64,000 bases of DNA from Periplaneta americana (Eukaryota; Arthropoda; Insecta; Blattodea; Blattidae), in assembly GCF_040183065.1 (NCBI RefSeq), contig NC_091117.1:118474726-118538725 (forward strand), read 5' to 3'. This document shows positions 1-64,000 of this stretch, in pieces. The first letter of the stretch is position 1. Each line of letters opens with the position of its first letter. Below the pieces are notes generated by a model. That model saw nothing but the letters and a program-made list of their open reading frames with translations, did no database searches and was not told where the DNA came from. The translations under genes and the position numbers were made by a program.

Positions 1-1158
1 AGGTTGACAAAAGGAAATTTGATGCAATAATAATAAAATTACAGTCAATTTGGCCTCCTCAGTGTATGGCTTAAGAAAGTGATATTCTTGCGTATTTTTT
101 TGTCTTTTCATTATTACAGTTTATTCGGAGACAGAAAGATTGTAATATTCCTATGTTTATTTTCTTCATATAGATAAAGCTTTTGATGTGAATGGGATAT
201 TCTGCAGGAGAAAGGATTTCATCTACATGTAATACGAGTAATATATCGTCAACATAACAAAAACATTCGCTTTCAAAATATTTTTACAAGACTCTTAACA
301 TCATTAACATTAGTGCAGTTTTAATTTTTTCACATATTTTATTGCAAAGAATCCGACAAGCCACAGGAAAATATTTGTAGAGACACTTCAATTGGAAGGA
401 GTTTTGAAATAAGACACCAACAAACAAAAATATGTTTTCTATATTCTATTTATATGAATGTAAAAATTTGTATGGGTTTTTCTTGGTCGATTACATGATT
501 TTATCACAACAAAAAAACATATTAATAGGCTTCCATGGGTTGGCTTCAGCTGTGAATGTACTCGCGATGTGCATTGTTTCGGCCAATTATATCTAGCATG
601 CAGGCATCTATTAACCCAAAACCGCGCCTGATTATGAGTATGTCAAACAACATCGTACTGCAAAGCATCACACACAGTACACCGATTCATACTGAAGAAT
701 ATCACAGAGCAATGCGACATATAACACAATATATGTACTGCAACAGTGAAACGCACAATACCACATCAGGTTGAAGCATAACGCACCATACTGTCATATG
801 ACATAGCACCACACTACACTGCATCATACTACTCTGTGCTGCAATTTACTTCAAACTTGACCTTAACGATCACAGGAATAGTTTTCGGTAAATATAATTG
901 TTTATGTTACTTTAAAACATTTTTCATAACTGTTCTCAAGACACAATAAAAATAATACAAGTAGGACTAATATTCTTTTTCATTTTTAATCGAACTTAAG
1001 TTCGGCATGTAAAGGAACTATAAGTTATTTCAGTGTTCATAATTGGATTGGCTCTAATCGTGTATTTACATTAAACATTTTACATTTTGTGTCCATCATC
1101 AGCAATAAAATATTTTTCAGAGGTAGCAATTTTGACATTTTCATAACAGATTTAGCCT
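1..1158. other. AT-rich stretch, no gene seen
   Basis: I see no coding signature or recognisable repeat. The part around 600-840 is cryptically simple (many CA, CAC and CATA words). A 72-codon frame there reflects that composition and shows no domain. Confidence 0.6.
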
Positions 1159-1632
1159 TCACTGCACTCTAGATGGAATGACTTTGCATGTCCACAGTTG
1201 ACATTTTTCACACTAAATGTTGTCTTTTTGTCTCGTATTCTGGGACACATGTGACAAATACGATATTTCTTCCCCGTGATGGTACGGCGTAATTACTACA
1301 GAGATCTTTTGATTCACTCCGATAGCTTCAATTGCTACACGACTTGGCTATTTAAGACTGCAATTCGAGGCCCTTTCTATTACATATGATTGTGCCAATT
1401 GATGTCCCTGTTCCAACAAGAAATGCCGTCCATGATTCCGCACCTTAGTCTTTCACTCTGGATGCTTCAAGAGCCAAAGTATGAGTGTATTTATGCAATT
1501 TAAAGTATGTCCACCAAGTTACGAAAGAGCCTGAAAGGCTGCCGACATGTTCCTCTACACGTCGTGTCTCTCTTGTAAGTTTGTCACAATATCTACGCCC
1601 TCATTCGGTTTGTTGTTGTGGATGATCATCGT

Positions 1633-1889
1633 CCAGACGTTTGAGATGGGCAGGGCATGTAGAACGTATAGGCGAATCTAGAAATGCAATAGAGTGTTAG
1701 TTGGGAGGCCGGAAGGATAAAGACCTTTGGGGACGCCGAGACGTAGAGGGAGGATAATATTAAAATAAATTTGAGGGAGGTGGAATATAATGCTAGAGAC
1801 TGGATTAATCTTGCACAAGATAGGGACCGATGACAAGCTTATGTGAGGGCGGTAATGAACCTGCGGGTTCCTTGAAAGCCATTTGTTGG
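1633..1889 (+). mobile_element. non-LTR retrotransposon 3' end, copy A
   Basis: The plus strand reads RLRWAGHVERIGESRNA and continues through the GRPEGKRP-like and 'DWINLAQDRDR' region to the stop after 'FLESHL'-type codons (aagccatttg). This is the far C-terminus of a non-LTR reverse transcriptase open reading frame plus its 3' end. It is truncated at the 5' end, as is usual for these elements. It lies inside the piggyBac fossil, between VILLSFQHHDK and NEGVDIV. Four copies of the same tail occur in this window. Confidence 0.85.
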
Positions 1890-2263
1890 AGAATCAGCCC
1901 CGGTTTGTAGGCTTGACTTTCTGCCATACATGATTTGTCATGATGTTGAAATGAAAGAAGAATGACAGTACCGTACCGTTCTGTTATGATACATATGTGA
2001 CAGTGAAGTTTCCATCATATCCACAGATAGATGGATGTAATTCTCTCCCCTTCCCCATCACAGATACCTTCGGAATGTCTGTCTTAGTCTTCCTCATATT
2101 TCCCGTAACCATAAGATTCTGGGTTACGAGAATCTCTGCCAACAATTGACCACTTATGAAGAAATTGTCAGTCGTGAGTCCTCTTACAGTACCAAATAGA
2201 GAAGATATTGGGTCACAAACCACTTTCATACTTTGGCTTTATTGTGGTTCTCATCCTCTCGTT

Positions 2264-3358
2264 CCAATATATACTTACTAATAGCTTCTAGAGAACTCGG
2301 AGGTTCATTGCCCCCCTCACATATACCCACCATCCGTCCATATCCTAAGCAAGATTAATCTACTCCCTACCATCATATTCCACCTCCCTCAAATCCATTT
2401 TAATATTATCCTATCACCTACGTCTCGGTCTCTCTAAAGATCTTTTTCCCTCCAGATCTATAAGCATTTCTGGATTGACCCATACGTGCTACATTAGGGT
2501 GACCAGACGTCCTCTTTTGTCTGGACGAGTCCTCCTTTTTAGGCCTTTGTCTGGGGTCCGGGCGGATTAAAAAAAAAAAGAAATGTCCTTTTCGTAACTT
2601 GTATGCCTGATATTTTGAAATTATCTGATTTGACGCCTTTTTCAAGTAACTTGCCTCTAGGTCGCAGCAGCATCGACGGAATATACTCTTTGCTCCTACT
2701 TGTTATGGTCGTTGTTCACAGGTGACTAGTAAATAGAGAGATCGAGGTGCGAATGTAAATCAAAAAATATATTTTTTTGTCCTTTTAATAATTATATTTC
2801 CCTTAACTTTCATACGTAGCTAATTGCAAAATCATTATTATTAAGTTTTTCGTAATTTTTTGTAATATGTAATAAAATAGATTTTAATATACTTTTAAGT
2901 ATGATATAGGCCTAAGTCTATATATGTACTGTAAATATTTTGTAATAAAATAGATGTTATCGTAATTTAAAGTATAATATAGGTCTAAGCCTAAATCTAA
3001 GTACATATTTCTGTCCTCTTTTTTTGAACAATGTCCTCCTTTTTGAAGCTATGTGTCCTCTTTTTTTTCGATGTCAATCTGGTCACCCTATGCTACATGC
3101 CCTGCCCATCTCAAACGTCTAGATTTACTGTTCATAATTATGTTAGGTGAAGAATACAATGCTTACAGTTCTGTGTTGTGTAACTTTCTCCATTCTTCTG
3201 TAACTTCACCCCTCTTAGCCCCAAATATTTTCCTAAGCACCTTATTCTCTAAGAATATTAGTCTATGTTTTACTCTCAAATCGAGAGTCCAAGTTTCACA
3301 ACCATACAGAACAATCGATAATAAAAGCCTGTTTTATTAATTCTAACTTCCAGCTTTT
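2264..3358 (-). mobile_element. non-LTR retrotransposon 3' end, copy B, interrupted by a MITE
   Basis: Read on the minus strand it contains LYGCETWTL-like text (a common motif at the RT end), RVKHRLIFLENKVLRKIFG, GEVTEEWRKLHN, IIMNSKSRRLRWAGH, and then the SRNA and 'DREVEYDG' tail ending near 2264. The coding text is broken at 3091-3098 and resumes at 2487-2494, where a 596-bp element has inserted. The 5' boundary at about 3358 is where piggyBac sequence resumes. It has several lesions and no function. Copy B extends further upstream than the other copies. Confidence 0.85.
2495..3090. mobile_element. hAT-type MITE with perfect 8-bp target duplication
   Basis: The element is 596 bp. It begins TAGGGTGACCAGA and ends with the exact reverse complement of those 13 bases. 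It is flanked on both sides by TGCTACAT (2487-2494 and 3091-3098), an 8-bp duplication typical of hAT transposition. The target is the non-LTR copy B, which reads continuously when the element and one TGCTACAT are skipped. It has no coding capacity. Subterminal words of the type GTCCTC(C/T)TTTTT recur three or four times near the ends and could be transposase-binding sites (inference). Confidence 0.93.
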
Positions 3359-4414
3359 TTAGTGTACACCGGATGACAAAATGTATACCTGCATATTATT
3401 AGTATAATAGGTATTGGCATTGGCACATACACAAATTGGTATGTTATACTCATATTTTTCAAGCTTTGATTTCATATTATGTAACTGGGCAAGGACCACC
3501 AAATGTAACGCGTTGTTCAAAATTTCAATATATTCTGTTGGAACATATACACGTCGAAATTTAGTTACAAGAATTTTAAAAACTTCTCGAAATGTAGCAA
3601 GTTTACCATGTTCTCGTCTGTCATTACGATTAATTTTGTCATCAAGTATAAGCAACCTCGAAGTTTATGGAACCGGTCAAGGAACATTGTTGCTGGGAAT
3701 ACCGGTCTATCGTACATTTTATACACAAGCTCCTTACGTATTTTCAGAACACCACAGAGAATCAAAAAACTAATAAAACATACAGTTCACTCTTTGTAAC
3801 AATTTTCAAGCCCTTCTTTTCCAGCGACACAACGAACACCTTCTTCATTAGTGTAAGTATTTACAAAATTAATAATGTCCACCATTTGGTTCATCAAGAG
3901 AAGATTGTGTGTTTCAGACACTGTTATTGGTTTGTTACTATAGGCTGTGTGGCCACATTTATGTGTATGTTATGCCGCAGACGACGAGTGGGAGAAGGAG
4001 GATTTTTTTTTAGCCAATTATGTCCTCGTGCAGTGTAAAATGACTCATCTGTCGGCAAATAGATACCAACATTTGAACTGTTGCTGTCACTAAGATCACG
4101 TTCACCATCGCTTACACTGTCCACTTCATCTACATACGTGGCACATATTCTGTATCGATCACACTAAACCCTTCTACTGCTAATTTCCTCAATTGTCTTG
4201 CGTATAGGCTACTTGCTTGTGTGGAAGCAACCATTATTTTCTTAGAAGGACCACGAATATTCTTACAATCATATGCACAAAAGCGAAAACACTGCACCAT
4301 CTTCACTCTGAGAGTTACTGTAATATAGTGACGAGAGAGTAATATTCTTAACAATTGAGCACCGTTTTTACAAAACTCAACATCTACAAAAAGTAAAATT
4401 TCCAGGATACACAT

Positions 4415-4956
4415 TTAATTGAATAATTATATAATTATAAATCTTTCAACAATAATCTCACTAGAAATTTTGATTTATCTAGAGAAAATCAAAACTCGAG
4501 TGGGATTTAATTGGCTATTACACGATTAGCAGAAAGTATATAAAGATTAGAAGCAACGAAGTACTCCAATATAATAAAATATTGACTTACGAAAATACAA
4601 CTGTCTTCAAATATATTATTGTACCATTTCAACATTACAAATATTACCCTAGATGCATGCTAGATGGCATTGGTGTGTTATGATTATGTGATGTTATCAG
4701 GTGTGCCAACTAAGGAATCTTCATTGAACTCTGTAGACGGTTACTAGTCAAGAAGGCTTTGTTGATTTAATTTCATTTTTATTAAAACAGTTGCATTCCA
4801 CTTCAATTATCTGGATCCCAGTAATCAACGTCACTTTACAGATGGTTTTCAATAAATATTATTATTAAACAATCTCTGATACGTGACTATCCATAATATC
4901 ATATAGTAGAAGCTATAACAAACATAACCTAAATATTATAAACAAGTGTTAGAAAA
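4415..4956. other. no gene seen; probable unclassified repeat
   Basis: This is AT-rich, non-coding sequence upstream of the piggyBac fossil. The stretch from about 4480 to 4860 looks like part of a dispersed repeat that I cannot name. No terminal repeats were found. Confidence 0.35.
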
Positions 4957-5024
4957 GTTTTAATTAGGGATGATGAAATAAACAAGAAACGTTTTAATTA
5001 ACGATGATGAAATAAAAAATAAAC
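4957..5024. repeat. tandem duplication, 34-bp unit x2
   Basis: Two adjacent copies share GTTTTAATTA, two or three variable bases, then GATGATGAAATAAA. They sit just beyond the distal end of the nad6 insert. Confidence 0.75.
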
Positions 5025-5040
5025 ATGAATAATTTTAAAA

Positions 5041-5259
5041 GAATCAATTATTTCAATTTTCAAATTTGAATGTTTTAGTGGATATAGAAAATATCTCATT
5101 TGATGCTAATTTTGTAACATAAATAAATAAGACTAGTATTCCTCCTAGAAAGATTAAAAATAGAATATATGGGAATCAAAATCTTTGTGATAATAAACCT
5201 CTTATTATACATACAATGATTGTTTGAATTAGTAATATAAGTCCTATTGCCTGGTTCAG
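5041..5259 (-). pseudogene. nad6: nuclear copy of mitochondrial nad6 (NUMT)
   Basis: Translated on the minus strand with the invertebrate mitochondrial code, this gives an uninterrupted NADH dehydrogenase subunit 6 segment: MGLMLLIQT, then SQSFWFPYILFLIFLGGM, then LVLFIYVTKLASNEMF. That is the conserved transmembrane core of insect ND6 (complex I). With the nuclear code the same frame has a TGA at the Trp position and misreads ATA and AGA, so it was copied from mitochondrial DNA and not encoded for nuclear use. Both ends are missing: it begins near the usual residue 20-25 and stops near residue 90 of about 165. Preservation of the mitochondrial frame suggests a fairly recent transfer. Confidence 0.88.
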
Positions 5260-5261
5260 TT

Positions 5262-5650
5262 GACGTTATATTGGACGTGTGCGTAAAAGAAGTGAACTCC
5301 TTGATGCGCATGGTGTATCCCTCAACTTATTCAGGATTTCCGAATGGTGCTCTGCATATATGACCAGTGATCTTTATTAATTCTTGTTCTTGAATGCCAA
5401 TGCGAGTCATATTTCAAACTGCTGTGCATCGACTGGAGTAGTTTGTATTTTTTTTTTTTTTTTTTTTTTTTGACGTCCAGACCAGCGCAGTTTGAAATGT
5501 TGACAAACAAAGAAACAAATGCTAGGGACGCGATAAAATTGTGCGATAAGCAGCCATGATTGGTTGAAATACGTCCTTTCGTACCGTTTTGTTGGTCAAA
5601 AGTAGTATGACGTAGTAAAAGCGTAATAGTCAATTTAAAAAAAAACAATT
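5262..5650. repeat. GC-richer insert with a 24-T run and small inverted repeat
   Basis: A run of 24 T (5448-5471) is flanked by inverted copies of ATTTCAAACTGC (left near 5410, right near 5490). The surrounding sequence is less AT-rich than its neighbours. On the minus strand the T run reads as a poly(A) tail, so a SINE or retrocopy is possible. I do not recognise the family. Confidence 0.4.
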
Positions 5651-5780
5651 ACAGGCTATTCACAATTACTAGACACATCAAATAATTAAAAAAAATACAT
5701 TTCAAGGAGAACTCAAATGGCAAATAAGTTACTGTATACTAATAATTACAAGTCTTTTTCAAAACTCTACATCTGAGTCA

Positions 5781-8409
5781 ATCCACGTCAAATCGCACAA
5801 ATTTAACCTCGAATTGACTTTCATGTCTCTGATTTAGATAAAACAAAGATTCTGAAATAGTTCGCGCATCATTATTGTTAAACGTGATTATCTCCACTAA
5901 TAATCATCACAGAGATTTGCTCTTTGTCTCAATTTGAAGGTGATATTACATACTTTGTTCTTCGCATAATACTATAAAAATATAAGTTTATTAACTTTGT
6001 TTTAAAAAAAACATTTAAACACATAAAAATACGTTTTAATGGCTGCGACTTGCTTTAAAATTACAGAAAAAAATCCTTAAATACCCTGAAATTATTTTAA
6101 CCACCCTTAAAAAATCAACCGTTGAAGAATAATTAAATGATTCACCAAGCTGCGCGTCTTGAGTGCGCGGGCTGCATATGTAGTGTTGCAAGATGATGTG
6201 CAAGTGCAGCTCTGAATGAGAGTCGTGTGACCACTTTACATTGTTCTACGGTCAGAATATCACTCTTTCGCGTAATTTATGTAATATAGTACTGTATTTA
6301 AATATTGTTTTTGTAAAATATACACTTCTAAGAATGATAACTACAGTTTACACAACACTGCACTGTTAAAACTGATCACCTACAACCAATTCTATTTAAT
6401 GTCCACCACTTTACTCTCACTTTGAAGTGAATAGTTCTTTATTATAGCCTGAGACTGTGTCAGTGGAACAAAAGAATGAAGTTGTAAGATACCTCATATC
6501 ACTTTTACTTGTTGGTACCTTGAGTGGAAAATATAGCTAAGTTATTTGTATTCGCTAATGGTAAAAATTTACAAGGAATATTATAAATGATATTAATAAT
6601 TCTACCAAGCATTAATTCAACATTTTCATGATGAACATAGACACAAGCTGAGTGCGTGCCACTTGTTCCAGGCAGTACACATTCCTTTGGTCTGAGTTTG
6701 AAAATTTTTGATAATCCTATTTTGATATTTTGAAACACTGACAAGTTTTCTTAAGATTACATAGTATTAATCTTGTCTATTTGTGAACTCTCTTTCTATC
6801 TTCTTTAACTGAAACACAATTCTTTTTGCCAGCCATAACCCTCCTCACATCATCAGAATTATAAAGTTGAACAACCTTCTCTACTATAAATGTTCCCAAA
6901 CTTTTTCCCGATTTAGGATTAAGAGTAACCACAATCCCCTTTTCTGCTCCTACTTGTTTAGAAATTCATATCATGTGAGTGGTGATATTAAAATGTTGTT
7001 GAATTTTACTGTAGGACCAACTTTCAAACATTGTTAATATATGTATTTTGAGATTTTTGTCGTCTGTTTCATGAAATAAGTTTATCAATTTCTGTATTAT
7101 ATCGGAATTATTTGAATTTTCAACTGAAGTTGTGTCTTCTGTGATATGAAATATTTTATGTTTAAGTGTATCTGTAACTTTCTGCATTTTTTTTTTGTTT
7201 TAGACATTTTTTTAGATAATTTTGTCATCTATATTGGCGATTCTCAATCATCACAAAGCTCTCACACATCTTCAATATATTATTTTTAAAGTTACTTCTT
7301 ACTCGAAAGCAACCTGAATTCAGCGTAGTTCTATGTAAAATATAATCGATTATATTCTCTTTTTGCATTTTTAAAGCACCGATAAGCTGTTATAAAAATA
7401 ATTATTTAAAAAGTGACCCTCTAAAACAATCCCATCAATAAATCAATTAATATAATATTCCATTTGTTCGCATTTCCAATGACACCAACACTCAACGTCT
7501 ATGATGCATAGAATCTTAACAATGAGCATTTTCATACTGCGTCGTGCATGAATTTGTCATATAATTAAAAGAGTATAAATAGTAAAATATTAAAGTATGA
7601 TCCCAGTAAAAATTATAGACCTCTTATTTTGATCTGCACAACATATTTTAGAACATTTAAACAAATACTAAATGGTCACGTTTCGTATACAGGTGTTTGA
7701 TTTGACATGCGCACAACACAACACAACACGATACCTACTCCGAAAGATTTAGGAATTATTGTTAGATAAATTAAAGGGAAACTCCTAAGTGTTGAAGGGA
7801 CATTACGTGCTTTTAGAACTAGAGGTTATCTGTTTATTTACGTAAAGTAACACAGCACCACTGATAATGTATTACTCACTCTCGCTGCGGCTATCGTAGC
7901 TGCATGCTCCGGCGCGCGGTCTCACTCAATCCGAGCCTTCCGACCCGAACACACCATCAGTAAATTATTTGCACAGTGACTTCTTATTCGAATAGCGTTC
8001 TAAAACCAACGCAGTTCTACGTAAAACATTTCAAAGAATATGACACTTTTTCCCTTTTTAGGAATACGTCCCTGATATATAAAAAAGTATTTTAAAAATA
8101 TAACCCCCTAAAAGGGGCCCATTTTATATCTTGATTGAACACAAAAAATTAGTATATAATACTGCAATTATTGCACTTTAAAATGATATAAATACGAAAT
8201 TTCTACGATTTATAGAATCTTCAGTATAACCATTTTCATAATACGTTGCATCCAAATTTACGGAAAAAGTAACATTTAATAAATGACCAAATAATTGTGT
8301 GAGTCCGAAAAAATTACACATGGGTTATTTAATTTCATCAATAGAATACATAAAAAAATGGAGCAAATATTAAGTTGTCATGTTTCGTAGGTGTTCGATT
8401 TGACATGGA
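5781..8409 (-). mobile_element. candidate TIR element carrying an unnamed transposase-like gene, copy 1
   Basis: The left end reads CCACGTCAAATCGCACA (5783-5799). The right end, reverse-complemented, reads TCCATGTCAAATCGAACAC (8391-8409), so these look like diverged terminal inverted repeats. The same word, TATCAAATCAACAC, occurs at 28161, just upstream of the second copy of the gene. Inside is a minus-strand pseudogene (6505-7187). The 5' non-coding part is present twice (see 7299-7712 and 7979-8410), and the internal copy carries its own GATTTGACATG end. No target duplication was found. The boundary call is inference. Confidence 0.45.
6505..7187 (-). pseudogene. unnamed transposase-like family, N-terminal and middle part
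   Basis: The minus strand carries two readable blocks in different frames. The first (7187-6966) includes KIHILTMFESWSYSKIQQHF. It is followed by PKSGKSLGTFIVEKV and a GKK-rich segment. The second (6744-6505) has IGLSKIFKLRPKECVLPG, then TSGTHSACVYVHHENVELML. The pseudogene at 28981-30300 has the same order: TLLHKSWSINKIKKSF, NPKPGKTLA, LRPRNCILAG, GTHAVCV and HHNVYLML. I know similar predicted proteins from cnidarian and insect genomes, where they behave like multicopy transposon genes, but I cannot name the superfamily. Stops and frameshifts separate the blocks, so this copy is dead. Confidence 0.6.
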
Positions 8410-8410
8410 A
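7299..8410. repeat. diverged direct repeat (7299-7712 and 7979-8410)
   Basis: Both segments run from a TTCTTA(C/T)TCGAA word, through 'GCAGTTCTA(C/T)GTAAAA' and 'ATAGAATCTT', to GGTGTT(T/C)GATTTGACATG. They are offset by about 690 bp and have many substitutions and indels. They appear to be two copies of the same terminal region of the element at 5781-8409. Confidence 0.6.
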
Positions 8411-8468
8411 TCTACAAAATTAACATTTATCAATTATTAAATTATTGTTTGTTTTATATGCTATATAC

Positions 8469-10048
8469 CACAGTCTAATATATACAGTCGCTTAGCTTGG
8501 GATAATTTTTTGCATTTCTCGCGATAGTTGCTAGCCGCTTGGAGCGTTGTGAGTATTAGGAACAATAGATTGTGCCATTGCCATCGTGATCTAATACAGG
8601 CCGTAAGGCAGACCATGTGACTCCCTTAACCCGATCACGAAGGGCGGCTTTTCAACCATATAAATTAGTTGGAATTCATAAAGAGTAACATATATTTCTT
8701 TCAAATGTAGTGTAATTGCATTAATAAAATTTAAAACAATGATTATGAGACATTTCAGACATAATTCACTTGAGAGTTAAGGTGTAACATTATTTTTGGT
8801 GTGAAAATTAAGTTGTTCGTATATGTGTAATACCTGCCTTTATTTCGATTAAATATTGCGAAATTCTTGTACATTCACTTATGCACGATTCAATAATTTT
8901 CAGTTGCACCGCACGGATGTTTAGATATGCTGAAATTATAGGTTATGTTTACTGTACCAGTTGCCCCTTTCTGTCTAATTTTAGTGATTTCCAATGCCCT
9001 GCCGTTACATATGTACTGGTATATTATGTCGTATGAAAATTATAGATCGTGTTTACTATATTTAACTTATATTCCCATATTCGCAAGTATACATTATAAT
9101 TAAACATACTGTCATGTATGATACCCCTCACATTCAATTTTAATACTACAATTGAGACTGAATTACTATATTTATCTACAACCTAAGAGACGAAATAACA
9201 CAATCGAATGTACACTAATTTCATAGGAGTGGTATAGTAAATTTTCTGTCTACAATTAAGGAAGGTAAATGTGCTAAATTAAAATCATAATGTAAATTAT
9301 ATTTTATTAAACCTCAAAATAGCTTCAATTCTTAACTTAAAATGTTGATGGGAACAGATTATATTAACATGTAAAATTCTATTCACATTAAAATAACACA
9401 GTTTTATAATTATTTCTGCAACATATAGTATGCAGTAAGAAGTACACGAAACTTATGGACACATTACACTAAATAAAACTTAGCTATGATACGTAATAAA
9501 TTTATAATATAATATTTCATTGAGCTCCATACACTGAAATAGAAAACTCGAACATACATTACGGCGGTCCAGATCGAAAAGGCATTAACTGTGCCGTATT
9601 TCGCATTGTTGTGAAAAGTTGTGTAAACTGTGAAATGCTTGTTATCGGTTGTAATATCTGTAAATGGCTAAAATACAATAATTTGAATAATAATATGAGG
9701 CAAAGAGACGTTTGTTGCACTATAAATTCTAAGAAAAAGAGGTCAGAGTTATCCTTCTTCCGAAAGATCCAGAAAGGTGAGTTTATAAAATATAATACAT
9801 GCTTTATGAAAATAATATATGAACCTTATGTATTTCGTATTTCAATAGTGAAAGGAAGGTGTTAATTTTTTCAAAAGAACACGATATCGAAATACAATAC
9901 ATTTTATCGTCTGCTGGGGAAATAATCTGTGATGAGGCGATAGTAGCGATCCTGGTGGCTAGCAACTATCTATGGATGCATATTTCAACTGTCTATGTTT
10001 ACATATTTAATAAGTATTGAGCTTCGTTACTGTATATACTAGACTGTG
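8469..10048. mobile_element. TIR element with 8-bp duplication and a THAP-like exon (P-superfamily candidate)
   Basis: The ends are inverted copies of CACAGTCTA(A/G)TATATACAGT, extending more loosely through a TAGTTGCTAGCC word about 80 bases inside each end. Both sides carry the 8-bp direct repeat CTATATAC (8461-8468 and 10049-10056). The 1580-bp body has no long ORF but holds a short coding-like exon at 9694-9776 that resembles the start of a THAP zinc finger and ends in a good splice donor. THAP domains, 8-bp duplications and multi-exon genes are features of P-element-like transposons. The copy is short, so later exons are presumably deleted. The superfamily assignment is inference. Confidence 0.65.
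9694..9776 (+). pseudogene. THAP-like first exon of a P-like transposase
   Basis: ATG at 9694 opens MRQRDVCCTINSKKKRSELS and then FFRKIQK, followed directly by the donor AAAG|GTGAGT. The pattern of an N-terminal Cys pair, a basic loop and an 'LSFFR' strand resembles the first half of C2CH THAP domains. The spacing of the first cysteines is not canonical, and the second half (Trp, CxxH) is not found before the element ends at 10048. It could be an unrelated small exon. Confidence 0.4.
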
Positions 10049-10056
10049 CTATATAC

Positions 10057-11460
10057 CTTCAAATTTTGAAATTTCATTAGTAAATTGGTTCGCCAGGATA
10101 TTCTGCTTCATTATCTTCCCGGTTGTGTTCAGGACATACTTCAAAGGGCTTGTAGTAAAATACTTCTGCTTCTTTTGAAGAAACATAAAAATTTCAACAC
10201 TGTCAACATATCATCTGCCTTTTTATTACTCACATGATTTACTGGGTAAATATTGGAAATTTATCCATTTCTTTCATGTTTTTGACATTACTTTTCCTTA
10301 CTTCAACAGTGATGAGTGAGGCGAAATATTTATTTTGGACCTTGACAGATTGCGTTATTATTGGTTTTCTTATAAAGGGTGGTTCACGACGATTTACCAT
10401 CCTTTACGGAGCTTATTTCCGAAGACATTCGGAGCAAAATAAGTCATATAAAGATTTTTCCTAATATTAATATTTTCGGAATTAAAGCAATTTGAAGTTG
10501 TTTGTAAAATACCGTTTTTCTTTATGTTTAAGGGTAAAAGAATATTACAAATAGAGAATGAATTATTCAGAAGTATCATTTCTTTATTTTGTTGTGTACG
10601 TAAGCTAAAAATGTGTTGTCAGTTGCTTTGTACAGAATTTGTTTTTCAATTTTTAATTAAAAATGATATCTTTCTTATGCACTTATGACAAAAATTGTTA
10701 CAAATCATACGACTTTAGGAAATTAATTCTTTACAGTTTAATTATGCATCATAATGAATTTCATGTTGAAGATATACCGATAAGCTGTCACAATTTGACT
10801 ATAATTATATGTATATTTACCGCCTTTGCTTATCATACAAAATGAATGAGTTAATTAGTCATATTTTCCTCATTAACGTTTTCGGTACGTAACTTGTACC
10901 ATCTTCAGATGTTTGTATATTATTTTAATTGTAAACCAAGCCTGTGGGTGCATGTATCTGGACTGAAATGGTCAGTGTTTTTGTGTATGCTGTGCGGTGT
11001 CGGTGAAGTGTTGTCATGATTACACAAATGATCACCTTAACTCTTATATGCTATTTGGTACCACACTTTATCAAACTTGAATTGCAATGTTTCTGTCGTT
11101 GTTTAAAACACTATGTAAGACACTGTTTAAAAACTGTTTAAAACGATTTAAAAATATTTAAAAGCACTTAGTTTTTACATCACTTTGACTATGTGAAGTA
11201 TGTGATCACTGCTGGTTGGAAGTTAGATGAGGCACTTGTGGTGATCTTGTTTAGCGTTGAGTTGGACGCAAGGTCGTGACATGACTATGTTTCTAAAAGT
11301 GATGTTGAGACACTTCTATTAGATTGATGGCTTATGTAATATTATAACAGGATGAAGATTGTCAGGTCCGTGGCTATAGTATCGCCTGGCGTGTAGTTAT
11401 GGATGTATTGGTCTGCTCGTGCTTGATGCTAGGCTGATACTGAGTATCAGCTGATACTGA

Positions 11461-11513
<53 letters not shown>

Positions 11514-11642
11514 TGCATGTGATGTGAATGCTTTCAAATTGATTATCTCATCTATGACTATGTCCTATGTGGTGTCATAAATTTTCTGTTTATTCGATTG
11601 TAATTAAATATATTTTTAATTAATTATTTTAGTTATCTAATG
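10057..11642. other. non-coding; possible Penelope-type 3' end; (TA)n tract
   Basis: No supported gene. Around 10860-10920 the minus strand reads CTGAAGATGGTACAAG followed by 'ACCGAAAACGTT', wording common at the 3' ends of Penelope-like elements, but no coding text precedes it. A palindrome CTGATACT-G-AGTATCAG (11434-11450) leads into an uninterrupted (TA)n tract at 11462-11509. Confidence 0.4.
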
Positions 11643-11842
11643 TCTGAATGAAATTAAGGTGATAATTCCAGTAAAATGAGTCCAGGGTCCAGCGCCGAAA
11701 GTAACCTAGCATTTTCTCTGAATGGATTGAGGGAAAGCCCCGGAAAAACCTCAACTAGATGACTTTTCCCAACCAGGATTTGAACCGGGCCCGATCATTT
11801 TTTACGTTCTGGCATGCTAACCGTTACTCCATAGCGGTGGAC
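11643..11842 (-). mobile_element. tRNA-headed SINE, copy 1
   Basis: Read on the minus strand, the head has an A-box-like TAACGGTTAGCATGCC and a B-box-like GGCCCGGTTCAAATCC. The body follows, with GGTTTTTCCGGGGCTTTCCC and 'CCTGGACTC'. The same body occurs at 23016-23220 with over 75% apparent identity. The B box identifies a tRNA-derived pol III promoter. The copy is decayed. Confidence 0.8.
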
Positions 11843-12089
11843 AATAAAACATATTAACTTGAGAAATGAATAGAGTGTATCGTTAATTTTCCATCATACA
11901 ATTATTCTTTCGAATAAGACAAGTTTCATCAAAAAGCTAGAAAAACGCTAAATGTTAACACAAAAATGCTATAAAATGCTAAATGTTTCTTTATTGTATT
12001 TTAAAGCGCGAATTTTGCAATTGTAATATCTAAAATCTACCGTCTCTAGTCATAGACAATTCGGCAACAGTGACGCTGCTTGCATCTCG

Positions 12090-12845
12090 AAGGAAAGGAC
12101 ACCTTTCAGGTTAGAAAAAAAAATTGCTTCTCTTTCATTCATCAAAGGCCATTTTCCTGACTTTCGTGCTACCATTGAACACCTGGAGTGTGCACCTCTT
12201 TCAATAATAAGGAAATGAACATCATTGAAGCCGTTTGAAATAAGAAAATACCAGGCAGAAATGGTGGACGATACGCTCTCTTCAAAGATCTCTAAAGCCT
12301 TTGAACGAAACCCTGGATATGCGAAATGAAATACGTAGCTGTAGCTCTTCAAGGAGAAGAAATAATTTGAGAATTACCATGGAGACCGAAAGCAGTAGCA
12401 TCCGCAGTGACTTCATGTTGTCTGAAGCGAACCTTTTCTCACGACAGTAATGTGTTGAGAGACAATAGAAAATGTTTTAGAACAGAAAATTTGGAATTTA
12501 CACGGTTGCTCATTGCAACAGTTCATCTAAAAAAAAGTGAACATTTAGTTTTGTTTGCAAATCTTTCACTAAATATAGGAACTGAATAGGAACTTTGATT
12601 TTTTTGGTGTGCACTTTCATAAAAATGTTTTTTGTTGTTGCTCTAAATTCAGCAAACTGTTATCGTTAATCACATAGAAAAAGTAATTGCAATTCACATT
12701 CATTTGTTATTTATTTTAATTCAAATATTTGTCATTTTAATACAAATGCAGTATGACTTGAAGAAATAAAATTTTAAAAAGTGCTAAACCATATATTTAT
12801 AAAGTCTAAAATAATGGTTATAAAATCCTAAAAATCCTGGCCCTA
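12090..12845 (+). pseudogene. hAT transposase C-terminal fossil (CGGBP1-like)
   Basis: The plus strand contains KIASLSFIKGHFPDFRATIE, HLECAPLS, then SSKISKAFERNPGYAK, and after frame changes TFSHDSNVLRDNRKCFRTEN and LEFTRLLIATVHLKK. These align by eye with the hAT element at 47429-49611 ([28 protein letters not shown]). The last block is the hAT C-terminal dimerisation region. A terminus-like TAGGGCCAGGATTTTTAGG (minus strand) closes the unit near 12845. Stops and frameshifts are abundant, and the left end is lost. Confidence 0.7.
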
Positions 12846-13059
12846 GTTATTAGTTCTATGTATTGGTGGCGAAGATAATAGTCAATATATAAATATGCCC
12901 GTATTATAAACTTAAAAATTTCATCACCCTCTAACGATTGTAAAAAAACACTAGGTTTAGAGGGAAGCCGCCGATACTCTCAATTATGAGAATAATTTAT
13001 ATATATATATATCTTCATTACACAACTTTTAACACTATATCACTTCGGAATATGTATTA

Positions 13060-13978
13060 TATATCTTTCTCGTGTAAAATTCTATCGTACCTCGTTAACA
13101 TATTTCAGCCTGTTATGGGCCTTCTTCAGAACTGGTTGTTGCTGGTCTTGGCGTCTTTTGTTTTGTTTCCTGTGGGGGTGTGTTTGTGTAGTGTAATGTG
13201 GAGTCAAAGAGTGTGTGTGTTTTGAAATTGAGTTTTGTGTTGAGAATGTCATTTGAATGAGCTTTTGTGTGTCTGTATATTTTGTGTTGTTCTAGTGTGT
13301 TTAGTTTCTGGCTTTTTGGTTGGATGTGTAGAATTTCCATGTCCGTGTTGATGTCTCTGTAGGCGTGGTTAGAATTTGTGACGTGTTCTGCATATGTGGA
13401 TGTCTTTTGTATTTTTGTTATGGCTGTGATGTGTTCTTTGTAACGTGCTTGAAATGATCTGCCTGTCTGTCCTATGTAGAAGTTGTTGCAGGTGTTACAT
13501 TTGAGTAGCCTATGTATACGCCTGTGTGGTTGTATTTGGTAGTTTGTGTTGTTTTTGTGTTGAGATGTTTTTGTAGAGTATTATTTGTTCTGTATGCGAT
13601 GTTGTAATTTAATTTCTTGAATGAGGTTGCAATCTTACGTGTGTTTTTTTTTTCGTATGTTAGTGTGATGTATTTTTTGTGTTCTTGTGTTTGTGTTGTA
13701 TTCTTATATTTTTTTGTGATTATGTTTTGTCTTTCGTATTATGCTGTCTATTATGTTGGGGTTGTATCCGTTTTCTTGTGCTTTGTATTTCATTGTGTTT
13801 AGATCTTCTTTGTAATCGTGTTGGTTCATTGTTATGTTGAGCAGTCTGTGTACCATTATTCGGAATGCAGCTTGTTTTTGTTGTGTTGGGTGGTTGGATG
13901 TGTTGTGTATGTGTGTTGTTCTTATTGTTGTGGGTTTACTGTAGACTTTGAATGTGTGTTTGTTGTCGACTAAACCAA
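13060..13978 (-). pseudogene. Penelope-like element 3' part, inverted copy
   Basis: The minus strand reads the end of a Penelope-type reverse transcriptase: DNKHTFKVYSKPTTIRTT, HNTSNHPTQQKQAA, MNQHDYKEDLNTMKY and ENGYNPNIIDSIIRKTKH. After frame changes comes the GIY-YIG endonuclease region, ending in MEILHIQPKSQKLNTLE and DILNTKLNFKTHTLFDST. It is truncated at the 5' end within the RT thumb. It meets the plus-strand copy of the same element head to head at about 13978. Frameshifts make it non-functional. Confidence 0.85.
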
Positions 13979-14750
13979 CATGAACCAACATGATTACAAA
14001 GAAGAGCTAAACACAATCAAATACATAGCACAAGAAAACGGATACAACTCCAACATAATAGACAACATAATACGAAAGACAAAACATAATCACAAAAAAC
14101 ATAAGAATACAACACAAACACAAGAACACAAAAATACATCACATTAACATACGAAAACATAAACACACACAAGATTGCAACCTCATTCAAGAAATTAAAT
14201 TACAACATCGCATAAAGAACAAATAATACTCTAAAAAATGTCTCAACACACAAACAACACAAACAAACAAATACAATCACACAGGCGTATACATAGGCTA
14301 CTCAAATGTAACACCTGCAACAACTTCTACATAGGACAAAAAGGCAGATCATTTCAAACACGTTACGAAGCACACATCACAGCCATAACAAAATTACAAA
14401 AGACATCCACATATGAAGACCATGTCACAAATTCTAACCACGCGTACAGAGACATCAACACAGATATGGAAATTCTACACATCCAACCAAAAAACAAGAA
14501 ACGAAACACACTAGAACAATACGAAATATACAGACACACAAAAACTCATCCAAATGACATTCTCAACACAAAACTCAATTTCAGAACACACACACTCTTT
14601 GACTCCACATTACACTACACAAAAACACAGCCACAGGAAACAATGAAAAGGCGCCAAGACCAGCAACAACCAGTTCTGAAGAAGGCCCATAACGGACCGA
14701 AACATGTTAACCGTGTACGATAGATTTTAACACGAGAAAGGCGTAAATAA
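13979..14750 (+). pseudogene. Penelope-like element 3' part with GIY-YIG domain
   Basis: The sequence starts at NQHDYKEELNTIKYIAQENG and continues to the GIY-YIG endonuclease. An open frame at 14238-14723 gives LKCNTCNNFYIGQKGRSFQT, then RYEAHITAI, DHVTNSNHAYRDINTDMEIL, HTLFDSTLHY and a C-terminal LKKAHNGPKHVNRVR. The first strand of the GIY-YIG fold is represented by NNFYIG. Penelope-like elements couple this nuclease to a telomerase-like RT for target-primed insertion. The RT is missing, so it is a 5'-truncated copy. It and the inverted copy share about 700 bp at high identity. Confidence 0.88.
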
Positions 14751-15699
14751 ATATTATTAAATAATTTATATTTAATCTTCAACATTTTTCCCAATACTTT
14801 CTCAACGGTAGTGTCACCTATGGAGGAACTATTTCAAAGACAGTCGATTCGTTAAATCTTCGGTACTGTCTTATTCGCTTACACGATCAAAATTGTAGGT
14901 AAGATATTATGGCGATCAATTGGTCCTAGGTAAGGCGCTTTTAGTCTCAGTACGGGCGCTATCTTGAAAGCGCCGAGAGGCGTCTGATAAGACTTTGACA
15001 CTGCAAAATAGCTGTGTCAAACAAATAACAGATGGCCTTTGTTTAATCTCAGTGTCACTTTCCAATTAATTTATCGTTCCTAGCGTATGTCAGTAAGCCG
15101 AGAAAGATAATCTGTAATGGACAGTGAGTGTTTGTCTCACTTAGATGCTAATCAAGAAAAGCGAATAGCTCTTTCTGTCGGAAAAAGTGTTCATATTCGT
15201 TTCCTATGTAGGTACTGACAGAAGTTGCTAAACGAATTACGAAGGCGATATTTTGCTTCCGAAAACAGTGGTACACTTATTCTATTTCATCAAAATCCTT
15301 ATGCATGTATGTAAGAAAAAATTTACAAATATGGTCAACAAGTATTTTAAATGTATGCATTCGTCTATATTTAATCGTAAAATTCATTAATTAAGTGAAA
15401 TATCTTAATATAGAATTTATGAATACAGAGTCTTCTACAAGAAATGTAAACGCTGATAACGCTGAATATTCGCAATAAATTCTCTTAGTGATTTCTTCTT
15501 TTTATCTGGCATTATTTGAAGTATGATATGATAGATATGATATATATTTCTTCACATTACTAGCGAGAACATATAACGTAGTGCTACAAAACAACTGAAT
15601 TATTACAAACAACGTAAAATGAGAAATAAAGAATGTATCATCTACGTGACACCGATTTCTCTGGTAGACAAGCATAATACATTCATATATATTATTTTA
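14751..15699. other. no gene seen
   Basis: This is mixed-composition non-coding sequence. No long frames, terminal repeats or tRNA-like boxes were recognised. Confidence 0.5.
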
Positions 15700-15784
15700 A
15701 TGTACCGAAGTACATATGATATTTCCATGCAAATATTCTGCGTCATCATACGATGAAAGAGTAATGGAACGGAGAAAAATTCTC

Positions 15785-15855
15785 TCCGGCGCCGGGATTT
15801 GAACCCGGGTTTTCAGCTCTACGTGCTGACGCTTTATCCACTAAGCCACACCGGA
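15785..15855 (-). other. tRNA-like cloverleaf, left arm
   Basis: The 71-nt sequence folds as a full cloverleaf on the minus strand. It has a 7-bp acceptor stem (TCCGGTG with CGCCGGA), a 4-bp D stem, a 5-bp anticodon stem (TCAGC with GCTGA) and a T arm CCGGG-TTCAAAT-CCCGG. The loop ACGTAGA would place GTA (Tyr) at 34-36, but position 33 is C where tRNAs have U. It is best read as the head of a tRNA-derived repeat and not as a working tRNA gene. Confidence 0.65.
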
Positions 15856-16503
15856 TTCCACCCCGGCACCGGACAGAATCGTCTCAGTTTTAAGTTCCAA
15901 CTCTTGGGTTCCCTCTAGTGGCCGCCCTCTGCACTACGTCATAGATATCTATGAACCTAGGACCGAAGTCCACACATGTGCTGAGGTGCACTCGTAATGA
16001 GTGACTACTGTAGTTAGCCGGGATCCGACGGAATAAGCGCCGTCTTAAATCACGAAGTGATTTACGCATATCATATGTATTATTTTAATGTACCGAATGA
16101 CATATGATATTTCCATGCAGATATTCTGCGTCATCATACGATGAAAGAGTAATGGAACGGAGAAAAGTTCAAATCCCGGCGCCGGAGAGAATTTTTCTCC
16201 GTTCCATTACTCTTTCATCGTAAGATGACGCAGAATATCTGCATGGAAATATCATATGTACTTCGGTACATTAAAATAATACATATGATATGCGTAAATC
16301 ACTTCGTGATTTAAGACGGCGCTTATTCCGTCGGATCCCGGCTAACTACAGTAGTCACTCATTACGAGTGCACCTCAGCACATGTGTGGACTTCGGTCCT
16401 AGGTTCATAGATATCTATGACGTAGTGCAGAGGGCGGCCACTAGAGGGAACCCAAGAGTTGGAACTTAAAACTGAGACGATTCTGTCCGACGCCGGGGTG
16501 GTA

Positions 16504-16574
16504 TCCGGTGTGGCTTAGTGGATAAAGCGTCAGCACGCAGAGCTGAAAACCCGGGTTCAAATCCCGGCGCCGGA
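16504..16574 (+). other. tRNA-like cloverleaf, right arm
   Basis: The fold and length match the left-arm copy, on the opposite strand. The loop is ACGCAGA, so the triplet at the anticodon position is GCA instead of GTA. One substitution in the anticodon between two otherwise near-identical copies argues against selection as a tRNA. Confidence 0.65.
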
Positions 16575-16606
16575 GAGAATTTTTCTCCGTTCCATTACTC
16601 TTTCAT

Positions 16607-17307
16607 AGTGCAATACATTTAGTTTACAGTGCACAATAATCACGCTTCATAATAAACTTGATTTTTTTGTCTGCAGCAGGTGGAAAATCACGGCCTTAAC
16701 TACTATATACTCTACGATAGGCTACAAAAGTAATTTTCTATAGCCGTTATGCTAACTGCGTCACTTCCACTAGCGGATGCTGAATGTTGAGCTATGATAA
16801 TACAGTACACTGTGAAATCTGCTATTAGCGTAATTCTGTGAGTGTTTTCCACGATATTCTCATGTGTCGCTGCCATACGTCAGATTAAAACCTTATTTTA
16901 TCTCTTGGCCAAGGTTACTGCGACTGTTCCATAGCGTGGCTTTCGCTCGTAATGTTTGCAATATCGTCTGGATTAACGAATTTCACTTTTTTTTCTATTA
17001 CAACGTACTTATCAGGGTAAAAAGTATTACATAGTGTGATGTAGGAAAAATATCTACTGAAAGTACTGAGTTAAATCAATTTATAAATATTCTACTTAAA
17101 GTTGTGCAGTAACTCCCACTAAATTTAAAATTGAAGTTAATGTGCAGTCTTTGATATCTGCTTTAGTTATAGAAAGTTTCAACTATGGCTGAGATTCAAG
17201 CGATAAATTCGAGAATTCTACTTGGCAGGATAAGCAAAGCTGGAATTATATACAATATTAACATAGTGCTTTCGTAAAATCATAAACTTATGTGGAAAAG
17301 TGGTGTT
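16607..17307. other. no gene seen
   Basis: Non-coding AT-rich sequence. No repeat or domain was recognised. Confidence 0.5.
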
Positions 17308-17315
17308 GATGGTGG

Positions 17316-18072
17316 TAGGGTTACCAACTAGCCGATATTTTACCGGCATGGCTGGAAATTTTGGCGAATCTTAACATAAGACCGGTGACCGGTATCAACT
17401 CCTTACCAGCCATACTTGTACCCGGTAATTTAATTCTGAGTTTGAAAACTTGTGACAACAGTTTTTATCACATATGCTAAAAGGGGTTTTTCTTTATTTT
17501 GTGGGACATTTTAACATTTAATGCAGAGCAGCTAAAGAAAATATGAAAATTTTCAAGTATTCTTCAGCCTAAATTTTTAATGATTGTACACCAAAAGTGG
17601 AAGAAATTTTAGGTACCTGTTAAACAAAAACTAAGGCTGCAACTAGATGAAGATATACCCTATGATGAACTGAGTCTGTTAAATGTCGTGGATTCTTCTT
17701 TTGTGAAAAAATGCACATTTGACAAATTTTATAAAATAGTGTAAATATTTTCAGCATAGAGATGCCTCAGAAGTATATCTACAAATAAGAATGGTAATTT
17801 AACACGTGTTTGCTATTCCTGCAAGCAATTCTTTTGTGGAGAGTACATTTAGTATAGTAAGTATCTTATGGAATAATGGAGGAATCATTTAAGTGTGAAA
17901 AAAGTAAAAGCTAAACTTTGTATCGGGTAAAACCTTAAATTCTGCTGTGTATGAATTTATCACTTGACAGCAAATTAAAAAGAAATTCTTAAGACTGTGG
18001 CATCAAGCTTCAAACACAAAATTAAAATTTGCATTTTGAAACACTGAAGCAAGATTTTTTCTCAATTTATTA

Positions 18073-18132
<60 letters not shown>

Positions 18133-18237
18133 TATTTAAATTTTTTGCTGATTATAGCAGATTTTGTATTTCAAGATTCATCCAAACATACGTGTGTAAA
18201 ATGCCGCTAATTTTATTTACCAGAGTTGGCAACCATA
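17316..18237 (+). mobile_element. decayed hAT element with TIRs
   Basis: The left end reads TAGGGTTACCAACT and the right end, reverse-complemented, reads TATGGTTGCCAACT. The flanks are GATGGTGG (17308-17315) and GGTGGTGG (18238-18245), an 8-bp duplication with one difference. Near 17815-17930 the plus strand reads FAIPASNSFVESTFSIVS, then a damaged 'NHLSVKKVKAKL', which is the hAT C-terminal dimerisation and ERxFS-type motif. It contains an internal (ATT)n tract at 18069-18134. Internally deleted and inactive. Confidence 0.75.
18069..18134. repeat. (ATT)n microsatellite
   Basis: Nearly pure ATT tract inside the hAT remnant. Confidence 0.95.
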
Positions 18238-18303
18238 GGTGGTGGTGGTGGTGGTGGTGGTGGTGGTGGTGGTGGTGGTGGTGGTGGTGGTGGTGGTGGT
18301 GGT
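18238..18303. repeat. (GGT)n microsatellite starting at a transposon duplication
   Basis: A pure GGT tract of about 22 units begins at the base immediately after the hAT terminus. The corresponding left-flank sequence has only two such units, so the tract probably expanded from one copy of the target duplication. Confidence 0.9.
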
Positions 18304-18552
18304 TGAAGGAAGAGGAGATGAAGGACTATAATATAGCCTGATGTCACCATTATTTTGTTACAATCAAGCCCCGGATTCTTAGGTTCGAACCTATTCTGTT
18401 GTTATCTCGTTACTCTCGAATTTTCATTTATTTTTTGTTTATGCACCAACTAATAACATACTTAAATTTTGTAGGTCCTAAAAGGACCTGAAATTACCTA
18501 TCTTGCTTGTCAGAACCTAAAATGACCTAATTCGTTGTATTTAACATTTATA

Positions 18553-18740
18553 CATCTAGTCTGCCTGGTTGGCTCAGTTGGTATAGCGATGTCTTTCTAT
18601 GCCCGAGGTTGCGGCTTCGCTCCCGAGCCAGGTCGGTGGTATTTAAGTGTGTAAAAAACTCCTGCGGGACAAATTTTCGGCACACCGGCGACGCTGATAT
18701 TTTGAAGTATGATTTGTAAGTTATAACTGTGGAACTCGGT
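18553..18740 (+). mobile_element. tRNA-headed SINE, second family
   Basis: The head has the A-box-like TGGCTCAGTTGGTATAGCG and a B-box-like GAGGTTGCGGCTTCGCTCCC, closed by GAGCCAGG pairing with the CTGCCTGG start. The body continues with AACTCCTGCGGGACAAA and 'GGCACACCGGCGACGC'. The A and B boxes identify a pol III promoter. Family name unknown. Confidence 0.75.
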
Positions 18741-19270
18741 GAAATAGTATTGTCATTCGTTACAGAATTTCATTACCTTTTTGGAGGCGGCATTCTCCGA
18801 GAGAAAATCTCTACAATGCGGTAACACTGTACGCCAAGGTCGACAGTCTGTAGAAATATCGAACCAATTTTTTTAAAGAAAATGCGCATCCCATGTATGG
18901 CACAATCACGTGATATGAAATGGGAATTAAATAGCTAGTAGCCCAGTGGTGCCAACTCTAAGGAATTTTGTAAGCTTCTATGGATACACGTCTTTCTCAA
19001 CTGAATCCACGGATTTTTTTAGATCAGGTTCTATTTCAATTTGTAAGTCAGAAACCATAATGATCTTTAGACATTCCATTTTAGTACTTTTTCAGCAGAA
19101 TGTAGGCCTACCTTAATTCACGCCAGACGACAATAACGACGACGACAACAACAACAATAATGAACATTCTTAAGATGGAAAATTGAAATGAGGACACGCC
19201 AATCGCGTGCGATGTCACTGGTTGGATTTATTCAGAGCTAGACTGTCAAGGTGTCGAGCGAAGAAGTGCG

Positions 19271-19336
<66 letters not shown>

Positions 19337-21789
19337 TTGCTTATTCAGTTTGTTACAATGGAAATATTGTTGGTCTTTGATAGTTCGAAACTGGTATGTG
19401 CAAATATATATATATATTTTTTTTTGTTTTTTCATTGTTTTACGTAAATTAAACACAATTAAATAAACGAAGATGCCTTCATCGCTGACTGTAAGTACCA
19501 CAATTCATTATTAAATAATGAGTAAAGTTTACTTATCGTACTTTATTACAATTTCAGGTAAATCTGATGTAAAAAATGAGGAGCAAAGTTACCTGAAGGG
19601 CCAACAAAAAAAAAAAATATATGTATTCAGGAATACAATTCACGCCGAGAAGAAGATAATAAGTGGCTTGCTAACAGCTTGTCAGTGCGACTATTCAGAT
19701 ATTTCTACCTACAAAAAAGCGGCATGAACAGAGCCGCAAAATCCCCGGACTTTTATATCCAATCTATGGAATTTTTAGTAGTCATCTACGGATTTTTACG
19801 CATAAGGGCTTTGGAAACGCTGCAATTAGGGTTGCCAGACTTCCCGATTTGGCGGAACATGTCTTAATTTTCATATAAAAATTCGCGGCCCGCTTCGAAA
19901 CAAGGCGGGACACAAAAAGTTTCTCCTTTAATGAACATCACTAATTGTATAATTTTATCATTCATTACCTAGTAACTATTTTCGCCTAAATACTTACATC
20001 AAATTTAGATTAATTTACTGAACTTTCAAATTGTATGACGAAATCATATGTAGGCCTATTGCGTTTATACTCACATGACAGTAAAGTTAGTTATAACAGT
20101 TTAAATATCTTGCTGCCGAGAGGAAAGAATGAACGTGGTTGTGCGGAACTGAATAGCTAGAATTTATGGTGCAATCTAATCTAAAAAAACATGTAACTTA
20201 ATTTCGAGTTATAGCGCACAAGCAATGAAATTCAATATTAACTGACAGCATACGAATAGTATTGTTAAGAATCAAAATAGTTCAGAAACAAAGTTCCTTT
20301 CTTTGTGTGTTTGTGTTATTCGTAGCTATTTATAAAGATAAGGCGATAAAATGTCAAGTGAAAGTCACAATGACATTGATACTCCTTCGAATCGCAGTGA
20401 AGCCATACAACAGGCATCGCAAAATTATTGTGTTTCGTGAAACAGCGTCTGATCTCTGACGTAGAGCTCGCGCAGAAGATCTGAAAGCCTGGTTGACGTC
20501 GTTGGAAGGGAGGAAGGAATGACAAGGACCCATTGTTAGACCGATGTCACAGATCGAACGGGGAATTTTTGAGATGAAAGTACGTTGGAAATAAAAATAT
20601 CCGTGTTTCGGTTTTTTCTCCCATAGGCCTACATTCGGCCGACAATTTCCCCCCCCCCCCCCCCACAGTCGCATAGCTCTTCGTATTAGCTATTTCAGGT
20701 TTCGTATAATAAAAGAATGGGTAAAATAACGTATGTTTTGCCTCTTGATGTTTTCTTCTAGACGCGCCTAATCTGAGAAAAAATGAAAACTATCAACGCT
20801 TGGTTTCTCCTCAACGCTTGATGTGCCGTACCAAGCATTGCTCGTTAGGACATTTATGCACGCAGAAGCTACACCCCATGCACGGCGCTTGTTCATTCTT
20901 GCTCATGTTTAGCGGCATACAATGTATATACTCGTAGTGCAAGGTTTTGTCCTGTCTGATCAAGAAAGATGCAACAGGAACAGTCCGTTATTTTCACTCA
21001 TTATTGCAATATACGAGTATTAAAAGTATGATGCTTATATTCAATTTTTCCCGTAAAAATCTTTAAATTCCTAAATAGAAAATTAAAAATCCTAAAAAAA
21101 AAAATCCTTAAACATGAGTTAAAAATTTTTTTAACCTAAAACTTCGGACCTTGATTATAATAATATGGTGTGACAGCTGGCATGTTATTAAATGCAGAAT
21201 CGTCATATGTTACTCCATTACGCCTAAATGAATGAATTTGGCATTCTAAAATTTCTCCGATTATAAAAAATAAAACCCATTAATCATAGAGTAGAGTTGT
21301 CTTTGAGCACTGGATTATAATGTCATCACTCATATTTTCATAAAATAAAAACAATAATTGAAGCCACAGTAAAGAACAGCAGGTGTACACCAGTATGTAG
21401 GCCTAGTGGTAATACTAGTAGATTATTGAATGACACTTTCAACTACAAAGATTATTCAGCAACAGAATTCAACGTGGGCTAGAAATGGCCTACACGTTTA
21501 ACCTGAAAACATATTATCTGGACATCGCTCTGTTCCGTGTCGTCAATTTATGACACGATGAGGAACTGTGCTAAATATTTTATCGCTTTCAAGATCCATC
21601 GTTTTCATCAGAGAGTGAGCGCACGAATCTCTGATTTCTCGATTAGTAACATACAAAATTTGTTTAATTACAAGTATAAATCTTCTGTTAATGTGAGTAT
21701 ATAAGTAATAATTAATACGCACAATACAGTGACTTAAAATTGTAGTCCTACTTCAGCCTGCAAATAAAACTGCAGAACACTTCATAATA
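18741..21789. other. no supported gene; repeats and possible hAT termini
   Basis: It holds an (ATT)n tract (19271-19333) and a 16-C run (20649-20664). Two hAT-terminus-like words, CAGTGGTGCCAAC (18952) and TAGGGTTGCCAGAC (19828), have no partner that I could place. The frame at 20354-20674 (106 codons) shows no domain and is probably fortuitous. Confidence 0.45.
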
Positions 21790-22085
21790 TGAATTACTTA
21801 CAACTGGCTTTTAGAGACCCCGGAGGTTCATTACTGCCTTCACATAAGCCCGCCATCGGTCCCTATCCTGAGCAAGATTAATTCAGTCTCTCTACCATCA
21901 TTTCCTACCTCCCTCAAATCCATTTTCATATTATCTTCCCTTCTACGCCTTAGTCTCCCCAAAAGTCTCTTTTATCTCAGGTCTCCCAACTAACACTTTA
22001 TACGCGTTTCTGGATTTACCCATACGTTCTACATGCCCTGTCCATCTCAAACGTATAGATTTAATGTTCCTAATTATCCCTTCAG
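21790..22085 (-). mobile_element. non-LTR retrotransposon 3' end, copy C
   Basis: The minus strand reads GIIRNIKSIRLRWTGHVERM, then GKSRNAYKVLVGRPEIKETF and the remaining tail to GSLKAS-type codons near 21800. It is the same family as copies A, B and D. It is 5' truncated within the reverse transcriptase C-terminus and damaged by frameshifts. Confidence 0.85.
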
Positions 22086-23015
22086 TGTAGGTGAATAGAA
22101 AAAATAAAATAGCTTCCACTACATTATGTACGAATGTGTAATCCATTCAGTAGTTCACAGGAGAATTAAGTGAACTGTACGCTAGAGAAACGCCATTGAA
22201 CTTCGACGCGTACAACAGGCGCGCTGTGAGAACTAACATTTCTGTACGTTACGAGGCATTATGTACGGATAACTCCGCACTATGAAGTCGACGTAATTGA
22301 ACTTTAATTATTCAAATTCAATTTTGTTTTGAAATTCATGTTAACATAAACTGTTAAAGTAATATTTTATTAGTAAACTGGTTTTTATACTTAGTCCTCA
22401 GCAATATGTTCTCTGTCGACTGCGACATATCTAAGAAGCAAAACATGAGTCACTGCAAAAAGATTCTTGCGTAGGCTTAAAAATAGAAAACACTTTGGCT
22501 CTGAACTGCTGGATTAGCAAGTCAACAAGAAAACCAATTATCGAGTTCTGTAGTTACAGTACTAGAGTAACGTAAAATACTCCATGCTAAGCATGAGCTT
22601 ATCATTCTGCGAAAATTGTATTTGAGCCTTTGCGCTGCCAATGTTAAATTAGAATTAGAGTCGTGCACAACCTGTTACGAAAAATAGAAATGGTATATTG
22701 CTACTATTGTGCCCTTTAGGCATAGCAACAAATTTTTGAAAATAACTCAAACGGATTAGACACTGCATTGTATTTTCTAACTCTCTTGATATGATTTATA
22801 TAATACACTTGCTTATGGATAGGAGGGATTCCTTATTTAGAATGTGATCTCAGGCTATAAAAATTATCACAAGTTTAAATATTCACTATTTCTAAGTTTA
22901 TTAACAAAATATCAAATTAATATAGAGTATTGAAATTAAACGATTATTTGTGAAGTATCATTTTTTTCTAGTAAGTTATTTTAAGACGCTTTATCAATAT
23001 CTCAAGTTATTTAGC
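22086..23015. other. no gene seen
   Basis: AT-rich non-coding sequence with no recognised repeat. Confidence 0.5.
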
Positions 23016-23220
23016 ATCTGAATGAGATGAACGTGATAATGCCGATGAAATGAATCCGGGGTCCAGAACCGAAAGTTACCCAGCATTTGTTCATATTGGG
23101 TTGAGGGGAAAACCTCGGAAAAAACCTCAACCAGGTAACTTGCCCCGACCGGGAATTGAACCCGGGCCACCTGGTTTCGCGGCCAGACGCGCTAACCGTT
23201 ACACCACATGTGTGGACTGA
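23016..23220 (-). mobile_element. tRNA-headed SINE, copy 2
   Basis: The minus strand starts with a well-preserved tRNA-like head: A box TGGTGTAACGGTTAGCGCG, B box CCCGGGTTCAATTCCCGG. The body follows, with GGTTTTTTCCGAGGTTTTCC and 'CTGGACCCCGGATTC'. It is the same family as 11643-11842 but less diverged, and the inner A and B boxes look intact. Confidence 0.88.
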
Positions 23221-25304
23221 AGTATAAAAATTGCTGTTAATTATAAAGTATCAAAATTAGACAGTTAAATGTAAAGTACAAGAATTTATTGAACATTTGA
23301 TTTTATTTACAGTTTATTGTAGGGTAAACCCTGGTACTATTGAGAGATTATGCCATTTTCTGCCTTTCTTCTGGACGTTGGGGAGTTACGACCGCTGTTG
23401 CATGACCGCTTTCTAATGACTAATGCCCATTTTATAAGTTCTCAAATCGCGCCTTTGTGACTTATTATAGTGACGCGATTTTGCTCACGAATGTTCTAAA
23501 GAGACGATATTGCATTGACCGAACACCACGTTATCGATTTTCAATCACCACTTAGAATCAACATTTGCTGTTGTAACTATGGACGATATAGATTTAAGAA
23601 ACTCTCACATTATTCAATGTTTGAATCGTCTTCGTTTTTATTGATCCAATAGAAAATCAGAATTCAGATAGCCTAATCACCAATTGGAAGTCGTGTTTTT
23701 TACATCTCGCGAGAGATACTGGTTGAAATGATTACTGCACAATCTGTGTATTTTTTGTTATATGTCAGCTGTTGCGTAAGAATGGCTTTGCGAGAAATGC
23801 ACATTTCCTGTCTTGGTCAAGGACTTTGACTTCTACTGACTCGCTAAAATTTATAGTTCTAATCTGTTACTACCTGATGAAACAGGAAGCTTTGGTCGCA
23901 TGTTATAAGCATGTCTTCGACAGATTTATCTGAATGTTTTAATAAAGTGCGATTTTATTATTTCCAAATACAGTGAAAATATATTGCTAATGGTCATAAC
24001 CAAAGTTTGATACTTGTCATAATCCTTGGGTACAACACTACTGAACGCCTTGCGCTATAGAGAGGATGCGATGCTCTTCCGTCTCGCGATGTGGTCCAAT
24101 GTTCGGTTTAACAAATGTCCGAGCCTTTCTTGGATGGACGGCTCTGGATCATGAAAGACTGATAATACTGAGCCTCCAGGTGTTCCAAGAATCGTTGCGA
24201 GGACGCGATTATATTATCGTGTACCATTCAATTGATATTTATTCTTCTCTCCCGATTGATTGAGTGATTGATTGATTGTTTCATTCATTCATTCATTCAT
24301 TCATTCATTCATTCATTCATTCATTCATTCATTCATTCATTCATTCAGCAATCCAGGGATTGCAACAGCACGCATCATGAAGCTACAATCATTAGAGCTT
24401 GAGAGTGTTTTTATTTTTGTTAATAACTTTTTATCTCCTTAAAAATGATTTACTATTGAAATAATAATACATCCACTTAGAATAATTAAAACACATAGCC
24501 TATATTGACAACTACTCTTTCAGAGGCAGCCTATGTATTTTGAGTTTAAATTATGAACGTTACAGTAATAAGTGTGTACGTATTTGCTTTTCTATTTTGT
24601 AAGCAATGGTAATTTATTTTATTCCTGTATTTGTTTACATGTCAGATTTCATCTACTCGTATCCATTATGCTTATTTTCTTTGTTGTTATCGGTGTCAAT
24701 TAGTTGATTTACATATTACTGTAGTTATGAAGCACCAAAGTGTCCAATATATTATAAACTTATTTCAAGAGAACGCTTTTTTAATTAGGAAAAGTAAATT
24801 TCCTTCAATTGTTACTGCAGTTATGTAGTTAGAATATGTCATCAGAGTTCCTGTATGGTGAAATGCGCTTGGTATTTTGTCCTGTATATCTGTGGTCCTG
24901 TCTAGCCAGCAAGACATCAGGCCCAACCGTTGAAGGTCGAATTTTCGGTTGGATGCTCAAGCTCGCCGGTTGTTCTGTGGCCGGTCGAATATAAACCGGT
25001 TAAGCGCTGTTTTGCATCTCTCTGATTAGAATAGACACGATCAGATAATGACTCTCTCGGCAGTGTGCTTAAAGTTCCATTATTCTACACGTTTGAAAAT
25101 AATACTATTTCTTTAATCCTATATTTTCTCTCATTTATTATAATTCCATTCCATAAAAGAATTGCACGAATTCCGGTACGAGTCTGTGTAGGCTCCACTA
25201 CTAGTATTACCGGGACGCTTAGGAAGACACCCACTTTCCCAATCCGGATTGATCTTTCGGCCCAATGATTACTAGCAAAATGTCTAGCTTATCTCAATAA
25301 TACA
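23221..25304. other. no supported gene; (ATTC)n tract
   Basis: It holds a pure (ATTC)n microsatellite at 24281-24347, preceded by a short (GATT)n run. The frames at 24066-24263 and 24631-24828 show no domain. Confidence 0.5.
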
Positions 25305-26444
25305 TAGAGTGGATCGGGAGAAGATGCCTGTCTTTTTCTTGGATTGAAAATTTAAGGTACTGTTCATTTAGTTTTGAATTTCATATTGAAATATCAAAGT
25401 CTAGAAGGTATTTTGAAACTATATTTTTGGTACAAAACAGAAAACATTAACTACCTTGTTTATAGATACAGGTTTTATTCTTACCTTTCCCCGAAAGTCG
25501 GGTAAGATAGAAAATGAAATTAACACATTTACTGATATATGTATTTTATCTGAACTTGGTTTGATACATGTATATAACAAAACTGACTTAATCTAAAGCT
25601 CATGGACACTTCTCCCTCGTTTATCACTACTTAGGAACACAGTCATTGCACATATTTTATTGCCGTGTGCAAGACTCGTGAAATCACTTCTTGTACACAA
25701 TGAATTCAATCCAGTACGTTTTTTTTGTTATCATTCATATTTAGAAGGCGTTTAGGGATACTGTAAGAAATCCCGTATGCTTGCGATGCTCTAAAACAGT
25801 TCATACCCTCTGTTATAAAACGTTCCATCGCAAGTTGAAGACTGTCCTCAATCCAAAAACTTCTATCAGAGGATCTTACGTAATTATATTATAGATTTAA
25901 TAATTTGTCATGCAGAGCGCCGGAGCGAATTTTTCTCCTCAAATATTAAATATTAATTAAATATTAATCTTACGTAATGTTTACACATTCCCTGCAATAA
26001 AACAAAAAATAAAACCCTTGCAACAAGGTGCCATCTTACCCCGAAGAAAATGATCATCTTCCCCAAATATAGGGGTAAGATGCCTAGTTCTGTGACGCAA
26101 TCAAAGATGGCGGAACAAGGTCGTTGGTTGTTAACAATACAAACTTTAGAATATTTACTACAATATCCATTATAAAGGTTTGACAGTTACTACGAATTCA
26201 AGGATGTATTAAAATTGTAACATACCTTTGCAATTATTTTATAGCAGAAAAATGAGCTGCTTTCTTGCTTTTCTTCTTCTCATAACAAGAACACGTGGCA
26301 AAATGAGTTAGTTTCCTCTCTACAGACATTCAATTGTCTCAGTGATCATAAAGACATGCGCGTGGCGTTATCTCTTGGAAGAATGTGGAACTACAAATAA
26401 ATAAGCATCTTCCCCCTATAGTCATCTCCCCCAGATTCACTCTA
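25305..26444. mobile_element. candidate non-autonomous TIR element
   Basis: The left end reads TAGAGTGGATCGGGAGAAG. The right end, reverse-complemented, reads TAGAGTGAATCTGGGGGAG. Internal words of the type GGGGTAAGATG and CATCTTCCCC recur near both ends, as subterminal repeats do. No ORF is present. TA at the ends may be the target duplication, which would fit a Tc1/mariner/pogo-type element, but that is inference. Confidence 0.55.
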
Positions 26445-26654
26445 GTTATTTACGGCCTTGTAAACCCTAACTTAGAAGTTCATTGACCACATCACTGTCT
26501 CCCTGCAATGGTTCAGACTATTAGCCTGCCATACAGGCGGTTCAGGTTCCAGTCCCAGGTTCCAGTCCCGGTTAAGCATAGAATTTTGATTGGCAATTTT
26601 ATATTCTGTCATCCAAAATAAAATTGTTTTTGTTGCTATTAGACAATAACAAAG

Positions 26655-26830
26655 CCAACTTTTACGGTGCAGAAACATGGATTGTAACAAAGACGAGCAA
26701 AAATAAAAAGTTTTGGACAACAAAGTATTATGGAATAATATTAGAATTACACAGTTGCAACAAAATTAAGAAATTAGAACATTACTTTCGGAACAAGATA
26801 TAACAGCAAATCTGCTTATAAGACACCTGT
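26655..26830 (+). pseudogene. non-LTR reverse transcriptase tail fragment
   Basis: The plus strand reads FYGAETWIVTKTSKNKVLD and 'NNIRITQLQQN'. The YGAETW block is a hallmark near the end of non-LTR reverse transcriptases. It is short and interrupted. Just upstream (about 26500-26575) two repeats of GGTTCCAGTCCC could be part of a tRNA-derived head, but no A box is convincing. Confidence 0.5.
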
Positions 26831-27196
26831 TAACAAGGAAATACACATGCTTATTAACAACTACATGGTAGAAAAACGCGACTTGGCGTAGATCGTTATG
26901 TACACCGAGAGTTTTAAACGGAGGTGTAAAGTCTTTCTAGAACTGAATCATAATTTAGCAGGAAGATGCAGATACCGGGACTAATATGTGGGCTTGGCGT
27001 ACGTCACAGATACGTCAAAACTCCGTACCCGCACTAGCAGGATTGCCTGAACTGGAAACGTTGGTCGTGAATTAGCTTATGTGTTACATGTTGGTCCGTC
27101 CCGGTGGAAGGCAATGTTTGTTTTCAGAACACTACCTAGTCGCAGCCACCTTGCTTCACTCCTTTCCTCAGCAAAGCATTGTAACGGTCGTGCAAC

Positions 27197-27201
27197 GGTA
27201 A

Positions 27202-27281
<80 letters not shown>

Positions 27282-27400
27282 ATAGTAGTAGTAGTAGTAG
27301 GTTTATTTTGCCTGGCAGAGTTAAGGCCATGAGGCCTTCTCTTCCACTCAACCAGGTTTCAATAAAATACATGAGATACAAAATTTGATTACAAAACAAC
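27197..27400 (-). mobile_element. non-LTR element 3' end with (CTA)n tail
   Basis: The minus strand reads ETWLSGREGLMALTLPGKIN, then an AATAAA signal, then about 100 bp of CTA repeats (27199-27299). The text before the tail is one I know as the 3' terminus of a dispersed arthropod LINE with a simple-repeat tail. Sequence on its 5' side (27400-28140, minus strand) may belong to the same copy but has no frame I recognise. Confidence 0.6.
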
Positions 27401-27564
27401 ACAAAAGAAAATACCTTAGAAATTACATAAAATATAGTAGGAAATTACAATAGACAAGATCAGTTACACAATATAAATTACAAATTTTCAAGATCAGTTA
27501 CATAATATATAAAATAAAGTAGAAAATTACACATAATCAAAATCAGTTACATAACATAAGGGGA

Positions 27565-27565
<1 letters not shown>

Positions 27566-27600
<35 letters not shown>
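27566..27600. repeat. (CA)n microsatellite
   Basis: Near-pure AC dinucleotide tract. Confidence 0.9.
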
Positions 27601-28152
27601 AAACACACAATTTATAAGATCTAAAATGCCCGAGACAAATTGGACGATTAATTTACTTGAGATATATTATTCAGTTAATATACTAATTGGAGAATACATA
27701 TGGGTGACAAAACATAAAATGTTGATTAGCAAAGTCCTACTAAATGGCATACAAACACAAATGATTAAGTAATATATGAAGATAATAAAAAAATAGAAAA
27801 GAGAAAAAAAAAGAAGAAGAGAGAGGAGAAAAAAAATAACAACTTGGTCATTTAAGACTATTTAGAAACTTCCGCAAGAGTCTAGTTCTGTTCATTAAAG
27901 ACATTTCTAAGTAGAGTGTACTTAAAAGATTTTAGACTCCGACTGCTCCTGATTTGCGGTAGCCAACCGCAGATATTGGCCCCGGTGTCTATATGTACAA
28001 CACAGGAGAGATTTGAATGAGAGCAGCTTAAGAATGAAACCAAAAATTTTTTGGATTTTTCTCGCGGGTTGTCCCATTTCTCCAACTATATGCCAACTTC
28101 GTTCCGTTAATACTTTTCCCATTTATACTCAATTCATCATGCCCTATTAGGG

Positions 28153-30310
28153 CCATTCCTTATCAAATCAACACAAAAAATTGGACTTTTGAACCCGACC
28201 ATCTCAGATTTTCATTAAATTAGGCGGGATGGTAAAGAACCTTGAGTTAATTAATTATGAAAAATTTTAGCCCTCAATAATGCACAATATACATGCAGCA
28301 GTTCTGTCAATATGAGGAATAAATGTAAAAATGTTCCACACTATGTCAACAAAAATAATTCATATCTTCTCTTCTAACTGAGGTAGAATCTTAAACTTGG
28401 GCTTATTTTAAAACTAAGGGATCATACTTTTCATTAAAAATGGGTTTGAATTAAAGTATCGAATTTTTTAGTGAATGGTCACGTGAAACACAATTTAACA
28501 TTGGATATCTAAAAATGCAGGCCATAAATTATTTCGCGAAAAAAAAAGTGTTATAGGCTATAAAGTTAAGAGCATTCTCCCCTTGGTGTAAGTTTCAATG
28601 TGGGAAGGTTTCGGGAATATCAATAAAAAAATTTGTCAGTGTATTGGTTTGTAGCACTTAAACTCGTTGCATGCGCGCGAGTTCGTACTTGTCTGATTAT
28701 TATCTGCGTCGTCGATCTCTTAGGCCTTCATGAATCACAGTTTATACAGTCCTCAATTTATACAAACAGTGCGATCTGTTTCACCTATAATGTCTTTAGT
28801 TTTTGTAGAATGTGATAGTTTTGTGTGATATAATGGAGTCGCGTTTTAAGTTATATGTTAGCTGCAATCTCATAAAGAATTCAAGGCATTGTAATTAGAA
28901 GAAAAGTTTAAGATGTGTTATGTCGTGGATGCTTAATATACATATTTTCTAATTTGAAATAGGAACAAGAGGTGTGTACTATGTGTCGCAAAGAAATAAA
29001 AATACAATATGATACTATTGAAAGTATGACGCAGAATTCTCAGAATGACTCTACTAATGAAAAATACGTCGATTCTACAGCAAATGTAAGTTCATTAAAT
29101 ACAAGTCTTGTTGACTTAAGTCTGTCTCCTATTAAACAAAAATCGTTATAAGAAGATAAATATAAGAGACAGATATTTGAAAATATTGAAAAAGCCTTAA
29201 AAGAAAAAGTTCTTGATATTAAAGACGCCGAGGAACCGGGACCTTCATCAAGTCCTAATTCTGAAATTTTGTCTCAGTTGCAGGAAAAATTTCAAAATTA
29301 TGGTAAACGTGAGACAATCACCATTTTGACACTACTACATAAAAGCTGGAGCATAAATAAAATAAAAAAGAGTTTCCTTCAGATTTCGAATACACGATTT
29401 GGAAAGCCAAAGTTCTGCGAAAATGAAAGGGAATTTTGTCTTCACCAAATCCGAAACCAGGAAAAACATTGGCTGCGGCTGTTGTCAGTAAAGTTAAAGA
29501 ATTCTCTTGTTCTGACGAGATAAGCATAATGATCCTGGTAAGAAAGATTATGTTACGATTAAAGAATCAGGGAGTCAAACACATAAGCAGAAATGAATTA
29601 TATGCAGCGTTTAAAAACTCTAACCCTGAAACGAAAGTAGGATTTTGCAGCTCTTAGACCAAGAAATTGTATTCTAGCTGGAGCAAATGGAACTCATGCT
29701 GTCTGTGTCCGTGTCACTCATCATAATGTATATCTCATGCTGAAAAAAATTTATTAAATTTTCAGATCTAATGGATTTCTAGAAAATTCTTCTTTATACC
29801 TTCCAACTTATCAATATTTCTTGGCTACTATAGTGTGCAATCTTCCTCAAATCAGTTATCTACAAGCAGTGGATGAGGACTGACCGATCAACGCTTGAGA
29901 CCATATTGAAACCCACAGACGAAATTCTCAACTGCATCTTGGAGAAACTTGGTGATTTACTGACACACTCATTTATATCATCTGAACAAAGTAAGTTTCT
30001 ACGTGATATGATATCATTTATACAGACATGCCTGCTTGTTCTGTTATGTGACATCCCTAAAACTATTCTTTTGTAATCCAAGATGAAATTCAGTCCTACT
30101 ACTGGACTAATATACGAGCAACAATTCATACTTTGGTAATATATTATAACGAATCATCATCCGATAAAGTCTCTATTAAAAATCTGGTAATCATTTCAGA
30201 CTGCCCGAAACATGACACTACAGCTGTACATCTGTTTCGTAAATATTTTGGTTCTGCAGACTCCATTTGCCAAGTTCCGTGGATATTTGAACAAATCCAC
30301 TAGATCATTG
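28153..30310 (+). mobile_element. unnamed transposase-like element, copy 2
   Basis: It starts with CCATTCCTTATCAAATCAAC, matching the candidate terminal repeats of copy 1 (5783 and 8409). About 830 bp of non-coding leader is followed by the pseudogene at 28981-30300. A right terminal repeat was not found; the copy seems truncated near 30310. Confidence 0.5.
28981..30300 (+). pseudogene. unnamed transposase-like family, long copy
   Basis: ATG at 28981 opens a frame that is readable, apart from one TAA near 29149, through SLVDLSLSPIKQK, EPGPSSSPNSEILSQLQEKF and TILTLLHKSWSINKIKKSF. In other frames follow NPKPGKTLAAAVVSKVKEF, GKKDYVTIKESG and LRPRNCILAGANGTHAVCV. The rest includes TDRSTLETILKPTDEILNCI, HSFISSEQSKFLRDM, then 'LCD', a 'QDEIQSYYW' block, and SDCPKHDTTAVHLF near 30200. 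The two Asp-containing blocks could be parts of an RNase H-like catalytic core (inference). Order and wording match the shorter copy at 6505-7187. At least six lesions make it inactive. The superfamily is unknown to me. Confidence 0.6.
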
Positions 30311-31257
30311 GTGGAATGCGTGCATTCAGGTTAACGTATTACAGTTTGAATAATTTTAATGATTTTAGCATTATTTTCAGGAATAGTTCTTAGGTTTGTT
30401 TGGGTCTAGTTACTTTTACTTATAATAGGCTACGTTACATTTTTTGTTGCGCTATTAATGTAATGAACTGAGGTCCCTCCCGTCCTTGATTCGTTTCAAA
30501 TAAGACTATTTCTATCGGTTTGGTTTAGAGGGAGAAGGACTCGAACTCCTCTCGCCAATTAACCATCGTCAGAACTTCGCTAAATAATTAAAGAAGCAAA
30601 ACCTTGCTGATACTTGACTTACTTTGGGTTTTAACCATTGAAACCTATTTCAAGGAAAAGTGCATTATTAACTTTGATTCCATTTTATGATGAAGAGTGA
30701 AAAATTACCGCTATTAAAGCAGTCTATTACCTCACATACTTTTCAGAACGAATTTTTCTACGCTTTGCATATCTATAAGACCTTGTGTTAATAAACCTGA
30801 CGTACTACAGGATAGTTCATAAGTCAGGTTTTCACTGTCAGCGAAATAACAACTCCTGGCGTCCCTAGATACAAAGGCAAAAGTCCTGCTGTTTAATGGT
30901 AGTATGATTGTTTATACGACAACGCGTCCACTCATATGGGAGCTTTGGTGTAGCGAAGCATCGGTTTATCCTGTCCGGATATTTCAAGTGTGATACCTAA
31001 ACTCAAGTAAGCTATAAATTGGTAATATTCACACACAGACATTCAGTCAACTGGTGCCAATACTAGACATCAAAGGTTTAATTTTCTGGAAGAATCAGAT
31101 TCAAGCCACTAAGAGATTAAAATTTTATTGAGATTATTTACTATAGGTCTACATTCTACGGCTAGTTTACTATGTTAGTTTACTATGTTTTAAAAAGAAA
31201 AAGTTTCTATTTTCTAGTAAAGGGGACGAATGGTTGTGACACTACAAAATCTGATAC
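30311..31257. other. no gene seen
   Basis: Non-coding. A B-box-like word on the minus strand (GAGGAGTTCGAGTCCTTC near 30540) hints at a SINE remnant, but no A box or body was recognised. Confidence 0.45.
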
Positions 31258-31909
31258 AATATTTTCACAAAAATGCATATTTTCAGTATTCTTCAAACCC
31301 GAAAATGATGCAGTGGTCGTGCGTTCTCTCTTTACTCAACCATTGGACGAAATCTCCTCATCAACGTTGAGATTTACAGCCGCCATGGTGATCTAGAGTC
31401 TAGAGCGCTGGACTTATAATTATGTGGACCAGGATTTATAACGTTTGTTGCGAAACCCCGTGGTCCAGATAACACAGGGGTTTTCTCCGGAAGCTCCGGT
31501 TCCCCTGTGGCATCCCAAACAAATCACCATTATCATCATAAGGCGGGAGTAGAGTAGATCATCCTCCTATGGCACAACCTGGGCAACGACTCTGTTGGTA
31601 ATTTGGTTTGCATTACTTGTTACATATGGGTGAATGACATAAGTGTAGTGCCCGCCATTGGTTAAAAAAGAAGAAAACAATTATATATACTAATTAACTT
31701 AACAGGAAACGATACACATGAAGTTCAATAATTGATACTAAAAATGAAAGTATCTCTGATTGAGGTTCTTGCTGATATTATCAAGCAGTACATCTCACTT
31801 GACATTGTATCGAAGGAAGAATAACTTTTTATACATCTGAAGTCTGATTAGAGTGTTACGTATCTAGTGAACGATGTATGTAATGGAAGAGGAAGGGAAG
31901 TGGCTACCC
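31258..31909 (+). repeat. 650-bp SINE-containing repeat, copy 1
   Basis: This segment is repeated in inverted orientation at 42276-42930 at clearly high identity. It contains a tRNA-like head near 31380-31440 (GCCATGGTGATCTAGAG and 'GGACCAGGATTTATAA', a degenerate B box). A body follows with CCGTGGTCCAGATAACAC, 'GGCATCCCAAACAAATCACC' and a purine-rich AAAAAAGAAGAAAAC. It ends with the reverse complement of TAGGGTAGCCACTTCC. Both copies share all parts, so the unit moved as a whole or was duplicated together. Confidence 0.8.
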
Positions 31910-32236
31910 TATCTCATTATATCCTAGCTTAGTTGCTTCATGAGTGATGTCTTATTGATGTCATTTATGAGGTCCAGCTCTGTCTTCGCACAGTTGACTA
32001 AACAACAGAAATGAAAGGTAGTGAGTTACTCCGAATGAAATTAAATGGTTTTCACCATGGATTTTATTACATTATTCTGGAAAATGAATAGATGTATTTT
32101 GTGAAAAAGGAAATACCTTAACGTCAGAAAAAATATGTACGTAATATGTATATACTCATCTTTCTATTTTCCGGTTCTGATTTCCGACTAAGTTCACGTT
32201 TCCTTTACAGTGTTCAGTATAGAAGATGTAGAAAAG

Positions 32237-32413
32237 TAGGCCATTCTCATCTCGTGAAACCTCCATGCGCGTTAGGAGAGAGGAGAAGAAGAAAGTGGAC
32301 TGAGAAGTTTCCCTCCCTCGCTACGCTTCCACTTGTAACTAGCTATCCTACTTACCCTCACCATAAGGTTGTTATGATGCATGACTTGGTTTCACAAGAT
32401 AATCAATGGCTTA
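32237..32413. mobile_element. MITE, copy 1 (TAGGCCATT TIRs)
   Basis: The left end reads TAGGCCATTCTCATCTCG and continues GTGAAACC. The right end, reverse-complemented, reads TAAGCCATTGATTATCTTG and continues GTGAAACC. It is 177 bp and non-coding; the 94-codon frame across it is incidental. The internal words ACTGAGAAG and 'CCCTCC' are shared with the second copy at 52985-53154. TA at both ends suggests a TA target, as in Tc1/mariner MITEs. Confidence 0.75.
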
Positions 32414-32505
32414 GAATGGTGTGCAGGTAAGGAGGCGCATCTTTGACTTTCAATGACTACCAGATAAAGAAAAGTAATAGAAAAGTCGTTAACAATATAT
32501 TTTAT

Positions 32506-32765
32506 GAGGCGCACGGTAACGTCACGGTTAAGCTGTAACGCTGCAAGTTAGAAGATCGTAGGCTGGATTCCCGTACCAAGATATTTTATTGGAGGTAAAG
32601 GCGTCGAGCACGTAGGACTGACTACCTACCTACTGCCTCTCCTGGTAGAGGGGCAGTGAAGGCCTGACGGTCTTATAAATATTAATACTAATTATTGACG
32701 ATTGTGTGCAAAGCTAGCAGCCTTAACTTCTAGCCACCTTGGGCCTTCAATGTACCTGTGATGGA
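32506..32765 (+). mobile_element. tRNA-headed SINE, third family
   Basis: The head has ACGGTTAAGCTGTAACGC (A-box-like) and TCGTAGGCTGGATTCCCG (B-box-like). The body has GGTAAAGGCGTCGAGCACG, the stem-forming CTGCCTCTCCTGGTAGAGG, and 'GAAGGCCTGACGGTCTTATAAA'-type text. It ends before CTGTGATGGAGATGAC. The family is not represented elsewhere in the window. Confidence 0.65.
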
Positions 32766-35479
32766 GATGACAGAAAAATACGTTTTTTAAACAATCATTG
32801 TGTACAGATTTGAAGTATAAAATTAAACAGAGCAGTAATTACATTTGTACGAAGTAGCACATTTATTACTTTTTTATTTTTCTCACAATCCTCTCCCTCT
32901 CCAAAGATATAGATTATAATCTGCATATCTGATATTAAATTTGTTGTTGTGCGCTCATTAACAAATAAAATACATACTTAACTTTTTCGAAAGAGGACTT
33001 AACATTAAATTTTAACATTTTAATATTTTGTGTTTCACTAAATCGCCCATAACTTTGTATCAGGTTTTGGATTAGTTTACACTACTGGTGGGCATTTCTT
33101 AACTCACAAGTCAACCCCTTAATACAAAAGCAGGGTGGAGGGGAAAGGCATGATTTCCCGCCCCTTAGCCATCACTTGTTCATTCAACGTTAAACCGTCT
33201 GGGTATCCCCCTCCTATTTGCCCTTTGCTGTGTATTGCAGGCTGCAATTTATATGTCGTAATCTTTACCGACCACTAATGTACACATTTTACAGATCAAT
33301 GCATGATATATTTTAGTTTTATAGATTTGTTTGGACGTATGGTGTTGTTACATTTTTCGTTTAAATGTGAGAGCAATAATTTCACACCTATGAGACAAGA
33401 TTTCACGTACACATGGTATACTACGTATAAAACCGTACACAATTAAAAAGTTGTCATATATAACCTATATACAAAAATATTCCACAAAGTACTTATCTAA
33501 ATTAACCATAAATAAATGAGTGTCTGGTGAATCATCTGACTAGTATCTAGTCGTAATTTAGAACGCAGGAGAAATACTATGTATTGAGAAACTTCATATT
33601 TCTTTTATTTACTGGAACTGGACACTGCATGCTATAGTATAATAACGCACTATTAATCTTTCATCAAAGAAACATAAATGACAGGTAGAATTCTGGCTAT
33701 TTCCCAAGATTAGCTTCTAAAAGATATTCATTTTAGCGAAGGAGATCATTCGCATATCAATAGCACAAACGCCGTCGGCTGGTTTACACTTCAGTGGCTC
33801 ACCTTGTACAACATATTAAATCTAGTTAGGTTAAAGCGGCGGTGAAAGTTTCGTTTGTCCATATTTTATCCCTGAATCTATAGGATATGTTAACATCCCT
33901 TTTAAAACGACATAATAATTTCAGTGTTTGGGTAAAGGAAGATGTCATAAAAATAAGTTTTGGGTGAAATGAAAATTAAACATCGGACATTTACTGCAAA
34001 TCATTTTCTACACAAATAAAACACATCAAATACTTGCACAATCACTTGTAGAATTTCACTTGTGTAATCCGCTGGGGAGCAAAACTCCATTTAAACTCCC
34101 GAATACCGTCGAAATAATGTCAAAAGAACTGGTTACAGATTTTGACGCTACAATTTTTCCCGAAAGTAATTAAATTCATTCTAATAAGCAGAGGTAAAAA
34201 AATATATATGTAGTTTAAGGTCTTTGTTGTTGCTGGTTGATCAAGTCATTCATGCAGCGTTCACTGTATAGCCTTTTATCATACCGAAGCACTTGTTCTT
34301 TCGAGTATTCCTGGTTCCTCTCGGAATGCTGACAAGAATTCACAAACCGTTCCTCTTTTCTTTCTTCTTTTTCTTCTTCTTATTATCCTTCTTCTTCTTC
34401 TTCTTCTTCTTCTCTAAATTGAGAACGTACACTAGCACTAAGTTATATCACTTAGCACAATGGCCCATTGTGATCCATTAAACTAGAAATCAGTCCAAAG
34501 ATTGCAATGTGTTACCAGCTTTGCGATACTACTGGGTTTAATTTCCTCAAATTTCCCGGGAGACAGCATCACAAACCGTTAATATGTATTCAAGTCAATG
34601 ATTATCTTTAAATATCCAAAATGTTTACATGTCTCTGCAGCTATAACTCTAAAGAATTAACACTGGAGGACCGTGTAGACTGATTTATCCCCGGTTCACT
34701 GACTTGGTAGGCTAAAAAAAGTCGAACGACATTAACAAAATGAGATGGAATTCCATTGTGCATGAAGTATATCCTTTTTCGTTTTTGAAGAGGCAAACCT
34801 TTCAGTATCATCATCATCATCATCATCATGATCCTTCATGCATTACACATCACTGTCTGTAGCAATCTACATATTGTCTTGTTGATGCCAGAGTTTTCTG
34901 GGTCGACACCTTTCCGCAGAAAGGCTGATTATTATCATCAATTATTTATCGAAGTTACGAGGCATCTGTTAGTCGCGTAGGCAACCTAAATGGACAAATG
35001 TTAAGATTAGAGCTGCTAGACTCAAATGGCGGGACATTTGGTTTACCCTAGCGTTATCTTACTAAGTAGGCAAATGTAAAAACATCTATAGCTTGTGAAA
35101 TAATACTTTCTTGGACATACGCGTATTAAAGTGTAGCTTAATGTATGAAAATCCTTTGCTCTATGTCCCAATATACACCTTGATGTCAGTATTAGCCTCT
35201 CTAACTTATTTTTAATACCTAAATTTGATCAAAAACTAAAACTGAATTTAAAATGTCTCGGTTTACTTCTTCTATTATGTGCTTCCATTTATATGTAAAA
35301 GTCCGAGAGTTAAGGTAAGAAATAACAAATACTCAAAAATTCAAAATGTTTTATTCACAACTTCTCATTCCTGCTTCTCATCAGACGAGCAATAAGTACT
35401 GCTGAGGGACATTGAATATGTATTATAGGAAATTAAGATTTTGAAGAAAACTAATTTTGAAATAACCAAATTCCTACTT
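32766..35479. other. no supported gene; short microsatellites
   Basis: AT-rich non-coding sequence. It holds (TTC)n at about 34360-34416 and (ATC)n at 34807-34829. No domain or terminal repeat was recognised. Confidence 0.5.
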
Positions 35480-36245
35480 CACTTTTACAATTTTCCATTT
35501 CCACTTTTTGTATCTTTGTGGCTTTTTCATTTCCTGTCTCATGTTTCTCTATTTCCAAATTATTCCTCCATGCTGTTTTCCTACTTTCCTTTCTGCCTTT
35601 TCTTTTAATAGTCTCTCTCCTATGTTCATTCTTTCTTTTCATAATCCTTTGTTCTTTCTTTGTTCTCTCTTTATGCTTCCTGTATTTACACTCTTTCCTC
35701 TTTACTCTATTTTCTTCTTTTCTATTCTCTTTCCTCTTCCCATCTTCTCCCTTTATTTCTTCCTTTCTGTAATTCTTACAGCGGTTACCTCCAACTTTTT
35801 CCCAAATTTATTTTTTCTTCCATTTTTCTTCTTCCCTTTCTTTATTCTTCCCCATCTTTATTCATTTTCACTCTTATTCGTCATTCCCTTCCTTCCAGAT
35901 CGTTTCGTTCTTTTCTACATCGCTTCTTTACTTCCTTCATCGTTTCACTTACCGTATTTCTTATTTCTTCCTCTCTTGCTCGGGTCCTTCTTTCGCTCAA
36001 TTACTGTTTTCTTTCCCCTTTTTAACTTAATTCCTCATATTATTCTATACTTTTCTTTTCTTATTAGTTAAATCCACACTTTTACCTTCCATTTTATTCC
36101 TCTTCCTTATTAGCTGTTTTCTATTTATTCTTTATTTTGTATATTCGTCATTCTTTCTCTACCTAACCTCTGTCTTTCGTTGTTTTCTGTGAGTAAAGTG
36201 AACCTTTCCTTACCAATCTTCTATATTTCATTGTTTTTTTACTAT
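35480..36245. repeat. 750-bp polypyrimidine tract
   Basis: The plus strand is overwhelmingly C and T (words such as CTTTCCTTTCTGCC and TCTTCCATTTTTCTTC) across about 750 bp without a short repeating period. It explains the 187-codon Phe/Leu/Ser-rich frame at 35508-36071, which is not a gene. Long polypurine/polypyrimidine DNA can form triplex (H-DNA) structures. Confidence 0.85.
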
Positions 36246-36457
36246 CAGTAAAATTAGTAAAGGAACGATGAAAAACACAAGGTTGGGAAAGAAGGATTGA
36301 TAACACTGGGTAACAACGAAAATGTTTCTCCCGATATTTTAATTGTTTCTGGTTCAGTTTTGCGCGCTGATTTCAAATCTGCCATTACTTTTTCTGAAAT
36401 GATAACGGTTCCAGAAATATAATGATATTCTTAATTATGTCTGGTCTACGTTGAAGC

Positions 36458-38093
36458 ATGACTTCTAGAGGTGATTACAGGAATTCAACGGGTTCTTTCT
36501 GTTATGTTTGCGGATATTACATCAGTACAAAGCAAAAGAAACATAACATAACACCGGGCACCAAATATTATATAGCTCACAATGCTTACTTCGGAGTACC
36601 ATTACGAGACCAGGGCACTACATGTGTGCTGTGGTTCCTGTAAGTCAACATTGGAAGGATGGCTGCGAGGATCTCGGAAATGTATGCCTTTCGCTGTTCC
36701 CAGAGTTTGGAGGAAACCAACCAACCAACCAACCAACCAACCAACGAATCAACCACCATGACAATTGCTACTTTTGTATGGTCGATATGTCATCTTTGAA
36801 AAATTTTAAAACAACGAGGAAGATTGCAGTATCTGGAAATCTCATCTTCCATTGCTTCTGTCCCACATGGCCTAGGTTTACCAATTCCTGAACCACGAAT
36901 CTGTATCGCCATATACCCGTGTCCGAAAGTGACTCAGACTACAGTGATAGTGACCGTTCCAGCCAGAATCATCATTTTCCAAAATCAGAAGGAACTAGAT
37001 GACCTTGTATGTGATCTTGAATTACCAAAATCGAAAGTAGAGCTAGCATCCCGTCTACAAGAATGGAATTTGCTGGACGGAAGCTGCAGGATCACAAAAT
37101 ATAGGAAGCGGCATCACACATTCGCACGATATTACAGTAATGATGGTCATCTCTGTTACTGTAGTGACATCAATGGTCTCTTTGGTGAAACTAGAGTAGC
37201 GCACAATCCCACTGAATGGCGTCTCTTCGTAGGCAGCTCACAAACATACTACTTGAAGTAGTTTGAAGGCTGTGTTGGTGCACATCTGCAACTCATATCT
37301 TAGCATTCCAGTTGGTCACACTGTTCTATTGAAGGAGAACTATAACAATGTTAAACAGGTACTGGAAAAGATCGCGTACCAGTGCTATAGTAGGATGTTT
37401 GCAGTCATTTGAAGATGAGAGGTTTTTTACAGGAACTCCAAAGTGAATTAATTAAGTATCCATGCTTCCTCTGTTTATGGGACAGTCGAGCAAAAAGAAA
37501 ACACTATATCCAACGAGAATGGCCTTTACGTAACAACTGAATGTTCTACGTGAATCTCTTATTGTGAGGGAAAAGATTTTACTACCTCCTCTTCACATTA
37601 AATTGGAAATGGAGAAGCAGTTTGTTAAAGCTCTGAATAAATAGCCAGATGCTTTGCAACATATTCGCTCCATGTTTCCACGTTTATCTGATGCTGGACC
37701 TCACATTAGAGAAATGCTGGAGTCCACAGAGTTGGAACAAAAATGATACTACTCGAATAAAGTACCTGGCAAGCATTTCGTGATGTTGTGCACAATAAGA
37801 AGAGTTCAAATTACCGAGAACTGATTGAGAACTTGCTACATACATATCATAACTTAGGTTGCAGAATGTCAACAAAGCTGCATTACCTGCACTCCCATTT
37901 GGACTTCGTTAGACAGAATCTAGGCGATGTGTCTGAAGAACATGGAAAACGATTCCACCAAGACATGCAAACTATGGAATTGCGGTATCAAGGAAAGTGG
38001 GATACAACCATGATTAGAGACTACGTGTGGGGTTTGGTCAGCGATAGTAATCAGCAAAACAAAAGGAAAGCACGATCACATCTGCATTTCTAA
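36458..38093 (+). pseudogene. fossil of a cysteine-pair protein family common in arthropod genomes
   Basis: The N-terminal block STGSFCYVCGYYISTKQKK is followed, in another frame, by VCCGSCKSTLEGWLRGSRK with PFAVPRVWRKPT, then NCYFCMVDMS; three C-x2-C units suggest a zinc-binding start. An acidic linker (SESDSDYSDSD) leads to the central part: NQKELDDLVCDLELPKSKVE, LQEWNLLDGSCRI, CYCSDINGLFGE and NPTEWRLFV. After further lesions come KYPCFLCLWDSRA, HYIQREWP and LRTYHNLGCRM-like text, ending in LHYLHSHLDFVRQNLGDVSE, HGKRFHQDM and QGKWDTTMIRDYVW. I know this wording from multicopy predicted insect proteins, probably transposon-derived, but have no family name. A (CAAC)n repeat (36716-36745) has expanded inside the reading frame. 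Many stops. Confidence 0.65.
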
Positions 38094-38935
38094 CATACTT
38101 AATTCAAGACTGTTATTATATAAATATGTATTGTCCATCGTAAATATTATATTGTGAATTTTTTTCAACTCAACAATAGGATTTTATTCTTCCAACAATA
38201 ATTCCTTTCTACAATTCACCTTAAACGCTCTCGTCAACAATAGAATTTTCACTCAACACAGTATTCGTTATAGCACTCCACTGACGGCAATGACAATTTA
38301 CTTGGACTATTACGAACAACAATGAACTGTTAATCTTAACTAATATTTACAAAGCACTATTTACAAATCAGAACTATCAGTTCTCAGTTCACAGTTCTTC
38401 TAGGTCAGTCACTCGAGTTCACAGTATCTCGAACCACAGACCTTCAGAGACAGTTCACTGTACTCGAACTCAGGTCCCTCCAACTGCGGTCCACTGCACT
38501 CGAACTCAGGCCTTCGGATGCTGATACAGTTGCAGACGCACACTCGAGTCGAACTCCGGTACACAAGACTGGCTTGCTTGCTCTGGCTTTCTCACTGACT
38601 GGCTGACTAATCAACTGAAAACTGCTCGAGTTCGCTGGCGTTTCTTCTTTTATAGCGAAATCATAGTTGCGAGAAATTTCTACAGGTGTGCAGAGAATTA
38701 TCTGGATATCTCCACTTCGACGGACTTCTCGAAGAGTCGGGAGGGTCCGTCCCCCCTTTTACTCCGTACGCAGCAGTTGCGCGCGCACTCTCTCTCCACT
38801 CTCTCGCCGCGTAGGCCCTTTCCCCTTTCCCCGCCGCGCGCCGTCCCTCAGTGCTCCGTGAAGCCCGCGCGATATGCTCTCTCGCGGGACGCTGGTCGTG
38901 AGTTCGAATCTCACGTCGCTGTCACAATATTATAT
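38094..38935. repeat. non-coding repeat-like block ending in a tRNA-like T arm
   Basis: The part at 38380-38640 repeats variants of CTCGAACTCAGG and GTTCACAGT. From 38690 it turns abruptly GC-rich. It ends with GGTCGTGAGTTCGAATCTCA, a canonical T-arm and B-box (38898-38920). No A box is seen. It looks like the terminal part of a dispersed element that I cannot name. Confidence 0.45.
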
Positions 38936-39508
38936 AGTCATTATTATTTTTGATAGGCCGAATAAATATGTATATTACTTAAACATATACGGTTAATTTC
39001 CCAAAGAACTATTGATGCTACATTGAAAATACTGATATTTCTGAACTCAGCGTGTGTGATTTACTGATATGAAACCAAAAAACCAGGAGAAACAAAAAGT
39101 TGCCGAAAATTTGTTACCCAGTGTAAATAGAGGAATACATATAGCTGATTTCTTATTTTTCCCCTGGCTGCTCTATTGTTTCTCTATTACTACTTCAACT
39201 ACCACTACTACTACTGCTATTGCTGCTACTATTTTTTCCTACTACTATTACTACTCTTTCGTTCACCTCTCTTACAATCCTTGTCTTTCACTTGTTACAT
39301 TCGTACTATACCTCTTTTCATACGCTACTTTTCTCTCCTCTACCATTTGCCGTTGTCTTCCATTTCTCATTATTATTTAAGAACAAAATAGTTGTACAGG
39401 AACATAATTTTATTTTACTAACATTTCTGATAATAACCTGGCTATACCTTTGGATCAACAGTTGAGAACCGGAAACACCGTGTGCTACCCCATTCCACGA
39501 CAAGAGTT
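38936..39508. other. no gene seen
   Basis: Non-coding. An imperfect (ACT)n patch at about 39187-39260 accounts for the Tyr/Leu-rich frames. Confidence 0.5.
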
Positions 39509-40350
39509 GGATGATACTGCGTAAAATACAAACAAATCACTTTACTAGGTATAGGAGGGAAGAAACGTAGTTCATCCATTTACGTAAACTAGGAAATATG
39601 GCGATTTTGAGTTTGATAATTTTCATTAGGTTTTTGTTTAATACAAATACAGTACAGTGTTAATAGTAAGTGTTTTTACTCACGGACTGAGCTACCCATT
39701 CGGACATATTCATTATGCAGTGTATATTATACTGTCTACAGCACATTAGCGTAATATTTAGAGAATGATATGGATGAATAATATGGATGTTTAAACACAT
39801 TTTTGAAAACGGAGGCCGTCCATTTCGATACAGGCTTCCATTCTTTTGTGCATATTATCGCACTATAGACTATTGTACTTAGTTCCAATTACCAGTTTCG
39901 TCCTTCGTACTAGTAACTCATGTTGAAATAATTCTGTACCTACTCTATAAAAGAGTACCTTACGTACTGTAAATTCAATCTTCACTTCTGCCCGATCCGA
40001 AAAGATAAAATTACTCAGAGATGCTATCTACTGTAAGTTCAAGTGGTTTTGTCACTCGGTCGTAGGAAGGGGGGAAATCACTCCATAGTTAATTACTTAA
40101 CGATGCTCTTTTATTTACGTTATTTTAAACAGTTGTATAAAATTATGTAGACGCCCAGTTCCTAACAGAAATTAATGTTTTCAGAGGGGCGAGCAGAAGC
40201 GGGTGAGGGAAACCGGGATGCAACGTAGGCTGACGGACGACAGTACCTGTGTGAAAATATGATTCAATATTGAAAGCTCTTTCGTCACTGGAAAACGCGA
40301 ACGTATTTCTGGAACGTACTATACTCACTAACTCAGTACTGTTCTGAATG
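39509..40350 (-). mobile_element. mariner-like element 3' half, inverted copy
   Basis: Read on the minus strand this follows 44160-45165 through its length. Shared words include CATCCCGGTTTCCC, CGGATCGGGCAGAAGTGAA, ATTGAATTTACAGTA, CATTTACGTAAA, and AAATCACTTTACTAGGTATA at the end. The transposase C-terminus is present as damaged EACIEMDGLRFQ (near 39830). The copy is inactive and 5' truncated. Confidence 0.7.
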
Positions 40351-42275
40351 GTGTACGATTGGAAGTTTACTAGTAGAGGGTGTGGGAGTGAAGTATATTA
40401 AAAAACTCAGATACAATAAAAATTGAAGTACAAATAAAATTATGTCCCTGTATCTATTATATGATAATTCAATCATTTTTGTATCAGTTCGCCAATTATT
40501 GCGAAATTTATAGCAGTAAAAAACAATCTCGTCTCTAAGCGTATTATCCCTTAATTCTATGTGGACAGATTTAATGTAAATTTTTAAGAAAATAAGTTCG
40601 TTATCTGGACCTGTTTTTTTTACAGAACACATGAATTGGTTTAATCGCAATCCCTAAATCCGCTTACTGAAATGTCTATACATATTTTGTATGGGCCTAC
40701 TAAAAGCCACGCTATATTCCACTGCAAAACCGCACGTGTTGAATAAAATTACAATTCTTCAATAAGTACGTTCATGTTGAAAAAGCTTCAGTTTATGGCA
40801 ACATATAAAATTTGGTTCGAATGTAGCATATTCATTTTCCGTGTCTTAAGGTCTTATTGTTAAATTAACTTCTGTTTATTCACATTTAATTCTGTCATTT
40901 GTTGCCCCTATTTTCTTGTGCTCCTGTAGAGATATCAGCGGTATAAAAAAGTGATAAAGAATTCTTGAGAGTTACTTTTATTTACAGACCGATTATAAAT
41001 GCGGAATATTCTAGAAAGTAAGCAAAATATTTATAATTTTTTAATTGTTGGTAATAAAGTACAATTTAATACTTGTTCGATTATTTACACTTAGCTTATC
41101 CATGACAGGGCAATAATTTAACAAAGTATTGGGCTCATTTTTAATATTCTTATAATTCATATCATGCTAATGAAACGTTTTAAAAGCTATTACATAATTT
41201 TCACATATGAATATATCTTCCTTTTAATGTTGAGGGTTCAGGTTTGTACTTTCAATTTAAATTCCATATTATAAATAACAATATTGATACATTATGGTAA
41301 TGTTCAAGAATGAGTGAGTTAAAATAAGCAAGGAACATGATGATGTCCGGATGGATGAAAGTACTGGTCGATTAATGTAATGAATAACATTAGAGTGAGT
41401 GATTAATTTATTCAATCGTTGTTAGACATTTAATCATATATTATTGTGTTATTTCTCAGAAACATTTTCTTATTATTTTACTATTTTGTTCTGATTTGCT
41501 TAACAACGGGTTACTGTTATACTTTCTACATAGTGTATATCCATATTTGCTAATGTTTTTAAACCATGTTTTTTTTAGGACACATTCACTTACACTTATA
41601 ATGATGTCCCCTTGTCTACAGCTTTTGTAATATGTCACAGATTCTTATTTGGTTTCCCTTTTAAACTTTATGAACACACATCTTCACCAAGAATAGTCAT
41701 AATAACGTATTTTCTGGCTCAAGTGCCGCATTATTGTAGTAGTTGCACATGAAATTATAACAAGTCTGCAGGTGAGCTCATAAATTGATGGTTTTGATGT
41801 TTATACGTTAGAATATGGTTTACTTTTCTGGTAGTGTTGCTTGAAAAAGTATAATTGATACATTAACAAGAGAAGTACCCCAGTTCAAACGGTTAAAACC
41901 GACTGGAAAAGCGTTTAAAATATAATGTTATACCTGTTCGAATAACTGTCAATGGTATTCTTCTGTAAAACTACGTGTGCAGCCGCCAGGGCATCTGAAA
42001 TTCAGCGTACTATCCTCGCTTCATCGTAGTTGTACAGACAGTACGAACGAGACCGTTGCGGTGTTCGGTAGTGAAATGCACGTACTAACGGCAGACATGA
42101 GTAGGCTGAAGCCAATTAATCCTGTGAACGTTGTTAATCTGGTGCTCGAAAACGTACATCGAACTTACACACCGGATAATGAAGATGTAATTGGAGTGGA
42201 CGATAACCCGTTTGCGTGCATGTAACATGACAACATAATGCAAAAATATTATGGAGACTTAACAGAAATACATAG
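40351..42275. other. no confirmed gene; one coding-like short frame
   Basis: Mostly AT-rich non-coding sequence. The frame at 41977-42225 (82 codons) has balanced composition, with HVLTADMSRLKPINPVNVVN and RTYTPDNEDVIGVDDNPFAC, unlike the low-complexity frames nearby. I recognise no domain. It ends 50 bp before the SINE-containing repeat and could be an exon or a transposon remnant. Confidence 0.35.
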
Positions 42276-42930
42276 GGTGGCCAGTTTATTTCCTCTTCCA
42301 TTACATACATCGTTCACTAGATACGTATCACTCTAATCGGACTTCAGATGTATAAAAAGTTATTCTTCCTTCGATACAATTTCAAGTGAGATGTACTGCC
42401 TGATAATATCAGCAAGAATCTCAATCAGAGATACTTTCATTTTTAGTATCAATTATTGAACTTCATGTGTATCATTTCCGGTTAAGTTAATTAGTATATA
42501 TAATTGTTTTCTTCTTTTTTAACCAATGGCGAGCACTACACTTACGTCATTCACCCATATGAAACCAGTAATGCAAACAAAATTACCAACAGAGTCGTTG
42601 CCCAGAGTGTGCCATAGGAGGATGATCTACTCTACTCCCGCCTTATGATGATAATGGTGATTTGTTTGGGATGCCACAGGGGAACCGGAGCTTCCGGAAA
42701 AACCCCTGTGTTATCTGGATCACGGGCTTTCCCAACAAAAGTTATAAATCCTGGTCCACAGGATTAAAAGACCAGCGCTCTTGCCTCTAGATCACCATGG
42801 CGGCTGTAAATCTCAACGTTGATGAGCAGATTTCGTCCAATGGTTGAGTAAAGAGAGAAGGCACGACCACTGCATCGTTTTCGGGTTTGAAGAATACTGA
42901 AAATATGCATTTTCGTGAAAATATTGCATT
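42276..42930 (-). repeat. 650-bp SINE-containing repeat, copy 2
   Basis: This is the inverted counterpart of 31258-31909. It begins TAGGGTGGCCAG and ends at GAAAATATTG, where non-LTR reverse transcriptase sequence starts at once. The same tRNA-like head and body are present on the minus strand. The frame MVIIMAAV... seen across it is shared with copy 1 only because the DNA is shared. Confidence 0.8.
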
Positions 42931-43092
42931 GGGCACAGATGACGCAATTATGAACGTAACATCAAGGATTATCAAAGAATTAGACTCGGGTAAAATATGT
43001 TTAGGAGTTTTTCCAGATATTTAAAAAGCCTTCGATACTGTAGACCATAATATACTCACTTCTAAACTTCATGCCTACGGTATTTTATGTAT
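42931..43092 (+). pseudogene. non-LTR reverse transcriptase fragment (KAFDTVDH block)
   Basis: The plus strand reads GTDDAIMNVTSRIIKELDSG, KICLGVFPDI, a stop, then KAFDTVDHNILTSKLHAYGI. This is the RT fingers-to-palm block of Jockey/CR1-like non-LTR elements, in which the Asp of DxxKAFD is catalytic. It is cut off on both sides, by the SINE-containing repeat on the left and by AT-rich sequence on the right. Confidence 0.8.
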
Positions 43093-43189
43093 TTATTCAC
43101 ACTGCAAATGGGTATATACCCGGTGGCAGTGGTAACTAATTACACCCAATAATGACAATGAATAATAAACACAACTAATAAAAAACAAT

Positions 43190-43220
43190 AATTAATAATA
43201 CTAATAATAATAATGATAAT

Positions 43221-43270
<50 letters not shown>
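43190..43270. repeat. (AAT)n microsatellite
   Basis: Long AAT tract with a few interruptions at its left end. Confidence 0.9.
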
Positions 43271-43273
<3 letters not shown>

Positions 43274-43838
43274 GGAGCATCCTAAATTAAATGAAGCATG
43301 GTCACTTAAAATAACATTTAAATTAAATCTAATTAGTATCTTAACCCTAAGTTCGAACTAAGACCCACGAGTGTCACAGGTTCATACCTGCACAAGTACC
43401 TTTCGGCACTACACTTATTTCGCTGTCAACTCACTCAGTTCAGCGCACAAAGTTCAGCATGACAATTATACTCCTTTCTTCACTTATTCGTTTTCAATTT
43501 AAGCTGCACACTTTCCATCACCTTTTAAAATTAACTCCAAATATTTAAATTTGTTGAAATCAAACGTGATAGTAATATCGTTGTAACAAATCATTTCGAG
43601 ATATTAAATTCTGCCAATAAATTTAATTTGGCATTTATTCTTTGACTATATCGTTCACAGAATTGTTAAAATCATTATAGCTATTGTTTAGATTAAGTAT
43701 TAGCTTAGAGATAGGAATCAGAAGATGATGGGCAACGTATCCCTCACTCTTCTTCGTTTTTATACATAGATGGCTTTAAATTTTAACAGATAATTCAAGT
43801 TTCTTCACAAAACCTGTACTGCTGAGGAATTAGGGATA

Positions 43839-43906
<68 letters not shown>
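43839..43906. repeat. compound (CT)n(AT)n microsatellite
   Basis: A CT tract passes directly into AT. The sequence after it (TGGATGTAAGGGGTATAAC) resembles the transposon terminus seen in reverse at 46460-46479. Confidence 0.9.
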
Positions 43907-43911
<5 letters not shown>

Positions 43912-44159
43912 GTAAGGGGTATAACTGCCATCCTTTTAACAGTCATCTGGGACGGTCTACAGGATCAAAAAATGTCAATACAACATAGGATCAAAACTCA
44001 ATAGTTTTCTAAAAAAAAAATGTCTTTCCTTATTTTATTTGCGTTATACTGCTTATACAGGGACATCATTTTATTTTTACTTCAATTTTTATTGTACCTG
44101 AGTATTTGAATGTACTTCACTTCCAGCCCTTCTACTAGCAAACTTCCACCCCGTCCAAG

Positions 44160-45165
44160 GCCACATACGCAATCAGCGTTGTACGGTCATAGTACAGTAT
44201 ACAGCACTGAGTGAGCGAGTACAGTACGTTCCCGAAATATGGTCGGATTTTTCAGTGAAAAAAGAGCATTCATTTATTGAATCATAGGTATTTTCGCACA
44301 GGTACTGTTACGTCTTTTGGTTACGTCACATCCCGGTTTCCCCCCCCACAAATTTCTGCTGGCCCCTCTGTAAAGGCTAGTGACAACGTAATATTATACA
44401 AAATTTTTAAAATAATTTTAATAAAAGGGCCTCGTTAAGTAACTGTCATATGATTTTCCCACTTTATACGACCCTGCGACATAATCACTTGGACGGATAA
44501 CAGAGAGCATGTCTGAGTTAATTTTTCTGTGCGGATCGGGCAGAAGTGAATATTGAATTTACAGTATATTAGGTACACTGTTATAGAGTATGTAGAGAAC
44601 TATTTAAACATGAGCAGGATTATGGCTCCTCATCTCGCCTGATTCGAATGCTTTGCATTATTTCTTTTGGGGTTACTGTAAAACAGTTGTGTTTGTTGAA
44701 CATCTTACAACTACAGAAAAATTTAAAAATTACATTCAAGAAACCATCAATACATTCAATGTCCGAAGATATGCTTAAAAACGTCTTTGATAATATGTAC
44801 AAAATAATTCAAGCCTGTATCGAAATGAACGTCCACCATTTTCAACAATTTGTTTAAATATCAAGATTCTAATTATTTTTCAATTTAAATGCACTCTCCA
44901 TATTGTATGCTAATATGCTGTACACAGTATACTATACATTGCATAATGAATACGTTCGCCTGGATAGTTCAGTTAGTAAGTAAAGAAAAACACATACCGT
45001 ATTGTTAATATTGTACTATATTTGAGGAAATAAAAATCGAACGAAAATTGTAAAAATCAAAATCCTAATATTTCCTAATTTACGTAAATGGATGCACTAC
45101 TTTTCTTCCTTCTTATACCTAGTAAAGTGATTTGTTTTCATTTTACGCTAGTATCACCAAACTCC
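44160..45165 (+). mobile_element. mariner-like element 3' half
   Basis: Contains a transposase C-terminus at 44640-44857: SEDMLKNVFDNMYK, QACIEMNVHHFQQFV, stop. This matches the end of IS630/Tc1/mariner transposases in which 'RAxxCIxxxGxHFxHLL'-type endings are common. Non-coding 3' sequence runs to about 45165. The DDE core is missing. The inverted partner is at 39509-40350. Confidence 0.7.
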
Positions 45166-45321
45166 GCTCGTGGAAGGAGTAACAAACAATGTTTCCGATC
45201 TTCAACCTTTAATTCAAAGGTATAGGCAGGTTAATATTACAAATGTTAGTAAAAATAAAATGATGTCCCGGTATAATTACTAAAATTACGAAAACAATTA
45301 CATCAGTAGATATATCTAGCA

Positions 45322-45562
45322 TGTAGCACGTATGGGCGAATCCAGAAATGCATATAGAGTGTTAGTTGGGAGACCGGAGGGAAAAAGACCTTTAGGGAGG
45401 CCTAGACGTAGATGGGAGGATAATATTAAAATGGATTTGAGGGAGGTGGGTATGATGATAGAGACTGGATTAATCTTGCACAGGATAGGGACCGCTGGCG
45501 GGCTTATGTGAGGGCGGCGATGAGCCTTCGGGTTCCTTAAAAGCCATTTGTAAGTAAGTAAG
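45322..45562 (+). mobile_element. non-LTR retrotransposon 3' end, copy D
   Basis: The best-preserved copy of this tail: GESRNAYRVLVGRPEGKRPL, GRPRRRWEDNIKMDLREVG, DWINLAQDRDRWRAYVRAA, then a stop. The 3' end carries a short (GTAA)n tail (taagtaagtaag), which shows how these copies terminate. It is 5' truncated at the GHVARM region. Confidence 0.88.
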
Positions 45563-47420
<1,858 letters not shown>

Positions 47421-47794
47421 GTAATAATCAGGGAAAGGATTTATATGTAAATACATATTTACTTATAAAGCTAATATAATTTATATTTTGCATTATCTTT
47501 ATGTTTCACAATGTGTAGGGTTGAAAAATCCTACTTTTATTTTCCATATTTTTCCATATTTTAGAGTTTAGTACATATTTTCGTTAATTTCCATATATTT
47601 TCCATATTTCATATAAAACAGTCCATATTATATTAGGTTTAACAATAAAACAAAACAAAATTCCATTAACTTTTAAAAATACATTTCAACAATAGAGATT
47701 TAAACACATGTTCAGTAATCCCTTTAACATCAGAGTTATTTGAAAATTAGCAGTCCTATCAACAATGGGAAAGTAAGTTACAAAACTGTATTAA

Positions 47795-49374
<1,580 letters not shown>

Positions 49375-49492
49375 AAATTGTGTTTTGTTGAAACTACATT
49401 GGAAGATAAGGTACGTCCATTATATTTTTTGTTTAGTTTGATTAAAATGTACCAATATTTAACGTACATAGTCATTTTTTTATAATTTTAAG

Positions 49493-49552
49493 TCCATATT
49501 TAATTCCATATTTTGGTAAAAATCCATATTTAATTCCATATTTTGGTAAAAA
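49493..49552. repeat. 30-bp tandem duplication in hAT subterminal region
   Basis: Two perfect adjacent 30-bp copies starting TCCATATTTAATTCC and ending TTTTGGTAAAAA. They lie about 60-120 bp inside the right terminus, where hAT transposases bind subterminal repeats. Confidence 0.9.
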
Positions 49553-49666
49553 TAACTACATATATATTTACATATTTCATATATTTTTAGTCCATATAAA
49601 TCCGTTCCCTGGTAATAATTATTACAGATTATAATCAGTGGTTCACATTAAGGCTTTTTACATCAA

Positions 49667-50770
49667 GAGTATCTTGATATGTTACATTGTTATGAGAAAG
49701 CTGGTTACAGTTCGCGAAAAGCACAACGTCTGTATAGTATTAAATGTCCTAACAGATATGTTCCAAATCAGAGATATTTTACCGCAATGGCTCAGAGGAT
49801 ACGAGTCATAGGAAGTGTAGTTGTACGGCTAGAAAACCGGGGACCATAGCGATCGAATGAAGTTTTGGGTGTAGAAGAAACTATTTTGAGAATACGCCTG
49901 CAGAACTCTCAAAGTAGGGGAACTATGACGTCAGCCTCACTCCACTTCTATTGGGGATGATCGACTTCCGCCCCGAGTATGAATGTTGATGCAGCCGAGC
50001 GTAACTAGAACGCCGTGACCGCACAGGTAGAAAAGGTGGGTGGGGTAAAAGAGGGGAGGAAAGCAGTCGCTCTCAAGAGCTACAGTTCTGCAGACCTGGT
50101 GGATGAGGATCCGAGTGCAAGTACACGAGGTATTGCACGTGGTGTTGGAGTGTCAAATTGGACAGTTTATAATACTTTGCGGGAGCAGTTACTTCGTCCA
50201 TATCCTTTCCAACGTGTCCAGCATCTTGGATTAAGCGATTATCAACCAAGAGTTGCGTTTTGTCAGTGGTTATTACAACAGTGCGAACTTAATCCTTAGT
50301 TTACGTCACACGTATTAGTTACTGATAAGTAATGTTTTACACGTGAAGGCATTGTTAACCTCCATAACAATCATACCTCGGCTGACAAAAATCCGCATAC
50401 CGTGAAACAACATAAAATCTCGATTAATGTCAGGGCTGGAATTATAGGAAACAAATTAATAGGATCATTCATATTACCTCCACGGTTGACGGGAACACGA
50501 TATAGGCGCTTTTTGCGAAACTTCTCGCCTGATATTTTGTAATATGTGGTTATTACATGATGGGGCACCTCCTCACATAAGTGCGCAAGTTCGTAGGTAC
50601 TTGAACCGTACGTTTCGTCACCGATTTGGACCAATAAACTGGCCGGCAAGATCGCCCGACCTTAATCCGTTAAATGTTTATTTATGGAGCAATATAAATG
50701 AGAGAGTGTATCGTGAGGAAGTCGCTGATCTTCAGTTTCATCGGACACGTGTATTTGCTGCAGCGTAAGA
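49667..50770 (+). pseudogene. mariner-like (DD34D) transposase pseudogene
   Basis: The N-terminal helix-turn-helix region is EYLDMLHCYEKAGYSSRKAQ and RYFTAMAQRIRVIGSV. The second HTH is PSASTRGIARGVGVSNWTVY, followed by YPFQRVQHLGLSDYQPRVAF and CQWLLQQCELNP. The core, in the same frame with stops at three positions, has VTD (first Asp), CFTREGIVNLHN and SADKNPHT. After one frameshift come WLLHDGAPPHISAQVRRYL (second Asp) and INWPARSPDLNPLNVYLW (third Asp). The first HTH and the second are separated by about 200 bp of unrelated sequence flanked by CTGCAGA words (see findings). The hAT element lies immediately 5' and probably inserted into this element's leader. C-terminal text after 50770 is lost. 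Confidence 0.82.
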
Positions 50771-50874
50771 GATTCGGCAGAATGAAGAAAGAACTTCTGA
50801 CGACAGTGGTGAGAGAGAATTGGTTTAAAAGATGTGAATCCTGAAAATATGCCAACGGTGGATAGTTTCAACAT

Positions 50875-51312
50875 GTGCTATAAACTTGTAAGTATCAATC
50901 TAATACTTAAACTCATAAAGTACCTCCGTATTTGATAGAGATGTAATTGCGTTTAACACGAAACTCGGATCTTAGTAAGTCTGTTTGTTACTTTGTTCTG
51001 AAACGAGTAAAAGAAGTCCGTCGCGTTTACAATGTCATTTTTTCCGTCATTCAACTCGAATCTAACCCACACTGCATCCCTACTCCGTTGTGTTTGACTT
51101 CAGTGCAGTGTCCCAGTGGTAGGTACCATCTGTAAACAAGGCTGCGAACGTACATTGTTGCCGGATCGCGCAACGAGTAGATTAATAAACATAGCATTTG
51201 CGCATTAACCGTTGAATATAGACAAAAGTTTATTTGAAATTTTTAATTCGCTGTACAGTAATCTGTCATTATGTGAAATTTGTGCACGCAAAAGCCTAGG
51301 CCTATATATACA
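50875..51312. other. no gene seen
   Basis: Non-coding sequence between the mariner-like pseudogene and the next TIR element. Confidence 0.5.
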
Positions 51313-52793
51313 CAGGGTGAACCGTAAGTGATGTCAATAACTCTGGTCGGTGATTCCTTGAGTAAAGAGCTAGAAAAAAGTAAAATACCATTCTGTTGTA
51401 TTTGAATAATATTCCAGGAAAACATGCATTTTAAAATATATGAATTATGAGAACTTACAACGCTGCGCCCTAGAGTCAGCTGGGAGTATACATTAAGCTC
51501 TGTTTGCTTTGAACAAACCCCTCTAACTGGGTTGTTGAAGATCAATGCCATCATGCCATGTACATTGTATTTAAAGTCGTAAGAAAAGATAATACAAATG
51601 AAATACCTTTTAATTTTGTGTTTAAACTGTCTTAGATAATGGTGAATGAACACTGCTTGTTTCAAGTTAAACAAAATGTTGGATAATTTAAAACAAATTC
51701 TATAGCTTAATTTTAATTAAATGTTGAGAGAACACAGGCAATAAGAAATGCTTCTTTAACATTAAATGGATAAGATTAAGAAATATTTCTACACTCCCAT
51801 TTCAATTGAATATTCTAGAGATCGTGAACAATAATGATGCATTTTTCACTTTATAAAAAAATGTAAAAGATTAAAATCTCTAAGGAAAAAATAAAAATAG
51901 GATTTGCTTATTTTACGTTGTAGTAACGAATATATTTAATATAGTAATATAATAAAACAAGTGTATGATATTATAGTTTATTACGTGAGTAAATGTTATG
52001 ATACGAAAGTAGTGAGTTTCATACCTTTTACGAATGTAATAATTGTATAAAATTGTAAAAGAGTTTCATACGCTATTTTTTATACGACATTATCATAAAA
52101 GAATATTAATAAAGAAATAATATCAACGTTTTAGTCGTAATGGTAATATTTTACGGCACAAGTATGATAATGTGACATATTAAACACGATTTTCACTGAC
52201 GACAAAAACTGTTTATAATGCTGATGTACAAAAAATTTTATTTTCAAATTCTTCGACTTAATTTTAATTACATATTGGGTGAACACAGCAAATAAGAAAA
52301 GCTTATTTTACATTATCCAAATATAATTAATAATTTTTTAAAAATCTCCTTCCTTCAGCCAGTTAAAATAGTTATCTCTCACTTTAATTTTAAAGTAGTA
52401 ATCGGTCTCGTTGATTCACCCATTCCTTGCATACGCGAGCTGCGTCTGTCCAGACAGCTTTACAGTGTTGTCACAGCGTAGCAGGGTTTAAAATCCCTTT
52501 GCGGAATGAATACTTCCATTGATCTGGATCAAATGTCTGCACATTTAAAGCACAAAACTAAAATTCTTTGAGTAATTTATTATCATATTACATTCCTCTC
52601 TTAAACTGACTGAGCATATTGGGAATTAAGTCAATAGCTTTCTCAAAATACGCTATGAAATATTTCATATAAAATAATTTTTTCTAGATAAGGAAGCATA
52701 AAGGAGCAAAATTGTATAAAACTTTTTTGTTTTAGCATAAATAACTCAATGAATAACACCTTGAAATTAATGACATTACTTACAGATCAACCA
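51313..52793. mobile_element. candidate TIR element with CAGGGTG terminus
   Basis: The left end reads CAGGGTGAACCGTAAGTGAT with continuing 'GTCAATAA'. The right end, reverse-complemented, reads GGTTGATCTGTAAGTAATG with 'TCATTAAT', and the match continues for about 45 bases to CATTGAGT/CTTGAGT. The element is flanked by TATATA on the left and a (TA)n tract on the right, consistent with a TA target. The 143-codon minus-strand frame at 51243-51674 crosses the left boundary and has no domain. Probably non-autonomous. Confidence 0.6.
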
Positions 52794-52849
<56 letters not shown>

Positions 52850-52876
52850 CACACACACATAGGGTTGATCTGTAGT
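52782..52876. repeat. (TA)n tract between two facing transposon ends
   Basis: TACAGATCAACC (52781) and its reverse complement GGTTGATCTGTA (52863) face each other across a (TA)n(CA)n spacer of about 70 bp. The second end (AGGGTTGATCTG) seems to begin another copy of the family that ends at 52793. Confidence 0.75.
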
Positions 52877-52984
52877 ATATGTGTTGCTAAACTTCTGGGA
52901 ATTAGTAATTAGTAAAAATCAGATTTCACTCATGAAAACATTGTAAAGGAATTGGCTGTGTCTAGAAATATATCTATATCTATG

Positions 52985-53154
52985 TAGGTCATTCGTTATC
53001 TTGTGAAATCAAATGCTTGCGTGCGCCGTAGCTTATAGTAAGAACCTTATAGTGAGGATATGTTAGCAGAAGCATAGTTATGGAGGGATGCTTCTCAGTC
53101 CTTTTCCTGTTTCTCTGAAGCGCAGGTAGGTTTCACGAGATAACGAATGGCCTA
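52985..53154. mobile_element. MITE, copy 2 (TAGGCCATT TIRs)
   Basis: The left end reads TAGGTCATTCGTTATCTTG and continues GTGAAA. The right end, reverse-complemented, reads TAGGCCATTCGTTATCTCG and continues GTGAAACC. It is 170 bp. The right half read in reverse matches the left half of copy 1 (32237-32413), including ACTGAGAAG and CCTCC. No coding potential. Confidence 0.85.
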
Positions 53155-53824
53155 TACCTGTACATACAGTACAGTAGACGAGGTATGGTGCTATATTCGC
53201 CTTTAAATTTGTTTACAACTGAAACATACTCACTTTCCGGTTTACATTTTAAATAATGACAATCATATCCATCTACCACTACCACATGATGAACTGACTT
53301 CTGTGTTGAATTACAACAGTGTATTAGGCCTAACTGCAATTATGCCAAGAGCTTTAAAGGTAAGCTAACAGAGTTAATATACACTTTGGGTATGAACGAA
53401 CATCTTATTTTTGTATATAGCTAAGTTAAGTTGGTCAGACATCTTAAAATTCGTGGGACAGAATCTGATATGACTAAATATGTTGTTCCCGGTGTAATTC
53501 TTTACAGTTGCGTTACCAAAGGATGGCGGGGTACTTTAGCTTGGTAACGCAATAGTAAAGAAGTGTTGTTCCCGAAAAAAGATATTTTAGAAATTTGACT
53601 TTACAGTTAACAGTAGTACCTTTACTGGAATAATTTTGATAAAATAAAAAGAGTTAAATTGCCGGAGATATTTATTATTTTTATAGACTCGTGGATAGAA
53701 TTCTTCCAGGAATATTTCACAAACGTTGATTATACTGCAATCCTTCACTTTTTCTATGAAATGTAGTGTTATTAATGCATTATATGATACTAGGCTACTG
53801 CTGGTTTGTTTCAGTTAATAGAAA

Positions 53825-55215
53825 GACAAATGGAGGAGTTTTACACTGTGAATGTCAGAAATCGGATAGTAATGAGAAGACCTGGTTATTCCTGTTTCCT
53901 GCGCCAAGTAATGCAGCACAGCTTAAAAGGTAAGCAATGACATTGGCATAAACTCAATGCAAAGATATCCTTATATATAATCAGTAAATAGTCAGGATTG
54001 GTAAACTGTAGTGATTTTTAAATTTAAGTGAGAATTATTTATCAAATTCATATTTGTTTATTAAAATGAGTTTTTGCCTTCTTTTGTAATTCATTTAAAC
54101 TTAATTTGTGCATTAGTTTCTACATAATTGTGTATTTTGTTAACGTGTTATTTTAAGTAATTAACAACATCGCTTCAAAAATAATTTGCTATGTTTACAC
54201 ATAGGTCTCATTATTAATACATGAAGAGTTACAGCACTAATAACCTGCACTTAATGATAATAATAATTAGCTTAGACTTAGGCAAGATATTATGCTCAGT
54301 TTGTTATTCATTAGAAAAGAATTCAACTATTTAGGGAGATTAATATTTACAAATAAATTTATCAGAAGAGCTTAGCATTGTGTGTTTTCAGAATAAATAC
54401 GTAGTCCATTTGGCATTGTGCAACTTTTACTTTGAATATTGTTATGAGCTACAACTATTCATTTCAATCCTCAGCATCATACTGTGCTTTAATTAGGTGG
54501 TGATTCCGAAAGTAGGCTCTACTTGACTACCTGTGCCATGTGTTCTGTTGCTCCTTAATTAGGAGTTGGGAAAAGACATATGAGAAGCAAACTTTCAAAA
54601 CCTGTCCATTTCTTCAGAAAATGCTAGAATTATATGTCTGTAATAAACAAAGATTTTTCTGTGGTGAAATTTTATATGAATTCATAGGAAGAAAAATATA
54701 TTTCACCATAGAAAATATTTTGTTCATTGCAGAGATGCAAGTTTGCTACTCATATATATTGCTAATAGTTTTAAGAAGCAGCAGAACAGTCATATGTAAA
54801 AACGTTTATATATTTTTTTTTTTTCAGGAAGTTAATTTCTCATTTTAATCATGTTAGGTGCATATAATTTTAATCTGTGATTTAAGTAGTAACAATTATT
54901 TGATGTAAATAAAATGAAAATTATTTTATTTACATCATGATTAAATCATTAATTTAAATTAATACCAACCCTGGTTTGTGTATTTTTTTAAGATAATAAT
55001 AGAATTTTTATTGTAACAGGTACCACATGTGGGCAGCTGTGGCAGAAAATCCTCATCCTTACAGAAGGGCCTATATATGTGCAAGCCATTTTCGCAGTAA
55101 TCAGTATAACGGTGACTTCAGATATAACTTACTAAGAGGGGCCATTCCATCAAGGGATGCTTGGTATCCCACTCAAGAACTACGACCCACTTCATCACCA
55201 GCCTACTTACATTAA
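53825..55215 (+). CDS. THAP-type zinc finger gene, two exons (partial)
   Basis: Exon 53825-53929 reads TNGGVLHCECQKSDSNEKTW and LFLFPAPSNAAQLK, ending AAAAG|GTAAGC. Exon 55020-55215 begins after TTGTAACAG| and continues in frame: YHMWAAVAENPHPYRRAYIC, ASHFRSNQYNGD, LLRGAIPSRDAWYP, stop TAA at 55213. Together they show the C2CH THAP pattern: paired Cys, conserved Trp (MWAAV), Pro, CxxH (ICASH), and an AVPTIF-like GAIPS box. The cysteine pair is C-x-C, tighter than usual. No stops occur in either exon. The acceptor of the first exon could be 53814 or 53825. A candidate start exon is ATG 53342-53359 (MPRALK then |GTAAGC), which joins in phase only with 53825. It may be a host DNA-binding gene or a THAP transposon relic. 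Confidence 0.6.
54901..54937. repeat. perfect 15-bp hairpin in the THAP intron
   Basis: TGATGTAAATAAAAT is followed by a 7-base loop and its exact reverse complement. The surrounding intron is AT-rich. No terminator role applies in a eukaryote; it may be a mini palindromic element. Confidence 0.8.
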
Positions 55216-55370
55216 CCTTTTTCACCACCTAACATAATTGCTTCATTCATTGCACTTCACTGTGGCATCAATTTGAACCTGTATTCTCTTTCATTGAGTG
55301 ATTCATTCATTGTCTTTATCTTTTAACAAAATTGTGTTTAATTTTGTTGACAAGTGTATGGTAATGGACT

Positions 55371-55372
<2 letters not shown>

Positions 55373-55443
<71 letters not shown>

Positions 55444-55541
55444 AGGTAAAAGGTAAAGATATCCCCGTAACATGCCAAGAAGGCATTTGGAGGGCATGGA
55501 GGTAGAGCCCCATGCTTTCCATGACCTCGGTACTAGAATGA

Positions 55542-55602
<61 letters not shown>

Positions 55603-55603
55603 G
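55373..55603. repeat. two (ATT)n tracts flanking a 100-bp insert
   Basis: ATT tracts at 55373-55441 and 55541-55603 surround a block (55443-55541) reading GGTAAAGATATCCCCGTAAC, 'GCCAAGAAGGCATTTGG' and GTAGAGCCCCATGC. That block looks like the 3' body of a dispersed SINE. The arrangement suggests a SINE with an ATT tail inserted into or expanded within an ATT microsatellite. Confidence 0.75.
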
Positions 55604-55944
55604 TATTATCTCATTTCGTTTAATGTGTTGATTTCTTCAGTTAATTGAAGGAAAATAAGGGGAATTCATTCATTCATCTGAAAAAAAAAGTAGAGTACTT
55701 GACTTCTACATTATGAGCAATATAATGTTTGTAATATATAGGGCAAAGATAAATCTAACGATGTTTAAGACCCTAAGTTAACATTACATAGTAATATAAA
55801 TACAAATAATAATTACTAGTACAATGAGCATTTCAGTTGTGTCATCTATAGGGCATAGGAGGGAGTCCAGCGACAGCGATACGAATCTGCAGCTTCTGCA
55901 ACTGGTGAGATTTGGGTGCATTATTTAGAATTTTTAGAGAGTAA

Positions 55945-56190
55945 ATATGTTGTTGTTTTCTAATGTCAGGCGTTTGACAATAAAGTCATTTGACCTCTTG
56001 CACTCCAATATTTTTCAAAGATATTATCATGACCAGAGTAAATATGTTGATGTTTTCTAATGCCAGGCATTTGACAATGAAGTCATTTGACCTCTTGCAC
56101 GCCAGTATTTTTTAAAATTATTGTCATGGTCAGCCACTGAAGCACAGATTTTGAGGTGTTCCGAATCCATTTCTTGGTTTGAGTAGCACA
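55945..56190 (-). mobile_element. two stacked 3' ends of an RNase H-bearing non-LTR element
   Basis: On the minus strand, GTGCAAGAGGTCAAATGAC... to 'CATTAGAAAACAACAAC' occurs twice, with ends near 55945 and 56037. The further copy extends to AACCAAGAAATGGATTCGG (56190). These match the 3' end of the element at 56370-57075, which lies in the opposite orientation. Confidence 0.8.
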
Positions 56191-56369
56191 ATGGTCAGTT
56201 AGGAGACTGATATATTCCAATTCTATGCAGCAAAATAGTCCCCCAGTCGGATTTCTGGGCGGGACTACTTTAATGGTACAGAAGCAACTAAATTTTTTAT
56301 AATGGAATGCTTGTATAACATCAGCTAAGAAGAGAGTAAATATGGTACAATATTTTGTCTCTTCTCACT

Positions 56370-57075
56370 TTATAGATCTCTTGGATATGGAACAACAAGT
56401 TTTGACGGAGAAATCATTGTAATAAGTGGAAGTCTCAGGAATCTTCTATGCCACATCAATAAATTTAAGAATGCAGTTATATTGTCCGACCCCAAAGCAG
56501 CTATTCTATCAATAGTCTCTAAATACATACTTTCATCTCAAACAGGAGAAATAACTAAAATGCTCTCTCAATTAATATCACTCAATAAAAGAATTGTATT
56601 CCAGTGGATACCATCCCATTGTGGAATCCTGGGAAACGAGAATGCGGATGCTTTAGCAAAGAAGGGCAGCACTGCTACTTACAGACCTGTTACTAAATCT
56701 ACGTAAAAGATTTATTAAATCTACATACTTAGACTTCAACAAACAAAATTTGATACCACAAATCTCAAGGGAAAAAATGGAACTCTCTGCATCATAATCC
56801 ACACTTAATTCCCGATTTACCACGAAAATCGTCTGTAGCTGCATTTAGATTGGCAACAGGCCATGACTGTCTGGCCAAACAAACACCTGCATAGAATTGG
56901 AATATATCAGTCCACTAACTACCCACTGTGCAACTCAAACCAAGAAATGGATTCGGAACACCTCAAAATCTGTGCTTCAGTGGCTGGCCATGATAATATC
57001 TTTGAAAAATATTGGAGTGCAAGAGGTCAAATGACTTTGTCAAACCCCTGGCATTAGAATACAACAACAACAACA
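56370..57075 (+). pseudogene. non-LTR retrotransposon RNase H domain and C-terminus
   Basis: The plus strand reads SLGYGTTSFDGEIIVISGSL, KNAVILSDPKAAILSIVSKY, LNKRIVFQWIPSHCGILGNE and NADALAKKGSTATYRP. These are RNase H1-like motifs with the expected acidic residues: Glu in DGE, Asp in LSDPKAA, Asp in NADALA. After stops and shifts it continues to AFRLATGHDCLAKHLHRIG and CPLCNSNQEMDSEHLKICAS, a C-terminal zinc-knuckle-like region (one Cys is replaced here: YPLCNSN). It ends with a (CAA)n tail at 57060-57075. RNase H removes template RNA during second-strand synthesis in such elements. The copy is truncated and damaged. Confidence 0.88.
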
Positions 57076-58200
57076 TATTTTGAGCAATGGGGCCACAACC
57101 AAATCAAACACTCAGTATCAAAGCTCAAAATTAGGAAATGTTGCGAAGTATAGACTTATCTCTAATAAATTGTATTGTACTTTTTCTAATATGTTCAGTG
57201 TTTTGAATCAACTATACATCAGAGAATGAAAAATAATTTTTTTACTTGTATTTCTTAATGGTGTTTTTATTAAAAGTCTAAGTTAATTTTATGTCTGTTG
57301 TAGACAAATAGTTTTCTTTGATATTTCTTTATCAGTGGTGATTATTGATTACTTAGATTTTTAATATCCATATTTTAAACTAATGGCAGTTACTTTTAAA
57401 AAATAGATGTTCAGCTCTGACGGTGTAAAACAAATAAAATGGTGTTTTATAAATGTTTATGAACGTGCGTTGTACTATGTCACAGCAAAACATCTTATGT
57501 CTATTTTCAAGCTAATGTTTGACATAAAAAAATTAAGAGCGAATTATATTTATATAACTGACCAATAATAACTTCGAAGTCAATATTCCAAAGTCAATCT
57601 TTGTTTTTATCTTCCAATACATGATACATAACATTATTTAAAAATAGTGCTTAAGGTGTTTTGGAGAGAAGTATCCTATCCTATTCGCATCCTGTATCTC
57701 AATTACATATTTGATCTAGAAGATGCAAAAAGTTTTATTAGTCAAATTTGATAAATTAATTTAATAAAAGGGTTAAATGACGGTGTTAAAAGAGGGAGTG
57801 TGTTAATGGTTTTCAGTTTCATGTTCAATCATATTTATATTCACATGTTAAAACAAAAATGTGATATAAATATTGTGGTTAAACATGTTATTTAAACTGA
57901 TAAACCATTACACACTCCTTTGGCGATATGAAAAATACTAGTATGTGTTGGTATAACAGGTATCTGCAATACCGATCGTGCTCTAATGTTGGCATAACGG
58001 ATACCTGTAATACCGATCGGGCCGTGTAACAAGGGATGTAGTTCCGCATTCTACCGCTATGTGTAACGAGATGTAGTTCCGATGTTTTGCCGCCAAGTGT
58101 CTCGACGTCGCGTCAATAGCGTGTCGAAGGTAATGCATTGAGTTGGGGGTCTTTCTATTTATTTGTCTATGGTAAAGACACACTTCATTCAGTGACGGGT
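57076..58200. other. no gene seen
   Basis: AT-rich. The pair GGTATC(T/C)GCAATACCGATCG / GATACCTGTAATACCGATCG at about 57958-58020 is a short direct repeat, and a second pair repeats GATGTAGTTCCG (58036, 58070). Confidence 0.5.
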
Positions 58201-58970
58201 ATGGCTTCGATCTCGTGACGTCAGTTTCAAGAAGAGTGCCAGAAAGAATTTTTTGTTACGTACAAAAATAAGAAAGTCTGCTGCTTAATATGCGGGTTTA
58301 AAATTGCGCATATAAAACGCTTCAATATTAAACGCCACTTTGATCGGAAGCATAAAGCGGACTTTGGTGATCTTACAATAATTATTTACAATTTTAAAAG
58401 CTATTTTCATAATATTAGTGAAAAGATACAAATCAAGATATGTTTATGGTATTTTCGGTTTTTAGTTACTTATTATTTTATTAAGTTTCTGGAACTGAAC
58501 TTACTTATTTAAAACTTTGAGTGCATATTAGGCATACTTGATGCGTTCTCTTTCCAAGAAAGATTTTCAGAAGTAACTGCATTGGACAAGGAGATGTGCC
58601 TGTTCAATATTCCATTTGTATTTGATGTTACCCAAGCAGCATAGCCACTATAGAGATGCAGAGGAGCACGCCAGTAAAGTGTTTAAGAAAAATGGATTAG
58701 ATCTCTTTAAATACCTACCAGAGGAACAATTCCCTAATCTGCGCACATTTGCAATGCGTATTATTTCTATGTTTGGCTCAACTTACTGTTGTGAGCAGCC
58801 CCCCCCCCCCCCCACAAATGAATATGTCCAAATGTATCTCCAGGTTTAGGATCACAGACATGCATTTAGTTTCAGTATTACGTTTGACTTGTTCTACTTT
58901 AGAGCCAAATATATCCTTTTTAGTTAATAACAATAAACTCCGATGGCCATCAACAATAAAAAAATTAAAA
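58201..58970 (+). pseudogene. ZBED-type hAT transposase, internally deleted
   Basis: ATG 58201, with an early TGA at 58216, leads to RQFQEECQKEFFVTYKNKKV, CCLICGFKIAHIKRFNIKRH and FDRKHKADFGDL. This is a BED zinc finger (C-x2-C, H-x4-H). Sequence between about 58385 and 58530 is unrelated and AT-rich. The C-terminus then appears at 58530-58970: ERFSEVTALDKEMCLFNIPF, YLPEEQFPNLRTFAMRIISM, FGSTYCCEQ, 'RFRITDMHLVSVLRL' and PNISFLVNNNK. That is the hAT dimerisation region of ZBED/GTF2IRD2-like transposases. A poly(C) run (58797-58813) interrupts it. The catalytic core is deleted. Confidence 0.85.
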
Positions 58971-58999
58971 CTATCAGTATAGGCCTACAGTAGTATTTC

Positions 59000-60095
59000 C
59001 TTTCATTCATATCTCGTATATTTTGTTTAATATGTTTTAAAGTTAAATGACAATGGAGCTTGCTTATTTTCTTTAGTGTTTTTACAAAGAAACAATTGAT
59101 TATGTTGATCATTATATTGTGTTTAATATGTTTTCAAGTTAAGTGACAATGGTGCGTAGTTACTTTCTTTATTGGTTAAAAAAAACAATTTTGTGCGAGA
59201 TCGTGCGTATTTGCTTGTTTTCCGCACAGAACCAATACGCGGTAAGTGTGAAATACCACATTCAGTATTCCCAACGTAACACACATAACAATTTCCCTCT
59301 TCTTACCGCTTAAGCGCGACATTCATTTTACTGCTTTAGGCTTTTAACATATTATTTTTAGAGACGTTTAACATAGTAATAATTATGAATTGGAAACTTA
59401 CCACTGCAATTTCACCTAAATTGCGATGTTAATTATTGTTTTTAAATATTTGCAAAAATTAAGTAAAGTCTACTACTCCACGAAACTTATTGCATTCCTG
59501 ATACAAGTAACATTAAGGAAGCCGTGAAAAAATCAACGAGATTCCAGATGCCGATGTTATTACTGCAATATGTTATATAAATAATATTGTTAAAATATTA
59601 AAATGTAAAATACATCATTACATAACCTTACCGTGTGTTTTAAGTTCGCATTTATAGACTGGGGGAAAAAAAGACAGATGTATATCACGGCCTGCTGGAA
59701 ACACAGAAAACATTTTACAGCAACAATGTTGAAGAAAGATATTTTGGTGTTCCGAAGTTGGTGTCATTAAACAGAAACTAACATGGAGATTTCATTGCAA
59801 CTAATTAGAAATTCGTCTTTCAGGTATGTAATAAACGATCTTCGCACAAAATAATGTACGATACACTAGCGGTATGTTTGTTTTCATGTTCTCGGAAATT
59901 AAAAAAGCTCCACTACGTTTCGCTTTTTCAATCTTTTCCTCGAACATGAAAACGTCAACATACCGCTCTTGTAACGTATATTACTATATTATGTTCATCA
60001 TTATATATTTTAATATATTGTACAGTTAAATGACAATGGAGCTTTATTTCTTTCTTTCTTGTTTTTAAAAAGAAACAATTTATTATGTCGATCAC
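59000..60095. repeat. interspersed copies of a ~95-bp hAT 3'-flank unit
   Basis: The wording GTTAAATGACAATGGAGCTT, then AAAGAAACAATT(G/T)ATTATGT, occurs at about 59040-59105 and 60025-60090, with a shorter variant (AAGTTAAGTGACAATGGTGC) at about 59133-59190. The first two follow the ZBED-type hAT pseudogene and probably derive from its 3' non-coding part. Confidence 0.7.
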
Positions 60096-61540
60096 AAGTT
60101 CAAGAATTTTTCGTGCACATGATAAAGATATGGTTATAAAATTTAAAAATATATAATTTGCCTAATCACAGTAGGTGGCAGTAATATTATTGCATGACAC
60201 ATGTACTTCATAAAAACAAAAGACTGTAAAGATTTTGAAACAAATAACAGCTGCGAAATTACTGATGCGCAAGGTGTGTCGAATCCACCACTGCACTCGA
60301 CTTAGGAAAACAACTGAGTTACCCCTCGCCTGCCAATCAAACGAATGTGGGGTGAGTAGGAAACGTTCCCTCCCTACTTTGCTGATAGTTCTCATAGCTG
60401 TTCTACATTATATAAAAATTATCTTGCAAGTTCCCTAAGGGACTTGTAATATATTTTAATTTGCATTGAAATGTTTAATTGAATTTCATAAAAGACATAG
60501 ATGTCATATCTTGATAGAAGTTGGACGAAAGGAATACGAAAAGATATATTTGCTGCATATGCATGTGTAATTTATTCATCATTAATTCGAAAGTAAAGCC
60601 ATGGAATCAGAGCATAAAATGCAAGGTCGAGCATGTAACCTTAGCCCACATGCATACTGGTTCAGTGTTTAGTGCAAGTCTTGCATTTTAAAGTGTTCTC
60701 CATTAACATACAGTATACAACAAAGTCATTCGCAACTCTCTCTTCTCATTTCCATTTTTTATGCTTCCTGCGTCCTTGTTGAACTATTCCAAAGTATACA
60801 ACATCTTTTTATAAAAATATTTGTATGAGTGTTTCAATACAGACTGTTACATCGAATATTTCTTTTAACGATGCCGTATCAACTGCGGGGTATGTATAAC
60901 AAGTGGAACTTACGGTAGTAGCAAATCGAAAATGCCTATTCAAGGAGATGAAAGGGGCACTAATTTAAATTTGTTATAATTTGTACCAACATTTCTGGAT
61001 TAGCCTATTATACGCAGTATTCATTTACGTTTCTCACAAACTTCGGAAAGTGATACAGTAGTAGCTATCTAAAGGAACAAGCTTTCCTCACAAACCCATA
61101 TTTGGCGATGTTTCAGTACGAACCTTGATTTTTACAGCAGTCTTGACCAAATCAGCTGCTCTTACGAAGCACTGTGTGCACACACGTGCAATGACGAGCA
61201 GAAAGGGCAACGTTGGCATTGCAATCGTTGGGACGATCTGTTCTCGCACAGTGCTCTTGTGCAGCGTAAAGTGATCTTGTTTATTGCATAGTGATATGAG
61301 AGAAATTAGGTTTTAATTTTTATTAAGACTCCACTTTTTGACATTTATATCACGTACGACAGCCGTGGCCGAAATGTGATGGTGCGCCGAGCCACTGGGT
61401 AACCTGCAACGTGCATAGCACCCATGGAGGGAGGCGGACTTCCGAAGGGGAAGTGAAGCAACTGTGTGACTTATTAACGGATTTTCATTTTCCTTACATC
61501 AAGCACTTAAATATAATTTTATACAGTATCAGGTTACAAA
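60096..61540. other. no supported gene
   Basis: Non-coding. A GC-richer block at about 61360-61460 (GACAGCCGTGGCCGAAATG, 'GGGAGGCGGACTTCCG') may be a SINE remnant, but no B box is convincing. The frames at 60162-60438 show no domain. Confidence 0.45.
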
Positions 61541-61831
61541 CTAATGTTTAGTACATGTAACGAAGAAAGAAATAAGACAACATAGGAAACATTGTAACAA
61601 CCTGTCTTCAGGATGTCTCTGCGACAGAGTTTCAAAATCAGGAATTATGTCACTTACTGCCTGTCGTAGTTGATCAGGAAGGTATTTGTCTTTCAGTCGT
61701 GACCTAAATTTGATTTTTACTATTTTCATTGTTGAAAATAATTTTTCACAAACGTAATATGGCTTCAACAAAGCAAGCGAAAGAACGAAGCTTCGGATAT
61801 TTATTTTATGGCAAAGATTTGTAAAGTTCAA
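61541..61831 (-). pseudogene. hAT transposase C-terminal fragment
   Basis: The minus strand reads LALLKPYYVCEKLFSTMKIV, KIKFRSRLKDKYLPDQLRQA and VSDIIPDFETLSQRHP. This is the hAT C-terminal block normally worded 'FGSTYxCExxFSxMKxxKxxxRSRLTDxHL'. It differs from the copy at 58530-58970, so it is a different element of the ZBED-like group. Open for 96 codons but without a core. Confidence 0.75.
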
Positions 61832-61950
61832 CTTTTTTCAAGTCCTTACATCTAGCTTTCATTTAACATCACATTGTAAATCTGCGAGTTTAAATTGAAG
61901 ATCTAACCGTATTAATCGTACATCTGCTGAAAAAGGATCGACGTACAGAG

Positions 61951-61994
<44 letters not shown>

Positions 61995-62307
61995 CTTTTA
62001 ATGTGTTATGATTAACATGTAGTATAATGCCGTTTTATGTTATACAAGTATTTTCCTCGTAATACTTGTGATCATACATTTAATATTCTCATCATATTGG
62101 CAGCAAAAAATTGCGTCCCCCCATCCTACTTGAAACTTTCGTTTTTGTAGAGGTGCATGGTTTTGAGAGAGACATTGCGACGATACGCCACTCGCAGGTC
62201 AGACACAAATACAAATGGAACGGAGTTTCACTCCAGTGAGTGAGAGGGTGGGGATTGTGGGAGGTAGGAAGCAAGAGAAATGCACAACTATCATTGCGAG
62301 TCACAAT
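61832..62307. other. non-coding; (AAT)n tract
   Basis: Contains a pure (AAT)n tract at 61950-61993. The last 200 bp replace what should be the outer part of the left terminal repeat of the next element. Confidence 0.6.
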
Positions 62308-63525
62308 GTATTTCCCACATGTAGACAATCAAAATAGTTCATTACAACATGTGTCCGAAAATACTTTATTTCCAAGTTATGGCCTTCACAACATTGAAAT
62401 TCACCGGAACGGTTTTCTTTCCGCAGGTCGTTGCCGTCAAAGGAGACATTAAGAGGGCACTCTGACAGTTCATTCCGAAGCGAAGGTTACATTCAGTGTT
62501 GTATAGGCGTTAGACTGTGCGACATGTATTCAAATCAAGAGCTGGCAGAGATACACTTCATGTACGGTAAGGAGGACGGCAATGCTGCGCTGGCTCGTCT
62601 TTCGTACCAGGAGAGGTACCCACAGCGACAATGTCCAGATCGGAAGATATTTGTACGTCTCCATTACCGTCTGTGCGAGTATGGATAATTTAACTCTCCT
62701 GGTTTGGGAAGGGGACGACCAAGATCTACAACTCCAGAAGTACAGGAGGAGATTCTGGAGGCTGTGAACATGACTCCTTCTATCAGCACACGAAGGGTAG
62801 CGTTGCAAGTCAATGTTCCTCATACGACTGTCTGGAGACTGTTGAAAGAGTATCAATTGTATCCTAGGCCCTGTCACCAGCAAATTACCCTGCACGAGTT
62901 AGATTCTGTCAGTGGTTCTTGCAGCAGTGTGGTGTAAATCCGAACTTTCCTGATGTACTTGTAAACAGACTTACGGGGCAGGCGTACGCAAACTTCCTGG
63001 AAAACATCATACCTCATGTTTTAGAAGACACTCCACTGATCAATCGTCAACACTTTCACTTCTTGCATGATGGCTCTCCTGCACACTTCAGTCGTACGGC
63101 TCGCCGGTACTTGGATCGATGGATAGGTAGAGGTGGCCCTGATCTGAACCCTCTCGATTTCTACTTGTGGGGCCATTTAAAATCATTGGTTTATTCGTCT
63201 CCGTTGCCTGATTTGGAATCCCTTCGGTATCGAATTGTGGCATGTTCTGAGGACATACGCAATACTCCTGGAGTTTGGGATCGTGTTCGCAGGTCAATGA
63301 GACATCGATGTGAGGTCTGTATTCAAGCAGGAGGTGGACATTTTGAACATCATCTGTAATGACAACGACCTGCGGAAAGAAAAACGTTCCGGTGAATTTC
63401 AATGTTGTGAAGGCCATAACTCGGAAATGAAGCATTTCCGGACACATGTTGTAATGAACTATTTTGATTGTCTACATGTGGGAAATACATACCTGAAATT
63501 ATGCCCCGTATTTTTAAACACCCTG
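62308..63525 (+). mobile_element. mariner-like element with long TIRs, left tip lost
   Basis: The left TIR (62308-62439) and right TIR (63361-63489) are inverted copies of about 130 bp with over 90% apparent identity, containing AGTTATGGCCTTCACAACAT and TCACCGGAACG. The right TIR continues another 36 bp to a terminal CAGGGTGTTTAAAAATACGG (minus strand), followed by TA and a short (TA)n. The left copy stops short, replaced at GTCACAAT|GTATTTCCC. It contains a transposase pseudogene. Confidence 0.88.
62524..63359 (+). pseudogene. mariner-like transposase with deleted catalytic segment
   Basis: ATG 62524 gives MYSNQELAEIHFMYGKEDGN and YPQRQCPDRKIFVRLHYRLC (first HTH), a stop, then LGRGRPRSTTPEVQEEILEA and STRRVALQVNVPHTTVWRLL (second HTH). 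After a shift come YPARVRFCQWFLQQCGVNPN and FP. The text then jumps to NRLTGQAYANFLENIIPHVL. The segment that should hold the first catalytic Asp (usually TDE in an 'FTDEA' context, about 70 residues) is missing. HFLHDGSPAHFSRTARRYL carries the second Asp, and GPDLNPLDFYLWGHLKS the third; a short IAWPPRS-type piece before it is also lost. It ends RRSMRHRCEVCIQAGGGHFE. Inactive. Confidence 0.9.
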
Positions 63526-63537
63526 TATATATATATA

Positions 63538-64000
63538 CATAAAACTTAGTCTATTAATAAAATTATAACATTATGAACTGTGAAATTATTAGGAAGCTTC
63601 GAACTTGGCGCCCGACCATCTCGTTACACACATTTCAAAGTCGTACTGTTGGTTATAAATTTATTTAAAAGAATTACTTGTTTCGTTTCTGTATTATCAC
63701 AAGCTGTTAATATTCGAACTAAAAGTTCCTCCACATTTTTAATGGATTTCGTAAGATAGATTTTACAAAAGCCTAGAGGAAAAATAGTGAATCTATAGAG
63801 CTTGATGGTCATGCAGTAAGAACATTCTTTCCGACTCACCTTTCACAGTTAGATTGATACGCGTGTGATGCTTTCAGTAGCGGCACTCTCTATCATTAAT
63901 TAGTAAACTTTGTTTCATTTATACCTTTGTTTCTTCCAGAAATTTATAACTAACTCAAGCGAACGTCTTATACTGTATAATTATAAAATTTAACACTGAA
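63538..64000. other. no gene seen
   Basis: AT-rich non-coding sequence. The minus-strand frame at 63624-63839 shows no domain. Confidence 0.5.

Follow-up and report, generated by a model that had tools for sequence, protein, structure and literature searches.

A 64,000-nucleotide stretch of the Periplaneta americana genome, called the window here, contains two pseudogenes that appear to share a series of protein blocks, each lying close to a short word that might be the end of a transposon. The locus thus asks what the two sequences once were, and whether they represent a mobile element that still lacks a name. A first-pass annotation had taken them for copies of a transposase-like family, possibly from a poorly described superfamily. 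The pair are DNA transposon relics that belong to a large group in the 3.23-Gb host genome, and this group is most likely the already named Sola2 rather than a new mobile element.

Results

When translated, copy 1 (7187-6598, minus strand) and copy 2 (from 28981, plus strand) aligned with 66/204 identities (32% at the protein level, E 1e-25). Their DNA aligned at 58.7% identity over 474 columns (E 1.2e-17), confirming the blocks described for both pseudogenes. The terminal word is weak when judged in the window alone; GTCAAATCNNACA with at most one mismatch has 5 occurrences there, and 6 of 100 shuffles do as well. The pair 5782-5799 and 8392-8409, complementary at 16 of 18 positions, is one among 61 inverted pairs in the region 5000-8600. 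What shows the word to be real is that numerous further copies in the genome are bounded by these 25-bp ends. The annotation had recognized a true element end, but the right end of copy 1 that it placed near 7711 was wrong.

Searching the host genome for exact termini gave 1,838 of the GAG type and 190 of the GGG type, and a reversed-pattern control gave 0 exact matches. The terminal inverted repeats are about 25 bp long and start with 5'-GRGYCATTCCAYGTCAAATC; the ends of the group read GGGYC and GAGTC. Among 55 loci examined for target duplications, 34 had both ends and 21 did not. A perfect 4-bp duplication flanked 27 of the 34 two-ended copies (26/33 after dropping L020, whose flanks are identical to those of L017), and at least three of the four bases matched in 32/34, the exceptions being L013 (2/4) and L042 (0/4). 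Mismatched flank pairs, used as a control, gave a 4-bp match in 55 of 1,122. Duplications of 3 bp or 5 bp were found in none of the 34 copies; matches at 2 bp (11/34) and 6 bp (1/34) reflect TATA/ATAT repeats. Inspected by eye, the 27 perfect duplications mostly contain three or four A/T bases (TATA, ATAT, TATT, ATTG and others), with GGAC, ACCT and AGGT as the words that are not AT-rich. An apparent swap of ends between two sets of loci was a strand effect only. The proposal of a DNA transposon with a transposase gene and inverted termini is upheld by these genome-wide termini and duplications, together with open relatives that carry conserved aspartates (see below).

Copy 1 (5775..8409 or to 8416, minus strand) is a nearly full-length, non-autonomous member of the GAGTCATTCCAYGTCAAATCGNACA-ended family, whose elements measure 1.9-3.0 kb. 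Taken as 5775-8416 and read in the gene sense, it aligns to L034 over all but its first five bases, in two pieces (92.8% and 95.9%); taken as 5775-8409, it lies at a K2P distance of 0.033 from the family majority. At the 3' end of the gene, the terminal inverted repeat (5775..5799, plus strand) reads GAGTCAATCCACGTCAAATCGCACA and resembles the terminus in relatives. That at the 5' end (8392..8409, minus strand) reads TCCATGTCAAATCGAACA, and comparison by eye with the full ends of relatives indicates that its outermost bases were lost or altered. Read directly, ATCT stands at both 5771-5774 and 8410-8413 and is a candidate target duplication on the assumption that 7 outer bases are gone from the 5' end. 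Alternatively, the right end may lie at 8416 with the terminus including part of 8410-8413, two bases of which also align with the L034 terminus. A 3-bp AAT duplication was dropped, as no two-ended copy has one of that length. The right end near 7711 was rejected because the full-length L034 covers the entire longer unit. The word near 7711 falls inside an internal repeat of the 5' end; the segment 7264-7709, which ends at a second, degenerate terminus, is a direct repeat (65%) of the outer 5'-terminal region at 7949-8407, and the same arrangement is present in L034, L036, L043 and L052.

The gene of copy 1 survives as two remnants on the minus strand. The N-terminal remnant (6598..7187) has in-frame stops, one of which, at L059 position 159, is common to 26 of 30 relatives. 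The other (6398..6523) encodes the last 42 transposase residues (tblastn with the L059 protein, E 9e-8). About 80 bases separate the two remnants where L059 has about 310 codons, and the gene part with the three aspartates is deleted.

Copy 2 (28150..30246, plus strand) is a 3'-truncated member of the GGGCCATTCCATGTCAAATC-ended family. Its 5' terminal inverted repeat (28150..28174, plus strand), GGGCCATTCCTTATCAAATCAACAC, is a variant of the terminal word, and its first base is common to its relatives. It matches L013 in two pieces (85.6% and 85.7%) and has a K2P distance of 0.116 to the family majority. The likeness to L013 ends at 30246, and copy 2 is therefore without a 3' terminus. Elements of this family measure 3.3-3.6 kb, and most full relatives lie between 3.3 and 3.4 kb. 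Among 19 loci set against L013, 17 start within 5 bases of the L013 start and 17 share its end base. The frameshifted transposase remnant (28981..30243, plus strand) ends ahead of the second and third conserved aspartates. The motif F....HGK...DG.GG..K, which we take to be a core motif of such proteins, was used as a pattern before it turned up in host copies; a scan of the window that allowed three mismatches did not find it, which fits with a core absent from both copies. Sequence comparison supports placing the two copies in distinct families within one group.

The genome also has five relatives with open frames of 636, 651, 733, 757 and 540 amino acids. An element that keeps the whole gene measures about 3.6 to 3.7 kb (two measured, L059 at 3.6 kb and L062 at 3.7 kb), and the gene encodes a predicted transposase of about 640 to 760 residues whose C-terminal half carries conserved aspartates. 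In L062 numbering, D614 and D655 are present in all five open copies and D528 in four, being absent from L060; the position steps are 80-86 and then 41, the last step being 41 in every open copy. This conservation suggests a DDD triad, which remains an alignment reading because D528 is missing in L060 and other acids (E531, D539 and E641, each in 5/5) are as conserved. The SDC position reads D in three and E in two of the five open copies (by eye); in an alignment of 21 rows, drawn almost entirely from broken copies, the D of SDCPKHDT is replaced by H in 15, and the acid may have a role. Three residues ahead of a conserved H (L062 632), all five open copies carry L or I, and no C/DxxH was seen between the second and third acids of the five, both by eye. 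L062 is divergent (35-39% identity to the other open copies) and has like ends and a 4-bp duplication. In 9 of 10 open-copy pairs pS was 0.75-0.84 and pN 0.28-0.46; the tenth pair, L061-L063, had a dN/dS of 0.46. Long selection on the predicted protein is shown at the level of these codon comparisons.

The transposase would bind the ends, excise the element and reinsert it with a 4-bp stagger. Both window copies were probably mobilised in trans, because members of each family have inherited defects in common, namely frameshifts in the copy-2 family and core loss plus the stop in the copy-1 family. The enzyme of intact relatives would have multiplied both families in this way.

Discussion

Both copies are dead, non-autonomous cut-and-paste DNA transposons, most likely of the Sola2 group of the Sola superfamily. 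The superfamily and its Sola2 group reportedly go back to Bao et al. in 2009. The name is probably right on structural features, Sola having been compared by its published description. According to that description, Sola elements have a DDD transposase, 4-bp target duplications, terminal inverted repeats of 11-1124 bp and a length of mostly 2-9 kb, and amoebozoan Sola2 elements have AT-rich 4-bp duplications, some with a Fanzor passenger gene (PMC3627910 / PMC10741241). Set beside Sola2 by description, the present group is alike in its inverted terminal repeats, mostly AT-rich 4-bp duplications and large transposase, and perhaps also in the DDD pattern as read from the alignment. The lengths of the group's elements (1.9-3.0, 3.3-3.6, 3.6 and 3.7 kb) and their repeats of about 25 bp agree with the Sola spans. 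Sola2 ends are of the 5'-GRG type.

An unlikely alternative is a distinct, unnamed superfamily with DDD transposases and 4-bp target duplications that has no sequence kinship to Sola. Nothing in the Pfam or NCBIfam profiles matched the group above cut-off, and there was no significant match among PDB sequences searched by profile or in PHROGs (best E 0.098). No relative was found in viral contigs with the copy-2 reading (a few short peptides) or by two DNA patterns, nor in phages and plasmids by tblastn of the copy-2 reading at E 1. Two short conserved peptides of alignment A2 found no relative in prokaryotic or viral contigs, though Sola is said to exist in bacteria as well (PMC3627910 / PMC10741241). 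Against this, the testable structural traits agree with the published Sola description, and the Pfam silence weighs little, as Pfam may contain no Sola model. The motif may mean that public insect databases already include proteins of this sort. The "poorly described superfamily" of the annotation is only half borne out, by the silence of the profile databases, but 4-bp duplications and a DDD transposase are published traits of Sola, and AT-rich 4-bp targets of Sola2. The transposons are a real group in this host, probably of a kind already known.

It is highly improbable that the group falls within some other superfamily with a name (Chapaev/CMC, Kolobok, piggyBac, hAT, P or MuDR). Chapaev is similar in its 3- to 4-bp duplications, but Chapaev/CMC ends are 5'-CAC ... 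GTG-3' whereas those of the group are 5'-GRG. Kolobok shares a 4-bp duplication and two 5' purines (5'-RR), and KolobokP is said to be without strong target preference; however, TTAA is the target duplication of Kolobok and piggyBac, whereas the group duplicates varied words, and the third acid of Kolobok is E where that of the group is read as D. The C/DxxH between the second and third acids, a signature of hAT, P, MuDR, Kolobok and Dada, is the one not seen in the group. P duplicates 7-8 bp and Tc1-Mariner TA. A Hermes DNA-binding match in one of the five open copies was very weak (E 0.18). Decay within a family of host genes, with no transposon involved, would explain why the open frames bear the marks of long purifying selection, but is scarcely credible for copies bounded by inverted repeats and target duplications at unrelated sites, with many termini across the genome.

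With the Sola2 assignment preferred, a bolder picture is quite doubtful, namely a separate DDD superfamily marked by the last step of 41 residues and abundant in the cockroach, of which a core-deleted, 5'-doubled derivative spread while keeping the N-terminal part, perhaps as an early source of a repressor. The group leaves ideas on transposon function unchanged. It does show that Pfam and NCBIfam profiles can miss a large group of transposons in an insect genome of 3.2 Gb, even one whose ends are clear, whose insertions are flanked by target duplications and which includes open transposase copies, and it would aid annotators in naming repeats that have so far been unclassified.

Homology of the two pseudogenes and their open relatives

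Copy 1, read on the minus strand over 7187-6598, and copy 2, read on the plus strand from 28981, aligned with 32% identity (E 1e-25), bearing out the relatedness proposed in the first-pass annotation; the rest of the window gave no further match to the five open family proteins at E 1e-3. Pfam returned nothing above cut-off for the two readings, for the open relative L059 or for any of the five open copies (best E 0.021); a Hermes DNA-binding domain match in one open copy was under the cut-off (E 0.18), and the best NCBIfam E was 0.036, far below cut-off.

The genome searched comprised 3.23 Gb in 91 contigs, with the window at G000:C1:118474726-118538725 (G000:C1 is contig NC_091117.1). The published American cockroach assembly has 3.23 Gb, 17 chromosome-scale scaffolds and a scaffold N50 of 188 Mb (PMC12774602). 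Protein search with copy 1 detected open frames of up to 699 aa (150 of 1,661 candidates scored), and search with a 636-aa protein yielded further ones (69 of 8,792 scored). The first-pass annotation had called for intact copies; five open relatives of 540-757 aa were read, stop to stop: L059 (636), L060 (651), L061 (733), L062 (757) and L063 (540). L062 shares 35-39% identity with the others. Nine of the ten pairs had pS of 0.75-0.84, at which synonymous sites are saturated, with pN of only 0.28-0.46, and the L061-L063 pair gave a dN/dS of 0.46, implying selective constraint on the protein in several lineages. On the reverse strand of L059, a second frame (1038-1373) with CDSCRKK overlaps the start of the open transposase; its zinc-finger hints were weak and below cut-off (XPA_N, E 0.0044; zf-AD, E 0.035).

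Three aspartates sit in (V/A/L)DFSEN, (S/P)DG....YKN and CD(G/A)IGG, the first in four of the five open copies and the second and third in all five, with position steps of 80-86 and then 41. E531, D539 and E641 (L062 numbering) are also conserved in all five, and the acid of the SDCPKHDT block is D in three and E in two. Because these other acids are equally kept, the three aspartates are proposed as a candidate for the conserved acidic triad that the first-pass annotation had asked to be looked for, here of DDD type.

Termini and target duplications

The terminal word noted beside the pseudogenes was not convincing from the window alone, but real ends with 4-bp repeats are shared across family copies. 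Twenty copy-2 family loci were fetched, the window copy included, and 19 were compared with the family copy L013; in 17 of the 19 the first base lies within 5 bases of that of L013, and in 17 the final base coincides. The element ends are GGGCCATTCCATGTCAAATCAACA ... TGTTGATTTGATATGGAATGACCC, with a 4-bp direct repeat on the flanks. The copy-1 family carries GAGTCATTCCAYGTCAAATCGNACA at both ends, also with 4-bp repeats. The copy in the window, copy 2, begins at 28150; resemblance to L013 stops at 30246.

Among 55 loci (L009-L063), both ends were located in 34 and not in 21, the latter including L060, L061 and L063, for which the gene alone was fetched. The target duplication, which the first-pass annotation had asked to be defined, was a perfect 4-bp match in 27 of the 34 and agreed in at least 3 of 4 bases in 32; the flanks of L020 are identical to those of L017, so the independent count is 26 of 33. 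The flanks agreed over 3, 5, 2 and 6 bp in 0, 0, 11 and 1 of the 34, and mismatched left-right flank pairs agreed over 4 bp in 55 of 1,122. The misfits were L013 (2 of 4 bases) and L042 (0 of 4). L062 has the same kind of ends and a 4-bp duplication within a TA-rich flank. Exact 20-base termini numbered 1,838 of the GAG type and 190 of the GGG type, and the reversed-pattern control found none in the genome. The GAG type is common to the copy-1 family and relatives such as L059 and L062, so that 1,838 is not one family's count.

Structure of copy 1

Copy 1 aligned with its full-length relative L034 over almost its whole length, with a single gap of 85-90 bases. One end lies at 5775, and there are two readings of the other: 8416 if the five outermost bases have changed, or 8409 if seven have been lost, in which case ATCT would be duplicated at 5771-5774 and 8410-8413. 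Within copy 1 the 5' end is present twice, as a direct repeat (7264-7709 and 7949-8407). The same repeat in L034, L036, L043 and L052 makes it a family trait and rules out a second insertion in the window as its source. Among 100 places listed, two same-strand pairs of exact termini (G000:C1:109478740 with 109479450, and 111280430 with 111281135) lie 705-710 bp apart, the spacing of the internal repeat. The inner terminus is thus intact in some copies, and the family may stem from one element joined to another's end.

Other possible mobile-element traces in the window

Open frames at 13113-13580 (minus) and 14235-14723 (plus) carry a C..C....FYIGQ..RSFQ.R...H pattern, which we take to be the GIY-YIG endonuclease of Penelope-like elements; neither had a Pfam match at 0.001. 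Two overlapping frames at 47795-49374 (plus) resemble a hAT-type transposase, the second matching DUF659 under the curated cut-off (E 3.6e-5). An RNase H fragment at 56329-56706 (plus; PF00075, above cut-off) perhaps derives from a non-LTR retrotransposon. The frame with HFLHDGSPAH at 62868-63359 (plus) looks like a mariner-type transposase in its C-terminal portion and had no Pfam match at 0.001.

Identity, mechanism and spread

The elements here have 5'-GRG ends, probably also the end type of Sola2; in the literature searched, no paper links Sola2 with GRG ends. Published accounts give Sola transposons a DDD transposase and 4-bp duplications (PMC10741241), the duplications of Sola2 being AT-rich (PMC3627910). 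The 4-bp duplications and the candidate DDD triad fit these published descriptions, and the group is filed as probably, rather than provenly, Sola2. The main DNA elements of the American cockroach genome are given as Tc1-Mariner and hAT, with 15% of the genome unclassified (PMC12774602, section 15); 'Sola' does not occur in that paper's main text, to which the word search was confined.

The data show the ends, the duplications, the conserved aspartates and the selection on the protein. In the most probable mechanism, the transposase would bind the 25-bp ends and pair them, excise the element and then join it to the target with a 4-bp stagger.

Both window families are non-autonomous. Sampled L059 positions 320 to 570, covering the region that holds the three aspartates, had no tblastn match in 29 of 30 copy-1 family rows (L029-L058; the exception is L056), and 26 of the 30 share a stop at L059 position 159; window copy 1 has about 80 bases in place of about 310 codons of L059. 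In 17 copies of the copy-2 family no frame is longer than 177 aa, and the majority sequence of that family reads as fragments spread over three frames. Measured against the respective family majority, K2P was 0.020-0.067 for 16 rows of family 1, with the window copy at 0.033; for 17 rows of family 2 it was 0.020-0.036, with the window copy at 0.116. The shared defects and low divergence indicate that copies multiplied after breaking; the broken copies would have been mobilised in trans by an enzyme supplied elsewhere.
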